Assembly: GCA_036245805.1 (NCBI GenBank)
Contig: BTRK01000005.1
Location: 44,689,216 to 44,753,215 of the forward strand
Direction: 5' to 3'
Source of the DNA: Pristionchus mayeri
Taxonomy: Eukaryota; Nematoda; Chromadorea; Rhabditida; Neodiplogasteridae
Length of the DNA: 64,000 bases
The translations under genes and the position numbers were made by a program. The notes below the pieces were generated by a model. That model worked only from the letters and a program-made list of their open reading frames with translations, searched no databases and was not told the DNA's origin. Position 1 is the first letter of the stretch. Each line of letters begins with the position of its first letter. Shown here in pieces: positions 1 through 64,000 of the stretch.

Positions 1-187
1 GCGATCGTATCTTCATTACCCACTCTCTTGACAGGTAGAGCGGCGAGAGAGTGTGGGAAATGAAGAAACGCTGATCCACATTAAGAACTCTAAAATGCAA
101 GAAGAAGGGAGAAGATAATGCGGAGAAGGTCGATCGTTCCTATTCATTATTGAGGGTTCTAGATTGTGACGTGTTATAATTTCCCAA

Positions 188-356
188 TATCCCTGATTAG
201 AGTTGTCTTATTGGAATCTTATTGGAATTAATTGCATCATTTTCATATATGTTTCACGTGCACTATGTATATGATCTATATAGTGCACGTAAAACATATA
301 TGAAAATGACGAAATTCATTCCAATAAGATTCCAATAAGGGAACTCTATCCCTGAT
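188..356. mobile_element. MITE, family 1 (terminal TTATTGGAA inverted repeats)
   Basis: A short inverted-repeat element without coding capacity. The left end runs from about 198 and the right end to about 346; both ends carry TTATTGGAAT-type repeats and the middle is a near-perfect hairpin around GTGCACTA. The 10-bp TATCCCTGAT occurs on both sides (188-197 and 347-356) and looks like a target-site duplication. Related copies lie at about 21682-21834, 26842-26979, 32340-32480 and their mirror copies. Confidence 0.75.
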
Positions 357-1079
357 CCGTAGATAACGTGGAACAACTTGATTTTAGATAAGTTTCAATG
401 ATTATTCAACAACCAACGAAGTCGATAGTGCTGATGGGAGAGCTATGTAAACATAACATCAATACTGTGCTAAGCAAAGACCCATTACAGGTCATCATCA
501 ATATGACCCATCAGCACGGCATATACACGAATAGATCAGGGGATATCAGCTGCGTCAAATCTGTAATTTTCCTAGTAATTCTGGTCATCACTATCATTTT
601 ATATAATACATGTCTCATCGATTATTTAATTGACACGTGAAAACGGAAGATCATTTCATTTCGTGGCAGACATTCGCTCTAAAGAATTATCGATTCAACA
701 ATTCATCAAACATAAGTCGCCCATGCCATTACGTTTCGAATGTGCGTGGTAAGCAAACTACCCTTTGTCGACGAGGATAAGTGGATATAGGTACCGCACA
801 AAGAAGCAGTCTATCCAAGAAGAAGTCAGGACAACTGTTTTTTTAATCAATTATTTTCCTCCTCATTCCGGGAATCTCTGATAAGTTTCATCGGAATTTG
901 AATTGGCGTAGGTGGATAGTCGAGTAATTCTTGCAGCGGAGTGAATCAAAATTTAAATTTAAAAAATATCCAACACAAGTACGACACCCATCACAAATCA
1001 CATAATTCAAATTAGAAAAGTATCAAGGGAAAACTGGTGACTGGTATGTACGGTAAAGGAATTAGATTTCACTTGTCAT
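357..1079. other. No gene seen
   Basis: AT-rich sequence. The only ORFs are short, with no recognisable domain, no chemoreceptor exon and no clear repeat. Confidence 0.4.
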
Positions 1080-1935
1080 GGGGAAGTGGAACTCGGGGAC
1101 AAATTTGAGAAGCTTCGCGTCGTCGGAAGATTTTCATTTACGGGTTGTGCAAGAAAAAGAGAGAGGAAAACGTAGATAAGACGATCGACATTTGATATTT
1201 TATCGTCGCTCTCGGAGTTCTTCTATATTTTCTATTCATCATTTGGTCTCGACATTTTGAACGTGATCTAGCATTTTCCCACATCACTGATCCATCAACT
1301 ATTTGGACTGGTCACAGATGGTACTTTGAATGAATTTCAGTGTGAAATAAACACGCAACGAAGACTATGTTGATATTAGTCGTGGAAATGATAGTTTGGG
1401 AATGATAAAAAATAATATGCTTATCGTAAACATCGTCCAGTTGCATGTGTCATCAAGATCATCCCACATCACGGCCTCTCCACGAAAAAAATCAAGAGAT
1501 AGCAACTGCATATTCAAATCAATATTTCGAATTTGACGATTGGCATGGTCAGCAAACAATTGTACCGTCTGGTAACGAATAACCGGAACCATAACCGCAA
1601 CAGTGAAATGGAACTCGAGGCCAAATTTGAGAAGCTTCGCGCCGTCGGTAGATGCTCGATTGTCATTTACGGGCTGTGAATAAGAAGGGAGAGGAAAATA
1701 GGGAGAAGGCGAGTTATCATTGATATATTTTTTTTAAATCTTAGATATTTGATCTTAGCACTTTGCTTTGCATTTTTGGTCTTCGACATTTCGGACGTGC
1801 TCTCGAATTTTTCGACATCACTGATCCATCCACCACCTGGATTGGTCAAATATGACATAATACTTTGAATAAGTTTCGGTGTGAAGTGAATAGCCAACGA
1901 AGAGAAGGTGTTCGATAGTGATATCGACATCTCCG
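1080..1935. repeat. Diverged direct duplication (two units of about 310 bp)
   Basis: The segment at about 1080-1390 recurs, diverged, at about 1605-1930. Both contain an AATTTGAGAAGCTTCGCG block and then a CATCACTGATCCATC block in the same order. A short reading frame (ELxxKFEKLRxVGR) is preserved in both units, so this may be the remnant of a duplicated exon. I do not recognise the protein. Confidence 0.6.
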
Positions 1936-2186
1936 TGTAAAAAATAATCAATGGAAAAAGAAAGAGCTCGAAGTGATCGAACTCCCACTATCGCAATTAT
2001 AGTCTACATATAATTCGCCAAGATATGGGAAATTACATGCTAGTTTGCGAACTTATAAGCTTAATATGTGCTGTCTCTGCTGATTTATGGGTTAGAACAC
2101 GCATGGTTGCGAGGCATACCATGCGGCGTTTTCGCGAAAGTGTTTCCAAACTTGCACACATTCGCGCAGCGTGATCTGTGCGAAAT

Positions 2187-2273
2187 GCTCGTGAGCTCCA
2201 GGGCGATCCGAAAAGTTGCGAATGAGGATTGTCCCATCGCACCTTGTTCGGATCGCCCGACGCCTCACGAGCC
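2187..2273. repeat. Imperfect hairpin / MITE-like inverted repeat
   Basis: GCTCGTGAGC and GGGCGATCCGAA on the left face TTCGGATCGCCC and CTCACGAGC on the right, across a loop of about 40 bp. The overlapping ORFs on both strands are by-products of this repeat. Confidence 0.5.
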
Positions 2274-2299
2274 TTTACAGCGTTGTCAGCCTTCTTTCA

Positions 2300-3180
2300 T
2301 CAGCCGCATCCAACTAATATCATTAACTCACAACGTACCGACCTAAAGTACCACGTACCGACCTAAAGTCGTTATTTCTCACTATTATTTACGAAAAATA
2401 TCATATATCCCCTTAGTGGTATATTCACTAAATATTACATAATATATAGCACAAAAGGGATAGAGAAACTAATTGCTCAGTATACGTGCGATCACAACAT
2501 AAAAAAATGTGATATTGTATTATGGATATTTTTCCATGTTCTATACAAACAAATTAATTGTGTGAATTAACCGGCTGGAGCATTTGCGATATGACGTGCT
2601 GGCACATTTGCGATATGACGGTGTCTTCGTGGAAAGTGAAATTGAATTGGTCGAAAGGGAATTGGTTGGTGAAATTGTGGTGGACTTAGCTGTAAATATA
2701 ATATTATCCAACAACATAATCAAGAACGAAATAATGTCAGAGTGAACAATTATCACTTGCTCAATGAATGCATCAACACATTCCATACCGCAATATTGAT
2801 GACAATTGTGGAAACGATCATGGTCAATATAATTCCATCAATTAATAAGTTCAGCACATCACACATATGTGCGAAACGGCGCATGAGACAACAGCGTGGC
2901 ATTAGGAACTTTCCTTATAACGTTAAGATGAAAAATTAAAGGCGGTACGAATTTGCCGTTGTGGCCAATCAATTTGCCGCAATGGTCAATCACGGCATTG
3001 CAAGAAAAGTGTAAACATTTCCTTCAAAACATGTGGTATTCATGTAAACATGCCGACATTTCAAGAAAGGAAAGGGGAATAGATAGGACAAGGGCGATAT
3101 TGACAGAGAGGAAAGATTGATCGCGATCCTTCCTTTGCAGAAAAACATGTATGATACGATCATTTGGAATGCCGCTTGGG
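2300..3180. other. No gene recognised; short tandem duplication at 2573-2628
   Basis: The sequence holds two adjacent copies of a motif containing CATTTGCGATATGACG. Short ORFs on both strands have no recognisable domain or splice context. Confidence 0.35.
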
Positions 3181-3182
3181 TT

Positions 3183-3317
3183 CTCTTATTGGACAATTAT
3201 TGATCCCTGTTCATGTTTGTTTCATGTACCCTATATAACTGATGATCTTTTGAATATTTAGTGGATATGAGGCTTATCCGATCACTGAATAACAATTTTC
3301 CAATAAGAGCACCATAA
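3183..3317. mobile_element. Degenerate MITE, family 1
   Basis: GGGTTCTCTTATTGG on the left faces CCAATAAGAGCACC on the right. This resembles the other family-1 elements but has no clear target duplication. It abuts the fold-back element that starts at 3318. Confidence 0.45.
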
Positions 3318-4299
3318 GAGCCCGATTCTCTAAGAGTCAAACAAAACGTGGCACAGCATTTTTACGAAAATGTTTAAAAATGGGTTCCCGATGGTGCTGA
3401 TCACGAGGGTCAACTTCATTTTGCATGATCTCGACCGGTTGAGCCAGGCTGCATGTAGGCACCATCTTCTTTATTGGTAATATCTCAGGAACCGATTTAT
3501 GAATCTTCTTCAAACTTGCGCAGATGATGTATTTGGCGGCCATGAATCCAATTCTATATAATTGGCATATGATAATATACAATAATTGCATGTAATTTAG
3601 GTTCTCGAATATAAGGCCAAAGCTAATACAACGAATTATATGGGCGGATGCGCCTTGCTCTGGCGATCATTTTTCTTATACAGGGTATGGTGTTTAAATT
3701 CTGCTCCTTAAAGTTACTTGCATTTTTCTGGCTCATTTTGTATCTTTTGCCGCTCAAATTACTCAAGTGAGTGAGAAATGAAATTAATATCCTTTGTCTT
3801 CACGATAATGGAACTGAAACTCATCTCATTTCTCACTCACTTGAGCAATTTGAGCGGCAAAAGATACAAAATGAGCCAGAAAAATGCATGTAACTTTAAG
3901 GAGCAGAATTTAAACACCATACCCTGTATAAGAAAAATGATCGCCAGAGCAAGGCGCATCCGCCCATATAATTCGTTGTATTAGCTTTGGCCTTATATTC
4001 GAGAACCTAAATTACATGCAATTATTGTATATTATCATATGCCAATTATATAGAATTGGATTCATGGCCGCCAAATACATCATCTGCGCAAGTTTGAAGA
4101 AGATTCATTAATCGGTTCCTGAGATATTACCAATAAAGAAGATGGTGCCTACATGCAGCCTGGCTCAACCGGTCGAGATCATGCAAAATTAAGTTGACCC
4201 TCGTGATCAGCACCATCGGGAACCCCTTTTTGCACATTGTCGTAAAAATTATGTGCCAGTCTCTGTGGGAGATTGTTCGACTCTTACAGAATCGGGCTC
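3318..4299. mobile_element. Fold-back element with long terminal inverted repeats (FB-1)
   Basis: A 982-bp near-perfect palindrome centred near 3808. It starts GAGCCCGATTCT and ends with the complementary AGAATCGGGCTC-type sequence. Each arm is about 470 bp and contains the GAAGTTGACC and GTGCTGATCA blocks also found in the fold-back element at about 59.1-61.3 kb. There is no transposase; the ORFs inside mirror each other. Flanking ATAA on both sides may be a target duplication. Confidence 0.75.
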
Positions 4300-4612
4300 A
4301 TAATCATTCTTCGTGTGTTCATTTGGTAGTTACCGATGGTCTTTACTTGGCAGAAACACACACATAAACTAGATAAAGATGTGATGAATATGTTATCAGT
4401 TTGAAATACTACTCGAGGTATGCGGAACTTAAAGAAGGTGTAACACGAAAAATTAGTCCAATAGGCCACTATTGTGAGTAATATAAGCCAGCAGTCAGAT
4501 AACGAATCACTTCATACGATGATCTACATATGCATCTTAAATTCGGTTTAACATTGTGAGCGCAATATCTTCGTGGTGGGACTCCCCATCATTCGTTCGC
4601 ACTTCCCCTTCA

Positions 4613-7600
4613 TTAATACTCGGTATGTGAGTGAACGATTGCCGCATCAATAGAATTCCGCTTGTTGAGGTGAATTTTGACAGGAAGATGGTCAGAAATG
4701 AATCTAAAATAATTAAAACAGATTAGTAATTGTTGAACGGTTGATTGATTTAAGTTATTACACTTTAATAATCCGGAAAGGGACATTTAAACAAAAAAGG
4801 AAACTCACTTCCGATATGGTACGATGTAATAGAGCGTGAGCAAAGGGTTCACAACCGCGGGGATGACGGCGATCTAAATAACGTGCATAAAATTAATTAT
4901 TTAGAAAAATCTGGATAGACAGGTGAACCAATTACCTCATGTTTCATAAATTAAGCCTTTTTCACCAATATCGATGAAACATCATGTGCAACCCACCGAG
5001 TAGATCATCCTCTCGATTTCCACCGAGTGATAGTAGTTGGTCATTTGGGAGAACATCAACCCGAAGCCGAGCAGAACGCACGAGGGAAGCAATGCATGGA
5101 TTGTGAGCACCTCAAGCGAGTGTAAGCATGCGACCGATATGGTGACAACGAAATTTCCCATTTTGAAATGTTTTAGGATTGACAATTTTGAATATGATTT
5201 TCTTGAATTCTGAGCACCTCAACCTCAGCTTTTAATATGATTAATTTGAATTGTGAATTGCTTCCGAGTAGTATCTATCATGCTGTCTCACGTATTAGGG
5301 TAACAAACTACCTTGACTAGTGAGTGGAGCATCTCTCGTGTTCGAATACTCATTTAAATTATGATTAGCTCCTACAGAGTTTGTGTAAACATTTTCCATT
5401 GTTACTGTTTTTTTTTGTTTTTTGTACATTTGTAAGACATTGTTTTACCTTTACTAGCGAATGGTGCATCTCTCTCGTTCGGATGCTCATTTTTCTTGCA
5501 CACGCTGTGAGCGTTCTCATAGCCTGAAATTGCATTGAGTTTTCGTATAAGCTGTTACCTGATTGGATTCTAAAGGGGGATTATCGGGAGCTACATCCCG
5601 GATGCATAATTCCCTATGTGAGAGACACTTCCTATCCCGATTCTATGGCATCCAGCTCTAATTTGATGTTTCTCCTAATGGTAAAGCAAGAAAGCGAATT
5701 TGGTAAGCGATCCAGAAATACTCAAATAATGCCGTATACATTTACCTGCACTAGGTCGGACGAGCACTATGACCTCATGCCGCCTTTGATGTCGCAAATG
5801 CGGTATGACGTCGTCGTTCTCATCCGACCTAGTGCCCATTTACCGAACGCCTCGTGATGAAGATGTATGAGTACATCATCAGTGACCAGACGAGAAAGTG
5901 ACCGATAGCGAAGGATGATAGAGGATCCAATGCATCCATGTAGCCTGCGAAATAATTCAATCAAATCGTATACATTATCATTATTTTTTCACGGACTCTT
6001 CATTACACGCCCTCGACCGGTCGAGCGAGGACAGAGTGTTGGAAATAGGGTTGGTGAAATCGAGTCGAGCCAGTCGAGGGCTCGACCCCTCACTCTCGCA
6101 GTCGAGCCGCTCGATCGGGTTTCAAGCCAACTAGAGCCAATGTAACGTGTTTTCCGTGTCGAGTACCCGAATACCGAGCTGGCTCGATTTCTCCAACCAT
6201 AGTTGGAAATTAAGAGGCCATGGCATCATTTCCCGAACTCTATTTATCAACACAGTTTGTCGTTGCCTACTCCGTCGTACATGTAAACTGTAAGCATAAG
6301 CGAAACTAACCGTAAATAGTGGAGTCATTGTCATGATCGGAGCCATAGACAATCGAGATGAATGGGTCTATGAATACGCGTGTCTTGGTAGCGAGAAAGA
6401 ACGCGACCTGTGTGTAAATTAAATATGAACACGTTTAAAATTAATACTCATTGTATTGTATTCCAAACATACTTACAAATTGCGGAATATGTGGAAGGTA
6501 TGCGAGGATAATTGCAGTTTGTAGTCTCCCCCATCCCACATTGCCTCTACTCTGCAGCGATCGATTTCTGAAATACTGGAATATACGGATTCGCACACAA
6601 CGCAACGCCGGAGTTTTTTGAGATGGATTTTCCGTATCATAATCGTCATGTTTTGCGTAATTGTTTCCAAAATGTCATCATCCTACCTGCTGTATGGGCT
6701 AGAACCATAGGTATAAGCTTAAATAATTATACGCTTTTGCCTTCTGTTCTCAACAAATACGTTTTGCAATTCCACATGACTATTATATCACGCCTATCAC
6801 GAGAATTGAGCGGAATCGGGATAAAATTGGGATGGGAGAAAAAGTCAGAGATGGGATTATCATGAATTTAAGGTGCTCTAGGGATGTAACTTCGACCCCC
6901 AAAGCAGAAAAACCATTACTTCATTCTTGGCTCCATGGCACCGGGTCGGCCGTTCTGGTACCTATCTTTGATCGCGTTTATCTCTCTCCTGATGCGTTTT
7001 AGACAAAAATCCTCCGAGGATGGCCCCCACTTATTTTTCACGCTCTATCGAACTGTACAAACCAGATCGTATAATTTTGACTCGGAACAGCGTTACATTC
7101 AAAGACACTTTTCTGAAAAGTATAGGTAAAGGTTCCCTTAAGACTTAAAAAATGAATAGAGCTCGTCGTGCTCTTTAAAATGAATGGCTTGCGGTTAAAA
7201 TATCTTACGACTGGGGGGAGTTATGCCCCTCAAAGTGTTCGAGATGATTTGAAGTCCATTTAATTCAATATTTCCACCACTCTATTTTCTCTGCGCTGCG
7301 TGGAATGAAATTGAGAGAGAGTTGAAATGAGTTTCACGAAATACTTAATTGAACACGTTCTGATTTTTTATATGAACCCAGTGAAACTCATTTCATTTCC
7401 GCACCCTCCCTCTCTCAATTTCATTCCACGCTGCTCACAGAAAATAGAGTGGTTGAAAAAAAGGAATTAAACGGACAAATAATCTCGAAAACTTTGGCAT
7501 AACTCCCCCCGGTCGTAAGATATTTTAACCGCAAGCCACTCATTTTAAAGAGCATGAGGAGCTCTATTCATTGTTCAAGGCTTAACGGAACCTTTACCTA

Positions 7601-9228
7601 TATTTTTTAGAAAAGTGTCTTTGAATGTAGCGCTGTTCCGAGTCAAAATTATACGATCTGGTTTGCACAGTTCGATAGAGCGTGAAAAATAAGTGGGGAC
7701 CATCCTCAGGGTATTTATCTAAAACGCACCATAAGAGAGATAAACGGGATCAAAGATAGGTACCAGAACGACCGACCCGGTGCCATGGAGCCAATAATGA
7801 AGTTATGTTTTTTCTGCTTTGGGGGTCGAAGTTACATCCCTAGAGCACCCTAAATTCATGATAATCCCAACTCTGACTTTTTCTCCCATCCCCGCGGTCA
7901 GCTCGATTCTATCGTGATAGGCGTGATATCGTACAAAATCATGGCTTATTTAGGAACTGTACAATTTCTGGATACATTGTTGCAATACTATTTTGTTCCG
8001 CTTATATTTATGGAAACAATATTGGCATACAATGTTTCCCATATAAGCCTCACGAGACAACATATTCCACTACGATACGATAAGCAATAATTATTTGCAG
8101 CTGTGTTTTTAGACATGGGGATATCATCTATATGCGCTCCGTATTATATTGACCAGCTGGCATATGCATTGGAGAATGGAGAAAGTAGAGTTATAGAAAC
8201 TATATCACGATATATTCATTATATGGTACACACGATCTTGCTATTCGACCGGTTAAGAGTGCGTGTAGAATGAAGAGTTCGACACTGGATATTTTCTCTA
8301 TCTCAAGTAGAAAACTCGTGCAAGGCGCCGCGAACAACAAATTACAAATTTATTTTGTGTACTAAATGAGGTGGTGAATCAATTTTCGATTACTTACCGA
8401 TACCAGAACGATATGGCGATGAGTGTGCACGTATGCACGACTGTGGTGTGAATCATTTCAAAGAGAACCCCGCAGAATACATCCGAAACCAGTCGACAAG
8501 GTCCATCAGACACGTGAGCAACCAGCCGACCGTAGATGAAAATGCTGAATAGAGTTCGGGTTATCTTCTCTTCGAGCAATGTTCTCGCTCTCTCCATATC
8601 ACACACTCTCTCGCCCACTCTGATCGACGAGAGAGCGTGCGGTTTGGAGAGAGTCCTCTTCTCTTCATTTCCCACACTATCTCGCTCTTCGAGTAGCGAG
8701 GGATTTTGAACAGGAATATACGATGACCGACGTTCTACTTCGAATGGAATCATTTTACAAAATCGTTTTGCCAGCATTCGTAATTCTAAAGCTGAATTCT
8801 AATGCTTGACTTTCCATAAATATAAGCGGAACAAAAAAACTGAATTGTAATGCGTGACGTGTAATGCATGAGTTTCGCACCGCGGATTCAGCATGAAATG
8901 CAGCAGCATTTCGATGAAATCGTTGAGCGCAGTGTTGAAGATTATGATTGCGTAATCCTAAAATCGGAGGGATACATTCCGTAGGTAAAGCTGATGTCAT
9001 TTATTTGTATCATCGTGCATTTATCGATGAACAAAGGGTTGCATGAATATGCGAGAGATTGGGGGAAACCAAGAGACACCGACCCGAACTTCGAACTACA
9101 ATCCCAAAACGTACCCGAAGTGACTGCGGAGTGTGTGTTGAGATCACGAAAAGAACGATCGCGTTTATAGCCACGCCAATCGCCATGAACGAGTGATTCA
9201 GAGCATCAAACATACCTGCGAGATACAA
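4613..9228 (-). CDS. Srd-class chemoreceptor, complete (Srd-A)
   Basis: A seven-transmembrane chemosensory GPCR, expected in the sensory-neuron membrane. Ten exons can be placed (minus strand): 9115-9228, 8881-8957, 8398-8544, 6477-6567, 6311-6407, 5844-5944, 5449-5523, 4997-5110, 4809-4873 and 4613-4703. All junctions are GT..AG and the frame holds for 323 residues. TM1 is followed by HTPQSLR, TM2 is DYAIIIFNTALNDF, TM3 carries the Srd-like GPCRL motif and ends SFWYR, TM4 has AYLPHIPQF, the loop before TM6 has RTREMHHSL, and TM7 ends NPLLTLYYIVPYR. The start could be the Met at 9213, or an upstream exon could exist. Intron 3 is 1.8 kb because fold-back element FB-2 sits in it. The Srd assignment rests on motif memory; another Str-superfamily class is possible. 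Confidence 0.82.
5752..5838. mobile_element. MITE, family 2 (GCACTAGGTCGGA ends)
   Basis: A hairpin of about 88 bp with CTAGGTCGGACGAG at one end and its near-complement (CATCCGACCTAG) at the other. It lies in intron 6 of Srd-A just downstream of the splice donor. Related, more diverged hairpins occur at about 22085-22195 with its mirror copies, and at about 63810-63895. Confidence 0.6.
6784..7931. mobile_element. Fold-back element inserted in Srd-A intron 3 (FB-2)
   Basis: A 1.15-kb inverted repeat centred near 7360. The left end is TATCACGCCTATCACGA and the right end is its complement. Both arms contain the same blocks (GGTACCTATCTTTGATC, CACTTATTTTTCACGCTCT and others) in opposite order. 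It has no coding capacity. Confidence 0.8.
8585..8705. repeat. Short inverted-repeat sequences with TTCATTTCCCACACT motif
   Basis: Within Srd-A intron 2, motifs of the type CACACTCTCTCG ... CGAGAGAG recur. The same short family is seen at 1-64, about 15236-15285, 18866-18900, 26560-26610 and 27195-27240. Confidence 0.45.
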
Positions 9229-9229
9229 T

Positions 9230-10730
9230 GTTTAGAGATTGCTTTGTAATAATTTGCTTTGTGCATAATGAATTATTTCATGCGAATCCACCCACAACAA
9301 GGTTAGTATGTATCACATTTCAGGCAGGGTGGTAAAGATTTAGAGGGAATGCGATGGGAAAAAGTGTTACAATACTGCGTTTACAGGGTGACAAAGTGTG
9401 GCTGGTTAACAATATTACGTGTCTACGTTTGACACCTACTATTCAGAGAACTGGGCAAGCATGCATAATTTCGGGAAACAATGGACAGTAAGGTGAAAAA
9501 CATAACTGAATACCTAACTATGTCTGACTGGCGAGATAGCACACGAAATGAGGAGGGCGCATCCCCAGTTGGCGAGACTACTTGATACGAACAATGACTC
9601 TCCTCAGTTTACATGCTCTATCGTAGGTTAGAAAGAGCGAGAAAGCATGGGGATGGAGAGAGTCAGACGAGTGCTTCTTGACACATATTATTCAGAGCGC
9701 TCGGCAAGTGTGTAGAATTCCCAGAAAATGTATGTGTGCAGTAAGCTGAGGAAATAATTGAATGCATAAATAGATGTAATTGCATTGCTATACGCGAGCT
9801 TCGAATACGACACCAAAGAATAAATCCTGAGCAACAAACACGCTTCACTTCGATAACCGCAAGATTGTTTTGATTTAAATTGGCTGATTGTGGTATTGCT
9901 CGATCGATGGGTATTTTCAATAGAAACTAAAGAACACAAGTTATAATTTGCTCAATCGGAGAAAACTTGCTGATAGGATAAGTAATCACTTGCTGCAACG
10001 ATTCGTCCGTGTTCGATCCAAGCAATCCTGCATTACATTAGCCCACCTGTTACACCCACGTACTGTATCTACCACCTGGAATTCACATGATAATTGAACT
10101 GAAGGCTTCCAGGAATGAGCACTCTTGCTTGAGGCATATTGCAAGTTACAGTATCATGTTTTTGCTCTAGAAATGATACTTAACCCTGATAGAGCTATTG
10201 AAAATCACACTAAGAGTAATCACTCTTGTATCGGGTGCATTTGTCGTAGCATGCAATCAGACTAATCGTATCTTCATGTCGCGCATACTCTGTTACCGCT
10301 CGACTGACGTCGAGCTAGGTTGCGCAATTAAGAGACGGTTACCCGATTTGCATACTAATCAGCGCACACAGACAGTATACCATGGAATTAGTCGTTTCGC
10401 GGCGCATGGCAGGACTGTCACTCCGACGAGAAGTCTCGCAGTGCTCCCCTTCTCGGGCAAACGATGGATCTCGAGCCGTAAATCCGAGCACCGACATATC
10501 AGAGAGTTCAATGAAGAAACTGTGAGAGCAATGTGACATATTCATACAACTACTGCTTGAATTGAAAAGAGATGCAAATGTTATAAATCCATCAACGAAA
10601 CTATATTGTATGCTAGCGTTTAACTGCATTTTTCTACAATTATATTAAGGTACAATACCTCAATTATGTATATGTAAATAATAAAACCCGCAAATCAAAT
10701 AGTTTTTGCTGAAAACAAGTAAAAAGACAA
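9230..10730. other. Intergenic; diverged short direct duplication, no gene recognised
   Basis: About 80 bp at 9431-9510 recurs in diverged form at 9671-9755 (TTGACACxTA.TATTCAGAG ... GGCAAG). The plus-strand ORF at 10198-10536 overlaps a copy of the TTCAT/CACTCT repeat family and shows no domain, so I do not call it. Confidence 0.4.
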
Positions 10731-10731
10731 A

Positions 10732-13409
10732 TTAGAATTGGGTGGATATGGAGTTAACAGAAGCTTTTCCGAAGTGCGCTGGACTCGTCATTTGACTCGT
10801 TACTACTGTATCCTTCCTCTTTACAATTTCGAACGGAAGGAGGTTGATTAAGAACCTGCAATAACATGAGGGTTTTTCTTAATGGGTAATTTTCGTGCGT
10901 TGTTTTTTTCAAGTACAATTCATCAAAGTGGCTCACGAATGTGCACAAACAATTAAGGAATCTTACAATATTTCGAACAAAAACTTACTCTCGATAGGGT
11001 CGGATGTAGTAGATCGTGAGCACAGGATTGACGACAGCTGGGAACACAGCGATCTAAATTATGAACTAAATATTCTCTGGCACTGTATATGATGAAGGGT
11101 TTGCCGATAGATTGAGTGGATGAAGTGCTCAATCTCTTGCAGAAAGCCGCAACGACTAATAGCAAAATTTATGCACAAAAATCGTCGCTCACCGAATAAA
11201 TCACCATTTCGATCTCCACCGAATGGTAGTAGTCGGTCATTTGCGAGAAAAGGAGAGCGAATCCTATCTGGACGCACGATGGCACGAGCGAGTGGATTGT
11301 GAGCACCTGATGTAGCAATTATACTTATTTAATTGGAAAACGATAACCTTTTCAAAGATTAAGCACTATGTGACAAAAAAATGAGTAATAATTGGCCTAC
11401 GCCTGAGGCCCGCCGATACCATGATAACGTAATTAATGATCACAGTTGGGGAAGTGAATATTAGGGTAGAAGTATCACCAATATTGAAGATACTTCATGG
11501 GAGAACTCATAAAATAACATTTTAAAATTAAGACAAACCTGTACAAGGGATTGATGTATCTCTCTCGTCCGTGCGCTCATCTTGGTAGCGCACGCTGCGA
11601 GGGTTGCCAATGCCTGCAATAAAAGGCAAACCCACATTTTTTTTTCGAGAAAGGGCTGGCGGGATTGCACTGATAGAGGCCGTTGTTTCAGAATTTTGTG
11701 TGCAAAACAATACGATTACTTCGAATTTCAAAAATATACGATTACCCGAATTTCAAAAATGTACGATTACCCGAATACGTACCGCTCGTCGCTTGAAGAA
11801 GATGTACGTGTACATCGCCATGCACCATGCGAGGAAATGGTTGATGGTGTATGCGGAGAGAGGCTCCATCGCATCCATGAACCCTGCGATCCTTCTTTTG
11901 TATTTTTTTATGTTTTGAGATGTTGTTTTGTCATATTTTTACGACAGACTTGCGTGGACGTTTTAGATTACATTATGCTATATACTAATGATGTGTACAT
12001 ACCGTAAGCTGCGTAGTCTGTAGTGTGGTTGGCACCATATACAGCGACAATGGACGGATGAATGAACGCGCGAGTCTTGTAGCATTGAAGAAAGCGATCT
12101 AAATAATTTTAAATGACTTGATATCGCTTTATTTAAAGGAGGAATAAATGCAAACGCGCGCTCGGTTGGAATATGTTTCACCTAGGGACGCACTCTCTTC
12201 AAGTCGCGTGCTATCTCGCCCCCTTCCCTGAGCTTTCCCTGATCTGGCTCCCAGCAAACTAGCTATAACTCTGTTCGGAATGGAGATATCAATGTGAAAA
12301 TTTCGGAGCTTCTTATCGTTGTGGAGCTCTAGGCAGTACTTAAAATAGCTTCAAAAATTGCATTTTGAGTTTACTCCTCCTTTCTCAACTTTCAATCTCA
12401 ACTTTCTCGTCTGAATAAACCCTCCACGATAGTTTGCTTGTAATAATATTTACTCACTGGCTCACAAATACACCTTATTGGGAGATTTTTTCAGGTTTTA
12501 TATACGCTAACTAATCGCGAATCAGCTATAGAGGGTATGTGCGGTAGGTAAGCTCATCAATTGTGGAATGTGCGGTAGATAAGCGATCATGATAAGCATC
12601 TGCAGTCGCCACCAATCAACAGCACCGCCATTGCTGTGCAAAGCGCGGTTTCTGTAATTGAAAGGTAGACATACCGCATACCTGGAATTCTGCCACAGGT
12701 GCATAATCGTAATGGCTTTTCGTAATGCAATGTGATTCATATTTTCTGGGAAATTATGACAGGTTACAATTCATTTTATTTTATTTAACAATGTGTGTTG
12801 AATTTTCGGGTAACTTTCTGGCGCGCAACGCAAATGTGATACGGCAAAAACAGTGGAAACAATTGATGAATTGATGTACTATTTTGTTCCTAAAAATCAG
12901 GAAATTTTGTAACCTGTCATATTTCCCAGAAAATATTAATCACATTACATTACGAAAAGCCATAACGATTATGCACTTGTGGCAGATTTCCAAGTAGTAT
13001 GCGGTATTTTCTAACGGTCATTTCATTGTTCACATAACTACTGCGGCAGTGAGAGTGAATGGAAACACAAAATGAAACGTTGATAATTTGTAAACTTTAG
13101 TAAACATAAGAACATCGTGGATTTATGACGGGACCCTATCATTCATTCGAACTACCACACAAATCAAAATGTGCCCTTTCGGACTCTATCATTGCAGTTC
13201 GCCGCAGCGACTATTTACAATTTTTTTGTGCAGAATGATGCAGTGAATCACACATGTCGAACCTGTACCAGAATGAGATGGCTATGAGCGTGCAGGTATG
13301 GATGACCGTATGATGGATCGCCTCGAATAGAACGCCGCATAAGAGATCCGAGACGAGTCGACACGGCCCTTCCGACACGTGCGCAACCATTCGGCCGTAG
13401 ATGAACATG
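10732..13409 (-). pseudogene. Srd-class chemoreceptor, decaying 3' eight exons (Srd-B)
   Basis: Exons 3-10 of an Srd receptor, minus strand: 13263-13409, 12558-12651, 12003-12098, 11783-11883, 11539-11613, 11193-11306, 10989-11053 and 10732-10855. TM3 has GPCRL and SFWYR, exon 8 has TIHSLVPSC, exon 9 has NPVLTIYYIRPYR, and the last exon begins FLINLLPFE. Two lesions are visible. Exon 5 is 96 nt instead of the conserved 97, a one-base deletion near 12080. The donor after exon 4 reads AT instead of GT at 12556-12557. Exons 1-2 are missing from the expected upstream position; a plus-strand copy lies at 13973-14198. Sequencing error could explain the single-base lesions but not the inversion. Confidence 0.75.
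12695..12998. repeat. Inverted repeat beside Srd-B exon 4
   Basis: GTGCATAATCGTAATGGC...TTTCTGGGAAATTATGACAGG at 12695-12765 is repeated in reverse complement at about 12905-12993. The right arm carries a partial, diverged copy of the sequence flanking exon 4. Confidence 0.65.
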
Positions 13410-13418
13410 CTGAAATAG

Positions 13419-13580
13419 AATTCGTGAAACGAAGCCGCATTATCTTCGTTAACCACACTATCAAGACCGGTCGAGTGGAGTAGTAGTGTACAAAAAAGAA
13501 GAGGTATCATTTCTCTAATATTCATGGACAAAAAAAATGAAATGATGTACCGTGGATGAAGCATGATATGGAGTGCCACC
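13419..13580 (-). repeat. Left arm of inverted duplication of Srd-B exon 2/intron 2
   Basis: This minus-strand segment contains the end of Srd exon 2 (ALHIMLHPR) and the intron leading to exon 3. It is the reverse complement of about 14167-14330 (centre near 13874.5). The minus copy keeps two codons (6 bp) that the plus copy has lost. Confidence 0.8.
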
Positions 13581-13972
13581 TGCTCTCTCCAGAAAAGGGT
13601 ATACAAAGATACTGCGATAAAATTCCCGCGATAACTCGAATTAAAAACGCGGGACGATAATGTTTGTAATTTCGTCTAAATTTGAGCGAAATGTAATGTT
13701 TCAGTAAGATACGTTTCCTGATTGCAGTTCGATTTAACTCTCCTTCCTGTCTGGAAGATGAGCGGTATTGTATCATGATTCTCACCTGTCCTCTTGTATA
13801 CGTGTATACGATAACCTAATGCAGTCATGACTGGAGGTAAATATACCACGGTCTGAATCCGCGCCTAGCAATGTTCTCCCGCGGTCTAGAAGACGGGATG
13901 CACCTATGCCTTTGCCTTCATGTATGGAATCACAAAGCCTTCTCATTGCAGCATACTATCTTACACGGCAAT

Positions 13973-14198
13973 ATGTTCTTCGCTCTTGTCCATTCTATCA
14001 TTGTTGCCGGACTTTGCGTAAATGTGTTCGTCTTATTTGTCATAGCGAAGCATACCCCATCATCACTTCGAGTAAGATTTGTTTTGGTTTCACTAATTTA
14101 GAATTTAGAATTCACCTTCATATTAAGTATTACTCTCTCATCATATTCAACACGGCTTTCAATGATTTTCTAGAGATGGCACTCCATATTCATCCACG
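13973..14198 (+). pseudogene. Inverted 5' fragment of an Srd receptor (exons 1-2)
   Basis: Exon 1 (13973-14071, 99 nt) encodes TM1 ending AKHTPSSLR with donor GTAAG. Exon 2 (14128-14198) encodes SLIIFNTAFNDFLEM and is 71 nt rather than 77. The matching intron runs to 14330, where a fold-back element begins, so exon 3 is never reached on this strand. It is probably the displaced 5' end of Srd-B or of a close copy. Confidence 0.75.
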
Positions 14199-14331
14199 GT
14201 ACATCATTTCATTTTTTTTGTCCATGAATATTAGAGAAATGATACCTCTTCTTTTTTGTACACTACTACTCCACTCGACCGGTCTTGATAGTGTGGTTAA
14301 CGAAGATAATGCGGCTTCGTTTCACGAATTA

Positions 14332-16331
14332 GGATATGATAATTGCGAAACATATAACATATTGCTTTCGATTTACAGGTGTCTGATTCACCATAAGAAG
14401 TTAAGAGACATTAACATAATTTCGCACTCTACCTTGTGAAGTTCCTTATTGGATGTTTTTTCAAGTCGTTAGCTAATCGCACATTTGTAAGTGCTCTAAG
14501 AAAATTACGTAAACAATTGTATTTCAGCTATTGGTTGCTTTCTTAATTGAACATCGCTAAGAATGCAATATATCACCGCCACCTGAATCTTTCCCACCCA
14601 AGATACGGTATCACAAGTCTAGGATTTCTCGGAATATCGTTTATGAATATTTCATTAGATTTGACGTAAATAAGCATCTGCCTGATATTAACTATCTTGC
14701 AGCAAGTCTCTAATATCAACGCGAATTATTTCTACTAGAGGGGATCATTCACACCTTTATGAATATGTGCATACAATACGATTTCTGAGAAGTTCGACTT
14801 ATTTCTTCAGCGTCCTGGCAATAGCTAAATGAAATTTTCCCTTTTCAAATATTGTCAAGAATATTGTGCTTTTATCAAACTGTGTAATATAACTGTCTCG
14901 CACCTAATTAGTATATCTACATCATCTAGACTCATCTAAAGTAGTTTATGATGATGTCGCGCAACTGTGTTTATTATGGAGGAAACTTCTTATCAATATG
15001 AAAATTTATGAGAAAGTGTACCTCAACCAACATTTACAAGGTACAATTTACATTTGCAATTATAATACCTTTTACCGTTTGATAGGTCTCGTCAGCAAAC
15101 CTGAACTTAAAAAAGGGGTGCCCTAGATCACAGTACACGCACACATCGGATCGCAGATGTGAGTCGTAAGAAGTAATCACACAGACATCCAACGCAACCA
15201 TTTGAACATCGACATAAATCGTATCATCATTTTGCACATTCCGTCGATCGGCCTCGCAGTGAGAGAGTAAGGAAAATGAAGAGAGAACTACACTAATTTC
15301 GCACTCTAATGCACATGATATGGTATCTACGGGAGGAATTTCAGCTGTTCCGAGATATGGTTAATTGATCTGAAAATTCGGCGAAACTCGTGACGTTTAA
15401 GTCCCGCGGGATGTGCTTACTTCCGAATACCTTTCACCCATGACGACATGTATAGGTCACTGAAGTAGCAGTGTCCTCTCGAGAGCAAATATGGCTTCTC
15501 TCGAAATGACTCTCTTCATTATGTACACTCTCTCACAGATCTAACTGGCGAAATGTGCATAATGCAGTGAGTCATTCTATGCGAAGACATTGCTACTCTG
15601 CTACTCGAGAGCCGTCAAATCGTACGTGTTATCTTTATTTTAATGTGCTTAGCATTTTAACCTTCATTCGATGCGAATTTCCTCCATAATAAACACAGTT
15701 GCGCGACATCATCATAAACTACTTTAGATGAGTCTAGATGATGTAGATATACTAATTAGGTGCGAGACAGTTATATTACACAGTTTGATAAAAGCACAAT
15801 ATTCTTGACAATATTTGAAAAGGGAAAATTTCATTTAGCTATTGCCAGGACGCTGAAGAAATAAGTCGAACTTCTCAGAAATCGTATTGTATGCAGATAT
15901 TCATAAAGGTGTGAATGATCCCCTCTAGTAGAAATAATTCGCGTTGATATTAGAGACTTGCTGCAATATAGTTAATATCAGGCAGATGCTTATTTACGTC
16001 AAATCTAATGAAATATTCATAAACGATATTCCGAGAAATCCTAGACTTGTGATACCGTATCTTGGGTGGGAAAGATTCAGGTGGCGGTGATATATTGCAT
16101 TCTTAGCGATGTTCAATTAAGAAAGCAACCAATAGCTGAAATACAATTGTTTACGTAATTTTCTTAGAGCACTTACAAATGTGCGATTAGCTAACGACTT
16201 GAAAAAACATCCAATAAGGAACTTCACAAGGTAGAGTGCGAAATTATGTTAATGTCTCTTAACTTCTTATGGTGAATCAGACACCTGTAAATCGAAAGCA
16301 ATATGTTATATGTTTCGCAATTATCATATCC
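14332..16331. mobile_element. Fold-back element FB-3, full copy at outer edge of palindrome 1
   Basis: Two inverted arms of about 657 bp (14332-14988 and 15675-16331, centre 15331.5) flank a unique core of about 690 bp. The ends read AGGATATGATAATTGCG. The same arm occurs as a solo copy at 23298-24060 and as the palindromic core at 47297-49036. Core sequence GTTTAAGTCCCGCGGG is shared with the 48.1-kb copy. No transposase is seen, so movement or amplification would need help from another element or from replication errors. Confidence 0.8.
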
Positions 16332-16403
16332 TACAGATAAATAATACACAAGGTGGAGATGGACGGAGGAAATGATTGCATTTTAAAATAGTATAACTCT
16401 TAC

Positions 16404-16661
16404 CGATACCAGAATGAGATGGCGATGAGTGTACACGTGTGCACGACAGTGTCGTGAATGGCCTCGAAGAGCCCGGCACAGAACAGATCTCCGACCTGTT
16501 AGCATGGGCATAATCGTAATAACAACAAACATAACATCAATAGTAATAATTATCTAAAAAATATGTATGATAATACGAATACGTTTGTAAACGAAATAAG
16601 AGGCGAGCTCACAAGTCGACACGGCCCCATGTGCACTACTGTGGACGCGTTGAGGAACATT
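16404..16661 (-). pseudogene. Srd exon 3 fragment (TM3)
   Basis: Two exon pieces on the minus strand, 16613-16661 and 16404-16495, encode the GPCRL motif and GLFEAIHDTVVHTCTL...SFWYR. This copy carries the same 6-bp deletion before GPCRL, and the same loss of exons 1-2, as the plus-strand copy at 22.96-23.23 kb. The two are therefore inverted duplicates of one already damaged sequence. Confidence 0.8.
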
Positions 16662-16740
16662 CTGCAAAGTAGTGTGTTTAGACGATTATCTATTTTTCGA
16701 GACAAGATGAAAATTAATTTCTGAAATATAAAATTGCAAA

Positions 16741-16960
16741 CTTAATAATTGGTTATTCGGTTGAGGGGCAATGGTTACCAACTGGACGCTCCCACTCTAA
16801 CTGTTGTTAACCAGTTAGAGTGGGCGGAGCTTAAGATAACCAGTTGATAACCAGTGCCCTGACCAGTTGTTGGAGGGTTCCCCAGCAACTGGTTGGAAGA
16901 AACCAGAGGAAAGCGATGAATGATATTGACCAGTAATCATGGCAAATACATTGTGAATAA
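16741..16960. repeat. AACTGGTT/AACCAGTT-rich hairpin cluster upstream of Srd exon 1
   Basis: CCCACTCTAACTG and CAGTTAGAGTGGG form a hairpin, followed by several AACCAGT/ACTGGTT repeats. It is repeated in all mirror copies: about 22.68-22.86, 42.05-42.21, 46.2-46.35 and 49.98-50.14 kb. It lies just 5' of Srd exon 1 where exon 1 is retained, so it may be promoter sequence or a MITE. Confidence 0.55.
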
Positions 16961-17332
16961 TTTTGCGCGGTTGAGATATTATTGCCTGCGATTTATACCT
17001 TACTATATGTATGTATTGCAGTATTGAATTCTAGTGTTTTACCTCAATACATTATTGTAGTGTAGTACTTATTGTATGCGTAATTGGACCACGCTAAATA
17101 ACTACGTAAAACAATAGGTACAGCTACGCCTGTGTGATCATTGAAAGCAAATTAGTACAGTAACGATGGAGATCTGATGACAAAATACCAAAATGGAATA
17201 CCAAATATATAATACAAAATATCCTGGGTTGCGTTATATTATTTTGTTTTAACAAGATAGGGTTTCAGAATATGGATTGTCGGAAAACTACCCGAACCAA
17301 CATTATGACAATATGCAAATCATAAGTTTAAG

Positions 17333-18763
17333 GGTTCCTGGATGCATTTGACCCTCCGTCTGCATTGACAATTGGTCATTTCCTTGTCTTCTCTGATATC
17401 GCCTACGCTTATATCTTCTGGAAACGACGAATGGTAAGCGAGATCAATGCTCAGATAGTGCTTATTTTGCGCATCTCACAGGCTAAACATTCAGAAGGCC
17501 AAACTTGGTACTATCACTTTTGGACAGTCAAATCGGGCATATTTAAAATGGTCGCCTCTCTCATGATCCTTTTCATACATTAAGATTAGCAAATAATTAT
17601 AAATACCTGGTTAGTAAGGCAACATGTGATTGGTTTCATATAAATTTAATATTTTCTGAGAAAACATATCGCTTCCTGAAAAATATATCATTTTCTTCCC
17701 ACATCAGATACGTTCTCAGAAAAGAACGCGATTTCACTCAAATGTTTAATTTTTACCCAGAACATTGTTTAATTTTTACCCAGAACATTTTGATTGTTTT
17801 AAAATGTTTAATTTTTTTAAATATTTTATGGTTGAGGTGTTGAAAACGCTCGCGGCAAACGCCAGCAAGATGAGCTCGAGAACGAGAGAGATGCACCAGT
17901 CGCTGATCAAGGTAATAGCAAAAAAAACAAAAACAACAGCAACAATGACAACAGTTATAACAACGTCAATAGCAACAACAATAACAATAATACTAATACT
18001 AATACCCCTTCAGGTGCTCACGATTCACTCGCTCCTACCCTCCTGCGTCCTGCTCGGCTTCACCCTCATGTTCTTCCAGATGGCCGGTTTCTAACGGTCG
18101 GTTGAGGTCGAGAGGATGATCTACACGGTGAGCGCCACTTTTTGTACATGAAATCCACAATTAGTCGTTGCGGCATTCTGTAAGAGTTAGATTCTGGATA
18201 CTTCCAACACTCGCCTCCTCCCTAATATATTTCTAAATACTTCACCACAGTCTCGTATTCTATTTTGACTCTCTTGCCGTAGATTATGTAAAATGGAGGC
18301 TGTGACCCTAATCACGAGGTGTTTTTTGAAGAATATTTTCAAGAATGCATTACATTACGGCTTCAATTCAATTGATTTTTGCAGATCGCCGTTGTGCCAG
18401 CAGTAGCAAATCCCGTGCTCACACTGTACCACATCGCTCCCTACCGACGGTTTGCAGAAATATCAAGCTATTTACTTCAACTGTGCAATTTGCACCGTTA
18501 TTTATGAGTAGTTGTTTCCGAAAGTAGAGTTCACATCAATGCTAAAACTTGGATTTTGCTCAATTTTGATACAAATAGCACCGCCGAGTAGAAAAGTAGC
18601 AAGAAGCGTCACATATAACACGAAAAAGGACAACAAAAATTAAAGCAATTCCAATTTCAGATTCATCGCTGGCTGCCTTCCATTCGAGATCCGTAAGAAG
18701 TCCGTGGGAACGACCATCCAAACCCACTCTGTAGTCTCGAACATTTCAACCAACTTCTTGTGA
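17333..18763 (+). pseudogene. Srd 3' fragment, exons 6-10, with nonsense codon (Srd-E, copy 1)
   Basis: Exon 6 (17333-17433) has IGHFLVFSDIAYAYIFWKRR. The following exons carry RTREMHQSLIK, TIHSLLPSCVLLGF, NPVLTLYHIAPYR and a last exon starting FIAGCLPFE, stopping at 18761-18763. Exons 1-5 are absent; upstream is an inverted Srd fragment. In exon 8, after MAGF, the other two copies read Tyr-Gln but this copy reads a TAA stop. It is therefore both truncated and interrupted. Confidence 0.8.
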
Positions 18764-18792
18764 TCTGCTTGCATATCTCGGTATTCACACAT

Positions 18793-19779
18793 TGTGTGTG
18801 ATACTTGTATTCAACGTTGTATAGTTTGCAACTCGGGTAATCGTATTTTCATTTATCACACTCACTCACAAGCCGTCCGATCCGGAGAGTGTGTCGAATG
18901 ACTAGACGGTGACCCGAATTACGAACTCTAACTTCTTGTGACTTGCGCCACTTGCGCCAAAACGTCATATTTTTGTCTTTTTTTTCGCATTGACCTACGA
19001 TAATTTATGTCACCAAAGAGGCACCTCACGTATTTTTTTCGCGTTTTCGTCCATAATTTCCTTCTTGTCGCAGCTCCTGCACAAGTCGAATAAATTATCC
19101 TCATCTCAAGCAATTTTTGGTAGAATATTATCGCATGCGTACACTTTAGAATTCGTTCTCCATCCAGTAAAAGCAGTTTAACGTTAATGGATTTTTCGAA
19201 ATCAAAAGTCCAAAATTGGAATGAACAACACTTGTTAAGGCGTGGTTGGTGTGAACAGCAAAGAGTTCAGCCGAATGTTTACCGCGTGTGTTTGTCATAT
19301 CACATTTCCACCAGCTTCACTCGATTTCTGGGTAATTACTTATCCCATTCCATCAGCTAATGCACGTTAAAGGTGTCCCGGGAATGTGTGCGAATAGTGT
19401 CCTAGCTAGTTCGTTTATGTGCAACTCTCTGAGCTTAATTTTCATCCACTGCACGTGGCAAATTCGCGACAGTTTCCCATTGTGATAGCAAGTTCATCGT
19501 GGACAGACTCAATCGCATTCATTCGCGCTACCTATCTTTAGCTGTCGAAGTTGTTTTCGCCGATCCGCATTTACTACTAAACATCAGGTTTTCCATAACT
19601 GGTAAATTCAATTTTGTGCAGGTGAAATGTACTCAGCGCAATTTCGACACGGATAGCAGCTAAAGATTCAGGCATTAGGCTTGATGAACGGTTAATGATA
19701 CCTTCTCACACTGTCCAACAGTAGCCTGCTAAAATGATACTCAATTCGTGTTTGTCATCTGCATATCGACGTTGTTCAT
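18793..19779. other. 987-bp segment present only in this copy
   Basis: The copies at 44.3 and 52.0 kb run directly from TATTCACACAT to CCGACCACG. Here 987 bp intervene, sharing CAT at both edges. No gene is recognised inside; it includes one member of the CACTCTC hairpin family near 18866. It could be an insertion here or a deletion in the ancestor of the other copies. Confidence 0.65.
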
Positions 19780-20034
19780 CCGACCACGTCCCGAGTATCA
19801 ATACTAGGATCGTTCCAGTGGGGGAAATAAATTGTTTCTCGAATTGTGATCATATATGATTAATGTTTACTTACGAAGAATCCAGTGTATCATTTGAAAA
19901 TGTGTATCATCGTATTTTTCACTAGGCTTTTCGACGAATGCGATATGATATGCATACGTAAGTGTATGTTGAAATATTCGAAAATAATCGGCAAGACATA
20001 CGTCTAGCGCAAGGAAAGGTTTGATCAACACCAA

Positions 20035-21370
20035 GTACAAGGAAACAAGGCACATACATTCCCTTGGGACTTGCGCCCAGCGTCATGAGTTTCGAAATAT
20101 AAAACTCAAAAAAGGGCAGGTGTGTACGGTCTGTTATATGAACCTACGCAATCACATGTTGTGATCTGAGCGTGGTATAACGATTCATGCCTAGCAGCTA
20201 GGGATGTATGGCGGATTCTACCTCTGCACTGAGGTCTGAATCGCCTTGTGTGAAACTGAGGTGTATTGGAACGACAACGAATCAAGAAATCAATATTATT
20301 ATCGCACAACAACACTACAGTAATACGGATAGGGAGATGGAAGATAGGGAGAGTGATGACGTCAGCAGATGAGTGACTGAGGCCAGTGGGGCGAGTGAAG
20401 GTGGAACACAGCTGGAACCTCTGAGGGAACCGAGCTACACCTGGGATACGGTACCCTTGTGAGGATCTACCGTGATGAAATGAGAGTGGGGTGCGGGCCT
20501 GTTGCAGGAGCCACCGCGGTATGAGGGGTAGGGTACGGTGCCAGCGAGCGCTGATCCTCCGTAGAGTGAAATGAGGCCGAGGGAGGGAACGGTGCCTGTC
20601 AGGGCTGATGTCCCTAGTGAGGGAGGGGGACGGTGCCTGTTGCAGGAACCACCGTGAATGAACTCGACAGTGGTCGAGGAGAGGTTCAGTGAGTCTGAAT
20701 CAAGTGAGGTGAGAGGGAGAAGAGGTCCTTTTTATAGGCGAGCCGACGTGCCATAATCTATGCTAATGGAGAGGGAGAGGGGAGAGAGTGAGAGAGTGAG
20801 ACAAGATAATTGAATTAACCAAATTGGTTAGACAGGATAATTGAATTAGCCGAGTCGTAGTCACGTTATGAGAGGCCATTTACATAGGACTGTGCTCAAC
20901 AACGGTGAATAGACTGGTATGGATTACGGTAATAGATAATAGATGAATGTGAATTGAACTGATCTTGTGATCTTGAGTGGTGGATTGGATGGAATCCGCC
21001 ACAGGATGTCTATACGAAAAACGAAATTCCCCCTCTCTCATTTTTCTCTCTCGAGCATTTCGTAATACGGTTGTCTGGTCTTATATTGAATTCGAAATGT
21101 CAAACCAATACGAAAAGGGTTATCTTATTTGGAAAATGGTGTTCACTTTTCAAATCTGTTTCATTGGCTAGTTGATCAGCGTTCTTTATTTGCGCACCTG
21201 AAACTCACCCGAACATTCAACAAACATCTAGTCCGTCGCCCTTCCTATGTAGTAAGTCACAACCAGTACAGGGAAACAAAGCACATACATTCCCTCGGGA
21301 CTTGCGCCCAGCGTCATGAGTGATACGCCGAATTTCGAAATAAAAACTTCAAAAAGGGCTTCACCCACTA
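20035..21370. repeat. Two diverged copies of a ~95-bp segment (GACTTGCGCCCAGCGTCATG)
   Basis: A block of about 95 bp at 20035-20120 recurs at about 21258-21360. Mirror copies lie at 43.55-43.65 and 44.0-44.08 kb, and again near 52.3 and 52.7 kb. On the minus strand it reads MTLGASPxGMYVL, which looks like a membrane segment but cannot be assigned to a gene. Confidence 0.55.
20208..21003. mobile_element. 796-bp insertion with GGATGT target duplication
   Basis: GGATGT occurs at 20202-20207 and 21004-21009. The mirror copies near 43.9 and 52.4 kb have a single GGATGT and no insert, so this is a filled site against an empty site. The ends are inverted: ATGGCGGATTC on the left and GAATCCGCCAC on the right. 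The interior is purine-rich with repeated ACGGTGCCTG-type units. No ORF of note, so probably a non-autonomous DNA transposon. Confidence 0.8.
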
Positions 21371-21681
21371 GAGTTCCCACTAGATTCAGCGTACTCTTAG
21401 AACGTTCAAAAGTATGATCATGGACGACAAAATTGCTCGAATTTCGCACTTTAGTGCGCCAATTCTTAAGCATTCGTAGGCTCTCGAGCATTCAGAGCAG
21501 CTGCAATATCCTACCGTGCTTTCTTTCATCTGCTCTATATTTCTGGGTGATTAATTCGTACGACTGCGGGCTGCCAGATGTGCAATATACTGCCTTTTTC
21601 CTTTGCGTAATTCCTGCGTCATTCGATATAGTTCGAAATGTGTGTCACAGTCTTCATTGTATACGCATTATCGGTCGTGAT

Positions 21682-21834
21682 TAGGGTTTTCTTATTTGGA
21701 AAATTTGTTGTTGAATGCTCGAAAGAGATTCCGTTGCACTAGATCAACAACCGCTCATCGACTATATAGGATCCCTGAAACATATCCGAAAATACGGCTA
21801 AAATTTTCGAATAAGAGAACCCTAGTCGTGCTGC
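21682..21834. mobile_element. MITE, family 1
   Basis: TAGGGTTTTCTTATTTGGAAA on the left faces TTTTCGAATAAGAGAACCCTA on the right. It is repeated at 43080-43232 and about 53101-53253 as part of the amplicon. The C-terminal part of a 148-codon ORF in all three copies is encoded by this element. Confidence 0.7.
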
Positions 21835-22961
21835 GAGAAAATTTGGAAAATGCATGAGAAGATGACGCGCATTTCGAATTCGCCAAGAGCTTGCGAGAGA
21901 GTATGCAAATGCGAAAGAGCATTTTTCGCTTTATCTGAACCTGCTCACCTCTCGTCCTATCCATTGAACTCTGAAGACGGTGAGCGAGACCAGCTGCAAA
22001 TCTTCGATTTTTTTGGTAACCCAAACTGAATGTTTCAATGTCAGAAGAGCTCGTTGAATTTTTTATAAGGTTTGTTGTCGGTCGACTATGCAAACTGGAA
22101 CTATGTCGGATGAGAACTGTTGTGTCGTACTGCCTTCGATATTTCAAAGACGGCATCACAAAATAGTTCTCAACTGATCTAGCGCCAGCGAAGCTTTGCA
22201 TAACTAGAATGAACGTTAGTGCCGGTGGTATGTTAGTGCGCGCTGAAGAGATGTTATTAGAATGTGGATAAGTAAAGGCTCGAACTCAGGTTGGAATTAG
22301 AGTGTTCTGGCTAAAACATCCATACTATTAATTATTCTCATACTGATCATTGTTATTACTGTAGTCGTATAGCGCAGACAAAAATCAGCGGTTTTCGTAA
22401 GTTTCAGCTTTATCGACAACCTGGTGCGGGGGCGGGAGAGCACGGCTTGTCATCAGATCTCCATCGTTACTGTACTAATTTGCTTTCAATGATCACACAG
22501 GCGTAGCTGTACCTATTGTTTTACGTAGTTATTTAGCGTGGTCCAATTACGCATACAATAAGTACTACACTACAATAATGTATTGAGGTAAAACACTAGA
22601 ATTCAATACTGCAATACATACATATAGTAAGGTATAAATCGCAGGCAATAATATCTCAACCGCGCAAAATTATTCACAATGTATTTGCCATGATTACTGG
22701 TCAATATCATTCATCGCTTTCCTCTGGTTTCTTCCAACCAGTTGCTGGGGAACCCTCCAACAACTGGTCAGGGCACTGGTTATCAACTGGTTATCTTAAG
22801 CTCCGCCCACTCTAACTGGTTAACAACAGTTAGAGTGGGAGCGTCCAGTTGGTAACCATTGCCCCTCAACCGAATAACCAATTATTAAGTTTGCAATTTT
22901 ATATTTCAGAAATTAATTTTCATCTTGTCTCGAAAAATAGATAATCGTCTAAACACACTAC

Positions 22962-25900
22962 TTTGCAGAATGTTCCTCAACGCGTCCACAGTAGTGCACA
23001 TGGGGCCGTGTCGACTTGTGAGCTCGCCTCTTATTTCGTTTACAAACGTATTCGTATTATCATACATATTTTTTAGATAATTATTACTATTGATGTTATG
23101 TTTGTTGTTATTACGATTATGCCCATGCTAACAGGTCGGAGATCTGTTCTGTGCCGGGCTCTTCGAGGCCATTCACGACACTGTCGTGCACACGTGTACA
23201 CTCATCGCCATCTCATTCTGGTATCGGTAAGAGTTATACTATTTTAAAATGCAATCATTTCCTCCGTCCATCTCCACCTTGTGTATTATTTATCTGTAGG
23301 ATATGATAATTGCGAAACATATAACATATTGCTTTCGATTTACAGGTGTCTGATTCACCATAAGAAGTTAAGAGACATTAACATAATTTCGCACTCTACC
23401 TTGTGAAGTTCCTTATTGGATGTTTTTTCAAGTCGTTAGCTAATCGCACATTTGTAAGTGCTCTAAGAAAATTACGTAAACAATTGTATTTCAGCTATTG
23501 GTTGCTTTCTTAATTGAACATCGCTAAGAATGCAATATATCACCGCCACCTGAATCTTTCCCACCCAAGATACGGTATCACAAGTCTAGGATTTCTCGGA
23601 ATATCGTTTATGAATATTTCATTAGATTTGACGTAAATAAGCATCTGCCTGATATTAACTATATTGCAGCAAGTCTCTAATATCAACGCGAATTATTTCT
23701 ACTAGAGGGGATCATTCACACCTTTATGAATATGTGCATACAATACGATTTCTGAGAAGTTCGACTTATTTCTTCAGCGTCCTGGCAATAGCTAAATGAA
23801 ATTTTCCCTTTTCAAATATTGTCAAGAATATTGTGCTTTTATCAAACTGTGTAATATAACTGTCTCGCACCTAATTAGAATATCTACATCATCTAGACTC
23901 ATCTAAAGTAGTTTATGATGATGTCGCGCAACTGTGAATACAACTAGTTTATTATGGAGGAAATTCGCATCGAATGAAGGTTAAAATGCTAAGCACATTA
24001 AAATAAAGATAACACGTACGATTTGACGGCTCTCGAGTAGCAGAGTAGCAATGTCTTCGCATTATTTATCTGTTTTAATGAACATCTGTTGAAAGTTGTG
24101 TAGCAACAATTTTTAAAGTTGGGCATTCATGAGATTCATAAGATTTACGTGAAATTATTTTAGAAATATCGAAATTGGTTCAGCAATCGAACATTACGCG
24201 GCGAAGGACCAGTTGGATGGTGGAAGCTGCAAGCGATTATCGTGCTCGCGTATCTACCTCACATTTCGCAATTTGTGAGTTGGAATTTTCCTCATCATCT
24301 GTTGGCACTACCCCCATCGACAACAACACACACACAATCGATTTCAATCCACATAATTAGATGGCGATGCAATCTATTCTGAATGTTTACGTTATTTTTG
24401 TAATTTTTTTCGAAATATGGGTTCTAGAAACCAAAAAATACGTCACGATCTTGCATGTGGTACTGACAAGTTTTTAAGATGATGTCCAAGAATAGCTCGA
24501 GCCACTCAAATTTGTGATTTAGATCGCCTTCTTTCACGTCACCGTTGGAAGAGAGGCGCTCGAACCATTCATCGCCTCCGTATACGGTCCAAACCACTCT
24601 AGCGAATATGCAGTTCGAGGTATCGACATCATAATCATACATTCCGATCGTTGGCATTGATTAGGGTTTCTGGACGCGACGGATCCCCCGTCTGCCTACA
24701 CCATCGGCCACTTTCTCATTTGGTCCACGATGGCGTACATTTTCATCTTCTTCAAAAGAAGAGCGGTGAGCACACGCAATTCTGTACATAAAAGTATAGT
24801 ATATCTCCCGAAATTTGCCACATTCCCACACGAGTTCGCAGTTCGGGTCAGCATATGTCATATGATTATTCCACACATTCAGGTTCTCGGGGCGCTCGCG
24901 GAGAACGCGTGCAAGATGAGCACGAGGACGAGAGAGATGCACCGTTCACTGATACGAGTCAGTGATTATTTTCAATTTCGTTTCGAATTTTCACTTATTT
25001 GTTCACCATGAGAAATACGCACAGGGTGCTGTTGACTTTTTGGTGCTCATCGTATTCTAGGAATAGATTCGTAAGATTATCTTTCTTTTGAGTGCACAAT
25101 TTCAAGTCAGACATATGAACGAGTACGTGGGATGAAGATACCACGTTTGTGCAGTCATTCCTACTTTGCTATGTCACGTGGTCTAACGATATGAAATTGA
25201 TCAGAACGAAAAAGCTCAGAACGAAATTGATGAGGCGCGCCATGTGCTCGCTCCCCTTTTAGACATTTCGACTTACGCGCATTTTTAGAGACAGGTGTGT
25301 AAACGATCAGGCGGTTTAGGGCTTGAAACAGCCTGCAAATATACGCTCTAAAAATAACCTGTTTTCATAGAATTCCAAAATAGTCGTTAAAACTTAGTAT
25401 CTCTGTCAAAATATCCGTTGTAACTTAGTATAAATCAGAATTATAAAAAAAAGTGTACAGTGTTTTTTTTAAATATTTGCTCAAACAACAGGCGCTCTCC
25501 ATCCACTCGCTGCTGCCCTCCTGCGTTCTGCTGGGATTCGCCCTAATGTTCTCGCAGATGGCCAACTTCTACCACTCGGTGGAGATCGAACACATGATCT
25601 ATTCGGTGAGTAAATTCGGGTCATCGCACATTTTTGTACAGGAAATTAGCGATTAGTCGTTGCGGCGTTCTGCAAGAATTGCATGTTTTTAAAGAAGTGC
25701 AATTCTACGGGGGGCATACATTTGCAAAACTGTCATTTGCACAACTCAACGCTGTGCGCTTAAATACAAGTATCTTGGGCATTGTTTAGTTGTTATCAGT
25801 ATACGCTCCCTTACATTTGCATTTTTGCAAATGCCCCTTTTGCAAATGTTTGCTCACCAATTCAACACTTACACTGATTGTAATAGTCACGTTCAGATAG

Positions 25901-26154
25901 CAGTTGTGCCGGCCATCGTGAACCCAGTGCTCACAATTTACTTCATCACACCCTATCGAAGGTGAGCAAAGTCTCACTGACATCCACGCTTCAATATCGT
26001 ATTAATCACTCTAATTAATGACTAATTAATTAATTGTGAATAAATCTTTAGGTTCGTCACCAACTTGATGCCCTTCGAACCTCGGCTCGCGAACAAGAGT
26101 GTTACCGTAGAAACAACTCAATCTGCCAACGCGTTTTCCACGAGATTTAATTGA
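22962..26154 (+). pseudogene. Srd-class receptor lacking exons 1-2 (Srd-C)
   Basis: This is the left-arm mirror of the complete gene at 39033-42002. Exons run from TM3 (about 22962-23010 and 23136-23227), then TM4 at about 24184-24274 (GWWKLQ...AYLPHISQF), TM5 about 24523-24619, TM6 about 24665-24765, 24883-24957, 25492-25605, 25897-25961 and the last exon 26052-26154 ending in TGA. The 3' part is open and correctly spliced. Exons 1-2 are deleted: a TTTCAG that precedes exon 1 in intact copies is joined directly to intron-2 sequence. Six bases before GPCRL are missing. The solo fold-back arm sits in the TM3-TM4 intron. Confidence 0.82.
23298..24060. mobile_element. Solo arm of fold-back element FB-3, flanked by ATTATTTATCTG
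   Basis: One FB-3 arm beginning AGGATATGATAATTGCG. ATTATTTATCTG occurs on both sides (23285-23296 and 24061-24072), while the right-arm counterpart near 41.12 kb has one copy and no insert. This is an occupied site matched by an empty site, in the intron between TM3 and TM4 exons. Confidence 0.8.
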
Positions 26155-26634
26155 TTCAATTATATGATATGTTTCGCTGTGTAGTACTCTTCGATACGCT
26201 TTGTTGTCCCGGGTCAGAGTTTTGATTACATACCCATACCTATCGTCTAAACACCTTAATGAATATCAATGAACTATTCTTGTTATCTAATCGTGCAACG
26301 AAATCACATGCGATCTCGTGAATCATAATCATTTTATTTTTCACCCAACTAAAGCGAGTATAAATGTGTTATGCAAGTAACATGAATAGTCGTATACACT
26401 GAATTGTGCATAAGTAAGTGTTATCCTATATTGACAAGGCAATCCCCACAAAAATGTATCTATATTTCATCATTTATCTACTTACATATTCAATATGAAG
26501 CGACGAATAATTTGGCCAATTGATCGACATTTTTTTTAAAAATAATTGTTATCCTTCCTGCATCTCTCTCGAACGGTGGAGCGATGTTAGAGTGTGGGAA
26601 ATGAAGAGATAATTGCCCGAAGTGTGAACTTGTA

Positions 26635-29600
26635 TCACCATGAAGCATGCACGGCAATTACGGCAACTGTTTTGACTGACGAATTCTCCTTCTGGAAATA
26701 TTGTTAGAAATGAAGTAATTGTTTCATATGAACAAGAGCACTTAACACTTTGTGTTGTCACTTCGGACAGATTTCAGGTGCCCCAAATAGCGGACAATAT
26801 AATTGGATGTGTGCTATCTACATAATAAGATATAACTAGACTAGGGTTCTCTAATTTGTATGTTCAATGCACTTTCGGGTATGTTTCAGGGGCGCTACAT
26901 AAAGAAAAACGCATCCACAATATACAGCTCCTGAAACATATTCTAAAATGAAGCAACATTTTCCAATAAGATAGCTATAGTCTGGATAGATCGGCTGTAC
27001 ATCGTAAATATTGCTATATCGAATGCAACTAACCTGAGTCCGCCTCAGAACAGACATGAGTCTCCTTCTGAAGACTGGAGTGGAGAAAACCACAGCGATC
27101 GAGTGGATTAATGAGTGGGCAGAGAGGAGTGTGAAGCAGATGGGTAGAATCACTGAAAAGTGGAGTTCGAAAATCGGTGTCAAGATCTCTTCAGGTCGCA
27201 TACTCTCTCGACCGACGAGATAGTGTGGGATATGAAGAGACTGATCCTAATTACTAAATATTACTAATTACTAATCTCTAATTACTAATTTCTAATTACT
27301 AATTACTAATTACTAAATCCAATAGAAAGTGATCTTATGATTATCAGGTTGGCCGGAAAGTCTTTGTATATGGTTTTGTTTTAGCACTGCTCGTCCCTAA
27401 TGCATTTTGGATCTCCCTCATTCCTAATGAATAACAAACAGTGATGGGCCGTTATAGTAAGCAACTCCCCATTCCTTTCCCTTCAGTCAGGCTCTTGTAG
27501 AGCAACGATGTATCATCCTGGAGCCACCCACTTCCGACATGATCCGCTATACCTCACTCTATCCAACACCACGATGAAGGATTCGGAGACCCTACTGAAG
27601 AATTTTTATAACACACATGCCCCCTCTACAACACCTTCAGGAATTGGATCCATCGCTTCGAAGAAGACGACTTTTCCCTCAATGCATGGGATCGATCTGA
27701 GAGACCGCGTTCGTTGCATTTTGAGACTTTGAAGAAAGCTGTTGAAACGGACGCATTTCAAAGTGCCCGTAAAATTTCTATTGCACTTAGAGTCCACCAT
27801 AGCACTGTCAGAGAAGGCTTAAAATCTCTTGAAATGAGAAAATATATCGGTCGATTCATATCCCATGATCTGAGGCAAGCCAGCCGAGACCGTCGTGTCG
27901 ATGATTCCATTACTCTCCTCATTCTCCAAGGTGGGGATCGATGGCTGGAACGGCTCGTAACGGGGAATGAGAAGTGGGTCCTCTAAGATAACAACCACAG
28001 CAGAGCCCAGTTGGTTGGATAATCAGAGACCACGCAGGGTATCCCCAAACTTGACCGGCACCATAAGAAAAACAATCTGGTAATGTGGTGGGGAGCGGAT
28101 GGAGTGAACCAATCGGAGTTACTCCCTGAGGGCATGGCAATTACCGGGACCAAGTACGTCACATATCAACATAATTTGAAGTTGGAAGTCTATCGTTCAA
28201 GGCTGAAGGACAAGAAAGTGTATAATCAGCAAAATGACCCCCGTCCCCAGGTCTTAAATCAAGTCGAGCAGGAATTGACTGGATATGGATGGATGGTTCT
28301 CCCTCACCCCCCGTATTCTCCTGGCATGGCCCTGTCTGATTACTGGTTTTTCGCAGACCTGGCCCATGCCGTTCGAGGTAGATCGTTCAATTACCGTGGA
28401 AGTCTGGAGTATGCTCTCAAGCATTTCTTTGATTCGCGCTCAGGCGGGTTCTCAAGGGAGGGGATCCATACATTGCAGGTACGTCGGGCATATATTGCCA
28501 ATAATGGGGACAAGTATAATTGAACGTATGCTTTTCCCTTCCCCAAGAAATACAGTTTTGAAAAATACACAAAGACTTTCCTGCCAACCTAATACTTACA
28601 AATTTCGAATAGTTTTAAATATCGCTTGTGAAAATGAAGATAGACATGCTTGAATTTTGTTAAGATTCAAAAAAAACTTACGACTTTCGTCTAATTTATG
28701 TATGTAGACAAAGTCTATGGTACTCAGCGGGAGATATATGAAGGCGATAGGCACTCCGGACTGAAAAAAAATTATTCTTGACAGACAAATATATCTTCTG
28801 AATAGTAGCAATTACAATGCTGATCTATTTTTTCACCACTACTAAATTCTGATATATTCGGAGACAAGAGAATTATAACATTTTACTGTCGCAACTTTAG
28901 CATCAAAACTCATCTTTCATGAAAGTGTTGATGAATACAGAGTAATATAACAATCAAGATTTATGTGAACTGTCACCTGCATCACTAGCGATTTCGTCAT
29001 TGTCTGGTGGTACTGTCTCGTCTTCTCGCTCATGAAAGAGTGTTTGCGAAGTGTCGCGAATGTGTGAAGCGTAATCTGAGAAGGAGCCATTGGCAATATA
29101 GATCTTAGTCATATGTTTAGGATACCTGAAACATACCCGAATATATTAAAGATTCTACTAATGAATGGCTCATGACAATAAACGATAAATATGCCCATAC
29201 CATAATAAATAACACACCGCATGACTTACGGTAACAATAAGGGCGCGTACACTAAAATTAAACCATAACGATATCACAACACAATAGCGCAAGTAGAGTT
29301 CGATAATTTTTTTTTATTTCACTCATTCCAATCACTACCGATTTATAGATTGTGTGAAATTTAAAGACGATGAGCCGAAGGTTGATCACCGTCGGAAGAG
29401 AACCGGATGAGCACCAAAATTGATAACCCTTTCACAGCATCTTCAGTTCCTAGTGTGCAAAAAATGATGCTGTGAAAATTCTAGAAAACTGTTCATTGTT
29501 GGTTATCATCGGAAGGTTGTCGTCCACCTACTGCCTATTGAACTCTAACTCACAATAACAATAAGGGTGAACACAAAGGTGTTCGCGGCCGCTCCCGCCA

Positions 29601-32073
29601 GTCCACTCGAGTGCAGTCGATCCGCATAAAAACAATCAGCGCGTTGGAGTAGATCCCGGGGCCAGTCGGGAGAGAACTTCTGAAATAAGTTCTTCTTTTG
29701 CGCAATTGTTCACCATTTTAGGATGTGTTTCACGGTCGATGAAAAACAATTTTTAGAATTAGAAAATGTTGAAGTTCCATTTGCCTATGTATAACCAATC
29801 AATAGTTATTGTCGATTTACCTCGATATAGTCCGCGATTGCTCCAGCAGGACGGATAGTGCTCTGAAAATAGTGTACAATTAGTATGTTTTGTGTGCTAA
29901 ATACATTATTTGAATGGCTTCTCAACGATTTTGTTTTATTTTACGTAATCTCTCATGACAATACACTTTGATTGTGAGTGGTAAAGAGTCTTCGTTTAAC
30001 AAGACATTCTAATATAATATAATTCCTTATGTAGAGCCAGCCCTATATACATACAATCATTCGAATTAAGTGATCAGATAGTAATGGCAAGAGAGACGAA
30101 AGCCCTTATATCGAATCTGTACTGTACGGACGTTGACGATGTGTGGGACGATCAGGATGACGAGAATGAAGAGGATCACGGGCAATTTTTTTTTGTGATG
30201 TGAGAAGCGCCAGCGCGAATCGGGAGCCATGACGGCCTGGCGAAATGAGATGTATCTTGCAATTTTAGAGTTTTCTTGTAGAAATCTGCAGCTGCTACTA
30301 ATTACGGATTTCCTGTAAAAATAATGGGCGATGTCCCGATATTTTACCTGATATTTGGGTTTATCTTTTTGGCCATTCTGAGCATTTTATAATAATTTTC
30401 GAGTATATTTCAGGTGTGTTAGATATACAATCAATTCATCCTTAAGCGTTAATGCACAACTCGAAATTGTTGTAAAAATGCCAAAAATATTAGGTTGTTC
30501 GGAAAGTTTCTTTCTTTTATTTTTTTCATGCCAATTCTTGTGGCATTCGACTTCAATTTTTTTTGTATATGGTATATGTAAGGGCTGTGGTGGTGGAATA
30601 CTACGGTATGTTCAAATCGCATTTCGGTCATATAGCAGGCTATAAAAATATCAAAAGTTAGCAAATGTCAAAAACACTCAAAAAAATAGAAAAAAAAATT
30701 TCATTGTTTTTTGTCGGGTGATTTCTTCTCGAGAAAACCTGCTCATGAATACGTAATTGGATTTCCACAGCAAGTGGTCATGTAAGGTACTTCACAAATA
30801 ACAATCGTTTTGTTCTCTAGGTTGATCGGCGGAATCACAATATGTTCAAAATTCTGCTCGAAAAACAAATCGTAGTGCGGATTATCCAATCGACGCATCG
30901 TTTGATTAGGTAATACGTGCTAGATTTAAAACTTTATGTTTACTAATAACCCTATTTGACGTACTTCACAATAGTGGGTCATTTGTATGCTTATCTCTAT
31001 TCTGCAAAGAAATGTGCGCCCTTGAAAATCTCGAAGAAAAGTCGACTGGCCTAACTTCGGACCTCCTTTGTTCAAGATCTATTGATCGAAACGGTATGTA
31101 CTACTGGTTGTTATAGAGAGTATCCAAGCCCACATCAACTACGAAAATCCATAAGATGATTGGTCAAGGTTAAATAAAGGAGAAGTGAAAAATGTCCATA
31201 CATGAAAAGAGAAAGAAACTTTCCGAACAACCTAATACTCAAAAAGGACACTCTAAAACGGAAATTGTACGAACATAAAAGCATTTCGGACTGCTCTGAT
31301 CGAGGATCCAGCAAAATAATCTTTAACTCCATGACTTATCAAAACGATACGTAGATCGATAATAAAATACATATTATAGGTAATAACCTGATGTCTATGA
31401 AGAAAACATCCAATGAAGAAATGAGCAGCTGTGACGAACAGTGTTATCCAGACAACATAAAGTATATCTGCCGACCTTGCATAAATATTGTCCATGGTTC
31501 GAGCATGTAATACAGTTAATGTATCTCTATGTATATTATATCATCCCAAAATCAGAAAACATTCGAAAAATATAAGTCTCACGAAGTGAATTGACGTCCT
31601 TCCCGGAATACTCAGCAGTGGATCGTCTCTGTAAGGACAATTGAGTGAGCAACTTTTTGAAGGACAATCGTGTAATCGACTCATAATTTCCCATACACTA
31701 CATATGTTAGTTTTATTTTGTAAGAAAGCTATGTGATTGCTCGAAAATCTGCATAATTCATAATGCTCGACAGTATGCCCCACCTAACAATGCATGGAAC
31801 TGGAAAGAAATATAGTGGAGAAACGACGAGCTGAACATACACATCACTGATCAATGCGAAACTCTGAATTAATATACACTTATTTTTTCGAGAAAAATCA
31901 CTAACCATCATGGCGATAAGGAGTTGTGAATATTTGCGAGTCCGTTTATCATTGCTCGAACGAATTATGAAAATTGCGAATAGCGTACATGCGATTGATA
32001 AGAAGGTGAAAGTAGTCCTTAGCATACGAAAAATTCCACTGTAGACAGGTGAAAGAGGAACGATCCTAGTCAT
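26635..32073 (-). CDS. Sri/Srh-like chemoreceptor, apparently intact (left-arm copy)
   Basis: A seven-transmembrane receptor with large introns. Visible minus-strand exons: 31906-32073 (TM1, ends YSQLLIAMM); the next from 31863 (SPLYFFPVPCIVRWGIL); about 31388-31460 (ADILYVVWITLF...FLHRHQ); from 30236 (PDSRWRFSHHKKKLPVILFI); a short one near 29820-29865; 29554-29679 (FSPDWPRDLLQRADCFYADR); 28977-29075 (SFMSEKTRQYHQ); 28682-28760 (SGVPIAFIYLPLSTIDFV); 27034-27152 (AHSLIHSIAVVFSTPVFRR); and 26635-26691 (KENSSVKTVAV, stop). Phases of the last five agree; some boundaries in exons 2-5 are uncertain. The P...FP..G-I-L motif and the RHQ after TM3 suggest Sri or Srh, but the class is tentative. A mariner sits in intron 8 and a short mariner derivative in intron 3. 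Confidence 0.72.
26842..26979. mobile_element. MITE, family 1, in last intron of the Sri-like gene
   Basis: CTAGGGTTCTCTAATTTG on the left and CATTTTCCAATAAGATAG on the right, with GGGTATGTTTCAGG / CCTGAAACATATTC inner repeats. The mirror copy is at about 38208-38346. Confidence 0.65.
27244..27320. repeat. (AATTACT)n tandem repeat
   Basis: About ten imperfect units of ATTACTA/TCTAATT. The mirror copy is at about 37859-37940. Confidence 0.85.
27344..28592 (+). mobile_element. Degenerate mariner element (left-arm copy)
   Basis: A 1249-bp element with terminal inverted repeats CAGGTTGGCCGGAAAGTCTT / AAGACTTTCCTGCCAACCT and TA on both sides. Transposase remnants read in several frames: VTGNEKWVL (the usual TGDE aspartate is Asn here, then a stop), a degenerate replacement of the HDNARPH motif, and HPPYSPGMALSDYWFF with the last catalytic Asp still present. 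Many frameshifts and stops show it is dead. It lies in intron 8 of the Sri-like gene and is duplicated at 36595-37843. Confidence 0.88.
30490..31235. mobile_element. Short mariner derivative (left-arm copy, 746 bp)
   Basis: The ends TTAGGTTGTTCGGAAAGTTT and the complementary right end are flanked by TA. There is no transposase. A short open frame (minus strand, ending PYMTTCCGNPITYS and a stop) is kept identical in the mirror copy; I do not recognise it. The right-arm copy (33794-34697) is 158 bp longer. Confidence 0.75.
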
Positions 32074-32220
32074 TCTCGGGAGGAGAGCTAGATGTTATCA
32101 CGGGTATCCTGTAAAAGTGTAGGAAAACTGGCTCGTTTGGCTACTAGGAAATATTTTGTATCTTAGATTTCGATTAAACTTGGTTAATGAACACCATTGG
32201 GGATCAGAAGAAGGTTGTGA

Positions 32221-32261
32221 GTTTTACTACGTTAGCTGACTGAACACTAACGTAGTAAAAC
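32221..32261. repeat. 14-bp hairpin exactly at the palindrome 1 junction
   Basis: GTTTTACTACGTTA (32221-32234), a 13-base loop, then TAACGTAGTAAAAC (32248-32261). The arm of palindrome 1 ends at 32247, so the second half of the hairpin is the first sequence of the spacer. The same 14-mer appears again at 32795-32808 in the right arm. Confidence 0.85.
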
Positions 32262-32781
32262 AACAATTGATTACGTAAACGGCGGTAATTAAATGGCTAT
32301 AATCGAGCAACGTTCGGATGACAAAGAATGTATGCGGAGTAGAGTTCTCGTATCGGAAAAGTTTTGCTCCATTTTCAGATATGTTTCAGGTGCGATATAT
32401 ATCGGATTTACCCTTGTTTACATGACGTACCTGAAACACACCTGAAAATTGAACTAAAATTTTCCAATAATATAACTCTAGTGCGGAGTTCGAGATTCCA
32501 TAGTTGTATTGATCACATTATTCGTCATAAATGACGTTTTGCTCAACACACTCAGTCATCTCTGAGGTTGCACTTTACGTTATAAAGTGATAGTTTCGTG
32601 ATTGTGATGCATTTCTCGCTTCACTTCTCCCTCTTGGTGTTCTCTCTTTCAAACAACTACAGTAATAAAGCTGTCAAGCCAACACATATTTTATAAAAGT
32701 GAAGGAAGCAAAATCTGAAATTGACGCTTTCTTTTTCAATCGTGAATTATACGTATGACAAAACAAATTATAAAATATCAT
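32248..32781. other. Unique spacer of palindrome 1
   Basis: 534 bp not mirrored in either arm. It contains a family-1 MITE at about 32340-32480 flanked by TGCGGAGT (32333-32340 and 32482-32489), and no ORF of note. Confidence 0.8.
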
Positions 32782-33793
32782 GTGTTCAGTCAGCTAACGT
32801 AGTAAAACTCACAACCTTCTTCTGATCCCCAATGGTGTTCATTAACCAAGTTTAATCGAAATCTAAGATACAAAATATTTCCTAGTAGCCAAACGAGCCA
32901 GTTTTCCTACACTTTTACAGGATACCCGTGATAACATCTAGCTCTCCTCCCGAGAATGACTAGGATCGTTCCTCTTTCACCTGTCTACAGTGGAATTTTT
33001 CGTATGCTAAGGACTACTTTCACCTTCTTATCAATCGCATGTACGCTATTCGCAATTTTCATAATTCGTTCGAGCAATGATAAACGGACTCGCAAATATT
33101 CACAACTCCTTATCGCCATGATGGTTAGTGATTTTTCTCGAAAAAATAAGTGTATATTAATTCAGAGTTTCGCATTGATCAGTGATGTGTATGTTCAGCT
33201 CGTCGTTTCTCCACTATATTTCTTTCCAGTTCCATGCATTGTTAGGTGGGGCATACTGTCGAGCATTATGAATTATGCAGATTTTCGAGCAATCACATAG
33301 CTTTCTTACAAAATAAAACTAACATATGTAGTGTATGGGAAATTATGAGTCGATTACACGATTGTCCTTCAAAAAGTTGCTCACTCAATTGTCCTTACAG
33401 AGACGATCCACTGCTGAGTATTCCGGGAAGGACGTCAATTCACTTCGTGAGACTTATATTTTTCGAATGTTTTCTGATTTTGGGATGATATAATATACAT
33501 AGAGATACATTAACTGTATTACATGCTCGAACCATGGACAATATTTATGCAAGGTCGGCAGATATACTTTAGGTTGTCTGGATAACACTGTTCGTCACAG
33601 CTGCTCATTTCTTCATTGGATGTTTTCTTCATAGACATCAGGTTATTACCTATAATATGTATTTTATTATCGATCTACGTATCGTTTTGATAAGTCATGG
33701 AGTTAAAGATTATTTTGCTGGATCCTCGATCAGAGCAGTCCGAAATGCTTTTATGTTCGTACAATTTCCGTTTTAGAGTGTCCTTTTTGAGTA

Positions 33794-34697
33794 TTAGGTT
33801 GTTCGGAAAGTTTCTTTCTCTTTTCATGTATGGACATTTTTCACTTCTCCTTTATTTAACCTTGACCAATCATCTTATGGATTTTCGTAGTTGATGTGGG
33901 CTTGGATACTCTCTATAACAACCAGTAGTACATACCGTTTCGATCAATAGATCTTGAACAAAGGAGGTCCGAAGTTAGGCCAGTCGACTTTTCTTCGAGA
34001 TTTTCAAGGGCGCACATTTCTTTGCAGAATAGAGATAAGCATACAAATGACCCACTATTGTGAAGTACGTCAAATAAGGTTATTAGTAAACATAAAGTTT
34101 TAAATCTAGCACGTATTACCTAATCAAACGATGCGTCGATTGGATAATCCGCACTACGATTTGTTTTTCGAGCAGAATTTTGAACATATTGTGATTCCGC
34201 CGATCAACCTAGAGAACAAAACGATTGTTATTTGTGAAGTACCTTACATGACCACTTGCTGTGGAAATCCAATTACGTATTCATGAGCAGGTTTTTTTTC
34301 TGAATATTTATGCCGAAATTTGAACATCGAAATGATGACATATTGATATCTCTCGTCTCTCTCGAAGGCTGAAAGCCTGGTTTTTCTTTGTTATCATTAA
34401 TATAAACTCTTGTCCTATCATACATTATCGGCTTAATATCGGTAGGCATCTAGTTCTCGAGAAGAAATCACCCGACAAAAAACAATGAAATTTTTTTTTT
34501 CTATTTTTTTGAGTGTTTTTGACATTTGCTAACTTTTGATATTTTTATAGCCTGCTATATGACCGAAATGCGATTTGAACATACTGTAGTATTCCACCAC
34601 CACAGCCCTTACATATACCATATACAAAAAAATTGGTCGAATGCCACAAGAATTGGCATGAAAAAAATAAAAGAAAGAAACTTTCCGAACAACCTAA
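33794..34697. mobile_element. Mariner derivative, longer right-arm copy (904 bp)
   Basis: It has the same ends and TA flanks as the left-arm element at 30490-31235. A stretch of about 158 bp between GAGCAGGTTTT and TTCTCGAGAAG is present here and absent on the left, where a run of T/TTC borders both sides. A deletion in the left copy is the simplest reading. Confidence 0.75.
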
Positions 34698-36594
34698 TAT
34701 TTTTGGCATTTTTACAACAATTTCGAGTTGTGCATTAACGCTTAAGGATGAATTGATTGTATATCTAACACACCTGAAATATACTCGAAAATTATTATAA
34801 AATGCTCAGAATGGCCAAAAAGATAAACCCAAATATCAGGTAAAATATCGGGACATCGCCCATTATTTTTACAGGAAATCCGTAATTAGTAGCAGCTGCA
34901 GATTTCTACAAGAAAACTCTAAAATTGCAAGATACATCTCATTTCGCCAGGCCGTCATGGCTCCCGATTCGCGCTGGCGCTTCTCACATCACAAAAAAAA
35001 ATTGCCCGTGATCCTCTTCATTCTCGTCATCCTGATCGTCCCACACATCGTCAACGTCCGTACAGTACAGATTCGATATAAGGGCTTTCGTCTCTCTTGC
35101 CATTACTATCTGATCACTTAATTCGAATGATTGTATGTATATAGGGCTGGCTCTACATAAGGAATTATATTATATTAGAATGTCTTGTTAAACGAAGACT
35201 CTTTACCACTCACAATCAAAGTGTATTGTCATGAGAGATTACGTAAAATAAAACAAAATCGTTGAGAAGCCATTCAAATAATGTATTTAGCACACAAAAC
35301 ATACTAATTGTACACTATTTTCAGAGCACTATCCGTCCTGCTGGAGCAATCGCGGACTATATCGAGGTAAATCGACAATAACTATTGATTGGTTATACAT
35401 AGGCAAATGGAACTTCAACATTTTCTAATTCTAAAAATTGTTTTTCATCGACCGTGAAACACATCCTAAAATGGTGAACAATTGCGCAAAAGAAGAACTT
35501 ATTTCAGAAGTTCTCTCCCGACTGGCCCCGGGATCTACTCCAACGCGCTGATTGTTTTTATGCGGATCGACTGCACTCGAGTGGACTGGCGGGAGCGGCC
35601 GCGAACACCTTTGTGTTCACCCTTATTGTTATTGTGAGTTAGAGTTCAATAGGCAGTAGGTGGACGACAACCTTCCGATGATAACCAACAATGAACAGTT
35701 TTCTAGAATTTTCACAGCATCATTTTTTGCACACTAGGAACTGAAGATGCTGTGAAAGGGTTATCAATTTTGGTGCTCATCCGGTTCTCTTCCGACGGTG
35801 ATCAACCTTCGGCTCATCGTCTTTAAATTTCACACAATCTATAAATCGGTAGTGATTGGAATGAGTGAAATAAAAAAAAATTATCGAACTCTACTTGCGC
35901 TATTGTGTTGTGATATCGTTATGGTTTAATTTTAGTGTACGCGCCCTTATTGTTACCGTAAGTCATGCGGTGTGTTATTTATTATGGTATGGGCATATTT
36001 ATCGTTTATTGTCATGAGCCATTCATTAGTAGAATCTTTAATATATTCGGGTATGTTTCAGGTATCCTAAACATATGACTAAGATCTATATTGCCAATGG
36101 CTCCTTCTCAGATTACGCTTCACACATTCGCGACACTTCGCAAACACTCTTTCATGAGCGAGAAGACGAGACAGTACCACCAGACAATGACGAAATCGCT
36201 AGTGATGCAGGTGACAGTTCACATAAATCTTGATTGTTATATTACTCTGTATTCATCAACACTTTCATGAAAGATGAGTTTTGATGCTAAAGTTGCGACA
36301 GTAAAATGTTATAATTCTCTTGTCTCCGAATATATCAGAATTTAGTAGTGGTGAAAAAATAGATCAGCATTGTAATTGCTACTATTCAGAAGATATATTT
36401 GTCTGTCAAGAATAATTTTTTTTCAGTCCGGAGTGCCTATCGCCTTCATATATCTCCCGCTGAGTACCATAGACTTTGTCTACATACATAAATTAGACGA
36501 AAGTCGTAAGTTTTTTTTGAATCTTAACAAAATTCAAACATGTCTATCTTCATTTTCACAAGCGATATTTAAAACTATTCGAAATTTGTAAGTA

Positions 36595-37843
36595 TTAGGT
36601 TGGCAGGAAAGTCTTTGTGTATTTTTCAAAACTGTATTTCTTGGGGAAGGGAAAAGCATACGTTCAATTATACTTGTCCCCATTATTGGCAATATATGCC
36701 CGACGTACCTGCAATGTATGGATCCCCTCCCTTGAGAACCCGCCTGAGCGCGAATCAAAGAAATGCTTGAGAGCATACTCCAGACTTCCACGGTAATTGA
36801 ACGATCTACCTCGAACGGCATGGGCCAGGTCTGCGAAAAACCAGTAATCAGACAGGGCCATGCCAGGAGAATACGGGGGGTGAGGGAGAACCATCCATCC
36901 ATATCCAGTCAATTCCTGCTCGACTTGATTTAAGACCTGGGGACGGGGGTCATTTTGCTGATTATACACTTTCTTGTCCTTCAGCCTTGAACGATAGACT
37001 TCCAACTTCAAATTATGTTGATATGTGACGTACTTGGTCCCGGTAATTGCCATGCCCTCAGGGAGTAACTCCGATTGGTTCACTCCATCCGCTCCCCACC
37101 ACATTACCAGATTGTTTTTCTTATGGTGCCGGTCAAGTTTGGGGATACCCTGCGTGGTCTCTGATTATCCAACCAACTGGGCTCTGCTGTGGTTGTTATC
37201 TTAGAGGACCCACTTCTCATTCCCCGTTACGAGCCGTTCCAGCCATCGATCCCCACCTTGGAGAATGAGGAGAGTAATGGAATCATCGACACGACGGTCT
37301 CGGCTGGCTTGCCTCAGATCATGGGATATGAATCGACCGATATATTTTCTCATTTCAAGAGATTTTAAGCCTTCTCTGACAGTGCTATGGTGGACTCTAA
37401 GTGCAATATAAATTTTACGGGCACTTTGAAATGCGTCCGTTTCAACAGCTTTCTTCAAAGTCTCAAAATGCAACGAACGCGGTCTCTCAGATCGATCCCA
37501 TGCATTGAGGGAAAAGTCGTCTTCTTCGAAGCGATGGATCCAATTCCTGAAGGTGTTGTAGAGGGGGCATGTGTGTTATAAAAATTCTTCAGTAGGGTCT
37601 CCGAATCCTTCATCGTGGTGTTGGATAGAGTGAGGTATAGCGGATCATGTCGGAAGTGGGTGGCTCCAGGATGATACATCGTTGCTCTACAAGAGCCTGA
37701 CTGAAGGGAAAGGAATGGGGAGTTGCTTACTATAACGGCCCATCACTGTTTGTTATTCACTAGGAATGAGGGAGATCCAAAATGCATTAGGGACGAGCAG
37801 TGCTAAAACAAAACCATATACAAAGACTTTCCGGCCAACCTGA
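36595..37843 (-). mobile_element. Degenerate mariner element (right-arm copy)
   Basis: The exact mirror of 27344-28592 with the same length, TA flanks, frameshifts and lost catalytic residues. I saw one amino-acid difference (Ser against Tyr in the ARKI.IAL segment). It was already dead before the arms duplicated. Confidence 0.88.
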
Positions 37844-39032
37844 TAATCATAAGATCACTTTCTATTGGATTTAGTAATTAGTAATTAGTAATTAGAAATT
37901 AGTAATTAGAGATTAGTAATTAGTAATATTTAGTAATTAGGATCAGTCTCTTCATATCCCACACTATCTCGTCGGTCGAGAGAGTATGCGACCTGAAGAG
38001 ATCTTGACACCGATTTTCGAACTCCACTTTTCAGTGATTCTACCCATCTGCTTCACACTCCTCTCTGCCCACTCATTAATCCACTCGATCGCTGTGGTTT
38101 TCTCCACTCCAGTCTTCAGAAGGAGACTCATGTCTGTTCTGAGGCGGACTCAGGTTAGTTGCATTCGATATAGCAATATTTACGATGTACAGCCGATCTA
38201 TCCAGACTATAGCTATCTTATTGGAAAATGTTGCTTCATTTTAGAATATGTTTCAGGAGCTGTATATTGTGGATGCGTTTTTCTTTATGTAGCGCCCCTG
38301 AAACATACCCGAAAGTGCATTGAACATACAAATTAGAGAACCCTAGTCTAGTTATATCTTATTATGTAGATAGCACACATCCAATTATATTGTCCGCTAT
38401 TTGGGGCACCTGAAATCTGTCCGAAGTGACAACACAAAGTGTTAAGTGCTCTTGTTCATATGAAACAATTACTTCATTTCTAACAATATTTCCAGAAGGA
38501 GAATTCGTCAGTCAAAACAGTTGCCGTAATTGCCGTGCATGCTTCATGGTGATACAAGTTCACACTTCGGGCAATTATCTCTTCATTTCCCACACTCTAA
38601 CATCGCTCCACCGTTCGAGAGAGATGCAGGAAGGATAACAATTATTTTTAAAAAAAATGTCGATCAATTGGCCAAATTATTCGTCGCTTCATATTGAATA
38701 TGTAAGTAGATAAATGATGAAATATAGATACATTTTTGTGGGGATTGCCTTGTCAATATAGGATAACACTTACTTATGCACAATTCAGTGTATACGACTA
38801 TTCATGTTACTTGCATAACACATTTATACTCGCTTTAGTTGGGTGAAAAATAAGATGATTATGATTCACGAGATCGCATGTGATTTCGTTGCACGATTAG
38901 ATAACAAGAATAGTTCATTGATATTCATTAAGGTGTTTAGACGATAGGTATGGGTATGTAAACAAAAATCTGACCCGGGACAACAAAGCGTATCGAAGAG
39001 TACTACACAGCGAAACATATCATATAATTGAA

Positions 39033-42002
39033 TCAATTAAATCTCGTGGAAAACGCGTTGGCAGATTGAGTTGTTTCTACGGTAACACTCTTGTTCGCGA
39101 GCCGAGGTTCGAAGGGCATCAAGTTGGTGACGAACCTAAAGATTTATTGACAATTAATTAATTAGTCATTAATTAGAGTGATTAATACGATATTGAAGCG
39201 TGGATGTCAGTGAGACTTTGCTCACCTTCGATAGGGTGTGATGAAGTAAATTGTGAGCACTGGGTTCACGATGGCTGGCACAACTGCTATCTGAACGTGA
39301 CTATTACAATCAGTGTAAGTGTTGAATTGGTGAGCAAACATTTGCAAAAGGGGCATTTGCAAAAATGCAAATGTAAGGGAGCGTATACTGATAACAACTA
39401 AACAATGCCCAAGATACTTGTATTTAAGCGCACAGCGTTGAGTTGTGCAAATGACAGTTTTGCAAATGTATGCCCCCCGTAGAATTGCACTTCTTTAAAA
39501 ACATGCAATTCTTGCAGAACGCCGCAACGACTAATCGCTAATTTCCTGTACAAAAATGTGCGATGACCCGAATTTACTCACCGAATAGATCATGTGTTCG
39601 ATCTCCACCGAGTGGTAGAAGTTGGCCATCTGCGAGAACATTAGGGCGAATCCCAGCAGAACGCAGGAGGGCAGCAGCGAGTGGATGGAGAGCACCTGTT
39701 GTTTGAGCAAATATTTAAAAAAAACACTGTACACTTTTTTTTATAATTCTGATTTATACTAAGTTACAACGGATATTTTGACATTCTAGAGATACTAAGT
39801 TTTAACGACTATTTTGGAATTCTATGAAAACAGGTTATTTTTAGAGCGTATATTTGCAGGCTGTTTCAAGCCCTAAACCGCCTGATCGTTTACACACCTG
39901 TCTCTAAAAATGCGCGTAAGTCGAAATGTCTAAAAGGGGAGCGAGCACATGGCGCGCCTCATCAATTTCGTTCTGAGCTTTTTCGTTCTGATCAATTTCA
40001 TATCGTTAGACCACGTGACATAGCAAAGTAGGAATGACTGCACAAACGTGGTATCTTCATCCCACGTACTCGTTCATATGTCTGACTTGAAATTGTGCAC
40101 TCAAAAGAAAGATAATCTTACGAATCTATTCCTAGAATACGATGAGCACCAAAAAGTCAACAGCACCCTGTGCGTATTTCTCATGGTGAACAAATAAGTG
40201 AAAATTCGAAACGAAATTGAAAATAATCACTGACTCGTATCAGTGAACGGTGCATCTCTCTCGTCCTCGTGCTCATCTTGCACGCGTTCTCCGCGAGCGC
40301 CCCGAGAACCTGAATGTGTGGAATAATCATATGACATATGCTGACCCGAACTGCGAACTCGTGTGGGAATGTGGCAAATTTCGGGAGATATACTATACTT
40401 TTATGTACAGAATTGCGTGTGCTCACCGCTCTTCTTTTGAAGAAGATGAAAATGTACGCCATCGTGGACCAAATGAGAAAGTGGCCGATGGTGTAGGCAG
40501 ACGGGGGATCCGTCGCGTCCAGAAACCCTAATCAATGCCAACGATCGGAATGTATGATTATGATGTCGATACCTCGAACTGCATATTCGCTAGAGTGGTT
40601 TGGACCGTATACGGAGGCGATGAATGGTTCGAGCGCCTCTCTTCCAACGGTGACGTGAAAGAAGGCGATCTAAATCACAAATTTGAGTGGCTCGAGCTAT
40701 TCTTGGACATCATCTTAAAAACTTGTCAGTACCACATGCAAGATCGTGACGTATTTTTTGGTTTCTAGAACCCATATTTCGAAAAAAATTACAAAAATAA
40801 CGTAAACATTCAGAATAGATTGCATCGCCATCTAATTATGTGGATTGAAACCGATTGTGTGTGTGTTGTTGTCGATGGGGGTAGTGCCAACAGATGATGA
40901 GGAAAATTCCAACTCACAAATTGCGAAATGTGAGGTAGATACGCGAGCACGATAATCGCTTGCAGCTTCCACCATCCAACTGGTCCTTCGCCGCGTAATG
41001 TTCGATTGCTGAACCAATTTCGATATTTCTAAAATAATTTCACGTAAATCTTATGAATCTCATGAATGCCCAACTTTAAAAATTGTTGCTACACAACTTT
41101 CAACAGATGTTCATTAAAACAGATAAATAATACACAAGGTGGAGATGGACGGAGGAAATGATTGCATTTTAAAATAGTATAACTCTTACCGATACCAGAA
41201 TGAGATGGCGATGAGTGTACACGTGTGCACGATAGTGTCGTGAATGGCCTCGAAGAGCCCGGCACAGAACAGATCTCCGACCTGTTAGCATGGGCATAAT
41301 CATAATAACAACAAACATAACATCAATAGTAATAATTATCTAAAAAATATGTATGATGATACGAATACGTTTGTAAACGAAATAAGAGGCGAGCTCACAA
41401 GTCGACACGGCCCGTTCGCCATGTGCACTACTGTGGACGCGTTGAGGAACATTCTGCAAAGTAGTGTGTTTAGACGATTATCTATTTTTCGAGACAAGAT
41501 GAAAATTAATTTCGAAAATATGAATTCACCGTGCATTCAGAAGAAAGTGAACGGTCATCTCGAGCAAGTCGTTGACAGCAGTGTTAAAGATGATGAGGGA
41601 GTAGTCCTAGAATGTTTATTGATTAGGGCTTCCTCTTGGGGAATTTTTGAATTATGCTCTGGTTCAAATAATACAATCAGGTACTAATTATTCGTTGAGC
41701 TGATGTGTTTTTATCACAACTGAAACCTAACGAAAATATTGTTTAAATTTTCCCAAAAATGTGAAGTGAAAATACGATTACTCAAAACATATTATATCAC
41801 CAATGTATCCCTTTTTTTAAAAACTGTGTTGCATTATTTTCTTTGGAATCCTTTCCGAAAATATCGCAAAAGTTCCAGAAAATTAAACCCGAACCTCACC
41901 CACCCTCAATGATCTCGGCGTATTCCTAGCAATGGCGAGAAGAACGAGCGTATTGAAGCAGATGCCAAGAACCATGAACGCGTGATTCAGCTCGTCGAAC
42001 AT
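39033..42002 (-). CDS. Srd-class chemoreceptor, complete (Srd-D)
   Basis: Eleven exons on the minus strand: 41904-42002, 41530-41606, 41399-41453, 41190-41281, 40918-41008, 40573-40669, 40427-40527, 40235-40309, 39582-39695, 39226-39290 and 39033-39135. They total 969 nt, 322 residues, with GT..AG junctions and matching phases. TM1 ends ARNTPRSLR, TM2 is SLIIFNTAVNDLLEM, then NGPCRL, SFWYR, GWWKLQ, IGHFLIW, RTREMHRSLIR, HSLLPSCVLLGF and NPVLTIYFITPYR, and the last exon starts FVTNLMPFEP. Compared with Srd-A and Srd-F, the 147-nt third exon is split 55+92 by an extra intron. TTTCAG lies two bases before the ATG, a possible trans-splice acceptor. This is the only full-length copy within the amplicon. 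Confidence 0.85.
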
Positions 42003-42020
42003 TTCTGAAATATAAAATTG
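42003..42020 (-). promoter_or_regulatory. Possible spliced-leader acceptor before Srd-D exon 1
   Basis: On the minus strand TTTTATATTTCAG immediately precedes AAATG. A strong acceptor this close to a start codon is typical of nematode trans-splicing; an upstream coding exon is the alternative. The same sequence precedes the exon 1 copies at 46410 and 49923. Confidence 0.45.
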
Positions 42021-42464
42021 CAAACTTAATAATTGGTTATTCGGTTGAGGGGCAATGGTTACCAACTGGACGCTCCCACTCTAACTGTTGTTAACCAGTT
42101 AGAGTGGGCGGAGCTTAAGATAACCAGTTGATAACCAGTGCCCTGACCAGTTGTTGGAGGGTTCCCCAGCAACTGGTTGGAAGAAACCAGAGGAAAGCGA
42201 TGAATGATATTGACCAGTAATCATGGCAAATACATTGTGAATAATTTTGCGCGGTTGAGATATTATTGCCTGCGATTTATACCTTACTATATGTATGTAT
42301 TGCAGTATTGAATTCTAGTGTTTTACCTCAATACATTATTGTAGTGTAGTACTTATTGTATGCGTAATTGGACCACGCTAAATAACTACGTAAAACAATA
42401 GGTACAGCTACGCCTGTGTGATCATTGAAAGCAAATTAGTACAGTAACGATGGAGATCTGATGA

Positions 42465-42700
42465 CAAGCCGTGCTCTCCCGCCCCCGCACCAGGTTGTCG
42501 ATAAAGCTGAAACTTACGAAAACCGCTGATTTTTGTCTGCGCTATACGACTACAGTAATAACAATGATCAGTATGAGAATAATTAATAGTATGGATGTTT
42601 TAGCCAGAACACTCTAATTCCAACCTGAGTTCGAGCCTTTACTTATCCACATTCTAATAACATCTCTTCAGCGCGCACTAACATACCACCGGCACTAACG
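42465..42700. other. Copy of the sequence upstream of the SSP gene, without the gene
   Basis: This is the mirror of about 53640-53870, which lies directly 5' of the SSP-like coding region. A third copy is at about 22210-22450. Only the copy at 53.9 kb is followed by the coding sequence. Confidence 0.75.
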
Positions 42701-43059
42701 TTCATTCTAGTTATGCAAAGCTTCGCTGGCGCTAGATCAGTTGAGAACTATTTTGTGATGCCGTCTTTGAAATATCGAAGGCAGTACGACACAACAGTTC
42801 TCATCCGACATAGTTCCAGTTTGCATAGTCGACCGACAACAAACCTTATAAAAAATTCAACGAGCTCTTCTGACATTGAAACATTCAGTTTGGGTTACCA
42901 AAAAAATCGAAGATTTGCAGCTGGTCTCGCTCACCGTCTTCAGAGTTCAATGGATAGGACGAGAGGTGAGCAGGTTCAGATAAAGCGAAAAATGCTCTTT
43001 CGCATTTGCATACTCTCTCGCAAGCTCTTGGCGAATTCGAAATGCGCGTCATCTTCTCA

Positions 43060-44340
43060 TGCATTTTCCAAATTTTCTCGCAGCACGACTAGGGTTCTCT
43101 TATTCGAAAATTTTAGCCGTATTTTCGGATATGTTTCAGGGATCCTATATAGTCGATGAGCGGTTGTTGATCTAGTGCAACGGAATCTCTTTCGAGCATT
43201 CAACAACAAATTTTCCAAATAAGAAAACCCTAATCACGACCGATAATGCGTATACAATGAAGACTGTGACACACATTTCGAACTATATCGAATGACGCAG
43301 GAATTACGCAAAGGAAAAAGGCAGTATATTGCACATCTGGCAGCCCGCAGTCGTACGAATTAATCACCCAGAAATATAGAGCAGATGAAAGAAAGCACGG
43401 TAGGATATTGCAGCTGCTCTGAATGCTCGAGAGCCTACGAATGCTTAAGAATTGGCGCACTAAAGTGCGAAATTCGAGCAATTTTGTCGTCCATGATCAT
43501 ACTTTTGAACGTTCTAAGAGTACGCTGAATCTAGTGGGAACTCTAGTGGGTGAAGCCCTTTTTGAAGTTTTTATTTCGAAATTCGGCGTATCACTCATGA
43601 CGCTGGGCGCAAGTCCCGAGGGAATGTATGTGCTTTGTTTCCCTGTACTTGTTGTGACTTACTACATAGGAAGGGCGACGGACTAGATGTTAGTTGAATG
43701 TTCGGGTGAGTTTCAGGTGCGCAAATAAAGAACGCTGATCAACTAGCCAATGAAACAGATTTGAAAAGTGAACACCATTTTCCAAATAAGATAACCCTTT
43801 TCGTATTGGTTTGACATTTCGAATTCAATATAAGACCAGACAACCGTATTACGAAATGCTCGAGAGAGAAAAATGAGAGAGGGGGAATTTCGTTTTTCGT
43901 ATAGACATCCCTAGCTGCTAGGCATGAATCGTTATACCACGCTCAGATCACAGCATGTGATTGCGTAGGTTCATATAACAGACCGTACACACCTGCCCTT
44001 TTTTGAGTTTTATATTTCGAAACTCATGACGCTGGGCGCAAGTCCCAAGGGAATGTATGTGCCTTGTTTCCTTGTACTTGGTGTTGATCAAACCTTTCCT
44101 TGCGCTAGACGTATGTCTTGCCGATTATTTTCGAATATTTCAACATACACTTACGTATGCATATCATATCGCATTCGTCGAAAAGCCTAGTGAAAAATAC
44201 GATGATACACATTTTCAAATGATACACTGGATTCTTCGTAAGTAAACATTAATCATATATGATCACAATTCGAGAAACAATTTATTTCCCCCACTGGAAC
44301 GATCCTAGTATTGATACTCGGGACGTGGTCGGATGTGTGA
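43060..44340. other. Amplicon segment without a recognised gene (also 52.0-53.3 kb and 19.8-21.9 kb)
   Basis: Contains the family-1 MITE at 43080-43232, the two 95-bp segments with GACGCTGGGCGCAAGT, and another MITE-like piece near 43690-43805. ORFs of 60-148 codons exist in identical form in all copies, but they overlap MITEs and show no domain. Confidence 0.5.
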
Positions 44341-44361
44341 ATACCGAGATATGCAAGCAGA

Positions 44362-45796
44362 TCACAAGAAGTTTGTTGAAATGTTCGAGACTACAGAGTG
44401 GGTTTGGATGGTCGTTCCCACGGACTTCTTACGGATCTCGAATGGAAGGCAGCCAGCGATGAATCTGAAATTGGAATTGCTTTAACTTTTGTTGTCCTTT
44501 TTCGTGTTATATGTGACGCTTCTTGCTACTTTTCTACTCGGCGGTGCTATTTGTATCAAAATTGAGCAAAATCCAAGTTTTAGCATTGATGTGAACTCTA
44601 CTTTCGGAAACAACTACTCATAAATAACGGTGCAAATTGCACAGTTGAAGTAAATAGCTTGATATTTCTGCAAACCGTCGGTAGGGAGCGATGTGGTACA
44701 GTGTGAGCACGGGATTTGCTACTGCTGGCACAACGGCGATCTGCAAAAATCAATTGAATTGAAGCCGTAATGTAATGCATTCTTGAAAATATTCTTCAAA
44801 AAACACCTCGTGATTAGGGTCACAGCCTCCATTTTACATAATCTACATAGGCAAGAGAGTCAAAATAGAATACGAGACTGTGGTGAAGTATTTAGAAATA
44901 TATTAGGGAGGAGGCGAGTGTTGGAAGTATCCAGAATCTAACTCTTACAGAATGCCGCAACGACTAATTGTGGATTTCATGTACAAAAAGTGGCGCTCAC
45001 CGTGTAGATCATCCTCTCGACCTCAACCGACTGATAGAAACCGGCCATCTGGAAGAACATGAGGGTGAAGCCGAGCAGGACGCAGGAGGGTAGGAGCGAG
45101 TGAATCGTGAGCACCTGAAGGGGTATTAGTATTAGTATTATTGTTATTGTTGTTGCTATTGACGTTGTTATAACTGTTGTCATTGTTGCTGTTGTTTTTG
45201 TTTTTTTTGCTATTACCTTGATCAGCGACTGGTGCATCTCTCTCGTTCTCGAGCTCATCTTGCTGGCGTTTGCCGCGAGCGTTTTCAACACCTCAACCAT
45301 AAAATATAAAAAAAAATTAAACATTTTAAAACAATCAAAATGTTCTGGGTAAAAAATAAACAATGTTCTGGGTAAAAATTAAACATTTGAGTGAAATCGC
45401 GTTCTTTTCTGAGAACGTATCTGATGTGGGAAGAAAATGATATATTTTTCAGGAAGCGATATGTTTTCTCAGAAAATATTAAATTTATATGAAACCAATC
45501 ACATGTTGCCTTACTAACCAGGTATTTATAATTATTTGCTAATCTTAATGTATGAAAAGGATCATGAGAGAGGCGACCATTTTAAATATGCCCGATTTGA
45601 CTGTCCAAAAGTGATAGTACCAAGTTTGGCCTTCTGAATGTTTAGCCTGTGAGATGCGCAAAATAAGCACTATCTGAGCATTGATCTCGCTTACCATTCG
45701 TCGTTTCCAGAAGATATAAGCGTAGGCGATATCAGAGAAGACAAGGAAATGACCAATTGTCAATGCAGACGGAGGGTCAAATGCATCCAGGAACCC
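44362..45796 (-). pseudogene. Srd 3' fragment, exons 6-10 (Srd-E, copy 2)
   Basis: Same five exons as the 17.3-kb copy but with no internal stop: exon 8 reads MAGFYQSVEVERM. Exon 6 (45696-45796) begins GFLDAFDPPS and the last exon ends TGA at 44362-44364. Exons 1-5 are missing; upstream on this strand lies an Srd 5' fragment in opposite orientation. Without TM1-TM5 it cannot be a working receptor. Confidence 0.8.
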
Positions 45797-46409
45797 TTAA
45801 ACTTATGATTTGCATATTGTCATAATGTTGGTTCGGGTAGTTTTCCGACAATCCATATTCTGAAACCCTATCTTGTTAAAACAAAATAATATAACGCAAC
45901 CCAGGATATTTTGTATTATATATTTGGTATTCCATTTTGGTATTTTGTCATCAGATCTCCATCGTTACTGTACTAATTTGCTTTCAATGATCACACAGGC
46001 GTAGCTGTACCTATTGTTTTACGTAGTTATTTAGCGTGGTCCAATTACGCATACAATAAGTACTACACTACAATAATGTATTGAGGTAAAACACTAGAAT
46101 TCAATACTGCAATACATACATATAGTAAGGTATAAATCGCAGGCAATAATATCTCAACCGCGCAAAATTATTCACAATGTATTTGCCATGATTACTGGTC
46201 AATATCATTCATCGCTTTCCTCTGGTTTCTTCCAACCAGTTGCTGGGGAACCCTCCAACAACTGGTCAGGGCACTGGTTATCAACTGGTTATCTTAAGCT
46301 CCGCCCACTCTAACTGGTTAACAACAGTTAGAGTGGGAGCGTCCAGTTGGTAACCATTGCCCCTCAACCGAATAACCAATTATTAAGTTTGCAATTTTAT
46401 ATTTCAGAA

Positions 46410-47222
46410 ATGTTCGACGAGCTGAATCACGCGTTCATGGTTCTTGGCATATGCTTCAATACGCTCGTTCTTCTCGCCATTGCTAGGAATACGCCGAGAT
46501 CATTGAGGGTGGGTGAGGTTCGGGTTTAATTTTCTGGAACTTTTGCGATATTTTCGGAAAGGATTCCAAAGAAAATAATGCAACACAGTTTTTCAAAAAA
46601 GGGATACATTGGTGATATAATATGTTTTGAGTAATCGTATTTTCACTTCACATTTTTGGGAAAATTTAAACAATATTTTCGTTAGGTTTCAGTTGTGATA
46701 AAAACACATCAGCTCAACGAATAATTAGTACCTGATTGTATTATTTGAACCAGAGCATAATTCAAAAATTCCCCAAGAGGAAGCCCTAATCAATAAACAT
46801 TCTAGGACTACTCCCTCATCATCTTTAACACTGCTGTCAACGACTTGCTCGAGATGACCGTTCACTTTCTTCTGAATGCACGGTGAATTCATATTTTCGA
46901 AATTAATTTTCATCTTGTCTCGAAAAATAGATAATCGTCTAAACACACTACTTTGCAGAATGTTCCTCAACGCGTCCACAGTAGTGCACATGGTGAACGG
47001 GCCGTGTCGACTTGTGAGCTCGCCTCTTATTTCGTTTACAAACGTATTCGTATTATCATACATATTTTTTAGATAATTATTACTATTGATGTTATGTTTG
47101 TTGTTATTATGATTATGCCCATGCTAACAAGTCGGAGATCTGTTCTGTGCCGGGCTCTTCGAGGCCATTCACGACACTATCGTGCACACGTGTACACTCA
47201 TCGCCATCTCATTCTGGTATCG
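46410..47222 (+). pseudogene. Srd 5' fragment, exons 1-3 (TM1-TM3)
   Basis: Exon 1 from the ATG at 46410 (99 nt), exon 2 about 46806-46882, and exon 3 split into about 46959-47013 and 47131-47222 (FWYR). The sequence then runs into the fold-back core, so TM4-TM7 are never reached. The acceptor before the second half of exon 3 reads AACAAG instead of AACAG-G, which moves the splice site by one base. The intact gene at 39-42 kb does not have this change. Confidence 0.8.
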
Positions 47223-47296
47223 GTAAGAGTTATACTATTTTAAAATGCAATCATTTCCTCCGTCCATCTTCACCTTGTGTATTATTTATCTGTAGG

Positions 47297-49036
47297 ATAT
47301 GATAATTGCGAAACATATAACATATTGCTTTCGATTTACAGGTGTCTGATTCACCATAAGAAGTTAAGAGACATTAACATAATTTCGCACTCTACCTTGT
47401 GAAGTTCCTTATTGGATGTTTTTTCAAGTCGTTAGCTAATCGCACATTTGTAAGTGCTCTAAGAAAATTACGTAAACAATTGTATTTCAGCTATTGGTTG
47501 CTTTCTTAATTGAACATCGCTAAGAATGCAATATATCACCGCCACCTGAATCTTTCCCACCCAAGATACGGTATCACAAGTCTAGGATTTCTCGGAATAT
47601 CGTTTATGAATATTTCATTAGATTTGACGTAAATAAGCATCTGCCTGATATTAACTATCTTGCAGCAAGTCTCTAATATCAACGCGAATTATTTCTACTA
47701 GAGGGGATCATTCACACCTTTATGAATATGTGCATACAATACGATTTCTGAGAAGTTCGACTTATTTCTTCAGCGTCCTGGCAATAGCTAAATGAAATTT
47801 TCCCTTTTCAAATATTGTCAAGAATATTGTGCTTATATCAAACTGTGTAATATAACTGTCTCGCACCTAATTAGTAAATCTACATCATCTAGACTCATCT
47901 AAAGTAGTTTATGATGATGTCGCGCAACTGTGAATACAACTAGTTTATTATGGAGGAAATTCGCATCGAATGAAGGTTAAAATGCTAAGCACATTAAAAT
48001 AAAGATAACACGTACGATTTGACGGCTCTCGAGTAGCAGAGTAGCAATGTCTTCGCATAGAATGACTCACTGCATTATGCACATTTCGCCGTTTAAGTCC
48101 CGCGGGATGTGCTTACTTCCGAATACCTTTCACCCATGACGACATGTATAGGTCACTGAAGTAGCAGTGTCCTCTCGAGAGCAAATATGGCTTCTCTCGA
48201 AATGACTCTCTTCATTATGTACACTCTCTCACAGATCTAACCGGCGAAATGTGCATAATGCAGTGAGTCATTCTATGCGAAGACATTGCTACTCTGCTAC
48301 TCGAGAGCCGTCAAATCGTACGTGTTATCTTTATTTTAATGTGCTTAGCATTTTAACCTTCATTCGATGCGAATTTCCTCCATAATAAACTAGTTGTATT
48401 CACAGTTGCGCGACATCATCATAAACTACTTTAGATGAGTCTAGATGATGTAGATTTACTAATTAGGTGCGAGACAGTTATATTACACAGTTTGATATAA
48501 GCACAATATTCTTGACAATATTTGAAAAGGGAAAATTTCATTTAGCTATTGCCAGGACGCTGAAGAAATAAGTCGAACTTCTCAGAAATCGTATTGTATG
48601 CACATATTCATAAAGGTGTGAATGATCCCCTCTAGTAGAAATAATTCGCGTTGATATTAGAGACTTGCTGCAAGATAGTTAATATCAGGCAGATGCTTAT
48701 TTACGTCAAATCTAATGAAATATTCATAAACGATATTCCGAGAAATCCTAGACTTGTGATACCGTATCTTGGGTGGGAAAGATTCAGGTGGCGGTGATAT
48801 ATTGCATTCTTAGCGATGTTCAATTAAGAAAGCAACCAATAGCTGAAATACAATTGTTTACGTAATTTTCTTAGAGCACTTACAAATGTGCGATTAGCTA
48901 ACGACTTGAAAAAACATCCAATAAGGAACTTCACAAGGTAGAGTGCGAAATTATGTTAATGTCTCTTAACTTCTTATGGTGAATCAGACACCTGTAAATC
49001 GAAAGCAATATGTTATATGTTTCGCAATTATCATAT
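47297..49036. mobile_element. Fold-back element FB-3 at the exact centre of palindrome 2
   Basis: Symmetric about 48166.5, with the AGGATATGATAATT ends facing outward and a core of about 150 bp (48091-48242) that includes GTTTAAGTCCCGCGGG. It sits at the same intron site (ATTATTTATCTG) as the solo arm at 23.3 kb. Confidence 0.82.
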
Positions 49037-49110
49037 CCTACAGATAAATAATACACAAGGTGAAGATGGACGGAGGAAATGATTGCATTTTAAAATAGTA
49101 TAACTCTTAC

Positions 49111-49923
49111 CGATACCAGAATGAGATGGCGATGAGTGTACACGTGTGCACGATAGTGTCGTGAATGGCCTCGAAGAGCCCGGCACAGAACAGATCTCCG
49201 ACTTGTTAGCATGGGCATAATCATAATAACAACAAACATAACATCAATAGTAATAATTATCTAAAAAATATGTATGATAATACGAATACGTTTGTAAACG
49301 AAATAAGAGGCGAGCTCACAAGTCGACACGGCCCGTTCACCATGTGCACTACTGTGGACGCGTTGAGGAACATTCTGCAAAGTAGTGTGTTTAGACGATT
49401 ATCTATTTTTCGAGACAAGATGAAAATTAATTTCGAAAATATGAATTCACCGTGCATTCAGAAGAAAGTGAACGGTCATCTCGAGCAAGTCGTTGACAGC
49501 AGTGTTAAAGATGATGAGGGAGTAGTCCTAGAATGTTTATTGATTAGGGCTTCCTCTTGGGGAATTTTTGAATTATGCTCTGGTTCAAATAATACAATCA
49601 GGTACTAATTATTCGTTGAGCTGATGTGTTTTTATCACAACTGAAACCTAACGAAAATATTGTTTAAATTTTCCCAAAAATGTGAAGTGAAAATACGATT
49701 ACTCAAAACATATTATATCACCAATGTATCCCTTTTTTGAAAAACTGTGTTGCATTATTTTCTTTGGAATCCTTTCCGAAAATATCGCAAAAGTTCCAGA
49801 AAATTAAACCCGAACCTCACCCACCCTCAATGATCTCGGCGTATTCCTAGCAATGGCGAGAAGAACGAGCGTATTGAAGCATATGCCAAGAACCATGAAC
49901 GCGTGATTCAGCTCGTCGAACAT
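49111..49923 (-). pseudogene. Srd 5' fragment, exons 1-3, mirror copy
   Basis: Mirror of 46410-47222 with the same open exons and the same altered acceptor (near 49202). The two fragments point towards each other across the fold-back core. Confidence 0.8.
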
Positions 49924-50536
49924 TTCTGAAATATAAAATTGCAAACTTAATAATTGGTTATTCGGTTGAGGGGCAATGGTTACCAACTGGACGCTCCCAC
50001 TCTAACTGTTGTTAACCAGTTAGAGTGGGCGGAGCTTAAGATAACCAGTTGATAACCAGTGCCCTGACCAGTTGTTGGAGGGTTCCCCAGCAACTGGTTG
50101 GAAGAAACCAGAGGAAAGCGATGAATGATATTGACCAGTAATCATGGCAAATACATTGTGAATAATTTTGCGCGGTTGAGATATTATTGCCTGCGATTTA
50201 TACCTTACTATATGTATGTATTGCAGTATTGAATTCTAGTGTTTTACCTCAATACATTATTGTAGTGTAGTACTTATTGTATGCGTAATTGGACCACGCT
50301 AAATAACTACGTAAAACAATAGGTACAGCTACGCCTGTGTGATCATTGAAAGCAAATTAGTACAGTAACGATGGAGATCTGATGACAAAATACCAAAATG
50401 GAATACCAAATATATAATACAAAATATCCTGGGTTGCGTTATATTATTTTGTTTTAACAAGATAGGGTTTCAGAATATGGATTGTCGGAAAACTACCCGA
50501 ACCAACATTATGACAATATGCAAATCATAAGTTTAA

Positions 50537-51971
50537 GGGTTCCTGGATGCATTTGACCCTCCGTCTGCATTGACAATTGGTCATTTCCTTGTCTTCTCTG
50601 ATATCGCCTACGCTTATATCTTCTGGAAACGACGAATGGTAAGCGAGATCAATGCTCAGATAGTGCTTATTTTGCGCATCTCACAGGCTAAACATTCAGA
50701 AGGCCAAACTTGGTACTATCACTTTTGGACAGTCAAATCGGGCATATTTAAAATGGTCGCCTCTCTCATGATCCTTTTCATACATTAAGATTAGCAAATA
50801 ATTATAAATACCTGGTTAGTAAGGCAACATGTGATTGGTTTCATATAAATTTAATATTTTCTGAGAAAACATATCGCTTCCTGAAAAATATATCATTTTC
50901 TTCCCACATCAGATACGTTCTCAGAAAAGAACGCGATTTCACTCAAATGTTTAATTTTTACCCAGAACATTGTTTATTTTTTACCCAGAACATTTTGATT
51001 GTTTTAAAATGTTTAATTTTTTTTTATATTTTATGGTTGAGGTGTTGAAAACGCTCGCGGCAAACGCCAGCAAGATGAGCTCGAGAACGAGAGAGATGCA
51101 CCAGTCGCTGATCAAGGTAATAGCAAAAAAAACAAAAACAACAGCAACAATGACAACAGTTATAACAACGTCAATAGCAACAACAATAACAATAATACTA
51201 ATACTAATACCCCTTCAGGTGCTCACGATTCACTCGCTCCTACCCTCCTGCGTCCTGCTCGGCTTCACCCTCATGTTCTTCCAGATGGCCGGTTTCTATC
51301 AGTCGGTTGAGGTCGAGAGGATGATCTACACGGTGAGCGCCACTTTTTGTACATGAAATCCACAATTAGTCGTTGCGGCATTCTGTAAGAGTTAGATTCT
51401 GGATACTTCCAACACTCGCCTCCTCCCTAATATATTTCTAAATACTTCACCACAGTCTCGTATTCTATTTTGACTCTCTTGCCTATGTAGATTATGTAAA
51501 ATGGAGGCTGTGACCCTAATCACGAGGTGTTTTTTGAAGAATATTTTCAAGAATGCATTACATTACGGCTTCAATTCAATTGATTTTTGCAGATCGCCGT
51601 TGTGCCAGCAGTAGCAAATCCCGTGCTCACACTGTACCACATCGCTCCCTACCGACGGTTTGCAGAAATATCAAGCTATTTACTTCAACTGTGCAATTTG
51701 CACCGTTATTTATGAGTAGTTGTTTCCGAAAGTAGAGTTCACATCAATGCTAAAACTTGGATTTTGCTCAATTTTGATACAAATAGCACCGCCGAGTAGA
51801 AAAGTAGCAAGAAGCGTCACATATAACACGAAAAAGGACAACAAAAGTTAAAGCAATTCCAATTTCAGATTCATCGCTGGCTGCCTTCCATTCGAGATCC
51901 GTAAGAAGTCCGTGGGAACGACCATCCAAACCCACTCTGTAGTCTCGAACATTTCAACAAACTTCTTGTGA
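50537..51971 (+). pseudogene. Srd 3' fragment, exons 6-10 (Srd-E, copy 3)
   Basis: Mirror of 44362-45796. Exon 6 is 50537-50637, followed by exons with RTREMHQSLIK, TIHSLLPSC, NPVLTLYHIAPYR and FIAGCLPFE, stop TGA at 51969-51971. Reading is open throughout, but exons 1-5 are absent. Confidence 0.8.
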
Positions 51972-53872
51972 TCTGCTTGCATATCTCGGTATTCACACAT
52001 CCGACCACGTCCCGAGTATCAATACTAGGATCGTTCCAGTGGGGGAAATAAATTGTTTCTCGAATTGTGATCATATATGATTAATGTTTACTTACGAAGA
52101 ATCCAGTGTATCATTTGAAAATGTGTATCATCGTATTTTTCACTAGGCTTTTCGACGAATGCGATATGATATGCATACGTAAGTGTATGTTGAAATATTC
52201 GAAAATAATCGGCAAGACATACGTCTAGCGCAAGGAAAGGTTTGATCAACACCAAGTACAAGGAAACAAGGCACATACATTCCCTTGGGACTTGCGCCCA
52301 GCGTCATGAGTTTCGAAATATAAAACTCAAAAAAGGGCAGGTGTGTACGGTCTGTTATATGAACCTACGCAATCACATGCTGTGATCTGAGCGTGGTATA
52401 ACGATTCATGCCTAGCAGCTAGGGATGTCTATACGAAAAACGAAATTCCCCCTCTCTCATTTTTCTCTCTCGAGCATTTCGTAATACGGTTGTCTGGTCT
52501 TATATTGAATTCGAAATGTCAAACCAATACGAAAAGGGTTATCTTATTTGGAAAATGGTGTTCACTTTTCAAATCTGTTTCATTGGCTAGTTGATCAGCG
52601 TTCTTTATTTGCGCACCTGAAACTCACCCGAACATTCAACTAACATCTAGTCCGTCGCCCTTCCTATGTAGTAAGTCACAACAAGTACAGGGAAACAAAG
52701 CACATACATTCCCTCGGGACTTGCGCCCAGCGTCATGAGTGATACGCCGAATTTCGAAATAAAAACTTCAAAAAGGGCTTCACCCACTAGAGTTCCCACT
52801 AGATTCAGCGTACTCTTAGAACGTTCAAAAGTATGATCATGGACGACAAAATTGCTCGAATTTCGCACTTTAGTGCGCCAATTCTTAAGCATTCGTAGGC
52901 TCTCGAGCATTCAGAGCAGCTGCAATATCCTACCGTGCTTTCTTTCATCTGCTCTATATTTCTGGGTGATTAATTCGTACGACTGCGGGCTGCCAGATGT
53001 GCAATATACTGCCTTTTTCCTTTGCGTAATTCCTGCGTCATTCGATATAGTTCGAAATGTGTGTCACAGTCTTCATTGTATACGCATTATCGGTCGTGAT
53101 TAGGGTTTTCTTATTTGGAAAATTTGTTGTTGAATGCTCGAAAGAGATTCCGTTGCACTAGATCAACAACCGCTCATCGACTATATAGGATCCCTGAAAC
53201 ATATCCGAAAATACGGCTAAAATTTTCGAATAAGAGAACCCTAGTCGTGCTGCGAGAAAATTTGGAAAATGCATGAGAAGATGACGCGCATTTCGAATTC
53301 GCCAAGAGCTTGCGAGAGAGTATGCAAATGCGAAAGAGCATTTTTCGCTTTATCTGAACCTGCTCACCTCTCGTCCTATCCATTGAACTCTGAAGACGGT
53401 GAGCGAGACCAGCTGCAAATCTTCGATTTTTTTGGTAACCCAAACTGAATGTTTCAATGTCAGAAGAGCTCGTTGAATTTTTTATAAGGTTTGTTGTCGG
53501 TCGACTATGCAAACTGGAACTATGTCGGATGAGAACTGTTGTGTCGTACTGCCTTCGATATTTCAAAGACGGCATCACAAAATAGTTCTCAACTGATCTA
53601 GCGCCAGCGAAGCTTTGCATAACTAGAATGAACGTTAGTGCCGGTGGTATGTTAGTGCGCGCTGAAGAGATGTTATTAGAATGTGGATAAGTAAAGCTCG
53701 AACTCAGGTTGGAATTAGAGTGTTCTGGCTAAAACATCCATACTATTAATTATTCTCATACTGATCATTGTTATTACTGTAGTCGTATAGCGCAGACAAA
53801 AATCAGCGGTTTTCGTAAGTTTCAGCTTTATCGACAACCTGGTGCGGGGGCGGGAGAGCACGGCTTGTCATC

Positions 53873-53895
53873 AGATCTGATATATTCAAGATACA
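53873..53895 (+). promoter_or_regulatory. AGATCT hexamer and TATA-like sequence before the SSP gene
   Basis: AGATCT at 53873-53878 is followed by GATATATT, 30-50 bases before the ATG. Caenorhabditis MSP promoters are known for an AGATCT hexamer and GATA-type sites, so this is a plausible sperm promoter. It is also the last base pair of palindrome 2. Confidence 0.5.
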
Positions 53896-53924
53896 CACAT
53901 TCGTCTCCTCTCCAGCCGAAAAGT

Positions 53925-54251
53925 ATGCCTCTCGCCGTCGAACCCGCTGCAGCCTCCGTCCCCGCCGCCGGAGGAGTCATCACTCACACCCTGACCAACT
54001 CTGAGGCCGGCAAGGTCGTCTTCAAGGTCAAGTCGTCGAACAACAACGAGTACCGCCTCAAGCCCGTCTTCGGCTTCATCGATGCTGGAGCGACCGCCCA
54101 GGTCGAGATCACCCGTCTGGCTGGACCCCCCAAGGACGACAAGCTCGTCATTCAGTTCGCGCCCGCCCCCGAGGGAGCCGCCGACCCCCAGGAGGCCTTC
54201 AAGGGACTGACCCCCGCCGGTGACGTCACCGTGCCCATCAAGGCAGAGTAG
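53925..54251 (+). CDS. MSP-domain sperm-specific protein, SSP class
   Basis: A 108-residue single-exon protein made of one MSP domain. The N-terminal part has PAAGGVITHTLTN, the core has FKVKSSNNNEYRLKPVFGF, and the end has DKLVIQF and TPAGDVTVPIKAE. This matches the small sperm-specific class P proteins of nematodes (about 107-109 residues), which are cytosolic sperm proteins with an immunoglobulin-like fold related to major sperm protein. I chose the ATG at 53925 because the family starts there; the longer frame from 53865 would begin inside palindrome 2. Third codon positions are almost all C or G, unlike the receptors, as expected for a highly expressed gene. It is transcribed towards the end of Srd-F. 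Confidence 0.9.
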   Translation: MPLAVEPAAASVPAAGGVITHTLTNSEAGKVVFKVKSSNNNEYRLKPVFGFIDAGATAQVEITRLAGPPKDDKLVIQFAPAPEGAADPQEAFKGLTPAGDVTVPIKAE

Positions 54252-54585
54252 AAGCTGCTCGTCGCGTCGCCCCGCCTCCTCGACCCACCCCCGTCCGATA
54301 AAGGAACCCCCTAAGAATATAGTTGGAATATTTCTAAAAAAAGTATGGACTATTTAGCCAAATATCTGAGGAACATAGTGCTAAAAATTGGGGGAAATTG
54401 AAAGACTGTGGGCCATGTTAATATTATTCAAAGTTGTCCCGATACTTTTTCAGCACCCTGTAGATATCAAATGCTATTTCTAGCCGGAATTTTCTCTAAA
54501 TCTGTTTTAGGATTGCTGATTGTAATTTATATTTGCATACTTTATTGTTTACACGTTCAATGGGCAACGCACATACAGTATGCCA

Positions 54586-57500
54586 CTAGTAGTTCGCGGA
54601 GTTCGACTGGCCGGAATGCGAATTGATGACGGCTACTGAGCTCTTCTTTCTCTTCATGAATTGAATTTCGAAAGGAACCGCGTTTGTGATGAATCTTAAA
54701 TATTCTCATTGACTTGATTATTCAGATATTTGAATTCGATAGTGGCCTAACATACAATTTGCAAACTATCGCCATAATTGTGGCATATTTTTAATAATGT
54801 GGTGTTAATTCTCAGGAAATGGAAATGGAAATGACTTCAGATTTGAATTCCCGCAAATTCATATCTCCTTTCTCCGTGGAGCTAAAGACAAATTGGAATA
54901 TAAGATGTACGCGCGGCCACGAGACGAAATACGAAATTCCAGTCCCGAACCGTGTTACAATCGGTTTCCCGATTGAGTGCGATAAATCCCGGTCGTCCCT
55001 TGTTACAAACTACGGCGAGTTTATAGGATGAACCGTTGTTTATTGCGTGCTGAACGAGGTAAATTGGACAAAGATAAGCGGACTAATTAACTAGCACGGA
55101 AACAACCATAAATACGACAAGCAACTAGGAGAAAATAGGGGAAAATAGGAAGAAACTAGAATTTAAGCATGGCTGCTAATTTACAGCATTTGGCGATAAA
55201 TATAGGAAAAATTCAAATACCTGATTTACGGATAACGGTTACAAATCACGAACTATATTTAAATTACGATAATTTTACAGATGAATTATGATAATAATTA
55301 TTATTTCTTCCTTTCATATCTTCCTTCTCTCGTTCGTGGTCTGATCCTCTTACAGAGAGACATCACGAGAGAATCACCTTCTCTGCGGCAGTAAACACAA
55401 ACTCATCCAATCCAGATATAAACATGGTGTAAGGTATTTAAAATGATGCTCTATCAAACTGCGTCGTCCGAATTTTGATAGTTGTCGTTATCTTCGGGAT
55501 TCAGAAGGCCAAACTTGGGACACTCACTTTTTAAGGTCAAATCGAACACACTTAAACGACCATAAGTTCGTTTAAAATGAAGATGGAAAGTCGTTCTTTT
55601 TTTAGAAAGAAAGCTAAGAAAATTCTCTACAACATTTCAGTTGAACATGCCATTCCCTGTGTACGTTCCAGTGCGGGGTGGTCGGGTCGACCAAAAATGA
55701 CCTAACTCTGAAAATCGGGAAAACTTTCTGAGATTTTGTGCTCAATTGATAGAGCCTATGTATGACTAACTTGACGCCAAATATTAGCCAAATTGAAATA
55801 TGTATAAAAAAGGGCGTGACTTTTCGTCCAGCGACGTCGGAATGGGTACCATACAAAAATACCTTCTTAGCTCCATATGATGGCTAATAGACTCAACTCT
55901 GTCTAAAATCATCCAAAATAACATTTAGAATTATTTCAGACCCCACTACAGTACTGCCATTGGGCCAAAATTAGGACTGGACCCGAACATTGAAAATCGA
56001 TTTTCAGGCCCTTCTCAACTTATGAGCTGGGCCCAAATGTACTAACTCACTTTCAAATAACGTAAACATGTCCCTCTACGCTATTCAAACAAAGGGCGCT
56101 CCTATACATGCGAAATATCGTCAGAGGTATCCAAGAAAACGCGCAAAACTGAAGTTCAAGTAAAAATGGTAAAAGGGACCCGCTTGTTAGCTAGAAATGT
56201 AGAGCATCACGAGCTAAACATTTCATATGTTGAAAGTGAGTCTCTATCTTTTCGTTGAAGCGCGCTGCAGAGCCCAGAAGTTCACTAGAAACGGTCTAGA
56301 ATTCCCCCAGAGCGCGCGCTCTAACCGTCTTCCGCTCTCGCCCTCTGACCTCTCTTTCCCTCCCATCGCTTTAGCGCTCTCCCGCGCGACTCTTCCGTCG
56401 TTTTTCGCCTAATTCTAGGCTCTGTAGCGCGCTTCAACGAAAATATAGAGACTCACTTTCAACATATGAAATGTTTAGTTCATCGTGCTCTACATTTCTA
56501 GCTAAGTATCGGGTCAATTTGACCATTTTGACCTGAACTTCAGTTTTGCGCGTTTTCTGGGATACCTCTGATGAAATTTCGCATGTATAGGTGCACCCTG
56601 TGTTTGAATAGTGTAGAGGGGCATGTTTACGTTATTTGAAAGAGATTTAGTACATTTGGGCCGAGCTCACAAGTTGAGAAGGGCCTGAAAATCGATTTTC
56701 AAGTTTCGGGTCCGGTCGTATTTTTGGCACAATGGGAGTACTGTATTGGGGTCTGAAATAATTCTAAATGTTATTTTGGATGATTTTAGACAGATTTGAG
56801 TCTAGTAGCCATCAATTGGAGCTGAGAAGGTATTTTTGTATGGTACCCATTCCGACGTCGCTAGACGAAAAGTCACGCCCTTTTTTTATACATATTTAAA
56901 TTTGGCTAATATTTGGCGTCAAGTTAGTCATACATAGTCTCTATCAATTACGCACAAAATCTCAGAAGGTTTTTCCGATTTTCAGAGTTAGGTCATTTTT
57001 GGTCGACCCGACCACCCCGCACTGGGACGTACACAGGGAATGACATGTTCAACATAAAAGTTGTAGAGAATGTTATTTGCTTTCTTTCCAAAAAAATAAC
57101 AACTTTCTATATTCATTTTAAACGAACTTATGGTCGTTTAAGTGTGCTCGATTTGACCCTTAAAAAGTGGGTGTCCCAAGTTTGGCCTTCTGAATCTCGA
57201 AGATGACGAAATTCAGTTATCAAAATTCGGACGACGCAGTTTGATAGAGCATCATTTGAAATACCTTACACCATGTCTATATCTGGATTGCATGAGTTTG
57301 TGTTTTACCGCCGCAGACCCCCCAAATGGGTGATTTTCTCGTGATTCCTCTCATATAAGGTTTTTTGACCCTCAGAATCTTATTTTCCAATTTTCAAGTT
57401 TCTAGCTCATCCGAGAACGGAGATATGAAATTACGGGAATGCAAATATGAAGTCATTTCCATTCCCTTTTTTGAGAACTAACAGGGCATTAATTTTCATA

Positions 57501-60500
57501 AAGTATTAGAAAAACATGCTTCGCCGCTTCGCCCATTCGCAATCGAACGGCGACGAGTTGCGTTTTTGTCGTTTTTGATTTTGCCACCCCCCCCCCCGAT
57601 TATTCAGATATTTGAAATTGATATTGACGTTTCATAACATTTGCAATGTATAGCCATAGTTATGGCATATTCTAAATAAATTTTCATAAATTATGAGAAA
57701 AGAGACGAGAAAATACCGTCGATATGGTTTGATGTTGTAGAGTGTGAGCACCGGGTTGACGACTGCAGGAAAGACTGCGATCTGAATTCTTTGATAGTCG
57801 GAAATATCAGTCTGTCCATCCCCAACTTCTAGAACAAATCTCAATGTGTATCTACTTGGTTATTCAAAAACCTTTCCGCAATTATGTTACGTGTACCGTA
57901 TACTCCAGCTTCTCGACCTCCACAGAGTGATAGTAATTGGTCATCTGGGCGAACATTAGGAAGAAGCCGAATATGACGCACGTTGGGAGAACGGAGTGAA
58001 TTGAGAGCACCTGGGAACTACAATTTACTATTACCCATTGAATCAGCTACTAAGCGCTCAAAATGCGTACGAATTTCGTGCATATAATAACACAATGTTT
58101 TTAAAAAATCGCACCTTGATCAATGAAAGGTGCATTCGTCGTGTATTGGTGCTCATCAGGCTCGCACAGATCTTAAGCGCGCCAAGTACCTGAAAATATT
58201 AATAGATTTTATCAGTTATGTTTAGTATTCTATAATCCTGATTTTTTTTGTATTGTACTCATGTAGTTGTGTTCCCTTAGGATGTAGTAAATATTCCGAG
58301 AAAAGGTAACTTTACCAGAAATGTATTTGGTACGTTAATATTCTACATATCTCGATTTCTCAATATCGACTCATTTTTATGGGTAATTTTCATATTTTTA
58401 TGACTATGCAAGATTCATGCGGAATCGGGGTAGTACAAAATGTATCTGAACGTTAATCGTTAATAATCTTTGACGATATCGGGCATATGATATCTATTAA
58501 TAGCCTTCTTTGTAGTAGAAATTCGATAATACTCAGCAAATAATGACTATTGTTGTCACCTACGAGAGTCACTTATAAAGCTACGACGTATTTATATCTT
58601 TCTCAGAGATCAATCAGAAGCAAGGATTGTCCAAAACCAAAATTGGTGAAATCACGCATATATTTACTTTCCATCTCACCGATTACGAAGTGTTTATTAG
58701 TATGCTACAGATAGTAAAATGAGGACATTTCTGGTATAATTAGCCCACTCCTACCGTTACCCTCTGCCAAATTCATTTTTTAGGAATCTATCATTAATTA
58801 TCTTCCCTTACAACTTTTCGATGGGAAGGGGATGACAATTGATGCACGAAAAGATCGTGTATAACTCTTGCAGAGCGCCGCAACGACTAATTGCAAATTT
58901 TCCACATGAAATAATGGGCTTACCGCTCGTCGCTTGAAGAAGATGTACGTGTACAGTATGCTGGGGAAGACGAGGAAGTGACCGATAGTGAAGACGGAAG
59001 GCCACTCTCTCGCGTCGGTGAAGCCTGAAATGATCGAAATTCAGTCCACCTTCTATGTTTGTACGGGAATTTCACGGATAGTCATTTGCGGCGCACTGTA
59101 TATGACGGCGGTCGCGTACGAATCGAGCAATGTCTGGCATATTGATTTTTCGAAAATTTGTGAAAAGGGGTTCTCGAGGGTGCTGATCATCGTGGTCAAC
59201 TTCATTTTTCTCCAACTCGATCGGTAGAGCCAGGCTGCACGTAGGCTGCATCTACCTTTCCCTACATAACTCAACAACCGATTGAGGAATCAAGCTGAAA
59301 TGTTCACATTAGTAAAGTAAGATACCTACGACTCTGTTGACACTAAATTACCATATGCTGTCTTATGGTAACATTTGGAAAAAGCGGTTCTCGAATATAA
59401 GTCAGAAACCAAAAACGTGAACTATACAGTGAGATGCGCCTTGTGCCGAGGATAATTTTTCGTATACAGGGTAAGATGTTTGAGTTCCGCGTTTTTATGT
59501 TACATGTCTTTTTCTACGTCATTTATGGACATCTCACCGCGTTCTCTGCACAAATAGTTACGAATGAGGATATGTTTCACTCTACTCTCCATGTCCCTCG
59601 CCTGGTAATAATTGGATCTGAGACATATATCAGAGTGAAACATATCCTCATTCGTAACTCTTTGTGCAGAGAACGCTGTGAGATGTCCATACACGACGTA
59701 GAAAAGACATGTAACATAAAAACGCGGAACTCGAACCTCTTACCCTGTATACGAAAAATGATCCTCGACACAAGGCGCATCTCCCTATATATTAGGTTGG
59801 TCGATAATGAATACAAGATTTTTTAAAAAATTTAATTTTCCCGCTTTTTTGCAGGTTGGCAATTTCCCAACTCTAGAATGTTCTAGAGTGTTCTCGGAGG
59901 TACTCCCCTAAAGATATATAAAAGCGGCCGCTTCAAGGTAGAATAAACTATGACCGACATTACCGAAGACCAACTTCACGTCTTGTACTATTAGGAATTG
60001 CTGCGCGGAGCCAACGCGAGCAAGACCACTGCTAACATCAACGGAGCATTCAAGAAGGATGTGACTACCTACAGCACAGTACACCGATGGTTCAATCGCT
60101 TTGAGGAAGGAGAGACGAATCTCGAAAGCGGACACTCCACTGGTCCCCCAATCACCACCGATGATTCTGAATTACTCCGTGCCATAAGGGAGAAGCCGGA
60201 ATCAAGCACCCGTGAACTGGCGACCACACTTGGGTGCGTCCATAGTACTGTTGTCAACCACCTCAAAACGCTTGGCTACCACAAAGTTCTATCCAGATGG
60301 GTGCCCCACCAACTCACCGATGGCCAGAGGATGACCCGTACAAGCATCTGCCAATCTCTCCTCCTTCGCCCCCCACAGGAAGGAGCTTCTAGAAGACCTC
60401 GTGACTGGAGATGAAAGTTGGATCCTCTACGATAACAGTACCCGTCACGCTGTCTGGATCCCCCGAGGAGAAGAGCCGCCAACGCAACCCAAAGCCGACC

Positions 60501-62964
60501 CCCATCCAAAGAAGATTCTTCTGTGCTGCTTCTGGGATGCGCAAGGGATGCTGTACTATGACCTGCTCACTCAAGGGAAAACAGTCAGTTCTATCCTCTA
60601 CAGTACTCAACTGGACAATCTGGCCGCTGCGATGAAACAGAAGCGTCGGAGACGAACTACAGTATACCTGCTTCATGACAACGCTCGACCTCATACAGCA
60701 AAGTTAACTCAGTCCAAGCTTGCCGAACTGAACTGGGAAACCGTACCCCACCCGCCATATTCTCCTGACTTGGCACCCTCTGACTACCACTTGTTCCGGG
60801 CCCTCAAGTTGTTCCTACGCAACAAAACCTTCGCGGACTTTGACCACCTGAAAACCGATGTCGCCAACTTCTTCGAGTCCCAGCCATCGTTCTTCTGGGA
60901 GAACGGCATCAATGACCTGCCCAATAGGTGGACCAATGTTGTGCAGTACAATGGTGATTATATTGTTGATTGATTGTTGTGTGTTGTTGAATTATAAATA
61001 AAAATGTTATGAACAAAAAAATCTTGCATTCATTATCGACCAACCTAATAATTCACGTTTTTGGTTTTTTGGTTGTTGAGTTATGTAGGTAAAGGTAGAT
61101 GCAGCCTACGTGCAGCCTGGCTCTACCGATCGAGTTGGAGCAAAATGAAGTTGACCACGATGATCAGCACCCTCGAGAACCCTTTCCACACTCTTTCGAA
61201 AATTCGATGTGCCAGGTCCTCCAGGTCATTGCTCGATTCTTACGCGACCGCCGCCATATGTGTGATCTGCATAATTGCATGCATGACAAATGACCATATG
61301 TCTCGCTAAACGTTATCGTGAGTGTATGATGAATGCGGAAGTGTTCCGTTCCGATGGTAACAATTAGTCAACTAATACCGTAAATAGCTAATTCCCTAGT
61401 GTGGCCTCTGCCGTATAACCTTAGACTTCCTCCTTCTCAGACTTCGGTGGATGCATTTGTGTCATGTAAATGGATTGTGATAACGTGCTTCAAGAGTTGT
61501 GCCGAAGCGTATTCAGGTAATGGCAATACACTAGCTTACCGTAAATAGCGAATCCCCTGGTGTGGCCTCTACCGTACACGCTGCTAATGGCTGTTTCGAA
61601 GAACTTTCGGGGTTTGGCGACGTTGAAGAATGCGATCTGGAAAACACTATTTTGGCAAGCATATTACGAAATGTCACAAATCGATAACTTACAAATTGTG
61701 GGATGTGTGGAATGTACGCAAGCAAGACCATAGATTGTAAATTCCACCATCCGACCGGCGTTTTCGTGTAGAGAGAGCGGTTCCTGGAATTAATAATTAC
61801 TAAATCAATATGACGTTCCCATTTCATAAGCGTATTTATAGTGGACACTCGAGGAAAATTTTACAAAACTGATCTTTGCGTTGTTTTCCATAGGTTGCCT
61901 AGCAAGCAAACGGGAGAGCTTCTAAAGATAGAGCGGTTAGTTTCGCAACTATATTTTGTTTATTGCACCAACCGGCTCTCGGTGTTTTGCGTGTTTGATA
62001 TTTAGTACTCGTATTTTGCCCGCAAAATACTAAGATCGCATAATCACATATCGAACACGATTTTAGAAAAATCTTGATGCGCTGGAAATCTTGATTGACC
62101 AAGTTGCTATCACCTATGGGAAAACAAAATACGTTTACAAGAGTGTCTTAGAGTATTTATCTAGCACTTACCTGTACCAGAAGGAGATTCCGATCAACGA
62201 GCACGTCTGCATGATCGAATCGTGGATGAGCTGGAAGAGTACAGCACAGAAGGTGTCAGCGACGAGTCGACATGGACCATCGGACATGTGCACGACCATT
62301 GTACCGAAGATGAACAAGCTGGAAATATTCCGAAAAAAATATGAAAAGTAATAAAGAATAATGAGAATAAAAATCATTTTCGTTGGGGTTTCCTATTCAG
62401 GCAATTGTGGGAAATTTTGGGCAAATGTCGGTATGTGTAGGTAACTGGATAATTTTCAGTAATTGCTGGGGTTTTTTGCTTAAGATGCTCTAAATAGCCG
62501 GAAATTGCCATCGGGCATGTGCGCAACCATCGTGCCGAAGATGAACAACCTGACGTGACTTTCGGAACTGATAAAACATTATTGCATGATAGAATGTTTT
62601 ACCTAAATTTCAGGAACGAAACATAATAATATGTTTCCAATTTGATTTAGTACCGACCGGGCATTCAACATGAGGTGGAAAATCATCGACATCAGATCAT
62701 TGAGCGCAGTATTGAAGATGATAATGGAGTAATCCTGAACTGTGTTTTTACATATTTTCGAAACTTGATTTATGAACGAGGTCGGATGCGAACTTTTTCA
62801 TAAGATCGTTTCTGACATTACCGTTGTACAATGTCTAGTTATCATCCGGCCAAAGTGGTCCCCACCCGTAGTCCTTTCGGAGTTCGCTTGGCAATGGCGT
62901 AAAGTGCGATCGAATTGATGCAAATGCCGAAAGCCATAAACGAATGGTTCAGTTCTTCGAACAT
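54586..62964 (-). CDS. Srd-class chemoreceptor, complete with transposon-filled introns (Srd-F)
   Basis: Ten exons on the minus strand: 62866-62964, 62658-62734, 62172-62318, 61693-61783, 61540-61636, 58924-59024, 58115-58189, 57897-58010, 57717-57781 and 54586-54694. They total 975 nt, 324 residues, all with GT..AG junctions. Signatures: AKRTPKGLR, SIIIFNTALNDLM, DGPCRL with SFWYR, GWWNLQ, YIPHIPQF, IGHFLVFPSILYTYIFFKRR, HSVLPTCVIFGF, NPVLTLYNIKPYR and a last exon beginning FITNAVPFE. Intron 5 (2.5 kb) holds a fold-back element with a mariner inside it; intron 9 (3.0 kb) holds another fold-back element. Despite 8.4 kb of locus the reading frame is intact. The last exon is assigned by phase and by the FxxxxxPFE pattern shared with the other copies. 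Confidence 0.83.
54795..57500. mobile_element. Fold-back element in the last intron of Srd-F (FB-4)
   Basis: A large inverted repeat centred near 56350. The main arms are about 55355-56330 and 56400-57352, with an outer, more diverged portion at 54795-54910 / 57390-57500 (GGAAATGACTTCA and its complement). No transposase is seen; the ORFs inside are mirror shadows. A similar 75-80 bp sequence (TTATTCAGATATTTGAA) lies in direct orientation on both sides at 54719-54800 and 57599-57680. Confidence 0.75.
57584..57598. repeat. Poly-C run
   Basis: A homopolymer of about a dozen C at the right edge of the FB-4 region. Its length is likely to be unreliable. Confidence 0.6.
59080..61296. mobile_element. 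Fold-back element in Srd-F intron 5, interrupted by a mariner (FB-5)
   Basis: The left arm (about 59080-59600) and right arm (59610-59791 continuing at 61049-61296) are complementary, for example GGTGCTGATCAT / ATGATCAGCACC. The element resembles FB-1 at 3318-4299 in its GAAGTTGACC/GTGCTGATCA blocks. The right arm is split by the mariner at 59792-61048. Confidence 0.78.
59792..61048 (+). mobile_element. Mariner element with disrupted transposase
   Basis: 1257 bp with inverted ends TTAGGTTGGTCGATAATGAA and complement, flanked by TA. The transposase frame starts at 59950. Codon 15 is TAG (59992-59994) and a frameshift lies at about 60370-60390 near a C run; otherwise it reads to 60973. An N-terminal helix-turn-helix region, then GDESW, HDNARPHTA and YSPDLAPSDYHLF are all present, and 34 residues separate the second and third catalytic Asp (DD34D). 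It is recently dead or close to active, and much fresher than the mariner pair at 27.3/36.6 kb. Confidence 0.92.
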
Positions 62965-64000
62965 TTCTGGAAAATCGACGATTTTATAAAGTAATTTTGA
63001 AATTAGTCGCTGCGGCACTGCAAGAGTTCTCTACGCGCGATATTTAAACCAATCACTTTGTGAAATAAATGAATTACACGAGAACGTGGTGTCGTTTCTC
63101 GAACTCTACAATGGAATACCAAACATACTCACGGGAATAGCAATTGCATGCGGTAATTTGAAGAATACGATAATGTACAACAATTAGCAGGTGTTTTTTC
63201 ACCTACCATTAGGCATGGTACAATTCCCGCTGGAGATCTAATACAATTGGCTTTGTAGTCAAACAATGATTAGCCCGAATCGTATCACATGAAAAATGAC
63301 AGGTATAATTAGCAACACGTGAACTGATAAATAATCGTGGTGTAGTAGGCGTACCAAAGCAATTTCTAAGTTTAGAATGGGCAATCAATTAATAATTGGC
63401 ATTACATATCCATTCAGACTTCAAGTTAATCGATTACATTAAAAAGGAATGGCGCCAATATTTACATTCATACCTGGGGTAAAGATCGCAATTATTTCCT
63501 TATCCGCAAAACAGTCACAAAATAACGAAGACTTATACCGATGAAAAATGAGCGTGCAAATATTGTGGACAAAGGGGCGATTTCATTTCTTTATGATTCG
63601 TCACTCATTTCGAAACGTCGTAATGCCCCTATCAGAAGCAATGGATTTTGAAATCGCGTTGAAATTCACATTGCTGTGAATGTGAATATGAATGTGATCT
63701 AAGAAAAATCAGTCGCATGTTTTGAATCTTGCAGTTTCTCTCCACAATCTCCCAAGTGGAATCCAAGCTTTATTTCAACTTTGGATTTTTATTTTCCACT
63801 TTTGGTATGATGAGAACTATGGAGAAATGACGCCTTTGACATATTAAATGATGCATGCCGTCATAGTTATCATACGACCTAGTGCCGGACAGGTTAGAAC
63901 GCAGAATGAAAAGAGCCAATTATTTGCATGTCTCCACAACATACAAAAACATGAATTCATCCATTCTTTCTTCCACTTTGAGCTCGTTCAATGATTCTTT
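62965..64000. other. Upstream of Srd-F; no gene recognised
   Basis: AT-rich. It includes a copy of the ATTAGTCG.TGCGGC element at 63001-63026 and a diverged family-2 MITE at about 63810-63895 (GACGCCTTTGA ... CGACCTAGTGCC). Confidence 0.45.

Follow-up and report, generated by a model that had tools for sequence, protein, structure and literature searches.

The usual explanation for large gene families is tandem unequal crossing-over. How, then, did 39.5 kb of mirror-image DNA come to lie within a cluster of Srd chemoreceptor genes in the nematode Pristionchus mayeri, and what has it done to the genes it carries? The amplicon lies on scaffold C5 (44.69–44.75 Mb), in the 64,000-nucleotide stretch analyzed here (the window). 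An earlier note had described two overlapping palindromes and had named a self-comparison and a measure of arm identity as checks. Self-BLAST and arm alignments gave the same nested layout to within a few bases. Palindrome 1 is centered around 32514, palindrome 2 has 5.7-kb arms around 48166 with its left arm contained within the right arm of palindrome 1, and an internal inverted repeat, R, mirrors the flanks of the segment at 42.47–45.95 kb and is seen on both right and left (Table 1).

Table 1. Features of the amplicon, by window position, and inverted pairs elsewhere in the P. mayeri genome, by scaffold
Feature	Position	Strand	Details
Palindrome 1 left arm	14330–32247	+	17.9 kb; colinear mirror alignment to 32782–49040
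Palindrome 1 right arm	32782–49040	-	16.3 kb; mirror alignment to 14330–32247
Palindrome 1 center (C)	32248–32781		534-bp unmirrored spacer (self-BLAST, junction inspection)
Perfect hairpin	32221–32261		15-bp stem, 11-nt loop; straddles left inner arm border of palindrome 1
Left edge	13419–14330		Srd exons 1–2 on + (13973–14187) beside Srd exons 3–10 on - (13408–10991)
Palindrome 2 left arm	42454–48095	+	Self-BLAST, arm alignment
Palindrome 2 right arm	48238–53878	-	Terminates in 14-bp motif at S border
Palindrome 2 center spacer	48096–48237		142 bp; recurs in direct orientation within 15394–15546
S, left copy	17183–22447		Carries 987-bp and 802-bp pieces missing on right
S, right inner copy	42467–45945		Inverted 14-bp motif AGATCTGATGACAA / TTGTCATCAGATCT at two borders
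S, right outer copy	50388–53865		One border enters unique flank inside the same 14-bp motif
Complete Srd gene	39223–42002	-	Right arm; 10 exons, GT-AG introns, 289 aa, no stop
Left-arm Srd copy	22969–25964	+	Exons 1–2 missing, exons 3–10 present
477-bp piece with Srd exons 1–2	41524–42001		In R1–R3; missing from L1, L2
Orphan Srd exons 3–4 (L1)	16403–16672	-	tblastn
Orphan Srd exons 1–4 (R2)	46410–47223	+	tblastn
Orphan Srd exons 1–4 (R3)	49110–49923	-	tblastn
Orphan 3′ Srd exons, left S	17332–18450	+	Stop codon; both right copies read through there
Orphan 3′ Srd exons, right inner S	44675–45796	-	Exon comparison
Orphan 3′ Srd exons, right outer S	50537–51658	+	Exon comparison
Sri/Srh-like receptor pieces	26854–32094	-	Degenerate mariner between them; mirrored at 32935–38333 (+)
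Transposon insertion, left S only	20207–21003		GGATGT on either side
160-bp piece	34295–34454		On right, missing on left; within dispersed repeat
Inverted pair	C4:15.49 Mb		Arms 8.9 kb, 9 SNPs, 1,434-bp spacer; left edge of spacer meets a 375-bp hairpin repeat
Inverted pair	C4:2.04 Mb		Arms without mismatch, loop about 15 bp
Inverted pair	C4:7.14 Mb		1.2 kb compared
Inverted pair	C2:15.67 Mb		1.2 kb compared

The arms of palindrome 1 are 99.70% identical (45 mismatches in 14,860 colinear aligned bases), and chance likeness is excluded (BLAST E = 0). They also differ in size: pieces of 987 and 802 bp occur in the left arm only and 160 bp in the right only, 477 bp is missing from both left copies of R, and a 764-bp stretch is missing from the right inner R copy. 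The 987-bp piece is absent from both right copies of segment S by self-BLAST and alignment. Across the 5,641 bases aligned between the arms of palindrome 2, the differences are one mismatch and a single 1-bp indel. The units of the internal repeat are similarly close, with 6 mismatches in 1,349 bases on the right (41119–42467 versus 47293–45945), and, on the left, 2 mismatches plus an 11-bp indel over 1,605 aligned bases (15579–17183 versus 24062–22447). At the left edge of the amplicon lies a 157-bp inverted duplicate (13419–13581 and 14174–14330), and the Srd exon blocks there are apparently one gene, broken. Within 264 kb, segment X (391 bp, 15003–15393) is matched at just two other places, both weakly and over 59 columns.

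What genes does this structure carry? The one complete gene corresponds to the P. mayeri annotation PMAYCL1PPCAC_26207 (a partial model of 287 aa). Its predicted protein identifies it as an Srd chemoreceptor, since it matches the Pfam Srd profile (PF10317) with E = 1.3e-59 and 202.3 bits against a cut-off of 22.8, over positions 5–288 of 292 and thus essentially the whole profile. Its left-arm counterpart is without exons 1–2 because these belong to the 477-bp piece that the left side lacks; its exon 3 is 6 bp shorter and its intron 4 is 764 bp longer. All remaining Srd copies in the amplicon are cut or are orphan exon blocks. Thus, where the earlier note spoke of an amplicon of chemoreceptor genes, the receptor identity holds, but the multiplicity does not, as just one Srd copy is complete. 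The Sri/Srh-like pieces (Pfam E = 7.4e-10) probably belong to one gene.

We searched the 290.8-Mb assembly with four parts of the amplicon (24061–27061, 18600–21200, 30700–34500, and 45900–48300). Shorter dispersed repeats were found inside them, and among the matches listed there was no further full-length near-identical copy of any of the four. The idea that the arms are themselves a transposable element is therefore not supported for the parts searched (3 kb of segment A; B and C; R and the spacer). Nor did the matches listed include another copy of the 534-bp center spacer or a relative, outside the locus, of the R sequence beyond position r=1348. The transposon in left S has copies on C1 and C5 (98%) and on C2 (93%). 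The 160-bp piece is included in the listed long copies elsewhere of its dispersed repeat and was probably retained on the right and lost on the left.

The explanation we favor, with confidence somewhat above even, is a real, multi-step inverted segmental duplication by strand-switching at short inverted repeats or hairpins, followed by conversion in each half. During replication or break repair, the growing strand would switch to the opposite strand at such a sequence and copy back outwards, yielding a mirrored arm. At least two such switches would have taken place, one at the inverted 14-bp motif that borders S and one at the hairpin with the 15-bp stem (32221–32261). Afterwards, the halves would have gained separate insertions and deletions, while gene conversion preserved some of the similarity among copies within each half. 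For Srd, the net outcome would be one complete gene plus fragments. Consistent with this, S is bordered by the 14-bp motif, with one border passing into unique flank within it. The hairpin is the sole perfect stem of at least 14 bp with a loop of 3–60 in the amplicon; outside, such stems occur in 18 of 448 500-bp bins. The left-only transposon, the left-only loss inside a dispersed repeat, the likeness of copies within halves, divergence that varies along a single mirror, and the inverted pairs elsewhere in the genome also fit. The right arm is probably parental, since its complete Srd gene shares its strand with the three Srd genes that flank the amplicon in the window; a fourth, which lies 13 kb beyond the window, has + orientation, and this counts against the inference. 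Also counting against the explanation, a simple two-step mirror does not accommodate the sequence of R beyond r=1348, segment X, or the way the 142-bp spacer is oriented. When the junctions were worked through by hand, two readings suited the boundary at r=1348: on the right, loss of 764 bp between direct repeats of 13 bp, or, on the left, insertion of the sequence beyond it. No single history accounts for all junctions.

If conversion followed duplication, can the order of events be read from arm identity? The two halves differ at 22 of 2,257 bases in R beyond about r=943 and at 23 of 12,603 in the rest of the mirror (Fisher p = 1e-7), with the blocks picked after viewing the data and the rest including the two 467-bp pieces of R beside S. 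These 467 bp show no left-right difference. At seven substitution columns, the left copies L1 and L2 agree against R2 and R3, and both also lack the 477-bp piece. R1 has sequence at four informative columns and agrees with the left copies at two of them. Since R1 partly sides with the left and the 467 bp are alike throughout, the apparent conversion pattern in R is mosaic, which counts against the favored explanation. Because divergence is uneven along a single mirror, arm identity is a poor clock here. The earlier inference that palindrome 2 arms are the younger used arm identity alone, and we rejected this dating: the 142-bp spacer and flanking R also lie in the left arm of palindrome 1 (15394–16732 versus 48090–49445, 97.9% by self-BLAST), so the palindrome 2 center is either older than the mirroring or was carried into both halves by recombination. 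Palindrome 2 need not be younger than palindrome 1. Arm-specific changes, which the earlier note took as a sign of events at different times, do show that the arms have had separate histories.

Could the structure instead be an artefact of merged haplotypes, fold-back chimeric reads, or whole-genome-amplification chimeras? A HiFi read of ordinary length is too short to span 39.5 kb, the palindrome 2 arms are almost identical, and the palindrome at C4:2.04 Mb is without mismatch outside its center. Mitochondrial copies at the end of scaffold C2 show that the assembly is imperfect. However, P. mayeri is a selfing hermaphrodite and was assembled from HiFi reads of bulk DNA from about 300 plates, with no amplification step mentioned in the available description, so haplotype merging, a worry raised in the earlier note, is unlikely. 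Unique spacers of 534 and 142 bp would not be expected from fold-back reads, and the palindrome 1 arms differ by at least five differences of 160–987 bp, one a transposon, besides their mismatches. The 264 kb around the locus contains no N, and the first 3 kb of segment A occurs at just two near-identical places in the assembly. We therefore consider an artefact very improbable; the structure is real in the assembly sequence, in keeping with the view that at least part is genuine. It is also possible, but unlikely, that one complex event, such as a break-driven fold-back or serial microhomology-mediated template switching, made the locus in place of stepwise fork strand-switching. The left edge, with its inverted duplicate, short R stub, and unique X between junctions, resembles a chain of switches, and inspection by eye gives about one shared base at the 14330 junction. 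However, mirror parts diverge unequally and the halves carry separate indels; the present form was therefore not made all at once.

Two other histories seem improbable. One is ectopic recombination among inverted repeats or transposons that the cluster contained beforehand. The region has several inverted-repeat and self-palindromic elements, and the orientation of the 142-bp spacer suggests a flip between the palindrome 2 arms, but inspection of the arm ends revealed no shared transposon, and three borders bear the 14-bp motif or the hairpin instead. Alternatively, gene conversion may have kept an old palindrome near-identical, perhaps owing to some benefit of the structure. Long inverted repeats common to Caenorhabditis species are described as homogenized within species (PMC1803023), and the locus bears signs of conversion; since most Srd copies are broken, no benefit is visible.

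Is inverted duplication of this kind peculiar to this locus? It is not. In searches with four protein families, seven of eight equal-score pairs on the same contig were inverted. The four pairs compared as DNA are all near-identical inverted repeats, two of them over 1.2 kb only; the other four, paired by protein score, are an Srh pair on C1 (138 kb apart), two kinase pairs, and one direct Srd pair. Because its arms lack mismatches and its loop is so short, the palindrome at C4:2.04 Mb could be a library or assembly artefact. Inverted pairing does not look receptor-specific, since kinase matches show it too. As a control, the Lectin_C family gave seven matches and no equal-score pair, too few for comparison. 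We tentatively suggest, at less than even confidence, that P. mayeri makes or keeps local gene duplicates of receptors and kinases mainly as long palindromes; fold-back duplication seeded at hairpins and short inverted repeats, with conversion afterwards, would then be the ordinary source of new gene copies in this genome, and the nested locus would reflect several rounds.

Long inverted repeats described in Caenorhabditis are near-identical, with a short unmirrored spacer, and surround gene copies, and conversion was proposed (Zhao et al., 2007; PMC1803023). The P. mayeri locus likewise has near-identical arms and a spacer around paralogous genes. Although the Caenorhabditis cases, as described, comprise a single gene pair and a locus of four genes, have arms made of 124–160 bp of intergenic sequence plus the genes, and are common to species, the arms here are 5.6–17.9 kb, nested, and hold mostly broken genes. 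Among perfect segmental duplications of C. elegans, the recent, local, small ones are reported as mostly inverted (3 of 23 head-to-tail), whereas six of eight pairs over 4 kb are head-to-tail (PMC2728738); the large P. mayeri ones seen here are inverted. In yeast ODIRA inverted triplications, inversion junctions are reported at pre-existing interrupted inverted repeats of 2–14 bp (PMC10766183). The outer order spacer-R-S ... R ... spacer-R-S resembles an inverted triplication. The 14-bp inverted motif at both S borders may have existed before the inversion; at the right palindrome 1 junction inspection revealed neither such a repeat nor microhomology. The inverted units at the S borders are 3.5 kb apart, far from the 40–80 bp that yeast fork-switching mostly prefers (PMC10766183), which counts against the favored mechanism. 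The spacers of 534 and 142 bp also lie outside that range, and we do not file the locus as ODIRA. It is also nested, with extra junctions. Like mammalian sex-chromosome palindromes, which are described as having arms over 99% identical and arm-arm conversion (PMC3723533, PMC8981503), it has near-identical arms; unlike them, it lies in a chemoreceptor cluster of a species whose hermaphrodites and males are reported to have genomes without detectable difference.

Together, the inverted pairs here and elsewhere in the genome suggest that copying back has often produced the recent local duplicates of one selfing nematode as mirror images. Since each half retains scars of its own and a short motif or hairpin remains at several borders, much of the succession of events and of the seeding sequence may be readable from the locus. 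The idea can be tested with the HiFi reads already deposited and with RSA035, a second natural isolate. Amplification of this sort can leave only one complete copy of the main receptor gene.

Self-BLAST and alignment reproduced the arrangement proposed in the earlier note, namely two overlapping palindromes (palindrome 1 around spacer C, palindrome 2 around spacer sp) plus an internal inverted repeat. On the + strand, the blocks run in the order flank, R stub, X, sp, R, S, R, A, B, C, B', A', R1, S, R2, sp, R3, S, flank. Since 15394–16732 matches 48090–49445 in direct orientation at 97.9%, sp included (self-BLAST), the left arm of palindrome 1 also contains a version of the palindrome 2 center, with the short opposite arm 14330–15002. 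Compared with a plain mirror image, sp is flipped, the outcome that recombination between palindrome arms would give.

Blocks of the nested palindromes and receptor-gene sequences in and around them (window numbering)
Feature	Position	Strand	Description
Block A	24061–30735
Block B	30734–32247
Block C	32248–32781		center spacer of palindrome 1
Block R	L1 15547–17183; L2 22447–24062; stub 14330–15002; R1 41119–42467; R2 45945–48095; R3 48238–50388		six copies
Block S	17183–22447; 42467–45945; 50388–53865		three copies
Block X	15003–15393
Block sp	48096–48237		142-bp spacer at palindrome 2 center
Srd gene, right arm	42002–39223	-	complete; ten exons, GT-AG introns, 289 aa
Srd copy, left arm			exons 1–2 missing
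Srd in R2 and R3			orphan exons 1–4 each
Srd in L1			orphan exons 3–4
Srd in S, three copies			orphan 3′ exons
Flanking Srd gene	9213–4808	-
Flanking Srd gene	62964–57716	-	intron holds mariner transposase 60335–60970
Third flanking Srd gene	13408–10991	-	without exons 1–2
Srd exons 1–2	13973–14187	+	adjoin amplicon edge, with 157-bp inverted duplicate
Fourth Srd gene, beyond window	76974–80124	+
Putative second receptor gene, Sri/Srh-like	26854–32094		pieces

The right-arm Srd chemoreceptor gene has exons 1–4 within R1 and exons 5–10 within A, and its product scores 202.3 bits against Pfam Srd. One spliced receptor protein of the window is 100% identical, where the two align, to the annotated PMAYCL1PPCAC_26207 (partial, P. 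mayeri), which is 2 residues shorter. Since the other Srd copies within the amplicon are incomplete, the duplication has, as far as Srd is concerned, added fragments and not complete genes. The orphan 3′ exons in the left S contain a stop codon where both right S copies read through. A reading frame at 53733–54248, a candidate gene, starts inside the end of the palindrome 2 right arm, and its predicted product matches the major sperm protein domain (E = 3.2e-22).

The two arms of palindrome 1 are separate entities. An 802-bp piece present only on the left is a dispersed element, flanked here by GGATGT on either side, with copies among the matches listed at 98% on scaffolds C1 and C5 and 93% on C2. 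A 160-bp right-only piece sits in a repeat whose long copies elsewhere, among the matches listed, span these 160 bp, and was therefore lost from the left. For a 987-bp left-only piece, loss from the right arm is more likely, since the genome search gave no full copy elsewhere among the matches listed. A deletion between the 13-bp direct repeats ATTATTTATCTGT could explain a 764-bp difference adjoining A. A 477-bp piece with Srd exons 1–2 is present in R1, R2, and R3 and absent from L1 and L2. At 7 substitution columns L1 and L2 agree and differ from both R2 and R3; R1 has sequence at 4 of these and matches the left copies at 2 and the right copies at the other 2, and the R stub agrees once with the right.

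Divergence between the halves is uneven. Where r is the position along R counted from the S border, the R parts past about r = 943 differ at 22 of 2,257 aligned bases and the rest of the mirror, which takes in two 467-bp stretches of R adjoining S with no left-right difference, at 23 of 12,603 (Fisher p = 1.05e-7, with the split picked after inspection of the data). A single clock-like event would not yield this pattern; conversion would, as would duplications of R that predate palindrome 1.

How did the nested structure arise? We favor strand-switching during replication, in which the replicating strand would switch template at a short inverted repeat or hairpin, repeatedly over several rounds. 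One S border carries AGATCTGATGACAA and the other its reverse complement, and the same motif at 53865–53878 connects S to the unique flank. Palindrome 1 has its left inner border inside a perfect hairpin (15-bp stem, 11-nt loop), the sole amplicon site with a perfect stem of at least 14 and a loop of 3–60; outside the amplicon, 18 of 448 500-bp bins hold such a stem. The main rival is a break-induced fold-back plus further template switches, and the left edge of the amplicon does resemble a chain of template switches. Junctions of the strand-switching type in yeast are described as having repeats of 2–14 bp, mostly 40–80 bp apart (PMC10766183); the S motif falls within this length range, but its spacing falls outside. 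Because of this misfit, we dropped ODIRA, the yeast-type inverted triplication, as a label for the locus. The order we favor is that the R/S and R/sp joins, since they are found in both halves, would have formed before or together with the mirroring, after which each half would have changed separately; the near-identity of palindrome 2 would have come last, through re-duplication or conversion.

Self-palindromic repeats also occur at 3315–4302, 6785–7929, 59423–59791, and 198–348 of the window (150–1,145 bp, 85–93% self-complementary by self-BLAST) and are apparently hairpin-type mobile elements. C5 carries, at -97313..-89771 and 123732..131270 (window numbering), ∼220 kb apart, two copies of a 7.5-kb element that has long inverted ends; pieces of the two copies are 99–100% alike, and it looks like a recent mobile element.

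The window is G000:C5:44689216–44753215 of an assembly of 290,818,952 bases in 73 contigs. P. mayeri is a self-fertilizing hermaphrodite (PMC9449363). Strain RS5460, with a 290.8-Mb genome and six chromosomes, was sequenced with HiFi reads using DNA from ∼300 plates and assembled with Canu 2.2 from reads ≥10 kb, with Hi-C scaffolding (PMC11544036, Nature Communications 2024). Near the end of C2 (G000:C2:44550843–44582507 of 44588995) are two full-length mitochondrial COX1 frames on the same strand, 15,181 bp apart, and a third, broken copy; these represent either a tandem mitochondrial genome misjoined to a nuclear scaffold or a large nuclear insertion. Nearly equal Srd matches (29.6 and 29.8 bits) at G000:C14:2599–2832 and C2:23740076–23740309 suggest that the small contig C14 is possibly redundant.

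In whole-assembly family searches, we counted by eye those pairs of matches on one contig that shared both score and profile range. Among the matches listed, Srd (113 matches) gave at least 2 inverted and at least 1 direct pair, Srh (36) at least 3 inverted and 0 direct, and protein kinases (141) at least 2 inverted and 0 direct; Lectin_C had no equal-score pair among 7 matches listed. Pooled, these listed matches give 7 inverted versus 1 direct pair (one-sided binomial, 0.035), and 6 versus 0 for pairs ≤20 kb apart (0.016), a small sample in which the counts are lower bounds because only the best candidates were scored. The COX1 direct pair was excluded as mitochondrial, and two near-equal kinase pairs (inverted at C5:3.46 Mb, direct at C2:30.04/30.09 Mb) because their scores are unequal. 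DNA comparison of 4 of the 7 inverted pairs revealed near-identical inverted repeats in all 4, the comparison spanning 1.2 kb each for the C4:7.14 and C2:15.67 pairs.

One of these 4, a palindrome at G000:C4:15486884–15506097, has 8.9-kb arms differing by 9 SNPs and one 2-bp indel, with Srd sequence inside; its 1,434-bp spacer begins with a 375-bp self-complementary hairpin repeat, ≤2 bp from the left edge. Another, at G000:C4:2034001–2052795, spans at least 18.8 kb (its left end is the end of the stretch compared) around a ∼15-bp loop at 2043398; its arms have zero mismatches apart from the central bases, and it may be very recent or a fold-back artifact. Kinase-family matches on opposite strands, 5–9 kb apart with equal scores (C5:30447914/30455696; C6:34688436/34693956) or with nearly equal scores (C5:3456255/3465038), are possibly further inverted duplications.

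Among the papers listed, judged by titles and the visible starts of abstracts, we found no description of Pristionchus palindromes; in the P. mayeri genome paper (PMC11544036), the passages on duplication or segmental duplication are silent on such structures, and its main text contains neither "inverted" nor "palindrom". In C. elegans, perfect local duplications >4 kb are reported as head-to-tail in 6 of 8 cases and smaller ones as mostly inverted (head-to-tail, 3 of 23; PMC2728738), newborn duplicates are frequently adjacent and inverted (PMC2728529), and long inverted repeats are maintained within Caenorhabditis species (PMC1803023). In the P. mayeri assembly, the type of duplication present at this locus is not isolated.
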